This document shows, one piece after another, positions 1 to 64,000 of a DNA stretch of 64,000 nt; position 1 is the stretch's first letter, and every line of letters starts with the position of its first letter. The notes beneath the pieces are model-generated. The model did no database searches, had not been told where the DNA came from, and saw only the letters and a program-made list of their open reading frames with translations. The translations under genes and the position numbers were made by a program. Origin of the DNA: Panopea generosa. Its lineage: Eukaryota > Mollusca > Bivalvia > Adapedonta > Hiatellidae. Location: assembly GCA_029582155.1 (NCBI GenBank), contig CM055905.1, forward strand, positions 65,987,356 through 66,051,355, read 5' to 3'.

Positions 1-239
1 CTGCCTTCTGTTGACGCACGACTACCCTGCAGGGTATCTGTTACTTGGCAATATGTAAATCGAGTAAGCACGTGAAAGCCAGAGCTTATAAATACATGCG
101 ACGCACGGTAATCGGTCTCCATTTCGTTCACGTCAGGATACCAGTTACGTAAATTTCGTGTGTGTGTTATAGGTATGGCTCTGCGTTATTTACGTTCGTT
201 GTGTTGTGCTGTAGTGGATGTAGTGTCATTAGTAGCAGG

Positions 240-1400
240 AAGGATCATACGCCTCATAAGTCGGCAAATCATTTTATTATCTTATCAAATACAATATCAA
301 TTGAACTGTTCTATGGTTGATAGTATAGGGATATCAGAAGCTAATGTGTTCCAGTGAAAATGTTCTGGGGAAAAACGAGAATTTGTAAAAGTCAGTGGTG
401 GTGTCAAATTAGTTTGAAAGCAAGTGAATATGAATATTGGGATTGTCTGTTCGTTGGTGTCATGTAATCTTCTAGGGGGATAGCTACAAGGTCATTGGTT
501 ATCTTGTAACATAGAGAGAGTCGGCTGTATATACGTCTTTGGTATAGTCTTCTCCACTTGAGAGACTGAAGCATCTCAGTGACGCTACTGGTCCGTCTAT
601 AGTTGTGTTTTGCCCAGTGTGCTGCCCGGGGCTGGACGTCCTCAACCTGATTTATGGCACTTTTGGTATAAGGTGACCATACGCTTGAATATTACTCCAG
701 TTGAGGGAGAACAAGAGTTTCATATGCCATGAACTTTAAATCTTCTAAATATACCTTTTTATTTCTTCTTAAAAATCCTAATGTTTTGTTTGCTTGTTTT
801 AGTGATGTTGTTGATGTTTGTGTTCCATGTTAAGTTGACTCTAGTTTAGTGTTATGCAAGTAATATGTGGTGTCATTGTGTTTCTTTGACCTTGTGATGT
901 GTATAACTTGACATTTTGATGGGTTAAACTCCACATCCCATTGTTTTTCCCAATGTTCAAGAGTGTATAAGTCTGTAATATTTGTGATTGTTGCACATTT
1001 GTGATTGCAAGATAAATAACATTGTCATCTGACCCGAGAATTTACCTGGGAGGGAAGATCATTTATGTATGCAAGAAACAGAAGGGTTCCTAGAATGGAT
1101 CCTTGGGGTACTCAAGATGAGACAGATATGTATGATGAATGGGATCTGTTAACTACCACACACTGTGTGCAGTTGTTGAGAATTTATCTGATCCATGGTT
1201 TGGTGATCCCTCTTATTCCATATTGTGTCAGTTTGAGAAGCAGTTTCTCATGGTTGACTTTGTCAAATGTTTTGCTGAAATTAAGTAGAACAAGGTCTAC
1301 TTGCTTCTTGGAGTTCACTGATTTGTACTGAGTTCATCCACAAGCATTATCAGCCACGTTTCACAAGTTTGCATGCTCGTCATTCATAGAGACCCCAATT
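240..1400 (-). pseudogene. Decayed non-LTR retrotransposon reverse transcriptase (CR1/Jockey-like)
   Basis: Read on the minus strand, this stretch gives successive RT blocks in shifting frames: LNFSKTFDKVNHEKLL followed by a GI near 1310-1210, VPQGSILGTL near 1115-1080, a degraded catalytic box reading SDDNVIYLAI near 1035-1000, then a C-terminal part with RAAHWAKHNYRRTSSV, LKWRRLYQRR and a final 'SFFPR'-like block near 320. These match the palm and thumb of the RT of Jockey/CR1-type LINEs, which copy their own RNA into DNA. Stops (for example a TGA just before VPQGS) and frameshifts make it inactive. The endonuclease half is absent. Plus-strand open frames here are antisense shadows. The clade is inferred from motif style; the RT call itself is secure. 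Confidence 0.85.
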
Positions 1401-1734
1401 TGAAAGAAGTTAAACTTACATTTTATTGTTTGTCAACCTCTGAACTACCAAAATATGGTGAGAAAAGTAGGTGTCATCCAAGAGATTGTTTTTTCTATTC
1501 AGTGTGTACACTTTTGACAAAGTGAAAGTAGACTTCCGAAATCATGTATTTATACCTAAATTTCCAAGCATCCATTTTTTTCTAAATTCACAATTCAAGC
1601 ATGACGTTGCTTTCAAAATACATCAATAATGCCATTCAAATATTAATAAAAAATGAGCATTAAAATAAGGAAAGTGGTGGTGCTATGCCTTAAAATCAGT
1701 GTACAATAACACAACCCACAAACAAACCCACAAA
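1401..1734. other. AT-rich intergenic sequence
   Basis: I see no open frame, RNA gene or recognisable repeat here. It lies between the reverse transcriptase remnant and the CAGGTACAACACC minisatellite and may include the truncation point of the LINE. Confidence 0.4.
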
Positions 1735-2515
1735 AGCACCCAATACAACAACAAAAATACATATATGGTACAATACCAAAAAACATAAAACTACAACAGT
1801 ACAAATATATATACAGGTCCAATTATTGAACACCTTAAACCCAAAACTTCAACAACAAATATAATTATATACAGGTACAATAACTAAAACAAAACTACAA
1901 TAAAAAAAACATATACAGGTACAACACTTTAAACAAAACTCCAACAACAAAAATACATATACAGGTACAACACCTAAAACAGCCATTACAACAACAAATG
2001 TACATATATAGGAAGATAGTGTTGTGTTCTCAGATAAAGTCAACGGCTTTGAATCGGCCTTCTTTCATTGGGACTAATCAGTGTTTCCAAGACCTTCTTT
2101 CCGTTGTGCATATGCCGAGAGGCTCTACAATGTACTTGTCCAGATCCAGATCCAGATCCAGATCCAGATACAGGTACAACACCTAAAACACCAACTACAA
2201 AAAAAAAAAAATATATATATATATATACAGGTACAACACCTAAAACACCTACTACAACACCAAATATATATATAGGTACAACACCTAAAACACAAAACTA
2301 CAACAACAAAAATATATATACAGGTACAACACCTAAAACACCCTCTACAACAACAAAAATATGTATACAGGTACAACACCTAAAACACCCACTACAACAA
2401 CAAATATATATAAACAGGTACAACACCTAAAACACAAAACTTCAAAATCATCCACTACAACAACAAAAATATATATACAGGTACAACACCTAAAACACAA
2501 AACTACAAAATCACC
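1735..2515. repeat. Minisatellite with CAGGTACAACACC core
   Basis: Units of roughly 38-50 bp carry the core CAGGTACAACACCTAAAACA followed by an ACTACAACAACAAA-type stretch and an (AT)n run. About six diverged units lie before 2013 and about nine regular ones from 2172 to 2515. A unique stretch (2014-2140) and a short hexamer run (CCAGAT, 2141-2172) split the array. Open frames on both strands are by-products of the low stop density of the unit. Confidence 0.85.
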
Positions 2516-2714
2516 CACAAAGTTCGGGTGTCTAGCAGCAATTCTGAGTGAGCAGGTACTGAGCATGGCAAACATTTTTTTAAGAACAACCTTATCAGTG
2601 TTTCAATATTGGTGAGACTTAAGATGAAATGATTCATTCACCCGTCCAGCCCCCACATAAAATCTAATCCTCCTGTAAAGTTCCAAATTGGCCCCACTGT
2701 CTTGTCAGACATAT

Positions 2715-2882
2715 GAAATGGGCTATCCTCTTAATGGGCTATCTTCTAAATGGGCTCCTCTAAATCGGCTATCATCTAAATGGGCTATCCTCTAAATGGG
2801 CTCCTCTAAATGGGCTATCTTCTAAATGGGCTATCCTCTAAATGCATAAATCCTCTAAATGGGCTATCCTCTAAATGCATAA
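2715..2882. repeat. Minisatellite, AAATGGGCTATCCTCT unit
   Basis: About ten imperfect copies of a 15-17 bp unit (AAATGGGCTATCCTCT, variants lacking TAT or carrying AAATGCATAA) are arranged head to tail. Confidence 0.85.
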
Positions 2883-3004
2883 CACCCAGCAAGGACCACA
2901 AGTTTGACAATACAATATAAGTTTAAACTATACAGAAAGAAGGTTGAACCTGGTTGGAGATCCCAACCTGTAACCTCCCAAATTTGAGCCTGTCACCCTA
3001 TTAC

Positions 3005-3594
3005 TTAAAGGGAATATATCATGAAAAAAACGCTATCAGTATCTCATTATCATTAATAAATAAAATCATGACAAAATCGATATTTAAATTAAAGTGGTAA
3101 ACTTGAAACGAAATCCCAATTCTAAAATACTTTAAAAAAACACTTTACCGCTGCTTGACATCATTCGGACTCTTTCTAAGAAACAATTTTTACTACATAT
3201 AAGTCTGTATCAATGGTGGATCTACATTTTAAAAAACCCGGCGTACGTCCCCCACCCCCATAGACTCCTATATTTTTTTAAAATTCACTATACTACTGAA
3301 AACGTGTGCCCATTCAGATATTGTATTGCGCCCCTCTAAACTGAAATCCTGGATCCACCCCTGTGTATACAGATTAAAATGAAATCACATGACTCCATAG
3401 TAGGTCACAAAATATGTTTCACTTTTTAGCCAAAGTTAGGAAATCCCTTTTTGATATATTAAATTGGCATGCTTTAATATATATCCTTATGGCAATACAG
3501 TGTCAGTGAGTATATAATAGAAATGATATATATTAGAAAAATATGCTTTTAGCCAATTTCAAAAGTTTGAAAAATCTTAATAAATTCCCTTTAA
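3005..3594 (+). mobile_element. TTAA-flanked MITE, family M1, copy 1
   Basis: The element begins TTAAAGGGAATATATC and ends with the inverted counterpart ATAAATTCCCTTTAA, so it has short terminal inverted repeats with TTAA at both ends. It has no transposase. A second copy in the opposite orientation lies at 57745-58176 and shares internal blocks such as AAAGTGGTAAACTTGAA. TTAA targets are typical of piggyBac-type transposases; assignment to that superfamily is inferred. Its right TTAA (3591-3594) is also the left TTAA of the next element. Confidence 0.75.
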
Positions 3595-4099
3595 AGGGAT
3601 TATGTTGGCATATTCTTAAAGGGAAAGAAAATTTATTGGCATATTACCGTCAATTCCCTGTCCTAAATACACACCCCCAGCATGAAGATACACTTATAAC
3701 TTAGTGATATACGTGTCTAAAGTGTCTAATTGCATAACCTCTTTATTACAAATATTGGATTTTTGAAGCCACATTTTTGTTTTTATTTACATTTGCCATT
3801 TTCAACGAACTGCTTTTGGGTTTCCGATCAATCATCCGATAACATCGTGAAGACTCGTTCCTGATCTCGTTTTCGAGGCTTTGTTCGGGAAGTTTACGGA
3901 GTTCAATGTAAACATTGCGCAATACTTTATTGCGTGATGTATTAAAGTTTTGGTTAATATTCAATTACTGTTAATTTGAAAACTTTCAAGTAAATAAAGG
4001 TTATACGTCAATACATAAGCATTATTTTGTGCATACTGCATACAGAAAAAGGCTGAATTAACAGCGTGTTTGTGTTACTTGCCAATATAATCCCTTTAA
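3591..4099 (+). mobile_element. TTAA-flanked MITE, family M2, copy 1
   Basis: The ends are TTAAAGGGATTATGTTGGCA and TGCCAATATAATCCCTTTAA, near-perfect inverted repeats of about 20 bp. A copy at 46523-46988 matches along its whole length, but here the left end carries an extra, partly duplicated terminus (TTAAAGGG again at 3618). A minus-strand open frame (3746-3964) is shared with the other copy, but DNA similarity alone explains that. No transposase is present. Confidence 0.8.
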
Positions 4100-4239
4100 A
4101 TTGAATTCTAATCAATACCAAGTTGGTCCCCAATCTTCAATCCCAAAAATAAATTCACTAAGGAAATATATATATATGTTCTGTTATTTTATTGTTGTTC
4201 AATAAGAGCTGCTCAGCCAATATATCTGTTGCGGTTGTT

Positions 4240-5475
4240 ATCATTGCATCAATAATAGTTCAGTTATATCGCGACGATGACTTCTTTAGATGGACACCGG
4301 AGTGTCATGCCGCAAGTACATGGTATGAATAACACCACTCAGTCACATTATACCAACACCGGGCTGACTAGACCTAGAACTGTCCTCTAAATGCTGCCAC
4401 ACTGGAGTGTCATGCCGCACGTACATGGTATGAATAACATCACTCAGTCACATTATACAGACACCGGGCTGACTAGACCTAGAACTATCCTCTAAATGCT
4501 GCCGCACTGGAGTGTCATGCCGCACGTACATGGTATGAATAACACCACTCAGTCACATTATACCGACACCGGGCTGACTAGACCTAGAACTATCCTCTAA
4601 ATGCTGCCACACTGGAGTGTCATGCCGCACGTACATGGTATGAATAACACCACTCAGTCACATTATACCGACACCGGGCTGACTAGACCTAGAACTATCC
4701 TCTAAATGCTGCCACACTGGAGTGTCATGCCGCAAGTACATGGTATGAATAACACCACTCAGTCACATTATACCGACACCGGGCTGACTAGACCTAGAAC
4801 TGTCCTCTAAATGCTGCCACACTGGAGTGTCATGCCGCACATACATGGTATGAATAACATCACTCAGTCACATTATACCGACACCGGTCTGACTAGACCT
4901 AGAACTGTCCTCTAAATGCTGCCACACTGGAGTGTCATGCCCCATGTACCTGGTATGAATAACATCACTCAGTCACATTATACCGACACCGGGCTGAATA
5001 GACCTAGAACTATCCTCTAAATGCTGCCACACTGGAGTGTCATGCCGCACGTACATGGTATGAATAACACCACTCAGTCACATTATACCAACACCGGGCT
5101 GACTAGACCTAGAACTATCCTCTAAATGCTGCCACACTGGAGTGTCATGCCGCACGTACATGGTATGAATAACACCACTCAGTCACATTATACCGACACC
5201 GGGCTGACTAGACCTAGAACTGTCCTCTAAATGATGCCACACTGGAGTGTCATGCCACAAGTACATGGTATGAATAACACCACTCAGTCACATTATACAG
5301 ACACCGGGCTGACTAGACCTAGAACTATCCTCTAAATGCTGAGTACCAAGTGAGAAAGCTTTAAGTACCATTTTTCAAGTCTTTGGTATGGTATGACTGG
5401 AGCGGGGATCGGACACACAACATTCTGCATGTGAGGCGGACGCTCTTCCTCTATACCACCACTGTGGTAAAATTT
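4240..5475 (-). mobile_element. SINE-A copy with tandemly amplified body
   Basis: Read on the minus strand, a tRNA-like head at about 5475-5395 (a degraded box B lies near 5410) leads into the SINE-A body found intact at 33975-34290. The body is then repeated ten times (see the next entry), and the SINE tail (an AACTATTATTGAT-like end) appears once at about 4240-4290. The head and tail enclosing the array show that it grew inside a single SINE insertion. Confidence 0.75.
4299..5349. repeat. 105-bp satellite derived from SINE-A body, ten units
   Basis: The word GGAGTGTCATGCC recurs at 4299, 4404, 4509, 4614, 4719, 4824, 4929, 5034, 5139 and 5244, an exact 105-bp period. Units differ by only a few substitutions. 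Each unit is the antisense of the SINE-A body from 'agcatttagaggatagttc' to 'cactccagtgtgg'. Confidence 0.95.
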
Positions 5476-5837
5476 TAAAAATAACAAACAGGATAATTAT
5501 CACAAAAAGGTTATTAATTGAGAAAAATTGAAAATAAATTCATATGGGATCCAAATGAGGCGCTGATCAATAGGATCTTATCAAAATGTGAAAAGACAAA
5601 AAAAAGTGTGACTTGCAGGCAATAAGAATCAGAAAGTTATCTCAAATGGATTTACATCATACTATTAACAGTTATATTCCCGCAAAGTGGCTAGCTGAAA
5701 ACAGTCAAACCTATATCTAGACAGTTCCGGACATCCAACCACTTTTTACCTGTGAATATATTAAAAAAATTATACGTTTTTTAAAGAACAGAAAATCTTC
5801 TTCTTTTGACATGATATTTAATGAACACCTCAAATAC
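5476..5837. other. AT-rich intergenic sequence
   Basis: Nothing recognisable was found. No long open frame and no repeat shared with the rest of the window. Confidence 0.4.
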
Positions 5838-5925
5838 GGTCCTCCATGACAAGTACTCTAAGGTGCCATCTCGAGATCACTAACCTTGCACCGCTAAGGT
5901 CCTATGTTTGAGTCCTGGTCAGTTT
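5838..5925 (+). mobile_element. SINE-B head fragment
   Basis: The sequence CTCTAAGGTGCCATCTCGAGATCACTAACC followed by a box-B-like GTTTGAGTCCTGG matches the tRNA-Leu-like head of SINE-B (compare 53943-53850 on the minus strand). The body is missing. Confidence 0.6.
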
Positions 5926-6089
5926 TACATTTTATGCCTGTTTGAGCCCGTTGTAATTTGGGAGTCTGCTATGAACTATTCTAGTCTGTACAATGCTTTT
6001 CATGTTAATAGGCTTTGGGTAAGGGATAACTCGCCTTGTTATGTCACTTTTGTGGCATTCAGTTCTCAGAGCCTGTGTGGTTCCAGCTA

Positions 6090-6310
6090 AGAATAGAATC
6101 ACTGCGGATTTTTGTCATGTTCACTATTGTGGTTAAATCATCAACCCCTGTGTGGTTAGAGAATAGAAATTAAACTAATTCAATTTTCTATTTATAAAAT
6201 ATACTCTTGTAACACACACTCACAGCAGAACATGTTTTATAATTATATATAGTATATAAAATACACTCTTGTAACACACACTCACAGCAGAACATGTTTT
6301 ATAATAATAT
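6090..6310. repeat. Dispersed repeat fragment plus a 62-bp direct duplication
   Basis: 6095-6165 resembles 34785-34910 (both read 'agaatagaatcactg' and later 'attgtggt' and 'caacccct'). From about 6193, a block beginning AAAATATACTCTTGTAACAC occurs twice with a spacing of about 62 bp. Confidence 0.6.
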
Positions 6311-6453
6311 AGTATAATACCAAATTTAAAACCAGGTTGACTCATCCATTTTATGGTGGAAAAAATGCCTTACCACAAACTGGGAGCTAGTCTTTAATGA
6401 AAATATACACATTGATTTCAAGTCTGGTTTGAAATTAAACATTTAAAGCATCA

Positions 6454-6591
6454 GGGCCCGGTTTCTCGAAAATACTTAAGTTTGCTATTTTACTTTAACT
6501 CAAATAGTGTGCTCAATTTAAGTATAAAATTGAGCACACTACCGAGTTTAAGTAAAATAAGAGACTTAAGTATTTTTGTGAAACCGGGGCC
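6454..6591. mobile_element. Fold-back element (long hairpin)
   Basis: The arms beginning GGCCCGGTTTCTCGAAAATA and ending TTTTTGTGAAACCGGGGCC are inverted repeats over almost the full length (about 60 bp each, e.g. AGTGTGCTCAATTT against AAATTGAGCACACT), with only a few bases of loop near 6522. This is a palindromic MITE-type insertion without coding capacity. Confidence 0.85.
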
Positions 6592-6734
6592 AGTTGTGTG
6601 TTTTATGGCATTTTTCACATACATTATTTTTATACATGTACATGTACTTTATAAAATGGTTTATTTTTTATTTCTCGGACCCAAATAAATGCCTCCCTTG
6701 GTTAAGTGAATTACACCCTGGGAGTTAATATTTG

Positions 6735-6900
6735 GGTTATACGTTAAGTGATGTGTTTGACTGCCAATCCAAGGGTTGTAAGTTCAAACTCCTGCCTGGC
6801 TGTAACCTATGTGAAGATTACCGAAGTCATGAACTTTGTTCTACAGTCTTGAGGTTCTTACCAGTTTAATACTATTTGCCAGCCTAGGGAACGGTTCCCA
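6735..6900 (+). mobile_element. Probable tRNA-derived SINE fragment
   Basis: A stretch reading GTTTGACTGCCAATCCAAGGG then TTCAAACTCCTG looks like an anticodon arm and box B of a tRNA-like head, followed by a body without match to SINE-A, B or C in this window. Assignment is tentative. Confidence 0.35.
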
Positions 6901-7086
6901 AGTATGATGAAAAGGTGTACAAACTGCCATTGAGTAACTGATATACTATTGAAAAAAGCATAAAACTCATTCATACAAACATAAACAGAAAAATTGTTTA
7001 TGGTAACAAAGACATCTTTGTCAGAATTTACAATGTATTTACCTAAATTCTAATGAAGGTAAAGCAAAATGCCAACTTATCATGGG

Positions 7087-7415
7087 CTAGAGGTGTCCAA
7101 AGGCGTCTATATTAGAGGTGTCCGAAGGCGTCTATATTAGAGGTGTCAAAAGGCACTGAACACTTCCTGCACTGTTTTCCACTCTGTCAGTTAATATAAA
7201 CATAATTTAACCAATAATTCAAAAACCTTCTATATTAGAGGTGTCCAAAGGCGTCTATATTAGGTGTCCGAAGGCGTCTATATTAGAGGTGTCCAAAGGC
7301 GTCTATATTAGGTGTCCAAAGGCGTCTATATTAGAGGTGTCCAAAGGCTTCTATATTAGGTGGCCTATGGCGTCTATATTAGGTGTCCAAAGGCGTCTAT
7401 ATGAAGTAAAGGGTT
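7087..7415 (+). repeat. 22-bp tandem repeat grown from a TTAA-MITE end (family M3)
   Basis: The unit GGTGTCCAAAGGCGTCTATATTA(GA) is repeated about ten times in two blocks (7090-7160 and 7235-7400) around a stretch containing CACTTCCTGCACTG. The array ends in TATGAAGTAAAGGGTTAA, the terminal inverted repeat of the complete M3 element at 51186-51415. The repeated unit is the subterminal segment of that element. Confidence 0.85.
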
Positions 7416-7649
7416 AAGCAATGTCTTTATAACTATTATATCAACTACTATAAGAAGCACCATGTGTATCAATACATTTGTTTGATACTATCAAGACTGA
7501 TAGAGATATTTGCCATTTTTGGCAGGTTCACTTGTTTTATTTTGATTCCAGAGTGCAATCTTCTGTTACCATGAGCACTTCTGTGTTATCATTTAAAGAT
7601 TACTGACTTGCTGCAACATGTGAAGTTATGGTTCAAGTCCAGCTATAAA

Positions 7650-7777
7650 CAGTCAGACCTGTGTTAGTGGTGACCTCTATTAAGCAACCACTTGTCTTAA
7701 AGAGCCACATTTTCTATTTACCATGTTTATAACCTTAGTTAAAATCAACCTGTATTAAGCAGCCACCTGCCTTAAGA
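7650..7777 (-). mobile_element. MITE family M4, partial copy
   Basis: CAGTCAGACCTGTGTTAGTGG at the left matches the inverted form of the M4 right end (CACAGGTTTGACTG at 58942-58955), and blocks such as TTAAGCAGCCACCTG match the other arm. It appears decayed at the right end. Confidence 0.6.
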
Positions 7778-8380
7778 GATAATTTTCGCTCTTTCCCTGC
7801 TTTCTCCAGGAAGGTCTACTCAGACTTATGTTACTTTTATGCACAATTTTGTATATACAGGAAACCTTCTGACACCATTTTATGGTCATATTCATTATTG
7901 CACAGAGAGTACAGTGTTGCTTTCTCACTACAAAGCACTGTTCACCCTTTATCAACTTTATTTTCACATACATTTTTCCCCCTTGCAATTAAGCTTTGCC
8001 CGGGGCTGTTAATATTGTCAAAATTAGGATTCTGGGTAGTGAGAATGCCTTTTGGGTAGTGTTAATAATGAGAATTATGCAAGGCAGGTGATTTTAACAG
8101 TGATACTAGACACAATTTAGTTTAAATATATGTATTGAGTACCACGTGTAAGAATGTGGTTAAAATACCAACCCCTGACAGGGCTGTAAGTCCAGGACAA
8201 ATGGAAAATTGTGCCAGACCAGTCACCCTACAAAAGTTTAGCCCGGGCTTTTATGAGTGCCATTTTCAGAAATCACATATCGGATATTAGTATCTTTAGT
8301 CACTAGTCTGGATCAATTATCATGCAATTATCTCCAGGCAGTATTCAATGGAACATGCCAGTATAAATAGCTGTATTAAT
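7778..8380. other. Intergenic sequence without recognised feature
   Basis: AT-rich, no convincing coding signal. The minus-strand open frame near 7755-7988 has no recognisable motif and overlaps a repeat. Confidence 0.35.
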
Positions 8381-8640
8381 AGCAACATAGGTTGGTTAGC
8401 CATTAGCTCAGTCATTAGAGCATGAGAGTTCTGGTACCGGTGTGAGTTTTCCCTATTCTGAATTAAGTATGACATTGATTCTTTAATTAAAAGGCCAGAG
8501 AAGCAAGTGTACACATTTTTATGAAGTTCAACAAATATATTTAATGCAAAGAATTCCCAATGTTAATGAAAACGCGGCTAAAATTCCCAATTCCAAGGGT
8601 ATGGGTCATCTTCCCAAAATGGTGGAAAAAAAAACCTGGC
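8380..8640 (+). repeat. Dispersed repeat shared with 50500-50700, after a tRNA-like fragment
   Basis: 8385-8430 holds a tRNA-like 'TTAGCTCAGTCATTAGAGCA' (box A). From about 8445, blocks including TTCTGAATTAAGTATGACATT, GCAAGTGTACAC and GGGTATGGGTCAT recur in the same order at 50500-50700. The repeat has no coding capacity. Confidence 0.65.
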
Positions 8641-8644
8641 TTGA

Positions 8645-8790
8645 TTTTGAAGTATGAACTGCTCTCAAGTCCGCTTCCTGGGCAGAACAAGTGATGAGTG
8701 TTGGTCAACAGATCAAACCGGGGATAGAATATGCAATCTCTAGAATGAGCAACCAACTGTTATCCACTGGACTACCACCCTGTCCATAAT
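8645..8790 (-). mobile_element. tRNA-derived SINE fragment
   Basis: On the minus strand, GGACAGGGTGGTAGTCCAGT (box A region) and CCCCGGTTTGATCTG (box B region) lie about 55 bp apart, as in a tRNA-like head. The body that follows does not match the main SINE families here. Confidence 0.5.
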
Positions 8791-9200
8791 AGTTGGCAAT
8801 TTGAATAAAAGTCAACTTATTACAGCAGCAACATCTACCAGCAATAGATTGTATTTCTTCAACATGTCAACAAATAACTAACATGTACAAGGATCACATA
8901 ATTTTATTGGTTCATCGGGCCCATGATTTACTATATATGTAATAAATGACTGAAATTAATTGGATTCTAATTTGCAGTCTGCAGTTTGTTTACTGACAAA
9001 TGAACATGAATTTGCTTTAACTGAATCTATTTCCGTATTTCATGTAATACATGTATGTTGAAGGAAAATATGACAGAGAGAAATAATAAAGAATTTAATA
9101 ATATAACAATGTGAAATGACATTGGTAAACAGTGATAACTATTTATTGCATTATGAGTGTAATTTGACTAGTCTCACTATGCAGTTTTGACCCTTTTTAG
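8791..9200. other. AT-rich intergenic sequence
   Basis: No feature recognised. Confidence 0.35.
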
Positions 9201-9204
9201 CTTG

Positions 9205-9590
9205 CCAGGATGAGTGTCCAAGGACAACTATTGCCATGACCCCGGCATCGTCAGCATCGTCTGTAGACACTCAGGTTAAACTTTTGCATTTAAATGTGTT
9301 TAAGTTTAAGATATCTATGCAACCACTCATTGGATATGAATGAAACTTCACATGTGTTCACCATCATCAATGGAACACACAGAGACAAGAACCATAACTC
9401 TGGATTGCATTTTGGCAGAGTTATGGCCCTTTTTGGACTTAATTTTTCGTCTGTAGACACCCAGGTTAAATTTTGCGTTAAGTTGCGTTTAAGTTTTGGT
9501 GTTTGCCTCCAATCTCAATCTTTGCATGGGTGGTGAGTTTTATCCCTTCGGCGAGCTTTGTTGTCTTCTGACAACTCTTGTTTTGTGATG
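9205..9590. repeat. Long dispersed repeat with 'gttatggccctttttgg' core
   Basis: The sequence around 9385-9590 (CTCTGGATTGCATTTTGGCA, GTTATGGCCCTTTTTGGACT, GCGAGCTTTGTTGTC) recurs in truncated form at 28283-28390. 'tctgtagacac.caggttaaa' occurs twice inside (9260 and 9450). This is a non-coding repeat of a type I associate with bivalves. Confidence 0.65.
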
Positions 9591-9789
9591 GTAACTGTCA
9601 TGATCTCTTGCACTAAAAAAAAGTGTCCTTTGTAAATTGGTTCGAAATATTTTCAAAATGGTTCAGAGGGGCTGTGATTTCTTGCTGCAGATTAGCAAAA
9701 TCTGGCATAGCATATACTACAATAATACACCAAAGTGACTTTTATAAGATTTTATAACAGATGGATGTATTTGTGAGGATTTGAGGGAG

Positions 9790-11860
9790 GGGGGAACACA
9801 GAGGTGTCAATGCACTAGTTGTTGTGCATTTCTAGGTCTCCTGAGACTTCACATTTTCGACTTCTTAAAAACTGTAAGCTTAATCATTGTGAAATGGTTT
9901 ACGCAGCTTTTGGTACCTAAGGGTGAATCAAAATTGTGAATTGCATGGTCTTCATCCCCATGGGGTCTTGGAGCGGTAGAGTTTAAATATCTTCTTGAAA
10001 TCAAATTTTGAGCATGATCATGGATTATGATTATGCATGTCCCTGGGTCTCATGGTTTGACCCTGAGAGTGGGACCTAAAAAAATGTGTGCGTCCATAAA
10101 CAATCCACATTTTCGACTTCTTCTCCAAAACCGTACGCTTAATCACAATGAAATGTTGTATGCAGCTTTGGTACCTTATGATGAATCAAAATTGTGAATT
10201 GCATAGTCTCCACCCTCACTGGGGCTTTGGGGGTGGGCCAAAACAGTGAAATTCAAGGTAAAGTAAAAATCTTCTTCTTCTTATAGAAAGCACTGTGAAA
10301 CAAATGATGAGCATGATTATGTACGCTACTGGGTCCTTTATAACAATTGTGAATTGCACGTCTTTGGGTCTCACGGTTTGGCCCTGGGGATTGGGCCTAA
10401 AAAATGTTTAAAGGTAAATTTTAAAAATCTTATTATAGGAAGCACTCAGGAACAAATTGTGTGCATGATTCTTAAAAACCTATGGGTCTTTTATAGAATT
10501 AGTGTATTTCATGTCCCTGGGTCTCGCGGTTTGGCCCTGGAGGAGGGGTCTACTGTACTAAATCTATATATTAGAGAAAATGAAAAAAAATGTTATTTCT
10601 TATGACTGAATGTTCTATGGTGTGATTTGTTGTTGCTGACATGGTGGTTAATACCTATGGGAATTTCATGGTCCCCACCTCCATGAGGTTTTAGGGGCGG
10701 GGCCAAAACATTCAAATTCAAGGTAAACTTTAAATATATTTTTTCTTATGATAAAAAGCACTCAGAAACAAATTGTGATCATGATTATTGAAGTGTATGG
10801 GTCCTTTATTAAAAATTGTGAATTTCATGCCCATAGGTCTCCGGTTTGGCCCTGGGGGTGGGGCCTATTTTACTAAATCTATATAAGGGACAATGACAAA
10901 AAACGTTATTTCTTACGACTAAATAGACATTTGTGAATGTTTTTTGTTGTGATTTATTGCTGCTGACTTGATGGTTAATACCTATGGGAATTTCATCGTC
11001 TCTACTCCATGAGGTTTTAGGGGTGGGGCCAAAACAGTCAAATACAAGGTAAATTTTAAGTATCTTGTTATTATAGGAAGCACACAGAAACAAATTGTGA
11101 GCATGATTATTGACAACTATGGGTCCTATCTCAAAATTGTAAGGTTCATGTCCCTTGGTCTCGCGGTTTTGCCCTGGAGGTTGGACTTACTTTACTAAAT
11201 CTATATAAGAGAAAATGACAAATACTGTTATTTCTTATGACTGAATAGACTTATGTGAATTTTTATTTGTGTGATTTATTGTTGCTGACATGATGGTTAA
11301 TACCTATGTGAATTTCATAATCACCACCTCTGTGAGGTTTTAGGGGTGGGGCTAAAACAGTCAAATTGAAGGTAAACTTTAAAAATCTTTTTCTTATGAG
11401 AAAATGACAAAAAAAACCTTCATTTCTGATGACTGAATAGACTCATTTGAATGGCTTTGGTGTGATTTGATGTTGCTGACATGACGGTTTATGCTTATGT
11501 TTTATTGAGTGCACCCCTGCCCGCCTGTAACCTTGGGACTGTGCCAAAACAGTAAAATTTAAGGAAAACTTATAGGAAGCACTGGGAAACAAATTGTAAG
11601 CATAATTAATGTGGCCTATAAGTCCATCATAAAATTTTGAATTTCGTGCATCTGTGTCTCACGGCTTGACCCTTGGGGTGGTTACTGCTGTACTAAATCT
11701 ATATAAGAGAAAATGATGTGATTTGTTCATTGAGATATGACATTCAAAATCCATGTTTGGAAAGTTTGCCGCTTCCTGAAGGTCAAAAGTTGGAAAATAG
11801 ATTCATATAGCATTATGTCATAAAGGATAATCAGGTGACCGTTAAGGTCCATGGGCCTCT
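9790..11860. repeat. Long repeat with diverged ~320-bp tandem units
   Basis: The landmark GGTCTC(GC)GGTTTGGCCCTGG recurs near 10365, 10519, 10834, 11157 and 11655, with intervals of 315-323 bp in the regular part. Each unit also carries AAATCTATATAAG, a GTTATTTCTTATGACTGAAT block and GAGGTTTTAGGGG(C/T)GGGGCC. The region ends in GTTAAGGTCCATGGGCCTCTTG. Copies are well diverged, so this is an old array; no coding signal is seen. Confidence 0.8.
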
Positions 11861-12002
11861 TGTATATCTATAATATCTCGACTGACCAAATTTAAATGTC
11901 TGAGGTATGGCCTTGCATTATCAACAATTGTCTTCTTTGGAATAGTCTCCTCTGCCACAGCTGAGCACTTTAGGTCCAATCTGGCCCTCTTGTTTTGAAA
12001 GG

Positions 12003-12240
12003 GTTTTAATGCCACTTCCAACAAATTTCAGGTTTTATATTATGGCAATTCCAGTCATATTGGTGGAGGAAGACCTAAGAATTAATCTGAGTATAACCAC
12101 CGCCCTTCCACAAGTAACTAGCAACTTTCTCACATAAAGTTTTAGGAGTAAGCCGGACTTGAACCTACGACCTTAGCAGTGAGAGGCAAGTGATCTTGAG
12201 ATGGTGCCTTAAAACACCCTGTCACGGATGACCCTTCCGG
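12003..12240 (-). mobile_element. SINE-B copy
   Basis: The minus strand reads head to tail as in the copy at 53700-53943: a tRNA-Leu-like head (12235-12140) with a box-B-like GTTCAAGTCC, a body containing GAAAGTTGCTAGTTACTTG and a tail of GTGGCATTAAAAC type. It is moderately diverged. Confidence 0.7.
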
Positions 12241-12630
12241 CTCCGTCGCCAAAATTTAAAGCTCTACAATTTTAGGTAATTATCTGACCAAAAATTGCAT
12301 TTAAAAGTTGATTATTTTTAGTAAAATTTGCCATTTTTCAACACTAAAAGCTGAATTTTTGTCCCATTATATTTCCTTAACTAAAGAGTTGAATTTTTAG
12401 TTGCTGGAAATGTTTCTTTGAAAATGCCTCGGTATTGTCTTTGAGTGTAGGTACATTGTCTAACTAGTGTATTATGCTTCATTAGATTTTCATAATAAAT
12501 TCAGTGTTTTCAGCATGCCCTTATATGGAAATTGCTATTTCAACATTAATTTTTTATTGAAGGACAAGAATCTTGTTACTATGACAAAAATAAGGGGTGC
12601 AATTGTATGATGAGACATTAAGGGAATGAG
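12241..12630. other. Intergenic sequence without recognised feature
   Basis: AT-rich; no repeat or coding signal identified. Confidence 0.35.
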
Positions 12631-12631
12631 T

Positions 12632-12870
12632 TCCCATCCATCTACAATCTCCATGATGGTTTATATACGACATTGCATCTCATTATTATTCATCTCTCAC
12701 TGCTGATTGAAGTGGGAAAGTTATCAGTTACTTGCATAGATGGTGTGTGCTCGAGAACTGGTTAACCTTTCAGGATCCAAGGAAACAGTGGTTAGGTTAA
12801 ATGATCGTCTGTTAGCCCTTGATGGCATAAAAATGATGCTAAATATTCAATCAAACAATCATTTGGGGAA
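12632..12870 (+). mobile_element. SINE-C body, headless copy
   Basis: Blocks CTCCATGATGGTTTATATACG, GTGGGAAAGTTATCAGTTAC, CTCGAGAACTGGTTAACC, GGAAACAGTGGTTAGGTTAA and ATGGCATAAAAATGATGCTA follow the order of the full SINE-C at 49008-49297 (minus strand). The tRNA-like head is not preserved. Confidence 0.75.
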
Positions 12871-13845
12871 TTTAAATAAAAAATTTCATGCTGCAAATAA
12901 GTTTCTGTTTATTAAATAAAACATATTATACATAATAGTGGTATTTACAATGCATGCATACAATAATGAAGCTGGTAATGATTGTGTCAACATTCAACTG
13001 TTCACGCCCAGTTGTGCTCCCTTGGGCTATGGTGCACTGAGATGAGCTTTTATATTCTTGCACACCAGATACGGATATCTGCATTTTTACCATGGTTAGA
13101 TATAACTTTCTCCCATTTCTGCTCATATAAGATATGGGGCTTTCCCGTGGAGGAAATCTCTATCTTCCATGTCACATGACAGCTTTCTTGCATGACCTGA
13201 TGCAAATCTGGGACTGAATCCATTTTTGTAGTCTATTTCCTTATCCACAACTCGTAGACCCTAATCATATATGTTTTCATTTTCACGTCTACAAAATTAC
13301 TTTTAAAACTTGATTTTGTTGAAAGAAACTGTACATAAGAGATAGACATTACGTCAGAATAATGACGTCAACGTATATATTTATGACGTCTTGCTTACCT
13401 ACAAGAACAGGGCTAGGGTAAAGATTATTTTTTAAGTGAATTATTTAAACAATGTGAGGAGAGATTAACAGATGTAAATTCTGGTATATACTTGTAGTAT
13501 GTACTTTAAAATGTCCATTTCTTCATATACATGTATATATGTGAAATTTTAAGCGTTACACACGCATTTAAAAAGTAGAATATTTTTGTGATGAAGACTA
13601 CTATACAAAATCTATCATGTGACTGAGATGAATTGCAGAAAACAATATGAGCTCATCCATGTAAGATAAAAAGATCTCTCTCTCTCTCTGGGTCAAAATT
13701 ACATGCAGGGAACTCAGCTGAGCTTTGTCCCTTGGGTGAGATATTTATATCCCGCATTGATACTCAGGATGGACTTATAATCTCACCCTAGGGCCGTGAT
13801 AAAATTCTCACGCTGTGACATTGAAACCATCTAGATGACGTAACG
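12871..13845. other. Intergenic sequence, low information
   Basis: No coding signal. A short (CT)n run lies at about 13676-13690, and TGACGTC-type words occur at 13362-13390 in an AT-rich context. Nothing else is supported. Confidence 0.35.
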
Positions 13846-13849
13846 TATA

Positions 13850-14072
13850 AAATATATGATGATTGATTGATTGATTGAATATTTAGTGTCATTTTTATGC
13901 CATCCAGGGCTAACAGACAAACAGTTAACCTAACCACTGTTTCCTGGGATTAACCAGTACTCGAGCATGTAACTGATAACTTTCTCACTTGAATCAGCGG
14001 TGTCGAATGATAATGAGACACATTGTTGTATATCAATCATCATGGAGACTGTTGCCGGGCGGGGATTCGAAA
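13850..14072 (-). mobile_element. SINE-C copy
   Basis: On the minus strand, box-B-like TTCGAATCCCCGCCC leads into the SINE-C body (TGATTGATATAC, AGTGGGTTATCAG-type blocks, TGGTTAATCCCAGG) and ends in ATTCAATCAATC. The 5' half of the head is missing. Confidence 0.75.
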
Positions 14073-14860
14073 AATATATGATGTAAATCATATATTAAAT
14101 GCCTTGAAAGTGATCGTTGTTAATTCTATTATGATAAATTAAGTTAAAATAATTTCAATGTGTTTGGTACACAACAAAAAGAATAATTCACAGCTTTTTC
14201 GGTTGGGATAGAAAATTGCGATCGTGTGGAGGATGGTCTACCACTGGACCATGGCGCTCCACATTGACAACTTTACATTAACTCGGACCATCAGAAATGC
14301 TCAAGTTTCCTGGTGTTTAGAATTTCCAATGTTTTCAAATCAATGCACAAAAAATACAAATATCTTAGGAAATATCATTATTGGATTAATGCATCAGTGA
14401 CTATTAAATGTTTTTGTATATCAAACCCAACATGTTATTGTTCATATTTTGTACATTGTTTTATTTATGTGAAATATAGCTTAGAGAGATGCAGTAATTA
14501 AACGATTGTCTGGTGAAACAGCTATTTCAAGTTTGGCAGTAGTGCAGTGAATAGTACTGGTCGCTCACTTCATAGGTCGCGGTTAAATCTCAGCTATAAC
14601 CCAGTGAATTTTCAAAAAATACAATCGGTATTGATTTTACCCAGAACACAGACTTGACAGCAATTCATATAAGCTCTGAATCTTCTTTGTAATCAAGCTA
14701 AAATCGTTAACACTAGTATAAACTAAAAAACTATGGTATAATTTATGGAAATAGCCAAAATATAAGGTCTGAATGTTAATTTCAACCAATCGGAAATATT
14801 TATCAGAGTACTATTATAATTTTTTTGTCTTGGCTTCATTTTCTATCTTAAGTGAATATA
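14073..14860. other. 3' flank of the TRIM-like gene
   Basis: Mostly AT-rich sequence. A minus-strand tRNA-like fragment (GGTCTACCACTGGACCATGG, 14232-14251) and a short plus-strand one (near 14525-14600) suggest SINE debris. I could not identify a convincing polyadenylation signal for the gene whose stop codon is at 15438. Confidence 0.35.
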
Positions 14861-14863
14861 ATT

Positions 14864-15501
14864 GTTGACTGGAGTTTATCAAGACAGACTGATGCTGGAT
14901 ATTCTACCCCAGTTACTGCCTTCCCATTCTTACTTCAAGTCAAACACTCTCACTGTGTCTTGATCTATTAATGTAGGTACTATAATTGTTGACTGGAGTT
15001 TATCAAGACAGACTGATGCTGGATATTCTACCCCAGTTACTGCCTTCCCATTCTTACTTCAAGTCAAATACTCTCACTGTGTCTTGGTTACTCTGTATAT
15101 TCCTAGTTACTATAATTGCTGACTGGAGTTTATCAAGACAGACTGATGCTGGATATTCTACCCCAGTTACTGCCTTCCCATTCTTACTTCAAGTCAAATA
15201 CTCTCACTGTGTCTTGGTTACTCTGTATATTCAAAGTTACTATAATTGTTGACTGGAGTTTATCAAGACAGACTGATGCTGGATATTCTACCCCAGTTAC
15301 TGCCTTCCCATTCTTACTTCAAGTCAAACACTCTCACTGTGTCTTGATCTATTAATGTAGGTACTATAATTGTTGACTGGAGTTTATCAAGACAGACTGA
15401 TGCTGGATATTCTACCCCAGTTACTGCCTTCCCATTCTTACTTCAAGTCAAATACTCTCCCCGTGTCATGGCCCCTGTGTTTGAATGTAGTTACTATCAT
15501 T
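14864..15501. repeat. Tandem array of the TRIM-like gene's 3' coding end, 124/130-bp units
   Basis: GTTGACTGGAGTTTATCAAG recurs at 14864, 14988, 15118 (one mismatch), 15248, 15372 and 15502, with spacings 124, 130, 130, 124 and 130. The unit at 15502 lies in the coding exon, where the minus strand encodes the last propeller blade up to VFDLK and the stop. Every downstream unit keeps the equivalent of that VFDLK-stop end. Units are very similar, so the amplification is recent. It is a duplication of coding sequence rather than of a mobile element. Confidence 0.9.
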
Positions 15502-16824
15502 GTTGACTGGAGTTTATCAAGACAGACTGATGCTGGAAATACTAACCCAGTTACTACCTCACCAATCTTCTGTTTCCCCCACTCATCCACCTGTATGACA
15601 TTACCAGACTCCCACCCAGTCACAAACACACTCCCATTCTCATGTACACATACACCACAGGCTCCAGTAAGCTGACTATCAGAGAATGTAGACAGGTGTT
15701 GACCTGTACTGTCCAGTGTAATCAAACCTTTGTGCATATCTGCCACATAGATCTTGTTGCCATCATTACTGACAGCAATATGCCTACTGGAATCAAACAT
15801 GTCTGTACCACTGGGATGGTTGTCTATGGTACTGATATACCTACCTGTTGTGGTGTAGATGTAAACTTTCTTGTATCCATCTGTAACATACAGGTGGTCA
15901 TGGTGGTATGCTATACCACATACACCATGATTCATGTCTATAGACCGGGTGATTGACATTTTGTTGCCTACTGATATAAAGTAAATGGTTTTGTTGCCTG
16001 CAGATACTGCAGCTTCTTGTGGACCAGTACAACATACTGCTATTGGGCCGTTGGGTAGATCACAGTGATCAGTCACTCTGTAGGAGGTGTCTAGTCGTTT
16101 TAATTTGCTGTTGTAACAGTCAGTCAGTAATATTGTTCCATCAGGCATCTGACAGGATCCTTCTATGGCACATGCTTTCTTGTCATTCTTCATTCTCACA
16201 TTTAAATCTCCTCTTTTCTGTGCTGTCACTGCTGTGTAGGGTCGAGGTGTCTGCTGTTTCTGAAACTTGACCTCTGGCACAGTTGACCTCATTTCAACTT
16301 TACCAATGCTTTTTATACTGGCCAGAAAGTTCTCTAATTTAGGTTCAGCTGTCAACCTGAGACTATCATTTCTAGGCATTTTGGAAATACTTTGTAATAT
16401 TTGATCGTTATTTAGTAACTTGTGCTCGCAGTGTTTCATGTTAACAAATGTTTGCGGCTCATTGACTGGCATTGTTGTCTCGAGTTGTTGCTTCAGTTGT
16501 AGTAGCTTAGTCAGTAAGTTGTCACAGACATCTATGTCTTCTTGAATATGTGCATCATTATCTCTATAAAGCTTCTCCAAATTGTCTGTGACTTCCTTCT
16601 CCAGGCTGTCAAACACCTTGTTAACTCGCTGTCTTAAGTCTTTGATGCTTTTAAGTGTATCTGTCTTGGCTTTCTGAAGGTTTACTTTCTTTTGTTGTCT
16701 AGTTTGTTTAATTTTTTCTGTGATTGAACGAGATTGTTCAATATTTCTTTTTGTCGTCATGAATGCTTGACTTTTAACTATTCCCTTTGATACATCTAGA
16801 ATATACTGCATGTCCTTACATAGC
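15438..16824 (-). CDS. RING-less TRIM-like protein, exon 2 (coiled coil and beta-propeller)
   Basis: This exon encodes residues about 117-578. The acceptor (TTTTTTTTTCAATTTTCCAG) lies at 16825-16846 on the minus strand. The reading frame opens LCKDMQYILDV and supplies the last zinc ligand (Cys) of the second B-box. It then gives a Lys/Gln/Leu-rich coiled coil (IKQTRQQKKVNLQKAKTD onward, about residues 140-240), a linker, and a beta-propeller (about 310-578) with NHL-style blades such as GTILLTDCYNSKLKRL, HLYVTDGYKKVYIY, NKIYVADMHKGL and GSVFVTGWESGNVIQV. TRIM proteins with propellers act in ubiquitin-linked or innate immune signalling, and bivalves have expanded families of them; for this protein that role is inference. 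The stop is TAA at 15438-15440. The terminal coding block is tandemly copied just downstream. Confidence 0.9.
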
Positions 16825-18824
16825 CTGGAAAATTGAAAAAAAAAGGATTATAGTGTTAAGAAAGAAATAAAAAAATGGACCAAATTCTAGACAATTTTTT
16901 GTCTAAAATGATTTTAGCTTTTAAGGAAGTAGATCAGGGTTTTTAGAATTTTAATACAGTTAAAACTTGTTAATTTGAACACACATATTTCAAAACTCCT
17001 GTTTAGTTTGAAGATGAAGTTTGGTTCCTATTAAAGTTTTAAGCCTCTAACTCCTGATGTATTAAAATTCATCATTTCGAATTATTCACCAATTTCGAAC
17101 CATTTCCCCAGACCCTGCAACACTACTTACATTGATTTTGCACTAATTATATTTAATTTTCATGACCCCATCAAGATGAAAGGCCCCAGAGGTGGTAAAT
17201 GATTGGTCACTATATTTGTCTGTATTGACAGGTAAGTTAAATGTGTCATTGAGATGTTAAAATGCAAACAGCAGCCATAGAGAAATTTGAATTAACTAAA
17301 TCAAGCAATAGTTAAATTTTAAAGCTGAAACTATCTGTGTGAATAATGACAACCTTATATTTCAGATATAGATTAAGAATTCTAATGTTCCAAAACCAAA
17401 AGGTCTGCTAATCTTTGCTTGTGAAATTTTATACTCGCCCCAACTTCGGCATTGACATCGAGATGAGTGCATCCCACCTGCGATCCAACCTGCGTTAAAG
17501 TTTCAGTGCTAGTTGTTCATAAGGGTGCATAGCTTGCAGTTATATGCATAGAACACATGGCAGCAGTGTACATGCTTATAACTTTGAGACAGTATGTAAC
17601 ATATTGGGCTCCAAATTCAAAGTCAAGGTCATATTTTGTCTTAAAGTTTGCATTAAGCAGTGTTTCCCCCAGGAATTTTTGAAGGCATGTTGGTAAAAAT
17701 GGGAGGGGTGGGTACAGGAGGGGTGTCCCCTCCTGTGTTGATTTTTTTGAATGGTGCATTTTTAAGTATGTGTTTCTATTGAGAATATTGCTGCAATAAA
17801 ATGAATACAAAGAAATTTGAAGTTTTTTTAATGGATGACCAGCAAGGAATTATATAGAGAAGGAAAGGCAACTGATTGAGATTTTGTGAACGCTTGTGTA
17901 TTTACACAAAATCTCGCAATATCTCATTTTCAATTATCTTAACTTTCATTCAAAATTCAAGTTCAAAATTCTTGCATTGCAGAGAGATATTCTCATCAAA
18001 AACAATACCATTCCCAGAAATTTGTGTTTAAAATTGCTGAAACACTTTTGATTACAAAATATCTATACTGATGCTAAAATAACAAGTTAATTATGATATA
18101 TTTTCCTCCAAGCTTCAATATCTGGCCAAATAGTTAATCCTTTGTGTGCTATTTCATCAACATTTAATGTTGAGATGCAAGTTTCCTATCCAATACAAGT
18201 TTCTTATCATATTCTATGCAAGTCCTTGATGACTAGTCATATTTGAATGTTACAATTTATGTTTTAATGTTTGATTCAATATAGAAGCAAATTATATTTT
18301 TCATATAGTATTTGTGTATTTCCAATTGAATACCAATTTTATAAAAGTAACCACAGATAGATTATTCTTAAAAATTATTTTTTTCCCTATCCCCTAAATA
18401 TCCTGCATAAAGGGAACCGCAGTAATCAAATTTTGATTGTCACCACATCCGGGTATTTCCAATGAACGAAAATGCTTTAATCTATGTTAAAAGTTTAAAC
18501 CGTTTTAAGTGCGGATTTTATTTGTTGAAATAAGATGCTGAGAAACCGGGGGTATCAAACTATCCATTAATGTGCATTTCAAATATATATTTCTTCCCAA
18601 TATTAGAATAATATTGCCATAAAAGTATAGTAAAGGAGTGTTTATAAATGGACAACTTGTCATATTTCAAAGTTAATACAAATGAGATGTTTGCATTTTT
18701 AATGTTCCATTCTGAAATTTTCATAAGTTGTCAGTGTATTTCCAAATAAATATAAATTTCATAACATTAATAGTTAAGTCTTAAACATCCCTAATAAACG
18801 GGACCGCTATAACCGATGCAGCGA

Positions 18825-20545
18825 TTTTTATGCCCCTCCCCCAAATTTTTAGGGTGGCATATAGTAATCGTAGCGTCCGTCCGTCCCTCCGTCCGGTATT
18901 TCGTGTCCGGCCTGTATCTTTGTCATGCATAGATGGATTTTGTTGATACTTGCTACAAATGATCAACATAACATGACGACGTGTTGCGAGTAAGACCCAC
19001 ACCCGTACCTCAAAAGTCAAGGTCACTATATGAGTTTGTTTGACAACATTTCGACTTTGTGTGAGATTTCGAGTCTGGCCTGTAACTTTGTCATGCATAG
19101 ATGGATTTTAATGATACTTGCTACAAATGATCAACATAACATGACGTGTCGCAAGTAAGACCCACACCCGTACCTCAAAGATCAAGGTCACAATTTGAGT
19201 TTGTTTGAATACACTTTGAGTTTGTGTGAGATTTCATGTCCGGCTTGTAACTTTGTCATGCATATATGGATTTTAATGATACTTGCTACAAATGATCAAC
19301 ATAACATGACAACGTGTCATGAGTAAGACCCACACCCATACCTCAAAGGTCAAGGTCACTATTTGAGTTTGTTTAACAACACTTCGAGTTTGTGTGAGAT
19401 TTCGTATCCGGCCTGTAACTTTGTCATGCATAGATGGATTTTATAAATACTTGCTACAAATGATCAACATAACATGACAACGTGTCGCGAGTAAGACCCA
19501 CACCGTACCTCAAAGGTCAAGGTTACAATTTGAGTTTGTTTAATAACACTTTGAGTCTGTGAGATTTTGTGTCTGGCCTGTAACTTTGTCATGCATAGAT
19601 GGATTTTAATGATACTTGCTACAATTGATCAACATAACATGACGACGTGTCGGGAGTAAGACCCACACCTTACCTCAAAGGTCAAGGTCACACTTTGAGT
19701 CTGTGAGATTTCGTGTCTGGCCTGCAACTTTGTCATGCATAGATGGCTTTTTATAAATACTTGTTATAAATGATCAACATAACATGACGACGTGTTGCAC
19801 TTAATACCCAAACTCCCACTTCAAAGGTCAAGGTCACAATTTAACTTTGTTTGACAACACTTTCAGTCATTTTGACATTTCTTGTCCGGTCTGTCATCTA
19901 TGGATAAATTTGAAAAACGCTTGGCTCATTTAATTTATTTAATTAAATGTCACATGTAAGACCCAGAACCCTTTCTCAAAGATCAAGGTCACACTTTCAA
20001 TTTGTTTGATATTGTATGTCTGGTCTGTGACTTTGCCTTTAACTTGGCTGAATTTATCAAGATGACATGACGACGTGTCATAAGTAAAACTTAGACCCAT
20101 ACCTCAAAGGTCAAGGTCACACTTTTAGTATGTATGACAACACTTTGAATCTGTTTGAGATTTCAAGTCCATCCTTTTACTTTATCACACATGGATGGAT
20201 TTCAAAAACACTTGGCTCAATTTATCAACAATTGATCTGTAAATTTGTCTTACATTTAGGGATTTAAAATAGCTTGACACAAGTGATCAGCATGTCATGA
20301 TGATGTTTCAGCAGCATTTAACTGTTGAAATACTCAGACTATTACCTCAGATGTCAAGGTTACACAAAGGTCAAGGTCACACTTTAATGTAAAAAACATG
20401 AAATTGCATGTCTCGTCTGAAACATCAGTCCATTACTCTTTATATTCATGGATACATCGCTACCTTTTATAACATAATTATATTGTTATTTTTCAACGAC
20501 CATTTTGGGGGCATGCAACACTTACCAGTGACATTTCTTGTTTAG
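18825..20545. repeat. Dispersed element with ~166-bp internal tandem array
   Basis: The element starts near TATGCCCCTCCCCC and ends near GGGGGCATGCAAC...TTTCTTG, giving short inverted termini. Between them the landmark TGTCATGCATAGATGG recurs at 18921, 19089, 19254, 19422, 19587 and 19731 (periods 168, 165, 168, 165, 144), followed by about three degenerate units to 20450. Each unit carries CTCAAAGGTCAAGGTCAC. Elements with a tandem core of about 160 bp between unique ends are known in bivalves (pearl-type, non-autonomous Helitron-like); membership here is inference. The element sits inside the TRIM-like gene's intron. Confidence 0.8.
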
Positions 20546-22335
20546 GATTCAACTTTTTAAGGCGCCGACTTTTAGACGGGTTTCTCAAATTTGCTAACAT
20601 ACGATAGCTAGGCAACAATCAGGTGTTTTTTCGTATTTTTTCGTATTTTTTCTTCAATTTATGTACAAAATAAACCATTTAAAGTGGGGATTTTGTTCTG
20701 GCTTTGTTGAAATAAGATGCTGAGAAAACCTTTACAATTTCATTGTTTTGCTACTTGCATAAAGCCCTTACTATACACTGCGATCTATTTCTAGTTGTCT
20801 TGATCTGAGAAATGGTCGTGACACACTTTATTAACTTTTCTTTCCGATTGATTGCATACATACTCATCGATTTTATATCTTGTGAAAAACAATCTCGGAT
20901 CAAAAAATTTCACAGGACACTTCACAGGTCACCGCTTTCTATATTGAGGCGGAGTAACCTTCAAATGACTTGTTCTGATTGGCTTACCTGTACATACCTC
21001 CAGGTCACACTTGCGAGTGATTGACAAGTCTGTGATACAGGTCAATTGATCAAGAGGTCACTTGTTTAATTACTGATTTGCTTGTGTAATGGGATTATCT
21101 AATGGTAGTCACAACGGTTCGGAAAGCATGTCAGGCCACTTAAGGGATGTCGCTTATCAACCAAATCTTTTGAAGGGATGTCGCATGCGACATGAGTTAT
21201 GACTCTGGGGGGAACCCTGTTAAGGTTTTGGTGCAAGTTGTTCATATGTGTGCATTGCTTGCAGTTTTATGGCTGGAACTTGGTATAAATGTGCATGCTT
21301 ATACTCTGAGGAATTATTTAACTTATTGGATTCTTACCTTGAAGGTCAAGGTAATATTGCTGGGTGGAAAGGTCATAGTTTAAACACTGCGTTACAGATT
21401 TGGTGTGATTTACTACATGCATACTTATGATATCATTATGTGAATGTATCATTTTCCGGTCCATCAGTTTCTGCTTTAGTTTAATGGCCCTTTAATTATT
21501 ATACCCCGACCCCATACAAACTATATGGGAGCTATATACCTGTAGGAGTCGTGCTCGTCGGTCGGTCCAAGCCTTGTTTTACATATTGTCGGCATGTTGT
21601 GCAAGAATAATTGTTCAACGAGTTATGGCCCTTTTTAATTTTTCAGACATTTATTCTGGAATTCAATGAAACTTCACAAAAGTAATTGGTACCAAGCCAA
21701 GTTGTGCATATCGTCGGCATGTTGCGCCCAAATATTTTTTTCAAATGAGTTATGCCCCTTTGAATTTTTCAGACATGCTTTTTGTGATTGCTGTTTCTCA
21801 GCAACAACTGCCTGGAATTCAATGGCACTTCACAAAATGATCGATTACTCTAACTGGCTCCCTGTGTCAAAGCGGGCAACAAAAGGGTTCAATAACTGTG
21901 TATTGCGCTATCTAGGGGTATTTGTCACTTTAAGTGATATTTCTAGTTTTAAATGGTAAATATACATAAACATACTTTCTTGTCAGCATTAGCTCAAATA
22001 CGGCAAATTGCTTTGTTCATGGAGAATGTGCAAGGTTTCCACTTTGACTTCTTATATGACAATTTGTATAAGATGTTGGCTTATATGACAAATTTTATAA
22101 AATATTCGCTTAAGTTAAGCTGCATGGAGGACCACAGGTATCCAAAACAAAGTCATGCTACGAGTTTGTTTAAATGAAGGGCTATTAAGTTGTTTCCTGT
22201 GTAGTCAGGGGTCCTGTTGGCCATATTCTTACTATACTCCCGTCTGGGATCATGATACTGGCTCTGAAAGAAAAATGTACTGCAGGAAGCTAAGAAGGAA
22301 CCTCATGAAGCCATTGTACAATATTAATACTATAA
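20546..22335. other. Intron 5' part with repeat fragments
   Basis: 21190-21430 resembles 17430-17640 (TTGTTCATA..TGTGCAT.GCTTGCAGTT). 21500-21800 has GTTATGGCCC and GTCGGCATGTTG repeats of the bivalve type. The rest is AT-rich. No coding exon is supported. Confidence 0.5.
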
Positions 22336-22344
22336 ACAATTTAC

Positions 22345-22694
22345 CTGTGGTCCAAGGAAACGCAGACATGACAACAAGTTACATCATGGTTCCCACAATA
22401 CATCTCTACCGTCTTCCCACTGTGCTTGGCACAAATCTCCGTTGGCATGGAAACGCTACTTCTTTGTTTCCCCCATCTTTTAATCTTATTTCTCCCCAAG
22501 ACATCATGACTCTTCAGAGCTGGAATATTGGAATGAACTTTAACACAACTTTTACAATAAAACTGGTCACAGTCTGCACAGTAATATTGGGCCTCAGAAG
22601 TTTTATTGTCATTGTCACATAACGTACATATGAAATCAAAAGTTTCCTCGGAACCAACCGCAACTGATCTAGAAAATGCACCTCCACTTGCCAT
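22345..22694 (-). CDS. RING-less TRIM-like protein, exon 1 (B-box zinc fingers)
   Basis: This exon gives the first 116 residues of a predicted 578-residue protein. The start ATG (22692-22694) sits in AACAATGG, a good eukaryotic context, and the protein begins MASGGAF. Residues about 22-67 form a B-box type 1 finger (CTLC, then YYCADCDQFYCKSCVKVH). Residues about 86-120 form a B-box type 2: C-x2-H-x8-C-x2-H-x4-C-x2-C-x4-H, with the last ligand (Cys of LCKD) supplied by exon 2. There is no upstream RING finger, so direct E3 ligase activity is not expected; RING-less TRIM-like proteins usually act through oligomerisation or adaptor roles. The donor GTAAAT at 22344 follows directly. Upstream non-coding exons cannot be excluded. 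Confidence 0.9.
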
Positions 22695-23270
22695 TGTTGA
22701 TTTTATCCAATATTAAAATTACCTCACAGATATAATAACATCAGTTGCTTAAAAACGTTTAAATTGTTTTTCTTAATAAGCTTGTATCAACAGCTACCTT
22801 ACAAAAACTGTTTATTTTTCACAATTTCGCCCTTGCCAACATTGCAGGATAAAATCCCCCAATAACAATGGCCTTGAATGTAAACTGCGCACCCAAATCA
22901 GTTAACCCATTTACATTCCTTGAAAACAGGCTAATATTAGATCATCGTAAAAATCCAGTCATATCCTCAAATATACCAGTGTTATACTGTACTATGATAT
23001 CAGTTTGTACAACAGGCTTAAGGCTTTCTTGAGCTAACTGTTATATTGATTTTATCAAGCATATTAATCATCCCATTGGTGCAATAAGAAGCCAAAAGTA
23101 TATGAAATAAGAAGGCACTTCAGAATAATTGTGTATGGTAATCAATATAATAAAAGGGTTATTTCTAAATTTCAATATGTGCTAAAATTAGCCAAATTAA
23201 GCAATGAGCAATACGGATAGAAGATTTATTTTGACTTTTCTTAGTGTAAGCATAACTAATATAATATATA
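22695..23270. other. Upstream flank of the TRIM-like gene
   Basis: The promoter should lie here because the gene is transcribed leftward. No TATA box at a convincing distance or other defined element was seen; the stretch is AT-rich and not obviously repetitive. Confidence 0.4.
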
Positions 23271-23273
23271 TAT

Positions 23274-23412
23274 CATGGGGATTTTGACTACCTATCAAGA
23301 GGATTTTGACTACCTCTCTATTTTGACCAAGGGGATTTTGACCACCTTTTTAATTCTATCGAGGGGATTTTGACTACCATGTCATTTTTGAACCATGGGG
23401 ATTTTGAGCGTC
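23274..23412. repeat. Short tandem repeat, GGGGATTTTGACTACC core
   Basis: Five copies of (G/A)GGATTTTGA(C/G)(T/C)ACC occur near 23277, 23300, 23331, 23364 and 23397 with variable spacers of 7-17 bp. Confidence 0.75.
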
Positions 23413-23679
23413 CCCCTCATCATGCAATTGTTTTCTTAGCAACCAATGAAATATGGTCAAGTATAGTCTAAAGTCACTTTCTACTACAACAGACTTCTAT
23501 GAACATTCCGTACCTTATGCAATGTTTTTTTATTTTATTTTTTTCCAGACTACAAGGAAAAATTATAGACTAAGCAGATGCACACCCTCCACAGTTGAAA
23601 TTTCAACCATGCAACTCGCATGCACATCTATAAAAACTGAAACTTTTTTCTTGTCAAATTCATAACTGAATGCTGCTCA

Positions 23680-23985
23680 CTCACAGTTGAAGGCAAGTGG
23701 TTGCTTAATAGAGATGACCACTAACACAGGTTTTACTGTATTGTGGCCCCATTGTTGACAGTTGAAGACAGGTGGTTGCTTAATAGAGATGACCACTAAC
23801 ACAGGTTTTACTGTATTGTGGCCCTATTGTTGACAGTTGAAGACAGGTGGTTGCTTAATAGAGATGACCACTAACACAGGTTTTACTGTATTTTGGCCCC
23901 ATTGTTGACAGTTGAAGACAGGTGGTTGCTTAATAGAGATGACCACTAACACAGGTTTTACTGTATTGTGGATCCATTGTTTTCT
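23680..23985. repeat. 75-bp tandem repeat derived from MITE family M4, four units
   Basis: The block GGTGGTTGCTTAATAGAGATG recurs at 23696 (first base varied), 23771, 23846 and 23921, an exact 75-bp period. Each unit contains ATGACCACTAACACAGGTTTTACTGTA, which is the right arm and terminus of the M4 elements at 58781-58957 and 60065-60227. The array is thus an amplified MITE end. Confidence 0.9.
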
Positions 23986-24089
23986 TTGAGATTCATATAT
24001 ACAGATACAAATTGATGAAATTTAAAATACAGTTGTTTACCGGTATGTTGTTTGTTTTAAAAAGACATGTACAAAATAAGATGATACCC

Positions 24090-24665
24090 TATTAATTTTT
24101 AGCTGTACTGGCCAAAGAGGCCAGCAGGGCTTATGTCATGGTAATCGTCATCCGTCCGTTTACCTTTTTCTTGTAGACGCAATAGCACCTTCATTTTTCA
24201 TTGAATCTTAACCAAACTTACACAGCAGTTATATAACCACAAGATCTCGAACCAGTTTTTGAACCAGTGCCATTCAACCACAAATGCCCCCGCCACAGGG
24301 CTTATAAGCACTTTTTAAGTAAAATTAAAAAAAAAGAGAAAAGTTTCTCTGAAAGTTTAAGGCCCAGACCTTAGATATTTAACCTGTAGCATTGCATGGA
24401 GGTCCCCTAAAAGATTTGTTGAAGTTGGGTCCCTGGGGTCAAGTTTGGGTCCGCCATAGGGGTCACTGTTTTACATAGAGTTACCGGTATATAGAGAAAA
24501 TGTTGTAGACCAAAAATGCCCCCGCCACAGGGTTTATCAGCACATTTTAAATAAAATTTAAAAAAACAGTTTCTCTGAAAGTTTAAGGCTTACAACCTTA
24601 GATATTTTACATGTAGCATCTGTTGCAAGTAGAGCAATTCAGGTCCTCTTGGGCCTCTTGATTGT
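24090..24665. repeat. Dispersed bivalve-type repeat with internal duplication
   Basis: The segment CAAATGCCCCCGCCACAGGG...TTTCTCTGAAAGTTTAAGG occurs twice, near 24283 and 24512. The end TCAGGTCCTCTTGGGCCTCTTG resembles the end of the 9.8-11.9 kb repeat (GGTCCATGGGCCTCTTG). No coding capacity. Confidence 0.65.
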
Positions 24666-24870
24666 TGTTCAGTGTACTTTTATGGACTACTTTTATGGAC
24701 TACTTGTATGATTTATTTTATGACTTAAATGTTGAAGTTGAACATTTGAGTATGTTTAGACTGTTTCAAACTTTTGATTATGACAGTCATTAATATAAAA
24801 TATCAAATCTCTGATTATAGCCCTGTTCTACCCAAGAAGTGGATCTACTTTTCTTTTTTTTTATATAAAT

Positions 24871-25312
24871 GTAGTACATGTAGTATAATATAGTATAATG
24901 TACTATAATGTAGTATAATATAGTATAATGTAGTATAATGTAGTATAATGTAGTATAATGTAGTATAATATCGTATAATATAGTATAATATAGTATAATA
25001 TCGTATAATGTAGTATAATGTAGTATAATGTAGTATAATATCGTATAATGTAGTATAATGTAGTATAATGTAGTATAATGTAGTATAATATCGTATAATG
25101 TAGTATAATGTAGTATAATGTAGTATAATATAGTATAATATAGTATAATGTCGTATAATGTCGTATAATGTAGTATAATGTAGTATAATATCGTATAATG
25201 TAGTATAATGTAGTATAATATAGTATAATGTAGTACATGTAGTGTAATGTAGTACATGTAGTATAATGTAGTATAATGTAGTATAATGTAGTATAATGTA
25301 GTATAATATAGA
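24871..25312. repeat. Decamer array (TAGTATAATG)n
   Basis: About 44 units of TAGTATAATG, with TAGTATAATA, TCGTATAATG and TCGTATAATA variants and two TAGTACATG interruptions near each end. Long minus-strand open frames (runs of Tyr/Ile/Leu/His/Thr) are artefacts of the repeat. Confidence 0.95.
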
Positions 25313-28300
25313 CGTTCTTTGCCAAATTGAAATCTATTCTTTTATTGTCATAAAAGAATATTTATTTTTTTATATAGAATATTTTAGTGATGAGCTCACC
25401 TCATAATGTTATTGCAATTAATGAAAAGTTACAAGGAACGTGCAACTTGGTACATGGGCCTGGTACCCAGGAATAAAAAAGATCAACATTAGAGCCAGTT
25501 AAAACTTGTATGTTAGACTGGTGTAGAAATTTCTGTATTCTCAAAATCAGTTCCATTTTAATTACTTTTCATTTATCCTTATTATAATTAGCTGTCACAA
25601 TTAAAAATAAAAGCGATAACTAATCGAAAATACTCATCCAATGTGATTATCGATTGTGAAATTAAATAAAAGCAGACTTTATTAGAAGAACTATAATAAA
25701 CAACATGAATTATGTACATAGATAAGACTTTAAACAAAATAAAAAGTGAGCCAAAAACACTAATGATTTCTCAACCAATTATGCAATCTTAGATCAAAGT
25801 TTAAAACTGTCCAAAAGAGCAGTATCAAACTGATAAATTTGTGATGAAGGCAAGCATTTTTTTTATAAAGATTCTTCATTGTAAAATTTTATTTCCGATT
25901 ATAAGCGACTAATAATAGATTTCATACATCTGATTATTTCCGATAATCGATTTCAAAATATTTCCGATTGCCCATCACTAATTATAATCACATGTATCCC
26001 CTAATTGAGTCCTAAAAATGGCACCCCAGGGACAGAGCTCCAGGTAATGTTTAAACTGATGAGTAATTACTCATCAAAATCAGAGTAGATGAGTATTCTT
26101 GAGTTTTTCAGAATAGTGATGAGTATTGGGTAGTGATATACATACAACTAGTACAGAGGTGATTCTTCAATGTTAAATTATTATTAAATTACTGTTTTAA
26201 TCAATGGCTTGTCATGGAAACTGCAATTGACATTGCTTAATGGTTTTGTCATTTATTATTGAACCATCGTGGGTATATTTTTTGTTTGAATGCAGGTTAC
26301 ATGATTGACCAATTCCTTCAATATGTACTGTAATAGGCTCTGACCGTCTCCCCAGTTTCATAACAAAGTAACAAAGGAAAAGTAGGGAATATGAAATATT
26401 TATTTCTTTTTAGTGGAATAATTTAATGTATTTCAATGAGCATATTTTGTTACTTCTTTGAAATTAGAAAGAGAAAGATCAGAAAAAGAGAGAGATATAT
26501 AGAGACTTAGCTCGGTGACAAGTAAAGTGTAAGTTACCTTTATCGTCTGCGAAACTAAGTGCAGAATACACATTTATTTTGGCTTAATATAGCCAACCAA
26601 GACAAAGTATCACAGAAAAAGCATACAACATGAAATTTACTTCAGAAAGTATAGTTAAACCAATTCATTGTAGCTGTTTGACATCTATAATATTGTACTT
26701 TTTAAGAAGCACACTATTATAAATAATAATTAATAATATTATACACTTAAACATATTTATAATGAAACAGAAAGAGAACATTGAAATCTGTATATAATAT
26801 AAGAACAATAATTAATTGATATAGTAATTTCTTTATTTGACCTATCAATGTCCAAGATGTCAAGTGGACAGTTTATGCTAGCACAACAATAGAAGGATAT
26901 ATCTATAAATAGTATTTAAGGTAATGAATAACCTTAAGGTAGCAAAATATATCAAAGTGTATGAATACTGGAAAACTGCATAATTATTAATAGTTCAATT
27001 TAGATTTATAAAGATTGCAGAACTCTATTTTTATAATTAACTAAAAAGTCATTTACTTCTGAAATAGACTGATTAAATAAGGCAGCTTTTTTATTATTTG
27101 AATATCAGATCTGCTGTCCATGGAGACGCAATATAAAAATATTTTTAAAAGGCTCCTTAGAGACATGCAATATGTCACACTAACTCCTGACCATGTCCTC
27201 AGCAGAAACATCATCTTTTGTGGTGATAAACAAACTTAATTTAGTTTGCTATTTAGTTTTTTGTGTCATGTTTCACAGTTCATTTGTGGACAATCACATG
27301 TCAGTTTATAGATTCTAAAAATGTTAATTACACAGACTAGATTACCATTATAACCGGTAAAATTTATCACTGACATGAGTTCAATTGAAACCATTCAGCT
27401 GGTTTTATTTACGCGGATAAGTCAAGAAATTAGTGTAATGAAGATTGATTTTTAGAGAATGTTAACTTATTTAAAAATTGATTTTAGTGTAAAACTTGTT
27501 GCTTACGCGTAATTGATACGCACATGAAACAAATTTAATGCGTATCCACCAGTTTTTAATGCATCATATAGGCAGATAGGCATCTTATCTGGGGCTCTGT
27601 TAGTACAAATCTGACAGAAATTAATTTGGTGATCATTTATAATTATGGTCAATATTTTCACAAGCAGATCAGGAGAAGATGAGTTTTCACTTTTTTTCCT
27701 CAATTAATTTTTTTTATTTCCGGAGTTTGTCAGCATCTGGCTTCAGTGTCGTCTCTGTGGAATGCTTGATGTTCTGCCAATATTTGAGAGACACCATGGT
27801 ACGTCAACTGAAATCCTGTGTCGAATAAACACCATCAGTAAATAGAAAAATATCTACCAAATTATGTTTAAGCAAGAGGTTGCAAAATCACATGTCACAA
27901 GATTGCTTATATTAGGCGTTTAATATGATATCAAATGAAAATAAAAAACATTTGGATCACCTTGAGGATTACATCCTAGTAGACTGTTTCTCAACATGCG
28001 ATAACCAGTCAAATCACTTTTGTAATCCAGAATATGGTTGGTTCATAAACCATTAATTATCAGATACTACAATAATAGCCGAGCTTTGTTGTCATGTGAC
28101 AACTCTTGTTTATTCAGTTATGTAAGAAAAATTCACAAATTATTTTGGCCCTCAATTGGGGTAAAAACATGATTTTTAATTAAGAAATTAAAATAGCTAA
28201 GATTGGGTATCACAAAGAATTTTGTATCGCAATATATATCGTGCTATTGTCCTTAAAAAATCATCTATCTATAGTTGCTTTGAAAGAAATAATAAAAAAA

Positions 28301-30150
28301 ACTCTGGATTGTATTTTGGCACAGTTATGGCCCTTTTTGGACTTAGACACCCAGGGGCGAGCTTTGTTGTCTTTTGACAACTCTTGTATTAATATTTAAG
28401 CTTATTGAAATAGAAGTATACAACAATAACCTTTAACAAAACATAACATTATCAATAACTGACTAGAACTAACACTGACCAATCTCAAATAAGAATTTTA
28501 GGCACACTGAGTACTGCTTACCCAGATTTGTGAATGATGCCTTCGTAAATGTGTATTTAAATTTGTAGTGCCACTTGCACATTTCAGTTCACTGGCAAAT
28601 TCTACAATCAACCACATTTGCTAGTATTTCGGTGTAAATTTTCTTTGGAACAAGAATGTGTTTCAGCCGAAGCTTAGTCCTTCATGTTTTTATAATAATG
28701 TCTTTGCCGATCTTTGACAGCTCTTGACAAGTTTGTTTCAGTAGGAATGCCAGCGACTCGCGGCGTGATATTTGTCAAAATCACGTGACAATTTTAACAT
28801 TTTGACAGAAAATTGGTGAAAAACACGGTGCTTTCTAAAATTGTGAAAATAGTAGTTTCAACTGAAAGATTGGTCAATTTGTCATTTTCCTCCAGTAACA
28901 GATAAGTTAAAGTTTCCTTTAGTACCATCAATTTCTTTTCGGGAAGCATTTTCAACAATGCTATACACCGCGTAAATCGAATCTCAAGTCCACAATGTGC
29001 ACCTAAAATTTCACTTTTAAACAAAATGATTTAAAAAATTGGTCTTTATAGCGAGAAAAAATCCAAAAACATCAGCAGGTAGATTAAACTCTCCTCTAGC
29101 GACAGGCAAAATTTAAAAAAAATCAGGAAAACCATTTTGTTTTTGCCAAAAAACGGGTTCATCACTATTGCACTTAAGAATTGTAAATCAAGGGATTATT
29201 GAAAAATCGACTCACATATGATAAATGATGTAACTTTTTCAAAAATAAAATTATTCAATTAATATTAATTGGGATGGATTGTGCACAAATTTTCCATTCG
29301 CCAGTATATACATTCTGGATTGAATAAAGTCGTAGTTTTCATGAGACGTTTAGAAAAAATCAATGATTTTTATAATGGCTAAAAAATGTCCAAAAGTTCA
29401 AATCAGATAAAATGTTTGTTTTAACAGTGAGAAGGGTAAATATCAGCTCAAAACCTTCAGTAAACTATCCTGAATCAATAAGCAAATTTTAAGGAAAATC
29501 AGGAAAACATTTTTTTTGGTTAAAATTCAGTTTTGTGACCGTCGTGGTTACAATAATTTTGCATTGATACCGGCATTAAGAAATTATGAATTGATGTAAA
29601 AAATCCGTTTTTTTATAATTTCTAATTATAATCACATATTATACTTTACACTATTGTTATTAACTTACGTGCAAAAACAAGTTTTCAAATAAACATAAAA
29701 CTGTTAAAAAAATATGTTTCTTCAGATGACTGGCTGGGCACAGTTGGATTTGCATGGCTTATAATCTTAAAATGCCGGTTATATATAAATATAATAATAT
29801 AGAACTTACATTTTGTAATAAATAACAGTGAATTTATAAACTTAATACAATTCTGAAACTACCTCCTTTAAAACATATGCTTTAAATGCATTTTATTGTA
29901 TTGAAATTCATTAATAAAACTTGGGACTATTGATTTCACACAATTATATCTTGTATACCTGTTGTACCAGTAAAATCTTTAAAAATGACAAGAATAGTGC
30001 AGACACTCCAACACTTCACCGATATCCCATATCCCTATTGATGATGAATTGGCTTAGTATGAATGTTTGTAGTGAACATTCATCACAAACAAGTGATTAA
30101 TAATGTGTACAATAATATGTTAAATAAAAATATCAATGTTTTAGGCTTTA
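25313..30150. other. AT-rich intergenic stretch, about 4.8 kb
   Basis: No supported gene. 28283-28390 is a truncated copy of the 9.2-9.6 kb repeat, and 28078-28115 has its GAGCTTTGTTGTC end. 27130-27200 resembles 36785-36850 (GGCTCCT.AGAGA.ATGCAA). Sequences at 29060-29150 and 29400-29520 share 'AAAATCAGGAAAACCATTTT'-like blocks. A minus-strand open frame at 28794-29024 with a TATAAAG box upstream is discussed as a finding; it has no recognised domain. Confidence 0.5.
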
Positions 30151-30159
30151 ATAATGTGT

Positions 30160-30406
30160 GTTAACACACACTATTTCAGTAACCAATGCAATGATGTCAC
30201 ACACTATTTCAGTAACCATTGCAATGATGTCACACACTATTTCAGTAACCATTGCAATGATGTCACACATTATTTCAGTAATTTCAGTAACCAATGCAAT
30301 GATGTCACACACTATTTCAGTAATCAATGCAATGATGTCAAACACTATTTCAGTAACCAATGCAATGATGTCACACACTATTTCAGTAATCAATGCAATG
30401 ATGTCA
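30160..30406. repeat. 33-bp tandem array with TGATGTCA in every unit
   Basis: The unit GATGTCACACACTATTTCAGTAACCAATGCAAT (described by its ends GATGTCACAC and CAATGCAAT) repeats about seven to eight times with a 33-bp period; one unit carries a short internal duplication (ATTTCAGTA twice near 30275). Because 33 is divisible by three, frames stay open on both strands; none is credible protein. Confidence 0.9.
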
Positions 30407-30774
30407 TTTGTCCAAAAGCAGCATTTTTAATTGTAGTCTAAGTCTAGTAGTTATTTTATTTTACACCAATTTTAATTGTGTTATTTGTGTATTGCACATC
30501 AAGTTGTATAATTTGTATTGCTATCTAGTGTTTGTATGGGATGATTATACAACTAAGTCAACAGTGTCTTACTGATCGTTCCGAGGAGTTACCAAACTGT
30601 TAACCAATACTGCACACATCTTATCTCTGCAAGTCACTGACTACTTTCCCACAAATCCAGAGGTAGGAGAATCAAGGTTGTAAAACAAAATGAACAACCG
30701 AGCATCATAGAGAATGTGCAAAATTGCAGTCTGAAAAACTTTTTTATGTTTACTAAGTCCCTGTTAGCTGTTCA

Positions 30775-31285
30775 GTAAGTAGTCAGTCAGACTATCAAAT
30801 CAGGGTCGTGAGTTTGAATCCCCATCAGACCAGTCTCCATGATGATTGATATACAACATTACGCCTCATTGTCATTTGTTGTTGTATGGTGTTTATAGAT
30901 GCTTTCAACAATTTTTCAGTTATAAAGTGACAGTTTGTGCTTGAGCCAGTATTCCAAGCGCTGCCACACTAGAGTATGGTGCCGCAGATACATTGTACAT
31001 TACCCCACCCAGTCACATTATACCAACACCGACTAACTATCTTCTAAATGCTGAGTGCCAAGCGTGGAAACTTTTAGTACCATTAGCCACCCATATGACC
31101 CGGCTGGCAATTGAACCCATGACCTTCCGCATGCAAGGTAGACGCTCTACCTCATAGAACACCATTGCTGATTCAAGAGTAAAATTTATCAGTTACTTAC
31201 AGAGATGGATGTACTCTAGTACTGGATGACAGGAAAGAGTAGTTAACCAATCGTCTGTTATAAAACTGATGCTATTAAATAACCC
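30775..31285 (+). mobile_element. SINE-C interrupted by a SINE-A insertion
   Basis: The SINE-C head and first half (box-B-like GAGTTTGAATCCCC, then CCATGATGATTGATATAC) run to about 30882. The second half (GCTGATTCAAGAGT, TCAGTTACTTACAGAGATGG, TTAACCAATCGTCTGTTA) resumes at about 31168. The sequence between is an inverted SINE-A, so SINE-C was in place first. Confidence 0.75.
30883..31167 (-). mobile_element. SINE-A copy nested in SINE-C
   Basis: On the minus strand, a tRNA-like head with box-B-like GGTTCAATTGCC at about 31110 leads into AAAGTTTCCACGCTTGGCAC, the GTATAATGTGACTGGGT body block and CAAGCACAAACTG, ending in TTGTTGAAAGCATC. It is full-length but diverged. Confidence 0.75.
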
Positions 31286-31970
31286 AACAAAGAATAATGT
31301 ATCTGAACATTATAAATACTGTTATCATTTTATTATAAAGTTCTGCCAATTAATGAAAGAAGCATTTTGATAATTTGTACACATCATATTTACGTGACCC
31401 AAGTCAAACATGTTTTTTAGAAATTCCATGAAATTTTCCAGTGTTACGGTTATACTACTATGTTAGTCTGGTGTCGATTCTGTGATATAACAAACAAATG
31501 CAGTATATACAAACAGTTATAATTATGACATGTCAATCATGTTTAGTACCACATTTGGTGTTTACAAGATTATCAATTACACCAGACTATAAATGGTTAA
31601 AAGTTCACTATTTCAAAGTGAAACCGTCAGATTAAGATGGAAAGATTCTTAATAAAATAACATTATGTCAATTTCAATGAAGTTTGCATGTGTTTGTTTA
31701 TAGTCTTTCAAAATGATTACATGCACAAGTTGATTTTATTGATTAATGATAACTATATTAGTCATTAATTAATACAATGGAGTAGTGATTTCAGAAGATG
31801 TTTAAAGAAATCATTGATGGCCAGATGGCTGAGACAAAAAAACGATCAGAACCTTCTACTCTTATGATCAAACAAGACGTCAAATAGGATCTTACCTTAA
31901 GTTTAAAATTCAACTGATTAACCAATCATTTCCATTTTATGGACTTAGCCTAAGAATGACTTACAGATCA
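31286..31970. other. AT-rich intergenic sequence
   Basis: No feature recognised. Confidence 0.35.
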
Positions 31971-31974
31971 GAAA

Positions 31975-33620
31975 AATTAGAATTATCCATTTTCTCATAG
32001 CATTTCCATGTATAAATCGGTGTCCTTACTAGGTCTTAATAGACCCTAGCCCCTGTTTTTAAACAAACTTCATACCCTTACTTATAATTATGAACTATTT
32101 ACACTAAATATTAACAAATTTGGCTATAAATCAGTTCATGAAAAGATAATTTTGTAAATTTCATAATTATAGCCCTTTTGGATAATAAATTCCCTATACT
32201 ATAATAAAGGACCTAGTCTCAACTGTAGTGACTACATTATACTTCCTATTTCAATATAATTAAAAAAATCACTTAAATAGATAATAAGACATTTGACTAT
32301 TCAAACCATCTGTCACAAAACTACCAACTTTGATTGAGACTGGTGACCAATCCAAGTAAACAAGAGTTGTCTCATTTACGTTACTCCCACTTTGATTTCA
32401 TAACTGCAAATTAAGCTTTACAATCAAAGTTTCAATCAAATACATTGAGTGGATGGTGAGATATGGACTTGATGGTACTTGCATGAAAAACTTTAACCAG
32501 AATGTCTAAGTCGAACAAGAGCCATAATTTGCATTATATTTTAGCAAGAGTTATCTAACATAGCTGTGGTAGGTGTGATGACTGGGAAATTTTGTGTGAA
32601 GTTTCAGTCAAATACATTAAGTGAAAGGTGTGATATGAGGTTGATGTTACTTGCAAGCAAAACTTTAACCAGACTTTTTAAGTTAAGCAAGGGCCATAAT
32701 TTGCATTATATTCAAGAAAGAGTTAGATAACCTAGGTTTGATGACTGGGAAATTTTGTGTGAAGTTTCAGTCAAATACATTAAGTGAAAGGTGTGATATG
32801 AGGTTGATGTTACTTGCAAGCAAAACTTTAACCAGAATTTTTAATTTAAGCAAGGGCCATAATTTGCATAATATTCAAGCAAGAGTTATCTAACCTAATT
32901 ATTGTAATAGGTTTGATGACTGGGATGTCTGTGTGTGAAGTTTTAAACAAATACATTGAATGATTGGTGAGATACAGCCTTGCATGCAAACCAAGATGTG
33001 ACGCCAACTGCGACTCTTTGGCGAGTAGAATAGCCCTCCTTAGTCTTCGTATAGTCAAAAAGAGAATTCACTGTTTTCACAAATAAGTACTCCTATGTAA
33101 AAATCCAGAAGAAATTTTTAGGAATATTTCTGAAATTTAACAATTCTATCCCTTTTTGAGCCTTGCTGACCTCTTTTAAATATTAAATCGCTTTTATTAG
33201 ATCTACTGTAATGATGTTCAACTCATGATTACTAAAATGATAAGTAAAATTGAATAGAAAGGAGGATTTCCTGTTTCCCACAAAGTGCTCCCAAATACAA
33301 ATCAAAGTCTCTTTACTAGGCTCCTTTAAACCATAGCAGCTTTATTTTAAAAAAAGTTAAAATCCCTATTCATAGGGAGCATTTAAACCAAATATGAATA
33401 AATTTGACTTATCAGTTTTTGAGAAGATTTTTTAATTGAAGTACTACCTAAAATATGAGAAAAATAGCAATTTCTGTTTTCCCATAGTATTGCTACGTAA
33501 ATATAGGCAGCTTCCTGTGCCCCAATGGACCCTATTCATTTTGTTTTAAGAAACTTGAAAATTCTACTCATAGGAATCATTTATACAAAATATGAACACA
33601 TTTTGGTATTCAGTTCTTGA
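31975..33620. repeat. Two interspersed old repeat families
   Basis: A block of about 200 bp (TTTTCTCATAGCATTTCCATG..., 'ccttactaggtc', 'ataggg/ttacttataa', 'cagtTcatgaaaagat') occurs at 31975-32175 and in related form at 33255-33440 and 33465-33620. Between them, 32420-33045 holds three to four tandem units of 163-174 bp marked by TTACTTGCAAGCAAAACTTTAACCAGA and AAGGGCCATAATTTGCAT. Old and non-coding. Confidence 0.7.
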
Positions 33621-33974
33621 GAAGATTAATATGAGTATTTATACTCAACATGAAAGTCCATGTATATATCAAAGCATATAAATTTGGTCTGTGAAGAACT
33701 TATTACCTAATCTGTAAAACAGTATCAATTCTGAAATATAAACTGTTTAGTCAAGCTCCAATACATTCGATATTCCTTTCCTTGCACTTTCTAGTCCCCC
33801 CCATCATAAATCTTCAACTGTCAGATCTTCATCAACATGCACCTTGGTAATCTGAATACAGTTGAATTCCTGAGCTGTGGAGATAAATAAAATAAAAAAT
33901 AAATATTAAAAGCAACTGGCAAACAGAGCTGTGCTTTGCAATATTTTTCTTATCCTTTATACCCTCACAAAGAC

Positions 33975-34290
33975 TGCGGTGTGGTCTAGTTGTATAGCAT
34001 CTGCCTCGCATGCGGAAGGTCGTGGGTTCGATCCCTGGCCGGGTCATACCAAAGACTTTAAAAATGGTACTAGAAGCTTCCTCGCTTGACGCTCAGCATT
34101 TAGAGTAGAGTTCTAGGTCTGGTCGGCCCGGTGTCAGTATAATGTGACTGGGTAGGGTATCATACCATGTGTCTGCGGCATGATACTCCAGTGTGACAGT
34201 GCTCAGAATACTGTCTCAAGTAGACACAGTCGTGATATGACTGAAAAATTGTTGAAAGTGACGCTAAACACCATACAACTACAACAACAT
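33975..34290 (+). mobile_element. SINE-A, intact reference copy
   Basis: The tRNA-like head GCGGTGTGGTCTAGTTGTA has a box A (TGGTCTAGTTG) and a consensus box B (GGTTCGATCCC) 34 bp downstream, as needed for an internal RNA polymerase III promoter. It is followed by a body of about 200 bp (AAAATGGTACTAGAAGC, GTGTCAGTATAATGTGACTG, CATGATACTCCAGTGTG) and a tail TTGTTGAAAGTGACGCTAAA ending in an ACAACTACAACAAC simple tail. SINEs move using a partner LINE's enzymes. It serves as the reference for the satellites at 4.3 and 55.7 kb. Confidence 0.85.
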
Positions 34291-34344
34291 ACCATCACAA
34301 TAACTAGGTCATTCTTATAAACATGATCAATCAACATAACCACT

Positions 34345-34420
34345 ATTTTCCGGAATTCAAACTCAACACCCTTAGATTGATAGTCAGACACTCAACCAAT
34401 TGAGCTAACCAGGCTCAGCT
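34345..34420 (-). mobile_element. SINE-C tRNA-like head
   Basis: On the minus strand, TTAGCTCAATTGGTTGAGTG (box A) and GAGTTTGAATTCC (box B) match the head of SINE-C at 49297-49230. Confidence 0.65.
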
Positions 34421-34424
34421 CTAA

Positions 34425-34665
34425 TTCTTTCTGAATGGGGTTTAATGCCATTAATTCTCCACAAAAGGCAGGTTATATATATAGCATATTTAGTTTTATT
34501 AGGGAAGGTAGTGAATAGACCTATTCTCCTTATGCTAGTAACTGGCAGACTTTCTTGCATAAAGTTTTGGGACCTAGCTAGACTCAAACCAATAACCTCA
34601 GCCATGACAGATAAGCAGTCTTGGACAATAGCAATTAAGATTACTTGGTCACTAAGGGTTTCTGC
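34425..34665 (-). mobile_element. SINE-B copy
   Basis: The minus-strand order is tRNA-Leu-like head (34660-34580), then AAAGTCTGCCAGTTAC, and the tail AATGGCATTAAACCCC (34455-34438). It adjoins the SINE-C head directly. Confidence 0.7.
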
Positions 34666-34972
34666 ACTTTTTGAATATAGAAGTTTATATTGAAAAATGA
34701 ATGTCACTACATGGGTACAAAGCCTTGCATCATATATTTTTGCCAACTTGTTTTATAAAGTCAAGCCCATGTGATTACCGCTTAGAATAGAATCACTGTT
34801 GATCTCTACAGAAGGGTAGGAATCTATGAATGGGTGTCGTGTTCATTTTATCATTTTTTGTCATGTTTATTATTGTGGTCAAATTACCAACCCCTCTGTG
34901 GTTCAAGGGAGCCATATGAGTGATGGCAAGAATAGGACTACTGTGGCTCATGCATGTTGTAAGAAGCGACAA

Positions 34973-34973
<1 letters not shown>
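34666..34973. other. Intergenic sequence with repeat fragment
   Basis: 34785-34910 resembles 6095-6165 (AGAATAGAATCACTG, ATTGTGGTCAAATTACC). Nothing else recognised. Confidence 0.4.

Positions 34974-35014
<41 letters not shown>
34974..35014. repeat. (CTGT)n microsatellite
   Basis: About ten perfect CTGT/TGTC units followed by imperfect CCGCCCG units. Confidence 0.95.
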
Positions 35015-35180
35015 CACCCGTCCGCCCGTACACACGAATAGGTAGTTAAGTGTCTTGAGTCAGTTATTTTTTTGGACAGTTGAAAATTAGTTGAAAACAA
35101 TTTTATGTGTTTTTTTTATTTTGTGTAGCCACACAAGTAATATGCTAGGCGCAAAGAAGTTTTACCCATTTGTTAGAATG

Positions 35181-35200
35181 TCCGTCCGTCCGTCCGTCCG

Positions 35201-35239
<39 letters not shown>
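35181..35239. repeat. (TCCG)n and (CT)n compound microsatellite
   Basis: Five TCCG units run directly into about 18 CT units. Confidence 0.95.
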
Positions 35240-35243
<4 letters not shown>

Positions 35244-36335
35244 TTTTTGCAACACGCCTGTGGCTGAGTTTAGATTTATCAGTTTTGTATCAAAACAATG
35301 TCATTTGGTAGGGCATTACCGAACAGAAGTCATTTCAGTTTCAGTAGTGTTCAAGATCGACTACTCTTGTGGTACTGTGTAGGCCTATACCTGTACACTG
35401 AGCGCTTCTTGTATCGTGTATATATATATAGTATACGCAACTGACTGAGATGGTATGTCCAATATCGTCTTAAATGATAGCAAATTCTTTGCATTAACCA
35501 AATCCATTGATAGGCTATTCCACGTATCAATGGTTCCAATTTATACACTTTGTTCTTAATACAACTAACGACTAGTAAAAACATTAAGTCATTGCTACAA
35601 CAGAAAGTAAATATATAAGTCCTTGTAAACATATACAAAAAGAAAAAATGACATTACAAATATCTATGCCAATCGGAACTAATCCAAACACGGAAATAGA
35701 TCAACTAAAAATGAAGATTACGTGCCTCACAGTTTAAGCATCACGTGTTAGTCATGTGACACAATATGAAAATCAAAAACAAAGAGCGGGACAATGAACT
35801 GTTATTAATTACTGGACCTCCGATATAATTATGAACAATACAGTAAGTTTATATAACATATAAGAAATGTCACATTACAGACTTGAACACATTTATTTCT
35901 AGATAATGATAATAATCTAGATAAACGAGCTACGTTAATTTTCAATAACCTGTGTCGTGTGTATTCGCGATATACAATGTTTTTGTTCTAAACAATCCAC
36001 ATTTCGTATCTGGTTTGTTAATGGCAGTATTGGTCATTATAAGAGTTTTTTTGTACAATTTTAAGTTGACAGATACACTAATTATTTATTTGTTTATATA
36101 AATGCTGTTGTCTAGAAAAAAAAAATGTAACTTTTATTTCAATTTAGTTGTACAAAATCAGTCATATTGATATATAAAAATAGTTCATAACAGTTATATA
36201 TATACATTTAGAAATTTGTAATAGCCATTGAGTGTCTCACTGACTGTGGGAATTGAATTAGTAACGAACAGTGCCCACTAAATTCAGATAATTAATTTGT
36301 GTAGTTTAAATCTCTTGTAATTTGTCTTATAATTT
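35240..36335. other. AT-rich intergenic sequence
   Basis: No coding signal or repeat identified over about 1.1 kb. A short (TA)n run lies at 35420-35431. Confidence 0.35.
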
Positions 36336-36338
36336 TTT

Positions 36339-36770
36339 TTGGGTCTGCATCGTGCTGCTCAGTGGACAATGAACAACTATTCAACCTATGCTAGCATAAT
36401 AGATTTGTTTTCAAAGCTAGGTCGGCATTCTCTAGAAGACTGGAGATTAGATGCAAGGCTGTGCCTCTTTTTCAAAATTGTTCATTCCCTTGCTGCAGTA
36501 CTTATGCATCCATATTGCACAGCATCCCATGAAAATTCCTCGGTACGTTCACGACCTCTACGTCCGACTAACTTGCTACTTTAAATACTCATTCTTTCCC
36601 CTTGTGAGTATACAGCGGAACTGGCTGCCATCCCATACTGCACTGCTGCCAGACCTTGATCACTTCAGACTGGCAGTCTCCCACTCTTATAATGCCTTAA
36701 ACACTGTCATGCGTGCTGTTTTTATTTAATATCTTTCATTAAAGTCTTGTACTTGTTAAAAAATACAGTA
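36339..36770 (+). pseudogene. Non-LTR retrotransposon RT, C-terminal remnant
   Basis: The frame from 36339 gives RAAQWTMNNYSTYASII and LEDWRLDARLCLFFKIVH, the usual C-terminal block of Jockey/CR1-type RTs (RAARWV..., SLE.RR..ARL..FYKI). A frameshift near 36500-36530 moves the reading to the next frame, which ends YFKYSFFPLVSIQRNWLP and LDHFRLAVS. The palm domain with the catalytic box is absent: the fragment is 5'-truncated, as usual for LINEs. It is in opposite orientation to the fragment at 0.2-1.4 kb and not obviously the same family. Confidence 0.8.
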
Positions 36771-37315
36771 ACAACTTGATCTTTTATCTTCACTCAAAAT
36801 TATTGAAAGGCTCCTCAGAGATATGCAAAATTCCGCACCAACAGCTTCAGCATGCTAACGTCATGTATCATATTAATGATTGCAATTTATGAAACTATTT
36901 CATATCATATGAAGTCCAGAAGCATAGCTTCCTATAGGCACTGTAGGCACGTGCCTACACTTTTTTCTGAGGAATGGAAAAAATAAAAATGCTCAAAAAG
37001 CAATAAAAATCGAACCCCTATTGGAGTAGGTGGTAAACTATTCAGTAACATTGTAACACCTGTTGTATGACAAAAGTAGCCACTTGAAACATTACATTTA
37101 TTATCAGTTTATTTGGTTGCAAAACAGTGAATTTAAGGTTGATATTAAGGATAACCAGGCCCCAAAAAAAACATAAGAAAAATCGCACCAACGACAATCT
37201 ATCTAAAAAAAAAAAATTTAGGGGGGAGTCGGGACCCCTCTACAACTGTGCCCACACATTGTTTTCAGCCAAGCTACTCCCCTGAACTCAGAGTATGTTT
37301 TATCAAATAAAGGGT
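36771..37315. other. Intergenic sequence, possible degraded DNA element
   Basis: 36910-37280 begins with AGCTTCCTATAGGCACTGTA and includes GGGGGGAGTCGGGACCCC. A short inverted pair (TAGGCACGTGCCTA at 36944-36957) is visible. The class cannot be decided. Confidence 0.3.
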
Positions 37316-37317
37316 TC

Positions 37318-37605
37318 ACTGTGACCGAGTGATCTTAGGTGTCATCTTAAGATCACCTCTCATTGGAAAGGTAGTGGGTTCAACTACCGCTCTCTCCACT
37401 ATTATTGTGTTGGTGGAGGAAGACCTCAGAATGAATTTGAGTAGAACCACTGTCCTTCTGCTTGTAACTGGCAAACTATTTCACCTAAAATTTTTGGAGT
37501 GAGCGGGACTCGAACCTACGATCTAGGTGGTGAGAGGTGCTTGATCTTGAGACTGCTCGGCCATGGAGGATCTGCAAAAATGGCATTAAACCCAATACAT
37601 AACAA
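37318..37605. mobile_element. SINE-B composite: head (+) joined to inverted body (-)
   Basis: 37318-37400 is a plus-strand SINE-B head (ACCGAGTGATCTTAGGTGTC then GGGTTCAACTACC). 37410-37600 is a complete minus-strand SINE-B (GGTGGAGGAAGACCTCAGAA, GCGGGACTCGAACCTACGA, TCGGCCATGGAGGA read on plus). Confidence 0.7.
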
Positions 37606-37947
37606 AAAAAACTAAAATCATTCTTCCGAGGTTAAAGTGACCTGATAAAGTAGTATTTTGCTTCAAAAGAAGCCATTTCCAAGTCTCTTGAGTTGCTCAA
37701 GTTTAAGATTGAAGTAACAGGCAGGGTGTCTTGAAAAAATTGCTATATCGCATTGATTCCCTCTAATAAATACCCCTCGGTGATGCAAGTGCGGCATAAT
37801 TTCTTTATTTTTTGTATAAAATTTTAAGACTAAAATTGGTTGGGGCATTTATACAAGGCAATACAGTAAATGTCAAAAAAGATAAAATTCAGTTTAAAGT
37901 TTGTATAAAGCATCTAATTATCATTTATAAATACAAATTATATAGGG

Positions 37948-38332
37948 GCAGTCCCTGGCTGAATGGTCTATGTTACCGTTGTCTAATTACTATTCTTACT
38001 GCTGAGGTTGCAGGTTCAAGCCCTGCTCAGTCCAAGTTACCTGCAGAAGGACTGTGGTCCTACTTGGATTCATTCTGAGGCCTCCAATAAAACTAGATAT
38101 GCCATATAACAGGGTTTTCATTTTAAAATCAAACAACAGATTGAAAGAGAAAAACAACAGATCAGGCCAGGGGTCAAGGGGGCAAATGCTCAATGTTTCT
38201 GGAAAAACAACCAATCCAAACCTGATTTTAACAGGTGATTTCAATCGGCGATCGGTTAAAAATGAAAACCCTGCATATATTACCCGGTATGTGTTGAAAA
38301 TGGAATTAAACACAATTAGAAAGCAACAACAA
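37948..38332 (+). mobile_element. SINE-B copy interrupted by a MITE
   Basis: The head (CTGGCTGAATGGTCTATG, box B GGTTCAAGCCCTG), the body (ACCTGCAGAAGGACTGTGG, ATTCATTCTGAGGCCTCC) and ATGCCATATA run to 38110. The SINE tail TATGTGTTGAAAATGGAATT resumes at about 38288 after the inserted element. Confidence 0.75.
38111..38272. mobile_element. 162-bp MITE inserted in SINE-B (family M8)
   Basis: The termini AGGGTTTTCATTTT and AAAATGAAAACCCT form a perfect 14-bp inverted repeat. The insertion splits a SINE-B tail. A target duplication of CATATA-type is possible (left CCATATAAC, right GCATATAT) but not certain. Only this copy was seen in the window. Confidence 0.75.
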
Positions 38333-38766
38333 AAAAAATCACCTTCACCCCCTACACCCAAATGATCTAGAATTACAATCTGCTAAAATGCAATAAAAAA
38401 ACAATATTTAAATCCGCGTGGTGAGATCGAAACAAACACGCTACTTCTAAAAATAGATATTTCACGCTTGCACTGCTTGATACCTATCACCCTGTGTTTC
38501 TCAAATGAACCAGATTCTGTAACAAGTGTAGCGGACCAAATTGAAATCTGGTTACAAATTTGATACAACTGAAAATGCAATGCAATTTTAACTTTAAAAA
38601 AACAAAGTTCATACAATCATGTTTTTGACAATACATAACAGTATTTTGCACAAGATAATTTATGGTCCAGAAAGTCACCATTTATGTTGAATATTACAAT
38701 TATACCAATTTTTTGTTGGGATATATATACCTTACTGGTTATGCCGCTTGAACAATCACCCTGGGC

Positions 38767-38855
38767 TTTAAGCCATTCTTTTCCACCAGTAAAACTGGAT
38801 ATGCCATGATATAACCTGAAATGTGTTGAAAATGGCATTAAACCCCATTAAAAAA
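38767..38855 (+). mobile_element. SINE-B 3' fragment
   Basis: CACCAGTAAAACTGGATATGCC followed by TAACCTGAAATGTGTTGAAAATGGCATTAAACCCC (given here as landmarks) is the SINE-B 3' end. Confidence 0.75.
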
Positions 38856-38919
38856 TTTTAAAAAAATTAACCCTTTTTTCAAAATTTTTTTTTAACCCAT
38901 TCTTTAAGACAACTTTATT

Positions 38920-39985
38920 TGCCAAACAGTTAATAAATAATTAAGTCTGAACACCTTCCAGGGCCTCACAGCAGTCAGATAGTTAATAAATAATTAAGAC
39001 AGAACACCTTCCAGGGCCTCACGGCAGTCAGTCAGATAGTTAATAAATAATTAAGACAGAACACCTTCCAGGGCCTCACAGCAGTCAGATAGTTAATAAA
39101 TAATTAAGACAGATTACCTTGCAGGGCCTCACAGCCGTTGGACAGTTAATAAATAATTAAGACTTAACACCTTCCAGGGTCTCATAGCAGTCAGACAGTT
39201 AATAAATACTTAAGACAGAACACTTTTCAGGGCCTCGCAACAGTCAAACAACATTCTTTGCTAAACAGTTAATAAATAATTAAGACAGAACACCTTGCAG
39301 GGCCTCACAGCCGGCGGCCAGTTAATAAATGATTAAGACAGAACATCTTCCAGGGCCTCACAGCAGTCAGATAGTTAATTAATAATTAAGACAGAACACC
39401 TTCCAGGGCCTCATAAGAGTCAGATAGTTAATAAATATTTAAGACAGAACACCTTCCAGGGCCTTATAGCAGTCAGACAGTTAATAAATAATTAAGACAA
39501 AACACCTTGCAGGGCATCATAGCAGTCAAATAGTTAATAAATATTTAAGACAACACCTTCCAGGGCCTCATAGCAGTCAGACAGTTAATAAATTATTTGA
39601 GACAAAACACCTTGCAGGGCCTCACAGCAGTCAAATAGTTAATAAATAATTAAGAAAAAACACCTTGCAGGGCCTCACAGCTGTCGGACAGTTAGTAAAT
39701 GATTTAAGACAGAACACTTTCCAGGGCCTCATAGCAGTTAGACAGTTAATAAAGATTTTGAGACAAAACACCTTGCAGGGCCTCACAGCAGTCAAATAGT
39801 TAATAAATAGTTAAGACAGAACACCTTGCAGGGCCTCACAGCTGTCGGCCAGTTAATAAATAATTAAGACAGAACACCTTGCAGGGCCTCACAGCTGTCG
39901 GACAGTTAATAATTAATTAAGACAGAACACCTTCCAGAGCCTCACAGCAGTCAGACAACATTCTTTGCTAAATAGTTAATACAGT
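38920..39985. repeat. 53-bp tandem array, about 19 units
   Basis: The unit consists of GTTAATAAATAATTAAGACA, GAACACCTTCCAGGGCCTCA and CAGCAGTCAGATA in order. Variants alternate CAGCAGTCAGA with CAGCTGTCGGA. Three positions (38909, about 39250, about 39960) carry the longer junction ACATTCTTTGCTAAA, hinting at a longer higher-order unit. Confidence 0.9.
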
Positions 39986-40570
39986 TCGACCAATAACAGG
40001 AGAGTTTTCAAGACGAGGGTGAACAATGGTTTGTCGTTTCTCCCCGCGGATCAATACTCCCGATACACAATATTATTGGTGTCCCAATGTAAAACACTTA
40101 ATCGTGTTTATGTTCCGTGTCTCTCATCTGCTCTCTCTCACATTCTTCTATGGATTTAAGGAATTGTTAACTCTTTCTATGGTAATTATATTTATTTTAA
40201 ATCCTCGGGAAATAGTTGGTCAAATCCAGATTTGGTGCATTGATATGTATACATGAATGACAGTAAGAGATACAATTACCGGTATTAATAAATGTACCTA
40301 TAAAAATTTTATTGAGCATTTGATGTAATGTAATGTTTTTGGAAAATGATATTTTTCATTCTTGTCTGTATTTTCTATGTTGCTCCACTGGTCTCAAATT
40401 CTTTAATTCTGTAATTATTTAGGTCTCAAGAAAGTGTTCTCTTTTTAATTTAACTTGAATTGTTCATTAAAATTTTGAAATTGGTAACAATTGGTCAAAT
40501 TTAAAATTGTTTTTTAGTTATTGTTAATTTTCTTCGATTGTGAAACAAGTTATTACAGCTTGAGACAAGT
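39986..40570. other. Intergenic sequence
   Basis: No feature recognised; the short plus-strand open frame at 40026-40256 has no motif support. Confidence 0.35.
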
Positions 40571-40574
40571 AACG

Positions 40575-40735
40575 CTTAAAGTCTTCCTTGGTAGAACAAG
40601 AACTAAGCAAACCGAAAAAAAAGTGTCTTACTCAAAGTCACCACACATTATTGACCTAGCCGTGATGGAGGATTGAACCAATGACCTTCCAATCCTGGGG
40701 CTGATGCTTTACCACTTAACCATGCTCTCCACACA
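40575..40735 (-). mobile_element. SINE-D copy
   Basis: The minus strand reads a tRNA-like head (GGTTAAGTGGTAAAGCATCA as box A, GGTTCAATCC as box B), a short body with GTGTCTTACTC-type complement, and a tail. A second copy lies at 49470-49605. Confidence 0.6.
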
Positions 40736-40997
40736 AATTGTTATATTGATTATGTATGTATATATGTGTAACAGCCAGTGATTGGCCAAAATAGTTATTA
40801 TAATTAACAAATCTCTACGTGTATATAAAAATATAATATATATAATAAAAGAAAGGGAGAAATGACATTATGATAATCTTATCACATTTTAGATATTTTA
40901 CCATCAATCTATTTATTTTTTTACAAAAAAGAAAGAACAAATTTTCTGCATAATGTTTTCGTTGAAATGAAAATAAATCAAATTTAGCTTTGTTCCA

Positions 40998-41180
40998 ACT
41001 CTGACTGCTAAGGTCGTAGGTCCAAGTCACGCTCACTCCAAAAACTTTATTTGAGAAAGTTTGCAAGTTACTTGCGGAAGGACGGTGGTTCTTCTCAGAT
41101 TCATTTTCAGGTCTTCCTCCACAGATAAAACTTGATATGCCTGCCATATATAACCTGAAATGTGTTAAAAAAGGCAATTA
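40998..41180 (+). mobile_element. SINE-B copy, 5' part of head missing
   Basis: Box-B region (AGGTCGTAGGTCCAAGTC), AAAAACTTTATTTGAGAAAG, CGGAAGGACGGTGGTTC and the tail GAAATGTGTTAAAAAAGGC follow the SINE-B order. The tail runs straight into the M3 MITE at 41178. Confidence 0.8.
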
Positions 41181-41383
41181 ACCCTTTAATTCATATAGAC
41201 GCCTTTGGACACCTAATATAGACACCTTTGGACACCTCTAATAGAGAAGGCTTTTGAATTATTTGGTGAATTATGTTAATATTAACTGACAGAGTGGAGC
41301 AATCTGAACTCTTCCTGCACTGTTTTCAAAGGCCTTCTGTGATTGGTGCGGGAAAATGCGTATCTATGGAGTAAAGAGTCAAA
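41178..41383 (-). mobile_element. TTAA-MITE family M3, inverted copy
   Basis: It begins TTAACCCTTTAATTCATA and ends TATGGAGTAAAGAGTCAA, a slightly decayed inverted repeat of the 51186-51415 copy. Inside are GACGCCTTTGGACACC twice and CTTCCTGCACTGTTTTC. The insertion site is in a SINE-B tail. Confidence 0.8.
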
Positions 41384-42126
41384 TGGAATGTTATAGTATT
41401 TTTCAAAATTTTAAAATAGCTTCATAGGTTTAGTATGAAAAAAAACACTTTAATTTTTATCTTAAAAAGCATATCTATAATACATGTATGAACCCCGGAT
41501 ATATGCCAGTTTACGATATGTTATTTAAGATTGACCAAACATTCATCACATTAAATCTTTATTGATGTTTAAATGATATTTAGGGGGAACTTGATTCAAA
41601 AGACAGGAAATACCAGTATCGGGGATACCTGTGTGTCGCATCATTTATGCAATGAGATGTGTTTAGGCCTCAATTAAAAAATTATTTGTTTGCCGTTTCT
41701 GGCCGACCCAAAACAATGCAGCCAGTTGTAAAAAAAAATTTGAGTGTTTAAAAAACAAAATTATGGTGTTCATTAAAATATTCTCTGTCGTTACATGTCC
41801 TTAAAAAGAATTTCTGATTTATTACAAAAAAAAAAAAAAAAGGAAAAAAAAAGAAGAATTTGCCTACCTACCTACCTACCCCTAAATGGTATGAGTCGGA
41901 AGTGGCATACAAGCAATTTATTAAGGGTGGCTTTATATGCTGGATTCATAATTAATGCTCTATATGCAGATCTTTTAAAAAAAAATTTCTTCGCACAAAT
42001 TGATCTTAAAACATTCAATGGTATAACCAAGTATTTTGGTGTGAAACTTCAAATTTTTAAGAGAAAAAAAAAGTTTCCTTTTGCCAGAACAAGGCTCTTA
42101 AATTTGGTTAGGCCAAATTACCCTAA
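41384..42126. other. Intergenic sequence
   Basis: A poly-A/AAG run at 41826-41855 and a (CTAC)n run at 41866-41880 are present. A frame at 41795-42151 crosses these low-complexity tracts and is not credible as a gene. Confidence 0.4.
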
Positions 42127-42735
42127 ACAGAGGTATCTGTTATATGATTAATTTACCTGTTTATCTATGATTTATCTAATTTTACTGTTTATGTATCATA
42201 TGATTTATTAACCTGTTTATCTTCGTATTATCTCTTTTTTTACCTTTTTATCTATTGTATGATTTATTGACCTGTTTATCTATTATCTAATTTATTTACC
42301 TGTTTATTTATTATTTAATTTATTTCCCTGTTTATCTAATTTATTTACCTGTTTATCTTATTTATTTACCTGTTTATCTATTATATAGTATATTTACCTG
42401 TTTATCTATATCTATGATATAACTAATTTACCTGTTTATCTATTATCTAATTTATTTACCTGTTTATCTAATTTATTTACCTGTTTATCTTATTTATTTA
42501 CCGGTACCTGTTTAGCTATTATATAGTTTATTTACTTGTTTATCTATATTTATGATATAACTAATTTACCTGTTTATCTATTTTCTTATTTATTTACCTG
42601 TTTATCTAATTTATTTACGTGTTTATGTATTATCTAATTTATTTACCTGTTTATCTATGATATAATTAATTTGCCTGTGTATCTATTATCTAATTTATTA
42701 ACCTGTTTATGTATTATTTTATTTATTGACCTGTC
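42127..42735. repeat. ~24-bp AT-rich array, TTTACCTGTTTATCTATTATCT
   Basis: Roughly 25 imperfect copies of TTATTTACCTGTTTATCTA(TTATCTAA) with unit lengths of 20-29 bp. Confidence 0.9.
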
Positions 42736-42779
42736 TATCTGATGTACTTTGTATAAATGTTAATAAAAAAAATAAAATA

Positions 42780-43374
42780 AAAAAAAAATACATGTACTCA
42801 GTCGACACAGACAGATCATGGGTCCCCTCTCTTCACTTCACATCAACAGTAGAGGGTTTATGCTAATGAAGATGTAATTTGCCGACGGACACTGCCGGCA
42901 TCAGACTTTTTACATCATGTATAGGAATATTAGAGCATTTATAGGAATTAATAGAACCCGAGATCCATGGATTAATATGATCGAGAATTACCATGCGAAT
43001 ATGAAAATCAATACTGTAATGACAGGGACGTGGAAGCAGATGGTGCTGTAGCCCACGATGGCGGGCATTGCATAATGGTCGTCGTAATTATTCAGGAACA
43101 AAATTACGTCTAACTGATTATTGTGATTAGGGGGCAGAATTTAAATTTAAAAGCAAGAGTGATTTCACAGATAGCTTTGTCGAGTTGGGAATGGTGGATA
43201 ATGGCGTGTATTGGTCGGAAATGTTGCAGGAATTCTCGAGGGGTTGTTATTGAGCTGAAAGAAAGGGACAGAGATTTAAAATTCTGAGTTTTCAAGTAAT
43301 CTTTAATAAGTTTGAGTGTGGAATAGAGTTTTACAATATTGGATTAAATTTAGCAACTGAAGAATTGTTTGTTT
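42780..43374. other. Unique, moderately GC-rich island
   Basis: Unlike its surroundings this stretch shows no repeat match in the window, has few simple runs and includes ATGCTAATGAAGATG and several ATTA/TAAT words. It could be a conserved non-coding element or an old exon; no open frame with motifs was found. Confidence 0.3.
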
Positions 43375-43605
43375 GAATATAAAGTGTCATTTTTATGCCA
43401 TCGAGGGCTAAAAGATGATCAGTAATAACTCATCACTATTTCCTGGTGTCCCTGAATTTTAACCAGTACTCGAGCACACCCATCTCCGCAAGTAAATGAT
43501 AACTTTCCCACTTAAATCAGCAGTGAGAGACGAATTAAAATGAGACGCAATGCCAGATATAAATCATCACAGAGACTTGTGTCCGGACGGGGATTCTCAC
43601 TCGTG
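43375..43605 (-). mobile_element. SINE-C copy
   Basis: The minus-strand order is GAGAATCCCCGTCCGG (box B remnant), ACTGATTTAAGTGGGAAAG, CTCGAGTACTGGTTAAAA, GATGGCATAAAAATGACACT. The head is truncated. Confidence 0.75.
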
Positions 43606-43664
43606 CTTTAGAGTAAGAGTGGCTTTTCAAGATGAATTTTTGATTATGTATATGATTATGATGA

Positions 43665-44055
43665 TAGCGAGATAAGAGAAAAATATATAGAGGAAGAGGG
43701 TAAAGGAGAGAAAGAGAAAATGAGTAAAATATGAGAGAAAGAGAGAGAGAATGAAAATAAGTGAAGAGAAGTGTTGTATTTTGTGTTTTTAGAAAGGGGA
43801 AAGAAATAGAAATAGTAGGAGGAATAAAATGGAGAAATAAGGAATAATACTGTAGAGAAAGAGAAAGACTAAAGAGATAGAATGAGGGAAAAGGAACGAG
43901 AAAGAGTAAAAAACAGTGAGTAAGGTTAGATAGAGAGATTTGGAGGAGAGATATGGAAAAAGATTGGTTGAGCGAAGAGAGAAATGAGAGAGAGAAAGAG
44001 AAATAGAATGAGATTGGAAGAGAGTGGAGAGAGAGAGAGAGTAGAAAGAATGAAG
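43665..44055. repeat. Polypurine (GA-rich) tract
   Basis: Nearly 400 bp of the plus strand is dominated by G and A (GAGAAAGAGAGAGAG-like runs), leaving a pyrimidine-rich minus strand. The Ser/Leu/Phe-rich minus-strand frame at 43789-44103 is the expected translation of such a tract and not a gene. Confidence 0.85.
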
Positions 44056-44258
44056 ATAGTTCAATTGCCCATGTTTTTGTCGTAATATATGAATGACATT
44101 CACATAATGTGGTTATGGCATTTACACAACCTTAATGTTTCCCACTGCATGTAATTTACTCGGTAATTTAACAATTTAAATTTGTTGCTTCCGTTAATTT
44201 ATCTAACTGGGTTACAGTTTCATTTTTGTTGATGAACATGTACAATATTTTTTTTTTT

Positions 44259-44322
44259 GGGGTGGGGGGTGGGAATGAGGGTGTGTGTGGGGGGTGGGTA
44301 GGGAGAGTAAGGGGTGTGGGAA
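44259..44322 (+). other. G-quadruplex-prone G-run cluster
   Basis: From 44259, GGGGTGGGGGGTGGG is followed by GGG, GGGGGG, GGG and GGG runs separated by 1-7 bases, satisfying the usual G3+ N1-7 pattern more than once. Confidence 0.75.
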
Positions 44323-44670
44323 GTCAGAACAATGCAAATTTTAATGTTAGAACAATTAACAGGTAAACATCCATGTTTCTTATTGTATTTAACTGTTAAA
44401 TATTGGTATTTAACTTCGCTGGAAAAAACAACATTAAATTATATTTTTTTAATTTTGAGGGGAAAATTTTCTTGTTTTTGCAACAAGAATAGGGCCAAAC
44501 TTCTGTCCCAAAATTGACTAAAAAACAAAACTGATATATTATAATATGCTCTAAGGTTTGATCCAAGTTTCAAGTAGCTTCCATGTTCTGCAAGACTAGA
44601 TGATTCAGATTAAATGAGTAGCCTTCAATAATATCAATCAAATTAAGAACAAATACAGAATAGCCCCACA
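44323..44670. other. Intergenic sequence
   Basis: No feature recognised. Confidence 0.35.
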
Positions 44671-45251
44671 GCGGTTGTCTAGTGGTAGAGCGTCTGCCTC
44701 ACATGAAGATGGTCTTCCAGGATTTGATTCAAGGTCAGCTCATAATAAAGACTTGAGAAACGGTACTAGAGGCTTTTTTTACTTGGCACTCAGCATTTTT
44801 AGGATAGTTCTAGGACTGGTCGGCCTGGTGTCAGTATAATGTGACTAGGTGGGGTATCATACCATGCGTCTGCTGCAATAGTTATACTTCAGTGTGGCAG
44901 TGCTCCGAATACTGTCTCAAGTAGACACTGTAGCTAGGATAGTTCTAGGACTGGTCGGCCTGGTGTCAGTATAATGTGACTAGGTGGGGTATCATACCAT
45001 GTGTCTGCTGCAATAGTTATACTCCAGTGTGGCAGTGCTCCGAATACTGTCTGAAGTAGACACTGTAGCTTGGATAGTTCTAGGTCTGGTTGGACCAGTA
45101 TCAGGATAATGTGGCTTTGTGGGATATGTGTCTGCTGCAATTGTTCAATACTCAGGTGTGGCAACCCTCAGAAAACTGTCTAAAGTACTGTCACCGATAA
45201 AACTGAAAAATTGTTGAAAGAGACACTTAACAACAACAACAACAACAACAT
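44671..45251 (+). mobile_element. SINE-A with three-unit body expansion
   Basis: A tRNA-like head (GCGGTTGTCTAGTGGTAGAG, box B degraded to GATTTGATTC) is followed by the SINE-A body. The block GGATAGTTCTAGG...CACTGTAGCT is present three times (starting near 44801, 44936 and 45071; period 135). The tail is TTGTTGAAAGAGACACTTAA plus (CAA)n. Head and tail are single-copy, so the repeat grew inside the element. Confidence 0.85.
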
Positions 45252-45990
45252 CATGTACATATTAAACAACAACAACATCATAATAAACCTTAAGTGGTTT
45301 TCTTGAATCCGTTGTTTCATGATTCTACACTATTATGGCTGCAATTAAATTACTGTATATTTCAGTTCGTTATATTCATTATAATTAAAATTACCGTTAA
45401 TTATAAATTTAAATTATTAATTTGAGATTTATTACAGAAAATGAAGTTTAACTTTCAGCCCACACCCATTCAGTTGAGATATTTTATACATTAATACTCG
45501 GTATCCTTGTCGGTACACAGCTGGCTATATTTCATCCAGCGGATACCCTACTGTAACCACAAAATGCACAAAGACATATTTTACGAGCGCTATATTCAAT
45601 AAACAGACCATAGATGGGTATTTTTCGTATAATGTACTTCTTTATGGATGATTTATTCCTGATTTACTTGTTTAGTATCGGGTAAGTGTTAAAATATGTA
45701 GTGTATTTAACTGATTTGTTCGACTAAATAATCAATTTTATTTTACTTGGACAAAAAATATGATAATACAATTTGTGTGTTGGATATATTTGATTTGTAG
45801 AATCAGCCACTTGAACTGGCATTGATAGTTTAAAAAGGACAAAAGTAACATAATATCAGGGCATGGTAAGTTACAGATCTCATTCTTTTATTAAAGTCGC
45901 ATCATGTATGTTTGATTTTGCAGTGCATAAGAGACAATATTTTGGTTGATTTTGGTTGTAGCCGAGTAGTTACTTCGTTCAGCATTCATT
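45252..45990. other. AT-rich intergenic sequence
   Basis: No feature recognised. Confidence 0.35.
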
Positions 45991-46003
45991 TTTTTTACTG
46001 ATT

Positions 46004-46335
46004 GGTTTGGTTGGTGGGTTGGGTTGGGTTGGGTTGGGTTGGGTTGGTTTGGTTTGGTTTGGTTTGGTTTGGTTTGGTTTGGTTGGTTGGTTGGTTGGTA
46101 ATTTGGTTGTTTTAAGTATGATTGGTTGGTATGTTAATTGATTGGTTGGTTTTGATTGGTTGGTTGTTTGTTGGTTGTTGCTTAGTTGGTTGTTTTATGT
46201 ATATTGGTTAATTGGTTGTTGGTTTGTTGGTTGCTTTAAGTTTGCTGGTTGATTGATTTAAAATGTGTTTGTTGGTTGGTTACTTTAAGTTTGTTGATTG
46301 GTTGGTTTGTTGCTTTAAGTTGGTTTGTTTTTTTC
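46004..46335. repeat. GGGTT / GGTTT / GGTTG simple-repeat tract
   Basis: About six GGGTT units pass into about seven GGTTT units, then into GGTT/TTGGTTGG mixtures with ATTGG. The G-run spacing makes part of the plus strand prone to G-quadruplex formation. Confidence 0.9.
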
Positions 46336-46350
46336 TAATATAAAAACAAA

Positions 46351-46503
46351 AAAAATCAGTAAGTCATCCAAATTTTTCTTAAAAACAAGGAGAGTTGGAG
46401 GGTTTTATTTTTTTTAATTTTTTTATGAAAATAAAAAGGGTCGGGCGGCATGAAAATAAGGGGGCAGGCGGGATGATAATCTAGCAATTAATTTATTATG
46501 GTC
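46351..46503 (-). mobile_element. MITE family M5, partial copy
   Basis: ATCCAAATTTTTCTTAAAAAC at the left and GATGATAATCTAGCAATTAA at the right match the arms of the complete copies at 53011-53192 and 54351-54523. The left terminus is lost. Confidence 0.7.
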
Positions 46504-46522
46504 TAAGATATTTTTTTTTGCA

Positions 46523-46988
46523 TTAAAGGGATTATATTGGCATATTACCGTCAATTCCCAGTCCTAAATACACACGCCCAGCATGAAAATACACTTATAA
46601 CTTAGAGATATACGTGTCTTAAGTGTCTAATTGCATAACTTCTTTATTACAAACATTGGGTTTTTGTTTTTGTTTACAATCGCCCTTTCCAACGAACCGT
46701 TTTCAGGTTTCCAATCAATCATTGGATAACATTGTGAAGACTCGTTCCTGATCTCGTTTTCGAGGCTATGTTCGGGAAGTTTACGGAGTTCAATATAAAC
46801 ATTGTGCAATACTTTATTGCGGGACATATTAAAGTTTTGGCCAATATTCAGTTAGTGTTAATTTGATAACTTTCAAGTAATCATAAAGGTTATACGTCAA
46901 TACATAAGCATTATTTTGTGCACACTGCGTACAGGAAAAGTCTGGATTAAAAGCAACTTTGTGTTACTTGCCAATATAATCCCTTTAA
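46523..46988 (+). mobile_element. TTAA-flanked MITE, family M2, copy 2
   Basis: The ends are TTAAAGGGATTATATTGGCA and TGCCAATATAATCCCTTTAA, a perfect 20-bp inverted pair. It is similar to 3591-4099 along its length, including TCGTTCCTGATCTCGTTTTC and TTCGGGAAGTTTACGGAGTT. The minus-strand frame at 46627-46827 corresponds to the one in copy 1 (shared VYIELRKLPE and LENEIRNES). Confidence 0.85.
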
Positions 46989-47868
46989 CAGTACACATGC
47001 ACTTGTTATATTGTTTCATCGAGTATAAAGTAATATTCACTTTTAGTAGATTGATTTATTATGATATCAAATTGTATCTAACACAAGACCCAAAGATCTG
47101 AGAAATTAATCATCCATATTATTTTCCTCAGTTTTGATTGTAGTTGGTGAGAGATTTTCATAAAAAATAATACAGTCTGACCTTTTGTAAAATGTGACCT
47201 TTACAGCCAGTGTTTGAATCGGTAAAACCCATTCATTTGTGTAAGTGAAATGTAGAGATTTCATGTTTGTACAATATACCAGGATTATAAATACAGTGTT
47301 CTGTACGCCATTATTTTCTATATTTGCAGAATGTAGGATTACCTTATATTGTAGTGGAATATGACCTGGATATGCCTGGCACCCTGGTAGATAATTGATC
47401 TGGTATCAACAGAATAAATATAAATATTGTATTGTGGGGTTCAGGTATCATGATATTTTATAAAGGCGGGCCGCATTATTTAATATGGGGTTAAAAAGTT
47501 CTTTTGGGGGATTTTGCAGACTGCTTTACATTGGTTCACATTTTATACTGAAAGTACATTATATTGAAGACTGAAATAAAATAAGATCAGACACAGTCTA
47601 TTTTTTTGCTAGACTGCTTTAATACTTATTACGAAGGTAGTTTCGTATCTTTTTGTATGTAAAATTTTAGACGCAGTCTAATTATTTTATTCGTACACTA
47701 ACCAGTTTGTACCCCTTAGGCGATTTTTAAAACCTTCGATTCTTCAGTATTTCCTAATAATTTATTTCCGGATAAGTTTTACATGTTGTAAATACTTTAT
47801 TTCAACAATTTATCAGCATTTCATCTTTGTTCTAAATTTCCTCGTAGTATACTTCTGTATGGATGAAA

Positions 47869-47870
<2 letters not shown>
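46989..47870. other. Intergenic sequence
   Basis: No feature recognised over about 0.9 kb. Confidence 0.35.

Positions 47871-47921
<51 letters not shown>
47871..47921. repeat. (GT)n microsatellite
   Basis: About 25 uninterrupted GT units. Confidence 0.98.
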
Positions 47922-47924
<3 letters not shown>

Positions 47925-48146
47925 ATTGAAGATAATTAAGTAAATAACTGTGCGAATCGTTATATCTCTTAAAGAGTGGTTTTAGGCCAACTGTGATACT
48001 TTGTATCACAGTTCTCTTGTTAAATTATTAGCGTTTATCTGTATTGCACTGATTGTACATTCTAGGTAGTTGGTCTCAAATTCTTTTTGCTTCAGTGGAA
48101 ATAATTTTTTAATGCCATTTTCAACACATCAAGTCCAGCAACTCCG

Positions 48147-48315
48147 TGATGTAATATACGGCATTATGTCTCATTATCATGCGTCTCTCCCTTGCGGAGA
48201 TGGGGTGTGCTTGAGTACTGGTTAATTCCAGGAAACAGTGGTTAGGTTAACTGATCGTCTGTTAGCCCCTGATGGCATAAAAACGACACTTAATAATCAA
48301 TCAATCGATCAACAC
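48147..48315 (+). mobile_element. SINE-C body fragment
   Basis: CTCCGTGATGTAATATACG, GCTTGAGTACTGGTTAATTCC, GGAAACAGTGGTTAGGTTAA and ATGGCATAAAAACGACACTT follow SINE-C order. The head is missing, and the preceding 48108-48135 is a SINE-B-like tail (AATGCCATTTTCAACACAT, inverted). Confidence 0.7.
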
Positions 48316-48354
48316 ATCCGGGACTTAGTGGAAAACTAGTCTGAGTATACAATG

Positions 48355-48485
48355 AGAAGGGCGAGTTCGATCCCCAGCTGAGTCATACCAAAAACTTGAA
48401 AAATGGGACAAGAAAGCTTCCTCACTTGGCACTCAGCAGCAATGTGACTGAAAAGTTGCTGAAATCGACGCTAAACACTATAAAA
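48355..48485 (+). mobile_element. SINE-A copy with internal deletion
   Basis: Box B (GAGTTCGATCCCC), GAGTCATACCAAAAACTTGAAAA and CTTGGCACTCAGC join directly to the tail AATGTGACTGAAAAGTTGCTGAAATCGACGCTAAAC. About 150 bp of body is lost. Confidence 0.75.
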
Positions 48486-48579
48486 CTAACCAAGGATAAG
48501 TGTCAACTAATTTATTGAAATGTTATTTCTAGTTCCTGCTATTGTACCTTGTGCAAACTTAGTCTAACTTAGTGTACAG

Positions 48580-48760
48580 GGTCGAAGATTCGATCCCCAG
48601 CCGGGTCATACCATAAACTTGAAACATGAAACTATAAGTATCCTTATACCATTGTGTCTGCGGCATGATACTCCAGTGTGGCAACACTTAGAATACTCAC
48701 TGTCTCAAGTAGACACCGTCGCCGCGATATGACTCAAAAATTGTTGATTGCTGAATTGTT
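48580..48760 (+). mobile_element. SINE-A copy, partly deleted
   Basis: Box B (GATTCGATCCCC), GCCGGGTCATACCATAAACTTG, CGGCATGATACTCCAGTGTGG, TGTCTCAAGTAGACACCGTC and ATATGACTCAAAAATTGTTG follow the 33975-34290 reference with a deletion in the middle of the body. Confidence 0.8.
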
Positions 48761-49007
48761 GGTCCTGAATGTTTGACGAGGTGTGGTCCAGGTGTATCTA
48801 CTGATGATGATTACCTATTGATTACAGAACATCCTACAAATGTGTGTATAGGCGTCGTAGTGACAATAATTGTTTATTATTGATCTCACTGGGCTCGTAA
48901 TCTGGATTGATTTTGCAGCTGCCCTCTTCACATACCTTGCCTACTTCAGGTGCATGACTGTATATTACATTTGTTTCGAAGTCAAATCTTCACACAGGTA
49001 CATGATT

Positions 49008-49297
49008 GAATTGATTGAATATTTAGTGTCATTTTTATTCTATCAAGAGCTAACAGACGATAACTATACCACTGTTTCCTGGGATCCTGAAAGGTTTACC
49101 AGTACTCGAGCACACCCCATCTCTGCAAGTCACTGATAACTTTCCCACTTGAATCAGCGATGAAAGATGAATGATAATGAGACACAATGTCGTATATCAA
49201 TCATCACGGAGTCTGTTACTGGGCGGGGATTCGAACTCACTACCCCTGGATTGATAGTCAGATGCGCTACCGGCTGAGCTAATTGGGCCCGGCCAAC
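49008..49297 (-). mobile_element. SINE-C, full-length reference copy
   Basis: On the minus strand the tRNA-like head reads GCCCAATTAGCTCAGCCGGT (box A) and GAGTTCGAATCCCC (box B), followed by a body of about 200 bp (CGTGATGATTGATATACGAC, TGATTCAAGTGGGAAAGTTA, GTGCTCGAGTACTGGTAAAC) and the tail ATGACACTAAATATTCAATC. The head resembles a cellular tRNA of the TAGCTCAG type; the anticodon family was not determined. Confidence 0.8.
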
Positions 49298-49317
49298 ACT
49301 GTTACATCAAATAGGGA

Positions 49318-49455
49318 CTCGTTTCTCAATCGATGTAAAACAAATAAGTTTAAAACTAAACCAGATTTAATCGGGTAATGGTCTAACATACTGCAATCTA
49401 GTTTAGTTTTAAACTTACATGTATTTTACATCAATTGTAAAAACAAATTTTTACA
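49318..49455. mobile_element. Fold-back element with ~36-bp arms
   Basis: ATGTAAAACAAATAAGTTTA and AAACTAAACCAGAT on the left pair with ATCTAGTTTAGTTT and TAAACTTACATGTATTTTACAT on the right, around a loop of about 35 bp. The left side starts GACTCGTTTCTCAATCG, recalling the 'GGTTTCTCGAAAA' outer arm of the 6454-6591 hairpin. Confidence 0.75.
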
Positions 49456-49469
49456 TCTTACTGGAAGAC

Positions 49470-49605
49470 GCTCAAACTTTTTCTAGGTAGAACCAGTACT
49501 AAGCATATGTGGATAAAATGTCTTTGTCAAGGACACCACACAGCCGTGCAGGAGGATCAAACCCATGACCCCCACAATTCTGGGTACGATGCTCTACCAC
49601 TGGTA
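49470..49605 (-). mobile_element. SINE-D copy
   Basis: It aligns with 40575-40735: TAGGTAGAACCAGTACTAAGC, TGTCTTTGTCAAGGACACCACAC, GAGGATCAAACCCATGACC and GATGCTCTACCACT read on plus. Confidence 0.6.
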
Positions 49606-49875
49606 CCAATTTTCTGAAAATTATTTTTCTCTCAGGCAAGAGTTTTCTGGTTAAAAAAACTTGTGGTTGGTTACCCTAAGTGTCTCAGCTTTCTGTCTCA
49701 TACGTGTTTCATGAATGTTTTTTTGTGTGTTTTTTTTTAAAAGTTCCCTTCAGTGGAACCTGGCCCCATTCTCCTCAAATGAAAAGAGAGGGCCCTGTAT
49801 GTGCACCTGAGGTATTCATTTTTCTCCAAAATTTAATCTGGTCATGTGTATTGTTCTTTGTTTTATCCTACAAAA
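49606..49875. other. Intergenic sequence
   Basis: No feature recognised; a short open frame at 49680-49901 has no motif. Confidence 0.3.
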
Positions 49876-49877
49876 TA

Positions 49878-50098
49878 GTTCTCCGTGGTCCAGTGGTCTA
49901 AGACAACGTCTCAAGATCACTGACCTCTCACTGCTAAGGTTGTTCCTCTTGCTCCAAAAACTTTGTGAGAAAGTTTACCAGTTACTGTGGGAGGACGGTG
50001 GTTCTACTCAGATTCATTCTGAGGTCTTCCCTCACCAGTAAAACTGGATATGCCATATATAACCTGAATTGTGTTGAAAAAGGTGTTAAACAAAATTC
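49878..50098 (+). mobile_element. SINE-B, complete copy
   Basis: The head GTGGTCCAGTGGTCTAAGAC with CTCAAGATCACTGACCTCTC (long variable arm) and a degraded box B is followed by AAAAACTTTGTGAGAAAG, GGACGGTGGTTCTACTCAG, CCAGTAAAACTGGATATGCC and the tail GTGTTGAAAAAGGTGTTAAA. Confidence 0.8.
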
Positions 50099-50495
50099 AA
50101 ATTTGTTTTTATCCTACATTTAACACAGAAAAGAGAATTCATGACAATTGAACCTAATTCCTGACTTAAAGTTCATGTAAAATGAATTGCATCTCTCACA
50201 CCACCATTATATTTGCATAAAATATTCGGTGGTAACTTTCTACAATCAGGGAATGGGGGTGGGTCGCGTCAATAGGGGAAAATAGTATCATAATGATGAT
50301 AAAATTTTAAAACATAATGTAAATCATACATAAGTATGCAGTGGTTTTTTTTTCGGCCATTTTTATAGCCGTTATTGGGTCATATTCCCAATGGCAAATA
50401 GTATCTTTTTTTCCCAATTGAATGGTAAAAATTCCCAATTGACAGCTTCAAAAATGTAAATTGAAACTTGCCATACTTCCTTGATAAAATAAAGA
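50099..50495. other. AT-rich intergenic sequence
   Basis: No feature recognised. Confidence 0.3.
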
Positions 50496-50499
50496 ATTT

Positions 50500-50700
50500 A
50501 GCTTTCCCCATTCTGAATTTAGTATGACATTGATTATTTAATTAAATGGCCTGATAAGCAAGTGTACACTTTTTATAAATATATAAATTATAAATATATT
50601 TAATGCAAAAAAATTTCCCAATGTTAATGAAAATGCCGCTAAAATTCCCAATTCTAAGGGTATGGGTCATTTTCCCAAAATGGTGAAAAAAAAACACTGG
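50500..50700 (+). repeat. Dispersed repeat, second copy of the 8445-8640 type
   Basis: TTCTGAATTTAGTATGACATT, GCAAGTGTACAC, CCCAATGTTAATGAAAA and GGGTATGGGTCAT match the 8.4 kb copy in order. Confidence 0.7.
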
Positions 50701-50921
50701 TATGTTTAAAATGGTTTACAGGTCAACATCCATGTTGTTCATTGTTCAAAAATGTTAAACTGGCATAAATTATTAAAACTGTAATTACTACTTAAAAAAA
50801 TATATTTAAACTTTTTTTATTTAGGCAAAATTTTTTCTTACACTAGGAGAAAAAAACCCACATGCTTTGGGGCAGGGGAATGGGGACAATAAAACATGGG
50901 GTAAAAAACATAACACTGGTA

Positions 50922-51122
50922 TGGCCATAATAAATGAATTGCTAGATTATCATCCACGCCTGCCCCCTAATTTTCATGCTGCCTGACTCTTTTTATTTTC
51001 AAAAAAAATAAAATTAAAAACCTCAAAAATTTTAAAAATAAAATAAAAAACAAAATCCTCCCGCCCTCCTCGTTTTTAAGAAAAATTTGGATGAAAATGT
51101 AGCAATTAATTTATAATGGCCT
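50922..51122 (+). mobile_element. MITE family M5, complete copy
   Basis: The termini GGCCATAATAAATGAATTGC and GCAATTAATTTATAATGGCC form a long inverted repeat with the adjacent AGATTATCATCC / GGATGAAAATGT arms. The centre contains a TTTTTATTTTC run and CCTCCCGCCCTCCTCG. TA flanks suggest a Tc1/mariner-type mobilising enzyme (inference). Confidence 0.8.
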
Positions 51123-51185
51123 AATTAACACTGGTTATTAATACTAGTTATTCCGGAAATAAATAAATCACTTTAATATAAAGTA

Positions 51186-51415
51186 TTAACCCTTTACTTC
51201 ATAGATACGCGTTTTACCGCACCAGTCACAGAAGGTCTTTGAAAACAGTGCAGGAAGAGTTCAGATTGCTCGTAACAAGCAATCTGAACACTTCCTGCAC
51301 TGTTTTCCACTCTGTCAGTTAATATAAACATAATTCACCCATTGCTGATATATGGTGAATTATTGCTTTCAATATTAGAGGTGTCCAAAGGCGTCATTAT
51401 GAAGTAAAGGGTTAA
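51186..51415 (+). mobile_element. TTAA-MITE family M3, complete copy
   Basis: TTAACCCTTTACTTCATA and TATGAAGTAAAGGGTTAA are near-perfect 18-bp inverted repeats with TTAA at both ends, as in piggyBac-type elements. An internal hairpin pairs CAGTGCAGGAAGAGTTCAGATTG with CAATCTGAACACTTCCTGCACTG around 51253-51302. The subterminal GAGGTGTCCAAAGGCGTC is the unit expanded at 7.1-7.4 kb. Confidence 0.85.
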
Positions 51416-51444
51416 GGCATGAAAATTGAAGAAAAAGAGAAGTT

Positions 51445-51650
51445 AGTTTCTACTTCTTCCTCCAGTTCTGTAGGTTCGAGTCCCGCTCGCTCCAAAAACT
51501 TTTAGGTGAGAATGTTTGCCAGTTACTTGCGGAAGGATGGCCATTCTACTCAGATTCATTCGGAGACCTTCCTCCACCAATAAAATTGGATATGCCATAT
51601 AGAACCCAAATTGTGTTGAAAATGGCGTTGAGCTCCGTTCATAAAAAGAA
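51445..51650 (+). mobile_element. SINE-B copy
   Basis: Box B is a clean GGTTCGAGTCCCGC at 51472. The body (AAAAACTTTTAGGTGAGAA, TTACTTGCGGAAGGATGG) and tail (AATTGTGTTGAAAATGGCGTT) follow. The first half of the head is diverged. Confidence 0.8.
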
Positions 51651-51659
51651 AATCAGTCT

Positions 51660-52330
51660 GTCCTGAGTATTAAATTCAAGGGTGATAATAGCGCAGTGGA
51701 GTAGCAAAACATCTTTCATGAGTCAGATTTCCCAAAATAGATTCCACATCCTGATGTTCAGTTATTTTTTCTCGAATCACAAGACCACTTGATTTACGCA
51801 TTGTCTCTACACACTACACTCTTCGTTAGCTTTGACAAAATAGCCACACTTAAAATATTGACTCAGCGTGGAATTGCATCACAGCGTCTCAGACAAATTC
51901 TTCGACAACTCCCGGAGACAATCATTTTCGTCGTGATCACAAAGCAGAGATGCTTCTCTATGACAAAGCCGCGTCTTTAATGAAAGTAATTCCGCAAAAA
52001 AATTGTGACTAAATTTCCACGGAGACGAGATCAAAGGAAATTTAAAGAACTTTGCTAAAATTATGCATTCCTATGATTGGGTCTTGTTTTAATGAGTTTT
52101 TTGTTGTAATTATTGGGAATTTTAATGTTGCCCTGTACGGGATTAATTAAAACTCTTTTGATCTGAAAGCTTGACAAATGGCGACATTTTGTATTAGGAC
52201 ACTAGTCTGTGTCTTTTCTTCCATTAGGCACAATCATTTTGTTTTTAGATGAATTTTTAAAGGTGATTTTTTATAGTGAACATTTTTTTTTCAGTCTTCC
52301 CTTAGCTTGTTCTTTCGGATTAACATCACA
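51660..52330. other. Unique sequence upstream of the EGF-gene start exon
   Basis: 51690-52160 is free of the window's repeats and less AT-rich. It lies 0.7-1.2 kb upstream of the first coding exon of the EGF gene and may contain its promoter or a 5' non-coding exon. A small open frame (51789-51980) has no recognised motif. No TATA box at a defined distance is evident. Confidence 0.35.
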
Positions 52331-52339
52331 TTGTGTGTG

Positions 52340-52465
52340 TTAAATGTTGTGTTCAATCCCTGGTCAAGTGATAAATAAAGACTTGACAAAATGGTATTAG
52401 AATCTTCGTTTCTTGGCGTTCAGCAATTGGAGGATAGTTCTAGGTCTGGTTACTTGCAGAAGAAC
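52340..52465 (+). mobile_element. SINE-A 5' fragment
   Basis: Box-B-like GTTCAATCCCTGG, AAAGACTTGACAAAATGGTATTAGAA, TTGGCGTTCAGC and GGATAGTTCTAGGTCTGGT follow SINE-A; the sequence then switches to SINE-B-like TTACTTGCAGAAGAACGG. Confidence 0.65.
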
Positions 52466-52649
52466 GGTGCAAAAAAAAATAAAACTCCATGGTGCTGAAC
52501 AATAATCAGGCTATGAATGTTTAATGTTAATTACAAAATTTTAATTAGTAACATTTGAAGTTTTAATTGATTTAAGCGTTATTAATTACATGATGCCTAA
52601 TTACTGTGAACAGTGACTGAATCTTTAAATTTTAATTTTTTTTTTATGC

Positions 52650-52812
52650 GAATGGGGTTTAACGCCTTTTTAACACATTCATTGTTATAAACAGCATTAT
52701 CCAGATTTAGTGGTAAAGGAAGACACCAGAATCGGAGTAGAACCCCCGTCCTCCCGCAAGTGACTGGATATGCCATATATAGCCTGAAATGTGTTAAAAC
52801 CCAATTTGAAAG
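52650..52812. mobile_element. SINE-B inverted composite just upstream of the EGF-gene exon
   Basis: 52650-52755 is a minus-strand SINE-B 3' half (GGGGTTTAACGCC, GGAAGACACCAGAATC, GTCCTCCCGCAAGTGAC read on plus). 52763-52812 is a plus-strand 3' end (CTGGATATGCCATATATAGCC, GAAATGTGTTAAAACCC). The putative acceptor of the coding exon follows 27 bp later. Confidence 0.7.
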
Positions 52813-52839
52813 TAAATTTTTTTAATATGAATGTTTCAG

Positions 52840-52980
52840 ACAACGTTGTGAGGTTGCGGATCACTGAATGATTGTATCAACATCTCGAAGAATGAGGACG
52901 ACAATGTCAGAGACCCCCCAGGATGGTTAGACAGAAAATCAACGAGAGATATAGACTTTACCTACTGATTTTCATCTCAG
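52840..52980 (+). CDS. EGF-repeat protein, start exon with signal peptide (CDS 52923-52980)
   Basis: The exon is bounded by a possible acceptor (ATGTTTCAG/A at 52839/52840) and a strong donor (CTCAG/GTGAGTAA at 52980). The ATG at 52923 opens MVRQKINERYRLYLLIFIS and ends in phase 1 with a single G. The next exon at 59697 starts with GA, completing a Gly and giving ERYRLYLLIFISGLNVCLC before QNACEPNPC. This makes a textbook secretory signal: a basic n-region, then a hydrophobic core, with cleavage likely near the first EGF cysteine. An out-of-frame upstream ORF (ATG 52868, TAG 52928-52930) overlaps the start by a few bases and could lower translation. Whether 52840 is a true splice acceptor or lies within a longer first exon is uncertain. 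Confidence 0.7.
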
Positions 52981-53010
52981 GTGAGTAACAGTTGCAAACA
53001 GTTTTGGGTT

Positions 53011-53192
53011 AGGCCATAATAAATTAATTGCTAGATTATCATCCCCGCCTGCCCCCTAATTTTCATGCCACCCGCAACCTTTTTATTTTCATAAAAAAAA
53101 TCAATAAATAAATAAAAATAAAAAATCCTCCTGCCCTCCCCGTTTTTAAGAAAAATTTGGATGATAATCTAGCAATTAATTTATAATGGCCT
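53011..53192 (+). mobile_element. MITE family M5, complete copy
   Basis: GGCCATAATAAATTAATTGC at the left and GCAATTAATTTATAATGGCC at the right, each extended by AGATTATCATCC or its complement, make inverted arms of about 34 bp with one mismatch. It is flanked by TTA/TA. Confidence 0.85.
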
Positions 53193-53471
53193 TAAGTGTA
53201 CTGTTATTTTGAAATTTGGAACTATATGATATAAGGTTTTTAATTGATTTTTAATTATAATTCAAATAATTGTAATTACAATTATAATTGATTTCAATAG
53301 TATTTTGTCATAATGTGTTACCTTCTGTAAATAAAGATAATTATTTTTTTTTAATGGTGGAGTCAGTCAAACAAATTTGTAATTATTAAAAACCTCTTAC
53401 ATGTTATATTTGGTCTCAAATTTCAAAATAAGCGTGTAATTCACACTTCCTGATTTACGAGGCTTTAATAA

Positions 53472-53690
53472 TGATTGATTGAATATTTTAGTGTCATTTT
53501 TATGCCATTGAGGGCTTACAGACGATCAGTTAACTAACCACTTTCCTGGGATTAACTGGTACTTGAGTACAGCCCATTTTCGCAAGCGACTGATAACTTT
53601 CCCACTTGAATCAGTGGTGAGAGACAAATGATAATGAGACAAAATATCTTATATTAATCATCACGGAGACTGGAGTCGGGCGGGGGAACT
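53472..53690 (-). mobile_element. SINE-C copy
   Basis: ATTGATTGAATATTTTAGTGTC, GGGATTAACTGGTACTTGAG, GATAACTTTCCCACTTGAATC and ATCATCACGGAGACTGGAG read on plus as inverted SINE-C. The head is truncated at CGGGCGGGG. Confidence 0.8.
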
Positions 53691-53699
53691 TTAATAATA

Positions 53700-53943
53700 A
53701 AAAAATTAATCGGGTTTAATGCCATTTTCAACACATTTCATATTATATATGGCATATCCAGTTTTACTGGTGGAGGAAGACCTCAGAATGAGTCAGATTG
53801 AATAGAACCACTGTCCTTCCGCGAGTAACTGGAAACTTTCTCACATAAAGTTTTTGGAGCAAGTGGGACTCAAACCTACAACCTTAGTGGTGAGTGGTAA
53901 GTGATCTTGAGACGGCGCCTTAGACCACTCGGCCACTGAGGAC
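53700..53943 (-). mobile_element. SINE-B, full-length reference copy
   Basis: On the minus strand the head reads CAGTGGCCGAGTGGTCTAAG then GCGCCGTCTCAAGATCACTT, with a long variable arm and box B GGTTTGAGTCCC. The CCGAGNGGTCTAAGGCG start and long variable arm resemble tRNA-Leu. The body (GAAAGTTTCCAGTTACTCGC, GGTCTTCCTCCACCAGTAAA) and tail (TTGAAAATGGCATTAAACCC) are complete. Confidence 0.85.
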
Positions 53944-54350
53944 CCAAGCAATTAATTCATTATTCAATATATTGTTTTGTTTGTTGTTCAGTTTTCAGTT
54001 TATATATACTGTTTATGATGAACCATACCCCAGTCTGTTCCTTCATGGATATTGACATAGCTGTGCCCATGTGTGTGTTGGGGATTATCTTCAATATTTG
54101 CTGACACTGCCTCAGATGGCCAATTATGGAGATTTTTTCCTGCATTTCACTTTAATAACACTAATATTTATACAGTTATATGTAAATCTGGCTAATACAT
54201 GTACATTTAGATTTGTTGTTAATTTCATTTTTTTATTATTAGCTGTTTCTTTCCTGTCCGCAGAAACATGTATTGCAATTTTTTGTTGTTATTTTAAATG
54301 TTTTTATTTTGTTATATAAAGAGCGAAAACTAAACACATGGTAAAGCCAT

Positions 54351-54523
54351 TAGGCCATAATAAATTAATTGCTAGATTATCATCCCCGGCCACCACCTAA
54401 TTTTCATGCCGCCCGACCATTTTTATTGTCATAAAAATAAAATAAAAAAAAAAATTCCTCCTGCTCTCCCCGTTTTTAGGAAAAATTTGGATGATAATCT
54501 AGCAATTAATTTATAATGGCCTT
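54351..54523 (+). mobile_element. MITE family M5, complete copy
   Basis: GGCCATAATAAATTAATTGC ... GCAATTAATTTATAATGGCC with AGATTATCATCC arms; immediately followed by another M5-related element. Confidence 0.85.
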
Positions 54524-54780
54524 ATAGATTAATTGCTAGATTCTCATACATTTTTTTCTTAAAAATGGGGAGGGGTGGTGGTGGTGGGGTGGGGGGGAGA
54601 GAGTTTTATTATTTATATAATCTTTCATGACTTTATTTTTAAAACACAATATTTTTTTATTTATTTTTATACAATGTATATATATTTTTTTTATATTAAA
54701 ATAAAAAGGGTCAGGGCAACATGAAAATAAGGGCTCGGGCAGGGATGAATTTAATCAAGCAATTGATTTATAATGGCCTA
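54524..54780 (-). mobile_element. MITE family M5, diverged inverted copy
   Basis: TAGATTAATTGCTAGATT opens the element, and AATAAAAAGGGTCAGGGC then AATTGATTTATAATGGCC close it, like the 46351-46503 orientation. A G-rich GGGGAGGGGTGGTGG insert and AT-rich filler lengthen the centre. It adjoins the previous copy. Confidence 0.7.
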
Positions 54781-54904
54781 ACCTACCTGCTACCCACTTC
54801 TAAAATCCTGGAAGTTTCCAACAAAATCCCAGTGTAAATGCACCACACCCGTATTACATTCATGTTTGATAATTCCTCGGTAATCTCTGTAACTAAATGG
54901 GGGT

Positions 54905-55125
54905 CCGTGAGGTCAAGTGAACTAACGTGTCATCTCAAGATCACGTACCTCCCATTGCTCGAGTCCCGCTTGCTCCAAAAACTTTATGAGAAAGTTTGCT
55001 ATTTACTCGCGGAAGGACGGTGGTTCTTCTCAGGTCCATTCTGAAGTCTTCTTCCACCGATAAAACTGGATATGCCATATATAACAGGAAATATGTTGAA
55101 AATGGCGTTAAATCCCATTCAAAAA
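54905..55125 (+). mobile_element. SINE-B copy
   Basis: CGTGAGGTCAAGTGAACTAAC with CTCAAGATCACGTACCTCCC, then CGAGTCCCGCTTGCTCC, TTACTCGCGGAAGGACGGTGG, CGATAAAACTGGATATGCC and TGTTGAAAATGGCGTTAAA. Confidence 0.8.
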
Positions 55126-55149
55126 CAAAACAAACAAAAAATGGTCGAA

Positions 55150-55345
55150 GGTGGACTGTTAAGGTTGTCTGTTCATGCCCAGCTTGGTCTAAACACTTCA
55201 TGAAAAAGTGTGTCATTTGCATTTTTTGTACTTGTGGGAGGACATAGGTTCTACTCATATTTGAGTATTCATAGATGCATCTTTCAACCAATAGATATAT
55301 AACCATGTATAACCTGTACCGTGTTGGAAACAGCATCCAAACAAA
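55150..55345 (+). mobile_element. SINE-B-related diverged copy
   Basis: TTAAGGTTGTCTGTTCATGCCC (box B remnant), ACTTCATGAAAAAGTG, GGGAGGACATAGGTTCTACTC and the tail ACCGTGTTGGAAACAGCATC keep the SINE-B order at low identity. Confidence 0.5.
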
Positions 55346-55529
55346 ATTTGACAAAAAATACAAAACAAAAAGAACTCTCTCATTCTTTTTTTCAGACATT
55401 TGTCCGTGTATTGTCAAGAGAATACACGTGATATGTTTCCCACAATATAAGATGCGTGTTGTGGTTAAACCCTCCGTTGGGCTACATGAGTAATTAGGGA
55501 TCAATGAGGCCGTCGTTGTATGGCATGTT

Positions 55530-55735
55530 GTGATGTATGGTATTTAGAATCGTGGCTGTCTGTCAATGACACATGTTCTGTGGTATTTAAAATTGTGGCT
55601 GTCAGTCAATGACACGTTGTGTTCCGTGGTATTTAGAATTGTGGCTGTCGGTCGATGACACTGTTCCGTGGTATTTAGAATTGTGACTATTGGTCAATGA
55701 CACGTTGTGTTCCGTGGTATTAAGCAGGTTGTGTC
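55530..55735. repeat. ~45-bp tandem repeat, five units
   Basis: TTCCGTGGTATTTAGAATTG followed by TGGCTGTCGGTCAATGACAC recurs with spacings of 42-47 bp (landmarks near 55541, 55584, 55630, 55672, 55719). It runs straight into the 55-bp satellite. Confidence 0.85.
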
Positions 55736-55737
55736 AT

Positions 55738-57690
55738 GAAGCTGTCAATATGAGACAGTACTACAAGTGCTGTCACACTGAAGTGTCATGAACCTGCCAG
55801 TATGAGACAGTACTACAAGTGCTGTCACACTGAAGTGTCATGAACCTGCCAGTATGAGACAGTACTACAAGTGCTGTCACACTGAAGTGTCATGAACCTG
55901 TCAATATGAGACAGTACTACAAGTGCTGTCACACTGAAGTGTCATAAACTTTTCAATATGAGACAGTACTACAAGTGCTGTCACACAGAAGTGTCATGAA
56001 CCTGTCAGTATGAGACAGTACTACAAGTGCTGTCACACTGAAGTGTCATGCAGCAGCTGTCAGCTTGAGATTGTAGTATTAGTGTTGTCACACTAAAGTG
56101 TCATACCACAGCTGTCAACTTGTGACAGTACTATAAGTGTTGTCACACTGCAGTTTCATACCACAGCTGTCAACTTGAGACAGTACTATAAGCGCTGTCA
56201 CACTGAAGTGTCATACCACAGCTGTCAATTTGAGATGTTACTATAAGCGCTGTCACACTGAAGTGTCATGCCACAGCTCAGCTGCTGTCAACTTGAGCCA
56301 GTACTATAAGCACTGTCACACTCAAGTGTCATGCCACAGTTGTCAACCTGAGCCAGTACTATAAGTGCTGTCACACTGAAGTGTCATGCCACAGTTGTCA
56401 ACCTGAGCCAGTACTATAAGTGCTGTCACACTGAAGTGTCATGCCACAGTTGTCAACCTGAGCCAGTATTATAAGTGCTGTCACACTGAAGTGTCAAGTC
56501 ACAGCTGTCAACTTGAGCCATTACTACAAGCATTGTCACACTGAAGTGTCATGCCACAGTTGTCAACCTGAGCCATTACTACAAGCATTGTCACACTGAA
56601 GTGTCATGCCACAGTTGTCAACCTGAGCCATTACTACAAGCATTGTCACACTGAAGTGTCATGCCACAGATGTCAACCTGAGCCATTTCTACAAGCATTG
56701 TCACACTGAAGTGTCATGCCACAGTTGTCAACCTGAGCCATTACTACAAGCATTGTCACACTGAAGTGTCATGCCACAGTTGTCAACCTGAGCCAGTACT
56801 ATAAGTGCTGTCACACTGAAGTGTTATGCCACAGTTGTCAACCTGAGCCAGTATTATAAGTGCTGTCACACTGAAGTGTCAAGTCACAGCTGTCAACTTG
56901 AGCCATTACTACAAGCATTGTCACACTGAAGTGTCATGCCACAGTTGTCAACCTGAGCCATTACTACAAGCATTGTCACACTGAAGTGTCATGCCACAGT
57001 TGTCAACCTGAGCCATTACTACAAGCATTGTCACACTGAAGTGTCATGCCACAGCTGTCAACCTGAGCCATTACTACAAGCATTGTCACACTGAAGTGTC
57101 ATGCCACAGTTGTCAACCTGAGCCATTACTACAAGCATTGTCACACTGAAGTGTCATGCCACAGTTGTCAACCTGAGCCATTACTACAAGCATTGTCACA
57201 CTGAAGTGTCATGCCACAGTTGTCAACCTGAGCCATTACTACAAGCATTGTCACACTGAAGTGTCATGCCACAGTTGTCAACCTGAGCCATTACTACAAG
57301 CATTGTCACACTGAAGTGTCATGCCACAGTTGTCAACCTGAGCCAGTACTATAAGTGCTGTCACACTGAAGTGTCATGCCACAGTTGTCAACCTGAGCCA
57401 GTACTATAAGCGCTGTCACACTGAAGTGTCATGCCACAGCTTAGCTGCTGTAAATTTGAGCCAGTACTATAAGCACTGTCACACTGAAGTGTCATGCCAC
57501 AGCTGTCAACTTGAGCCATTACTACAAGCGCTGTCACACTGAAGTGTCATGCCACAGCTGTCAACTTGAGCTGGTACTATAAGCTCTGTCACACTGAAAT
57601 GTCATGTCACAGCTGTCAACTTGAGCCATTAATACAAGTGATCACACTGAAGTGTCATGCCACAGCTGTCAACTTGAGACAATACTATAC
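55738..57690. repeat. 52/55-bp satellite derived from SINE-A, about 35 units
   Basis: The unit reads GTCACACTGAAGTGTCATGC, then CACAGTTGTCAACCTGAGCC, then ATTACTACAAGCATT (55 bp). The first six units are a 52-bp variant with GAACCTGCCAGTATGAGAC. The unit matches the antisense of SINE-A positions around CATGATACTCCAGTG to TGTCTCAAG (34175-34225). The marker variant CAAGTCACAGCTG appears at 56495 and 56880, 385 bp (seven units) apart, with the neighbouring variants in the same order, which shows a higher-order duplication. It lies in intron 1 of the EGF gene. Confidence 0.95.
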
Positions 57691-57744
57691 TCCATTCGTT
57701 ATCTATTGTCTGACCTTTTTTCTGATAAAATTCTAAGATGAGCT

Positions 57745-58176
57745 TTAAAGGGAATATGTCTGGATTCTTCAAAATCAATTTTTCCAATATAGCCTAAAAT
57801 TACCATATTGAAAAAATGATATTTGTTTAATCATGCCAAAATAATAAATCGAATAAGGGATTTCTTTACTTGGGCTTCGCTTATTAAAATAAATTTCCCG
57901 CTTAAAATTGTAACATAATTTGTGATTTATTAAATTAAAGAGTCTTAATGACGTTGTGAAGGTTGTCAAGAAGTATTCAAGTGCTGTCTATTTTTAGAAT
58001 TGGGATATTGATTCAAGTTTACCACTTTGATTTAAATATTATTTTGTCACATTTTGCTGGATTTGACATTAAACCAAATCATTCAAATTGTATTTATTAA
58101 TGATAACGAGATGTTTTTTATCCATTTTATATATAAAGACATTTAAAACTCTTTTTCCCTGATAAACTCCCTTTAA
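57745..58176 (-). mobile_element. TTAA-flanked MITE, family M1, copy 2
   Basis: It begins TTAAAGGGAATATGTC and ends GATAAACTCCCTTTAA. Its right half (TTAGAATTGGGAT, TCAAGTTTACCACTTTGATT, TATTAATGATAACGAGAT) is the reverse complement of 3030-3135 in copy 1, so the copies lie in opposite orientations. It follows the satellite with only about 55 bp between. Confidence 0.75.
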
Positions 58177-58300
58177 AAAGAATATGTTACATTAGAATGG
58201 TTACATTCCTTTGTTCCAACTTTCGCAAAAGTACAATATGTGACCGATTATTCTGTGTGTTCATATTGCAGTAAAGGTCAGTAAATGTTACCAGTTCCCT

Positions 58301-58457
58301 GGTTCAATGCAACACTGCTGTATTTCCTTATTTATTTATATGTTGATAGGACAGTGTTGTGCTGTAGTGCATAAATAGCATATATAACTGATTCAACGCA
58401 ACACTGCTCTATTTCCTTTTTTGTTTATATGTAGATAAAACAGTGTTGCGCGGAACC
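58301..58457. mobile_element. Small inverted-repeat element with two hairpins
   Basis: GGTTCAATGCAACACTG at the left mirrors CAGTGTTGCGCGGAACC at the right. CAACACTG...CAGTGTTG hairpins occur twice (58309-58358 and 58396-58450) as an 87-bp direct repeat. Confidence 0.6.
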
Positions 58458-58780
58458 CTCAAAACTGTTGTAAGTGTTCTAAATGCAAATGTTGCTGCTA
58501 CTGTTGAGGATACGACAATTATCATCATTGTGAATTCAATACATACAACCACCATGCAGACAGCGAAAACAGTGCCAGGAAATCAATGTTTCTTGATTGA
58601 CATTTAACATTAATCAAACCCAATGGGGCAGAAATAGAAAATATTAACAGAGGCAGTGATGCAGAGAAGTGATACATAATTGTTCTTTATTAACTGAAAG
58701 GCTTTTATTTTCCACTGGGATTTTTTCTGCTTGTCTGTTGTTGATTAAGCACTACCCGTATATTTGAATTTATAAAATAC
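58458..58780. other. Intronic unique sequence
   Basis: No exon or repeat recognised. Confidence 0.35.
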
Positions 58781-58957
58781 TCAAACCTGTCTTAAGCAGC
58801 CAGTCAAGGGAAGGAGCAAATGTGGCCCTTTAAGACAGGATGTTGCTTAATATAGGTTAATTTGCTTTAAAAGCATAGCAATAGGAAACAGCAAATGTGG
58901 GTGCTTAAGACAAGTAGCTGCTTAATAGAGGTGACCACTTACACAGGTTTGACTGTA
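58781..58957 (+). mobile_element. MITE family M4, complete copy
   Basis: TCAAACCTGT and ACAGGTTTGA form a perfect 10-bp terminal pair. The arms CTTAAGCAGCC / GGTTAATTTGC and GCTTAAGACAAGTAGCTGC are partly self-complementary. The right arm matches the 75-bp array unit at 23.7 kb. Confidence 0.8.
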
Positions 58958-59500
58958 TAAAATGAAATTGTGACAAAATTGAAAAATGTTTTTTTTTTAT
59001 GAAAATCTTCTGTTATTAAAAGTTATTGAAAGTTCTGAGAGTTTTTTTTTATTACCCTTATTAAATGTTATTAGAAGCCGGGGGCCGAGGTTTTTCCCCC
59101 CTATTCTTACTTGAACATCCGACTATTTTCAGCTGAGTTTCTTTCGTTTTTTGCGGAGGATCTCCAGCCACCCCTTCTAGTTTTTTCCTTTCACCGTCCT
59201 GCTTCAACACTTAATGAAAGCCGTGCATGTAGAATTGTTAAAGATAATCTCATCCCAATTATTGTCCTAGCCATTGTATGAATGCATGAAACTGATTCAG
59301 AAATCAGATTGATAAAAAAAAAAGCAACTAAAACCTCTATAAACTGTTAACCTTTCTAAACCAGACTTTTTGTTTGGTCCGGAGGTTGTCCGGTTTATGA
59401 AGGTTACACCGTATAATGTCTGTCTGTACAGTACCGTTATGTACCAATGTGGAGCCCATTGGAGCCCATTTATATATTTTTTTTTATTATAAAACATAAA
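58958..59500. other. Intronic sequence with low-complexity runs
   Basis: T-rich and A-rich runs. A short stem pairs AGACTTTTTGTTTGGTCCGG with CCGGTTTATGAAGG loosely near 59365-59410. No exon recognised. Confidence 0.35.
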
Positions 59501-59504
59501 AAAA

Positions 59505-59592
59505 ATTATAAATGAAAAAAAAAAAAAAATCCTCCCGTTTTTTTCCAGAAAAATTTTGACGATAATCTAGCAATTAATTTATAATGGGCTAA
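59505..59592 (-). mobile_element. MITE family M5, right-end fragment
   Basis: CCTCCCG, GATAATCTAGCAATTAATTT and ATAATGGGCTA match the right third of M5. It ends 105 bp before the EGF exon's splice acceptor. Confidence 0.7.
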
Positions 59593-59696
59593 AACATCTG
59601 AAGGGAAAATTACTGTTAAAAGAATTTGGTTGGTATCTGTGATATTTATTTTTGGTTATGCATGTTGTTTATTGTTATGATTGGTTTTGTTTTCAG

Positions 59697-59808
59697 GACT
59701 GAATGTGTGCTTATGTCAGAACGCGTGTGAACCGAATCCATGTTTCAACAATGCCACATGTACTGTGGACGCTGCAGGACAAACATATACTTGTACATGT
59801 CCACAAGG
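59697..59808 (+). CDS. EGF-repeat protein, exon with first EGF domain
   Basis: The acceptor TTGGTTTTGTTTTCAG/GA and donor AAGG/GTGAGC bound a 112-bp exon, phase 1 in and phase 2 out. It encodes LNVCLCQNACEPNPC, then FNNATC, TVDAAGQTYTCTC and PQG. This supplies cysteines 1-5 of an EGF domain; the next exon gives YTGDLCE with cysteine 6. The spacing C-x4-C-x5-C-x10-C-x1-C-x8-C is canonical. EGF repeats serve in extracellular binding, often calcium-dependent, but the usual calcium-binding D-x-[DN]-E signature is not seen here. The first residues belong to the signal peptide encoded partly by 52923-52980. Confidence 0.9.
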
Positions 59809-60064
59809 GTGAGCAAAGCTATAATAACTAAATTATATAAAACTTATTATGAAAAATTAAAAAAATGTACAATAGAAAAGTACATGTTCATATACATGAA
59901 GCATTTACTGGAAATAAAAACAACATATGTGAGATAATATATTATCATTTTATAACTTCTCATACCAAACCCACTGGGTGTTTGGAATATGTCTTGAAGA
60001 AAAACCCTGAAGAAAAAGAAAGTTACAATAAAAATAAAAAATGAATGAATTTGAACAAGTACAA

Positions 60065-60227
60065 TCAAACCTGCCTTAAGCAACCAGCTGAGGGATGGAG
60101 CAAAAGTGGCATTTTAAGACAGGGTGTTGCTTAATACAGGTTAATTTGCTCTGAAATCCTAGTAATGGGAATGTGGCTGCTTAAGACAAGTGGCTGCTCA
60201 AAGAGGTGACCATATACACAGGTTTGA
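60065..60227 (+). mobile_element. MITE family M4, complete copy
   Basis: TCAAACCTGCCTTAAGCAACC at the left and AGAGGTGACCATATACACAGG then TTTGA at the right. The layout matches 58781-58957, including TTGCTTAATACAGGTTAATTTGC. Confidence 0.8.
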
Positions 60228-60349
60228 CTACATTTTAAAAAAGAAAACTTGTAGCCTAGAGAAAATTGTTCATTCGGGTTTAAAGTTGGTTTAATTGAAC
60301 TTAAAATTTACTAGCAAATATTGACTTATAGAATATTAATACTTTGAAA

Positions 60350-60515
60350 ATCTGACTGACCTGTCACCACTGAGGTCATGTGTCGGGACTCTCTCTATAT
60401 AAAGACTTAATTTGAGAAGGGTGGCCCGGTTTTATTCAAATACTTTCTGAGGTTCTCAGTTACTTGAGCCGATAGTTATAGTTTGTAATGGGTTAAAATT
60501 GTTTAAATACCCTTA
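60350..60515 (+). mobile_element. SINE-B-like diverged fragment
   Basis: CTGACCTGTCACCACTGAGGTC, a weak box B (GTCGGGACTC), CTTTCTGAGGTTCTC and a GTTAAAATTGTTTAAATACCC-type tail retain SINE-B order at low identity. Confidence 0.45.
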
Positions 60516-60574
60516 AATGAAGAAAAAAAAAAAGTGACAAAATTACCCCCTCCTGGTCTGTGACTTTTTACACT

Positions 60575-62270
60575 GAACACATTGATATGAGATATTACAC
60601 TGAAACCATGGAGATGAGAAATTACACTGAAACCATGGAGATTAGAAATTACACTGAAACTATAGTGATAACAAATTACACTGAAACCATGGAGATGAGT
60701 AATTACACTGAAACCATGGAGATGAGAGAAATAACATTGAAACCATGGAGATGAGAAAATACAGTGAAATCATGGAGATTAGAGATTACACTGAAACCAT
60801 GGTGATAAGAAACTACACTGAAACCATGGAGATTAAAAATTACACTGAAACCATTATGATAAGATTTTACACTGAAACCATGGAGATAAGAATTTGCACT
60901 GAAACCAAGGTGATAAGAATGTACACTGAAACCATGGAGATAAGACTTTACACTGAAACCATGGAGATAAGATTTTACACTGGAACCATGGAGATAAGAA
61001 TTTACACTGAAACCATGGACATAAGAATTACACTGAAATCATGGAGATTAGAAATTACACTTTAACCATGGAACTAATATTTACACTTAAACCATGGACA
61101 TAAGAAATTACACTGAAACCACAGATATAATAATTAACACTGAAACCATGAACATAAGAATTTACACTGAAACCATGGAGATTAGAAATTACACTGAAAC
61201 CATTATGATAATATTTTACACTGAAACCATTGAGATAAGAGTTTACTCTGGAACCATAGACATAAAAAATTACACTGAAACCATGGAGATAAGATTTTAC
61301 ACTGAAACCAATGAGATAAGAATTATCACTGAAACCATGAACATAAGAAATTACACTGAAACTATGGACATAAGAAATTACACTGAAACCATGGAGATTA
61401 GAAATGACACCAAAACCATGGAAATAAGATTTTACACTTAAACTACGGACATAAGAAATAACTGAAACCATGGAGATAATAATTTACACTGAAACCATGG
61501 ACATAAAAAAAGTACTCTGAAACCATGGAGATAAGAATTTACACTGAAACCATGGACAAAAAAATACTCTGAAACCATGGAGATAAGAATTTACATTGAA
61601 ACCATGGAGATGAGAAGTTATGCCGAAACCATGGTGATAAGAATTTTGCTGAAATGATGGGGATGAATAATCACATCAAAACCATGGTGATAAAAAATTA
61701 GGTTGAAACCATGGAGATAAGAAATTACATGAAAACCATATATATATTAAAGAACTACACTGAAACCATGGAGATAAGAAATTACAATGAAACCATGGAG
61801 ATAAGCATTTACACTGAAACCATGGAGATGAGATATTACACTGAAACCATGGCCGTAATAATTTGCTGAAATTATGCAGATGAGAAATTATATCAAAACC
61901 ATGGTGATAAAAAATTACACCGAAACCATTGGAGATAACAAATACCATGAAAACAATATAGATCAGAATAAGCACTGAAACCATGGAGAAGATAAATTAC
62001 ATCAATCCCATGGAGATAAGAATTTACAGTACACTGAAACCATATAGATAAGAAATTACATTGAACCCACAGAGATAAGAAATTACATTGAACCCATGGA
62101 GATGAGAAATTACATGAAAACCATATAGATAAGAATTAACACTGAACCCATGGAGATGAGAAATTACATTGAACCCATGGAGATGAGAAATTACATGAAA
62201 ACCATATAGATAAGAATTAACACTGAAACCATGGAGATGAGAAATAATATCAAAACCATGGAGATGAGAA
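60575..62270. repeat. 27-bp tandem array, about 62 units
   Basis: The unit is ACACTGAAACCATGGAGATA then AGAAATT, with frequent variants (ATGGACATA, ATTATGATA, TTTGAACCCATGG). Nine codons per unit keep frames open on both strands, giving apparent proteins with METMEIRNYTET-type repeats. With intronic position, indels and stops throughout, these are not genes. Divergence rises toward the right end (61600-62270). Confidence 0.95.
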
Positions 62271-62829
62271 AAAGAATTTTGTTTGCCTGCGACAATAAAG
62301 GGGACATTTGCTTGACTGTGTAGGTTTGTGCCAAATTTCATTGAAATAGCTATTGGATTGATTGAATTTTTTTTCTCATAATTATGAAACACAATTCTTC
62401 GGAGCTGATGAAATGTGCACAGTAATTACGTTGCATCATATTACGGGCAACTTTCTGCATATTCACGGTCCCACGCCAATCAAGTTGCTGCGTCCGTAAT
62501 GATATTAAGTAAAGATTTATTGTATAATTATAGAATTAAAATCTTCATTTATGCATTCAAACAATTTTTATGGCAGTCACGCATGACACAGGATTCATGC
62601 TGCAATATTGTTCAGATCACATTTTCAGATATTTCTCTTTAAATATCGTTGAATCAGTTATGAAATTTAAATCAATACAGAGTCCCCACATAAAGCAAAA
62701 AGTCACATCCCCCCATTGTTGGAAAGGGGAGAGATAAGGGTAATCAAGATAAGGATCAGGTCTGCTCGTAACTCACAGACAATCAGTTTGTGCAAATGTT
62801 GTTGTATTGTTTTAAAGGTCCTTACAAGA
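62271..62829. other. Intronic unique sequence
   Basis: No exon or repeat recognised between the two arrays; a 75-codon plus-strand frame at 62415-62642 has no motif. Confidence 0.35.
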
Positions 62830-63545
62830 TTGACAATTGTTTGAGTTTAGATTTTAGATAGGATATTTTATGTTTTGTTTTAGATAGGACATTTGACAAT
62901 TGTTTGAATATCAGACAATTGTTCGAATTTTGTTTAGACCATTTGACAATTGTTTGAATTTTAGATAGACCATTTGACAATTGTTTGAATCTTATATAGA
63001 CTATTTAACAGTTGTTTTGAATTTTAAATAGACCATTTGGAAAGTGGAGTGTTGAGCCATTGGTTAAGTTTTGGATAGACTATTTAAGCTATTGTTTGAA
63101 TTTTATATAGACCATTTGACAATTGTTGTTATTTTATATAGACCATTTGACAATTGTTTGAATTTTAAATTGACCATTTGACAATTGTTTGAATTTTAAA
63201 TTGACCATTTGACATTTGTTTGAATTTTATAAAGACCATTTGACCATTGTTTGAATTTTATATCGACAATTTGACAATTGTTTGAATTTTAGATTGACCA
63301 TTTGACCATTGTTTGAATTTTATATTGACAATTTGACAATTGTTGTGATTTTATATAGACCATTTGGCAATTGTTGTGATTTTATATAGACCATTTGGCA
63401 ATTGTTTGAATTTTATATAGACCATTTGACAATTGTTGTTATTTTATAAAGACCATTTGGAAATTCGAGCGTTAAGCCATTGTTTGAATTTTGGATAAGA
63501 CTAATTAAGCCATTGTTTGAGTTTTATATAGACCATTTGACAGTT
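62830..63545. repeat. ~31-bp tandem array, about 23 units
   Basis: The unit is GACCATTTGACAATTGTTTG followed by AATTTTATATA. Two units carry a longer variant (GGAAAGTGGAGTGTTGAGCC at 63036 and a related block at 63459), about 420 bp apart, suggesting a longer-range duplication. The array stops about 33 bp before the splice acceptor at 63578. Confidence 0.92.
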
Positions 63546-63578
63546 CAAATAAAATGTTGACAAAATCTTGTTAAACAG

Positions 63579-63793
63579 GTACACTGGTGACCTCTGTGAA
63601 ACCAGGTTAACCAGTGTTGACTCATGTGACCCTGACCCATGTTACCACGGCGGCACCTGCCTGACAGTCAATGAAGGATTTAAGTGCATGTGCACTGAGA
63701 ACTACCTTGGATTAAGATGCGAGGCTGTGCGTCGACATTGTGCCAGTAATAATCCATGTGAGAGTAATGCTGTTTGTGAGGACATACCCAGTG
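63579..63793 (+). CDS. EGF-repeat protein, exon with EGF 1 end, EGF 2 and EGF 3 start
   Basis: The acceptor TTGTTAAACAG/G and donor CAGTG/GTAAAG bound a 215-bp exon, phase 2 in and phase 1 out. It completes EGF 1 (YTGDLCE), encodes a full EGF 2 (CDPDPCYHGGTC, then FKCMC and LGLRCE) and starts EGF 3 (HCASNNPCESNAVC). EGF 2 has the Notch/fibropellin-type pattern C-x4-C-x5-C-x8-C-x1-C-x8-C. The gene continues past the window, so total repeat number, any transmembrane segment and identity are unknown; Notch-like, fibropellin-like or other multi-EGF proteins are all possible. Translation beyond 63793 meets a stop within four codons, consistent with intron. Confidence 0.92.
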
Positions 63794-64000
63794 GTAAAGA
63801 ATAGTTTTGCTGTTTTCTATAAATTTATAAAATTATGTGGCAATGTACAGTTTTGTTGATTCTGTAAATTTATAAATTTATGTGGCAATGTATAGTTTTG
63901 TTGTTTTCTGTAAGAATCCCATTCTTCGGCCGTAAAAAATAAATTTTTGAACTGTACAATAGTTTGTTGTGTTAACTATTTAAATTCTGACAGGGCCCTC
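63794..64000 (+). other. EGF-gene intron 3, 5' part
   Basis: It starts GTAAAGAATAG. Two near-identical stretches (AAATTTATAAAATTATGTGGCAATGTA-type, 63820 and 63863) form a short tandem duplication. No further exon before the window ends. Confidence 0.6.

Follow-up and report, generated by a model that had tools for sequence, protein, structure and literature searches.

The window analysed here, a stretch of 64,000 nucleotides of the Panopea generosa genome, contains copies of a dispersed SINE family, SINE-A, and three tandem expansions with units of 105, 135 and 55 bp that derive from the body of this element (Table 1). A blastn search of the window with SINE-A recovers all three, as an earlier sequence-only reading had proposed, and in each case the score of the unit was unreached in 500 shuffles (135 against a shuffle maximum of 28 for the 105-bp unit, 177 against 27 for the 135-bp unit, 53 against 34 for the 55-bp unit and 40 against 34 for the 52-bp left variant of the latter). 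The same reading held that the units come from different, overlapping parts of the body; the overlap is real, all three units taking in roughly SINE positions 199-222, and the assignment of the 55-bp units to an adjacent segment had to be corrected.

Table 1. SINE-A copies, arrays and internal repeats in the window, and expanded SINEs elsewhere in the genome (a slash in a sequence marks a junction; loci outside the window are given by contig handle)
Feature	Position	Strand	Basis
Body-expanded SINE-A copy (head at 5342-5459, array at 4294-5341, shortened tail at 4240-4293)	4240..5459	-	blastn, period analysis
Ten 105-bp units; junction CCAGTGTGG/CAGCATTTAGAG, 103-bp register	4294..5341	-	period and junction call
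Unexpanded SINE-A relative	30876..31153	-	blastn
SINE-A, intact reference copy	33971..34288	+	sequence, target-site duplication
Left arm of internal direct repeats: CGCTCAG 34090-34096, CAGCATTTAGA 34094-34104	34090..34104	+	sequence and consensus
Right arm: CAGTGCTCAGA in reference copy, consensus CAGCGCTCAGA	34197..34207	+	sequence and consensus
Body-expanded SINE-A copy (head at 44674-44799, tail starting near 45196)	44671..45251	+	blastn
135-bp unit 1	44800..44934	+	unit alignment
135-bp unit 2, differs from unit 1 at 3 sites	44935..45069	+	unit alignment
Unit 3 of 135-bp expansion, shorter, older	45070..45195	+	unit alignment
SINE-A copy, most of body deleted, CTCAGCA at left end	48356..48488	+	blastn
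SINE-A copy, internally deleted	48574..48748	+	blastn
SINE-A copy, truncated	52347..52454	+	blastn
35 units (52/55/63 bp) derived from SINE positions near 199-252; SINE head and tail absent	55740..57690	-	blastn, anchors
Expanded SINE, 3 units	C12:3.68 Mb
Expanded SINE, 8 units	C1:93.81 Mb
Expanded SINE, about 27 units	C14
Expanded SINE, about 35 units	C17
Expanded SINE, about 39 units	C8
Expanded SINE, about 41 units	C12:2.92 Mb
Expanded SINE, about 47 units	C7:71.0 Mb

The reference copy is flanked by a 12-bp target-site duplication with one mismatch (ATACCCTCACAA at 33959-33970 and ATACCATCACAA at 34289-34300), and its head contains A-box-like (11/12) and B-box-like (GGTTCGATCCC, 10/11) Pol III promoter sequences, which are matches at the sequence level to the consensus motifs. 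ARAGORN and Rfam each reported 0 matches in the window. A search of the window's own assembly (1.47 Gb) yielded 6,636 first-look candidates, and all 40 that were scored were near full-length SINE matches spread over many contigs; four further copies chosen from the best matches have perfect target duplications of 12-13 bp, each reached by 0 of 200 shuffles. SINE-A appears to be a tRNA-type retroposon, probably with thousands of copies in the genome, and may resemble the Nin-domain SINEs. No matches to SINE-A patterns were found in the viral and bacterial sequence collections scanned, and a text search of papers for six SINE words gave 0 matches; 60 kb sampled at six chosen genomic positions contained one SINE fragment.

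The 105-bp array retains SINE sequence on both sides, as first described, with the qualification that the tail is shortened and diverged. Its ten units, previously called exact, are exact only in their period: pairwise identity is 92.9-99.0% (mean 96.3%), 11 of 98 columns are variable, and seven of 10 pairs of informative sites fail the four-gamete test. A paralogue near G000:C15:19574428-19576631, with alignments that extend into the flanks at 95.0-97.6% identity, has approximately 21 units compared to 10 in the window. A search for a target duplication around the window element found none.

The 135-bp expansion is indeed located inside a SINE, with a weak 10-bp match as a candidate target duplication, and the trimer originally described consists of two near-identical units and an older third: of 135 sites, 3 distinguish units 1 and 2, whereas unit 3 departs from them at 20 of 122 and 21 of 123 aligned positions, with gaps in addition. 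Uniform in-place duplication of the trimer was examined by a relative-rate count, which for unit 3 gave 16 against 5 changes (P 0.027; 0.007, 0.21, 0.013 and 1.0 with single outgroups), too weak for a claim of conversion from another copy. Nor does this copy represent an intermediate on the way to the longer arrays, because its breakpoints differ from those of the 105- and 55-bp arrays; the homology at its unit junction is 2 bp (P 0.15). A three-unit copy that does share the breakpoints of a longer array was identified outside the window (C12:3.68 Mb).

Three pairs of direct repeats in the SINE-A body are relevant to these breakpoints: CGCTCAG, at a spacing of 110 bp (the second occurrence, within the right arm, is TGCTCAG at 34200-34206 in the reference copy and CGCTCAG in the consensus); an imperfect 11-bp pair, CAGCATTTAGA and the right arm, at a spacing of 103 bp and with CAGC inside; and TGACTG, at a spacing of 93 bp in the consensus. 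Repeats of at least 7 bp at a comparable range appear in 68 of 100 shuffled SINE-A sequences, so that SINE-A is not special in carrying them. A hairpin at the breakpoints was rejected as a candidate since DNA folding of the body and the three units was no stronger than that of shuffles (z of -0.79, 1.24, 0.61 and 0.13).

Outside the window, 19 SINE-derived array loci were read wholly or in part, and 13 of these continue into the SINE head or tail. A series of copy numbers was recovered: expanded SINEs with head and/or tail range from 3 to about 47 units across nine loci, the window's included (approximate counts are span divided by period, only both ends having been fetched for C8, C7:71.0 and C14). 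Breakpoints are shared between loci that are not linked. The 103-bp register, with CAGC within the imperfect repeat, was found at four loci plus one paralogue (periods of 105 bp in the window and C15, 100 at C17:46.47 Mb, 104 at C12:2.92 Mb and 103 at C12:3.68 Mb), and the 110-bp register, on CGCTCAG, at no fewer than seven (110 at C1:93.81, C4:83.92 and C8:33.15, 116 at C12:46.69, 112 at C1:7.47, 113 at C1:9.46 and 85 at C7:67.53 Mb, where the junction was read by eye, the automatic caller having misplaced it because of an internal deletion). The 93-bp register, on TGACTG, was found at one locus, C14 (junction GATATGACTG/GGCAGGG); this pair had been listed from the consensus before the junction was read, with the period of 93 already known. 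Part of the 103- and 110-register loci were supplied by the junction-word searches themselves. To this extent the notion of a preferred body segment holds.

Perfect breakpoint homology of 4 bp or more was detected in six of the 10 arrays that had not been selected by junction (C8 by its majority junction; the short-unit arrays on C2, C9 (two) and C11 were left out), compared to 1.6% of random pairs and 3 of 200 simulated arrays. Six of these 10 arrays had been found by a pattern that requires the left-arm word, and these are therefore blind only to the right breakpoint. Taken alone, the window 105-bp junction gives P 0.017; a single C8 unit run alone shows no homology, and seven of 10 unit-to-unit junctions at C8 read CACTCAG/CATTTAG. 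No homology was found at the C3:27.8 Mb breakpoint, and that at C7:41.8 Mb is 2 bp with an ambiguous split. The right arm is still present at four of the nine 103- and 110-register loci with the tail side read, and in all four its variant agrees with the local register (CTCAGAATAC at C1 and C8 for 110; CAGTGTTTAGAATAC at C17 and CAGCATTATGAATAC at C12:2.92 for 103). Deletion products of the 103-bp register are nearly absent (three matches, all on C5; control, 0).

We consider it probable, at roughly two chances in three, that the body arrays were founded by in-place duplication between short direct repeats, followed by unequal exchange. Arms present in the body by chance would misalign in separate, already inserted copies, and the segment between them would be duplicated, with replication slippage, microhomology-mediated repair and unequal exchange as candidate processes; unit length would hence equal the distance between the arms, adjusted for the indels carried by the given copy. 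With the first duplication, a long stretch of homology would become available to further unequal exchange, and arrays could grow and partly homogenise inside the old SINE, which still caps one or both ends at many loci. Support for this mechanism is strongest in the 103-, 110- and 93-bp registers; the 135- and 55-bp units fall outside that support.

The 55-bp array may have a different history. Its 35 units were confirmed by 35 anchors, with lengths more varied than the 52 and 55 bp first given (spacings of 52, 53, 54, 55, 56 and 63), and they align to SINE-A mainly at positions 199-252, in a few cases to 267, with 75-85% identity. An internal block was copied with a 385-bp (7-unit) shift, with 99.3% identity over 427 bp. 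It is possible, if the less likely account, that a body fragment left its SINE by excision or circularisation and was inserted again next to the unrelated 46/88-bp array that adjoins the units, or that the array is an old expanded SINE that lost its ends. In line with such a route, blastn detects neither head nor tail, and junction homology is effectively absent (1 bp, P 0.44); among the 100 listed of 109 matches of its word, the 55-bp period was seen at the window locus only. Against it, no direct evidence of a circle was seen, and the units nearest to SINE-A are not of the bulk type (u27 85%, u25 83%, others 72-80%), a pattern that in-place decay could give.

For the first duplication in general, an unlikely alternative to duplication after insertion places it at insertion: the LINE reverse transcriptase would switch template from one short repeat in the SINE RNA to the other, the copy would land already duplicated, and only its later growth would take place in DNA. 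Template switching predicts the same short junction homology and a target duplication enclosing the whole element, as observed at C1:93.81 Mb (9 bp, perfect, reached by 1 of 200 shuffles; C8, C7:71.0 and C12:2.92 show only 6-8-bp matches, for which there is no shuffle control). However, length change at least went on after insertion, as the window and C15 loci show, and within the trimer of the window, units 1 and 2 resemble each other far more than unit 3. Descent of the arrays from a single retrotransposed body-dimer subfamily would explain the identical junctions at unlinked loci and is still less plausible. The 100 listed of 173 matches to the 110-bp junction fall, by reading, into seven clusters of three or more, with none isolated, and in all nine independent arrays the unit consensus lies nearer to a single-copy SINE than to that of another array, with no greater likeness between arrays of one register (mean identity 0.81 and 0.83 within and 0.82 between registers, by hand from the table). 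The isolated 103-register junction matches listed resemble normal body, so that dispersed dimers of this register might exist. When the sequences flanking the arrays in the window, at C17 and at the two C12 loci (C12:2.92 on one side only) are compared, mutual matches do not exceed 34 bases, with E of 0.03 or more. Assembly of the SINE body from a satellite monomer is highly improbable: homology alone carries no direction, but the near full-length matches (40/40), the target duplications (4/4), the use of many different windows of one body and the continuation of arrays into SINE ends all argue against it.

The Tetris foldback transposon of Drosophila virilis reportedly gives rise to satellite building blocks and, as a foldback DNA transposon, differs from SINE-A. 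The squamate satellites sSat1-3 (Vassetzky et al. 2023, PMC10702118) are likewise independent variants, built of tandem repeats from several windows of a single SINE family; SINE sequence is kept at array ends, sizes go from copies with few units up to long arrays, and the long arrays are more homogeneous. They involve another SINE family and another organism, mostly retain one SINE end, with both ends a minor variant, whereas several SINE-A arrays keep both; the SINE-A breakpoints recur on consensus direct repeats, and the terms direct repeat, microhomology and breakpoint are absent from the text of PMC10702118. Under the sSat definition of more than four tandem SINE-derived units, the 105-bp array (10) and the 55-bp array (35) qualify and the three-unit 135-bp copy does not; a longer terminal unit running into the SINE end is found at both ends of the 105-bp array and is missing from the 55-bp array. 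In the limpet Patella caerulea, also a mollusc, the monomer of PcH-sat holds part of a Nin-SINE; unlike the many small SINE-A arrays with different units, PcH-sat is a single abundant satellite of 179 bp that lies pericentromerically and takes up about 10% of the limpet genome (PMC11121367). The Xenopus MITE miDNA4 contains an internal satellite between short direct repeats, and microhomology between these has been proposed to alter array length in this mobile element (Scalvenzi and Pollet, summarised in PMC12628747); miDNA4 is a DNA transposon with a captured repeat, whereas SINE-A expands its own body. SINE-derived satellites are already known from reptiles and a limpet, and breakpoints set by repeats appear to be new.

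SINE-A shows how satellite DNA may start, with the middle of an element becoming tandem repeats, often between short matching words that it already carried. The first duplication of a satellite is rarely caught, and here many apparently independent births share a known parent sequence. With SINE-A as a fixed template, breakpoint choice, growth and homogenisation become measurable, and unit length becomes predictable and testable. We lean slightly toward the view that chance direct repeats in a retroposon body are predictable seeds, such that the breakpoints and unit lengths of many satellites to come could be read from the SINE consensus alone and the same register would be reborn repeatedly at unlinked copies.

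By the classical criterion of long, abundant heterochromatic arrays, the window arrays, at 1-2 kb, would not be called satellites. Tandem arrays make up 21% of the window and 26% of the 60-kb genome sample; they are abundant generally, and SINE-A is therefore one substrate among others. By reading, two of seven SINE-A loci in the window are expanded compared to none of 14 for two further dispersed families, raw counts from which we draw no claim. Fifteen units from other arrays of the window were compared with SINE-A as possible derivatives and none was convincing, the lowest values being matched in 28, 54 and 58 of the 500 shuffles. A 16-bp array at 2716-2877, a possible derivative, has CTATCCTCTAAATG in common with the 105-bp unit; its match to SINE-A was reached by 70 of 500 shuffles.

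The three tandem expansions that the sequence-only reading had reported in the window are real, and all derive from the body of SINE-A, a tRNA-type SINE family. In the intact window copy (33971-34288), the head carries predicted A- and B-box-like motifs, the tail is of the CAACAA type and the target duplication is 12 bp with one mismatch; perfect target duplications of 12-13 bp were found at four further genomic copies. An HMM derived from seven window loci and searched on the window recovered the known SINE-A copies and the 55-bp array, plus a few weak matches, the strongest at 40652-40722 (E = 6e-5). The proposal that the units represent different windows of the body also holds: their start and end positions on the SINE consensus differ among the three expansions (Table), which are separate births.

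Tandem expansions of SINE-A in the window and the positions of their units on the 319-bp SINE consensus
Expansion	Units	Window position	Enclosing SINE	Consensus positions of unit
105-bp array	ten, 105 bp	4294-5341	4240-5459	124-227
135-bp trimer	three, 135-bp type	44800-45195	44671-45251	about 133-264
55-bp array	35, 52-63 bp	55740-57690		about 202-257

Units 1 and 2 of the trimer differ at 3 of 135 sites and unit 3 is far more diverged than either, the 1-2 and 2-3 joins being nearly the same in letters (GTAGCTAGGATAG and GTAGCTTGGATAG); this structure fits two duplications of different age, the first old and the second recent. A 46/88-bp tandem array (55538-55721) immediately adjoins the 55-bp array and shows no similarity to SINE-A (equal score in 342 of 500 shuffles). 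Another array, with 16-bp units (2716-2877), has the 14-mer CTATCCTCTAAATG in common with the 105-bp unit; its similarity to SINE-A, assessed against a SINE-A copy, is not significant (70 of 500 shuffles).

We searched the 1.47-Gb, 39-contig assembly (G000; the window is G000:C12:65987356-66051355, C denoting contigs) for the unit-to-unit junction of the 105-bp array, CCAGTGTGG joined to CAGCATTTAGAG, and obtained 184 matches with at most one mismatch versus none for the reversed control. Among the about 100 matches listed, many isolated ones resemble normal body sequence; besides the window and C15, the junction occurs in arrays at C17:46.47 Mb (100-bp units) and C12:2.92 Mb (104 bp), and at C12:3.68 Mb, where a SINE head accompanies three 103-bp units. 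A second pattern, GCATTTAGAGGA twice at a spacing of 97-127 bp with the right breakpoint left free, gave 309 matches versus none in the control; the 100 listed represent 16 loci on C1-C11, grouped by eye. All ten loci examined align to SINE-A, with units of 26 to 125 bp from differing windows of the element; the alignment is confined to positions 236-276 at C9:65.66 Mb and to short stretches in the C2, C9:35.89 and C11 arrays. Of 19 array loci read outside the window, in whole or in part, 13 continue into the SINE head or tail past the unit, and at several of the other six one array end lies outside the sequence read. The C1:93.81 Mb locus is a SINE with both ends, eight 110-bp units and a 9-bp target duplication; the C8:33.15 Mb array, of about 39 units, also has both SINE ends. 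At C17, an inverted SINE tail (G000:C17:46470530-46470609) sits next to the head of the 100-bp array, joined via CTCTAAATGCTG, which is the left-arm word in reverse complement. The unit of a 61-bp array (G000:C9:65663200-65664400) joins GCATTTAGAGGA to GGAATACTGTCTC and resembles a piece of a body-deleted SINE, so that deletion and amplification may have occurred in one copy.

The longest perfect direct repeats spaced at 40-180 bp in the SINE consensus are TCATACCA (116 bp) and CGCTCAG (110 bp), along with five 6-mers including TGACTG (93 bp). The 110-bp junction, CAGYRCTCA joined to GCATTTAGAGGA, has 173 genomic matches versus none in the control, and the 100 listed form seven clusters, all read at least partly, with periods of 110, 110, 85, 110, 116, 112 and 113 bp; the 85-bp cluster shares this junction but also carries an internal deletion, because of which the automatic caller placed its split elsewhere. 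The C14 array (period 93), reached via a word from the 55-bp array, is joined exactly at TGACTG and keeps SINE sequence at both ends. Perfect breakpoint homology of at least 4 bases is present in six of ten arrays whose selection did not depend on the junction (the 105-, 135- and 55-bp ones of the window; C14; C1:93.8; C4; C8, scored on the junction found in 7 of its 10 cases; C3; C7:41.8; C7:71.0), a count in which six arrays came via the two-GCATTTAGAGGA pattern, which demands the left-arm word, and which leaves out four short-unit arrays among the ten examined loci of that pattern. Such homology occurs in 1.6% of random pairs and 3 of 200 simulated arrays. Perfect homology is below 4 bases in the window 135-bp and 55-bp arrays, C3 and C7:41.8.

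Most likely, the arrays form through misalignment of two chance body repeats, which would create the first tandem duplication in one inserted SINE copy; the resulting long homology would then allow unequal exchange to enlarge and partly homogenise the array inside the SINE, yielding a small satellite whose unit length would equal the repeat spacing plus the indels of that copy. Possibly, the first step is instead a duplication at insertion, via reverse-transcriptase template switching. For the 55-bp array, either a different route is required or the ends have been lost. Squamates are an established case of SINE-derived satellites, there with SINE ends and with more than one window used per SINE (PMC10702118); one such satellite is proposed in a limpet (PMC11121367), and microhomology between short direct repeats is proposed for a Xenopus MITE (PMC12628747). 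We found no report of SINE satellites with direct-repeat breakpoints in the open-licence literature, surveyed mostly at listing level.

Under misalignment between the left and right arms, the two copies of the body repeat, the arm spacing would set the register of an array. The right arm outside the array survives at C1, C8, C17 and C12:2.92 Mb, its variant fitting the register used in all four, and is lost at five further 103- and 110-bp-register loci with the tail side read. At C17, 27 of 34 matched junctions are GCAGCATTTAGAG and two are GCAGTGTTTAGAG, with right-arm letters and left-arm continuation, which suggests crossover inside the repeat. The nearest relative of the unit consensus is a single-copy SINE in 9 of 9 independent arrays, with a small margin for the window array (0.88 to the single-copy SINE vs 0.87), some consensuses built from 1-3 units (C12:3.68, one; C4, two; C8 and C7:41.8, three each) and mostly low bootstrap support in their tree.

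The 55-bp array contains a block copy of seven units: a 427-bp stretch reappears, 99.3% identical, after a shift of 385 bp. Among informative sites of the 105-bp array, all four combinations are present for 7 of 10 pairs, as expected of inter-unit exchange or conversion, and recurrent mutation is a conceivable source as well. On C15, this array recurs together with its flanks, aligning at 95.0-97.6%, and the same SINE holds about 21 units there vs 10 in the window; therefore, array length changed after the regions separated. The largest 110-register array seen (G000:C12:46688979-46701763; about 13 kb, period 116 bp) has gaps between listed matches at 46695228-46696395 that recur exactly at 46698245-46699412, offset by 3,017 bp, suggesting large block duplications.

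Tandem arrays occupy 13,681 of 64,000 bases in the window and 15,658 of 60,000 sampled bases elsewhere; thus, tandem growth is generally common in this genome. Two further dispersed families in the window have sequence in common with arrays. In a MITE-like element (51186-51416, 41178-41382, 7088-7418), the best copy of which shows terminal inverted repeats that begin with TTAACCCTTTA, a unit of 23/25 bp lies close to one end, present once at 51186-51416, twice at 41193-41245 and, in the third copy, about seven times at 7229-7402 and about three times at 7088-7154, which is another copy-number series. A four-unit 75-bp array (23683-23981) has about 52 bp (88%) in common with the second element (7646-7798, 58765-58959, 60046-60229), which itself includes a pair of diverged, roughly 75-bp units. 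The window also contains an open frame of 469 codons (15438-16847, minus strand) with Pfam matches to SGL and NHL beta-propellers.
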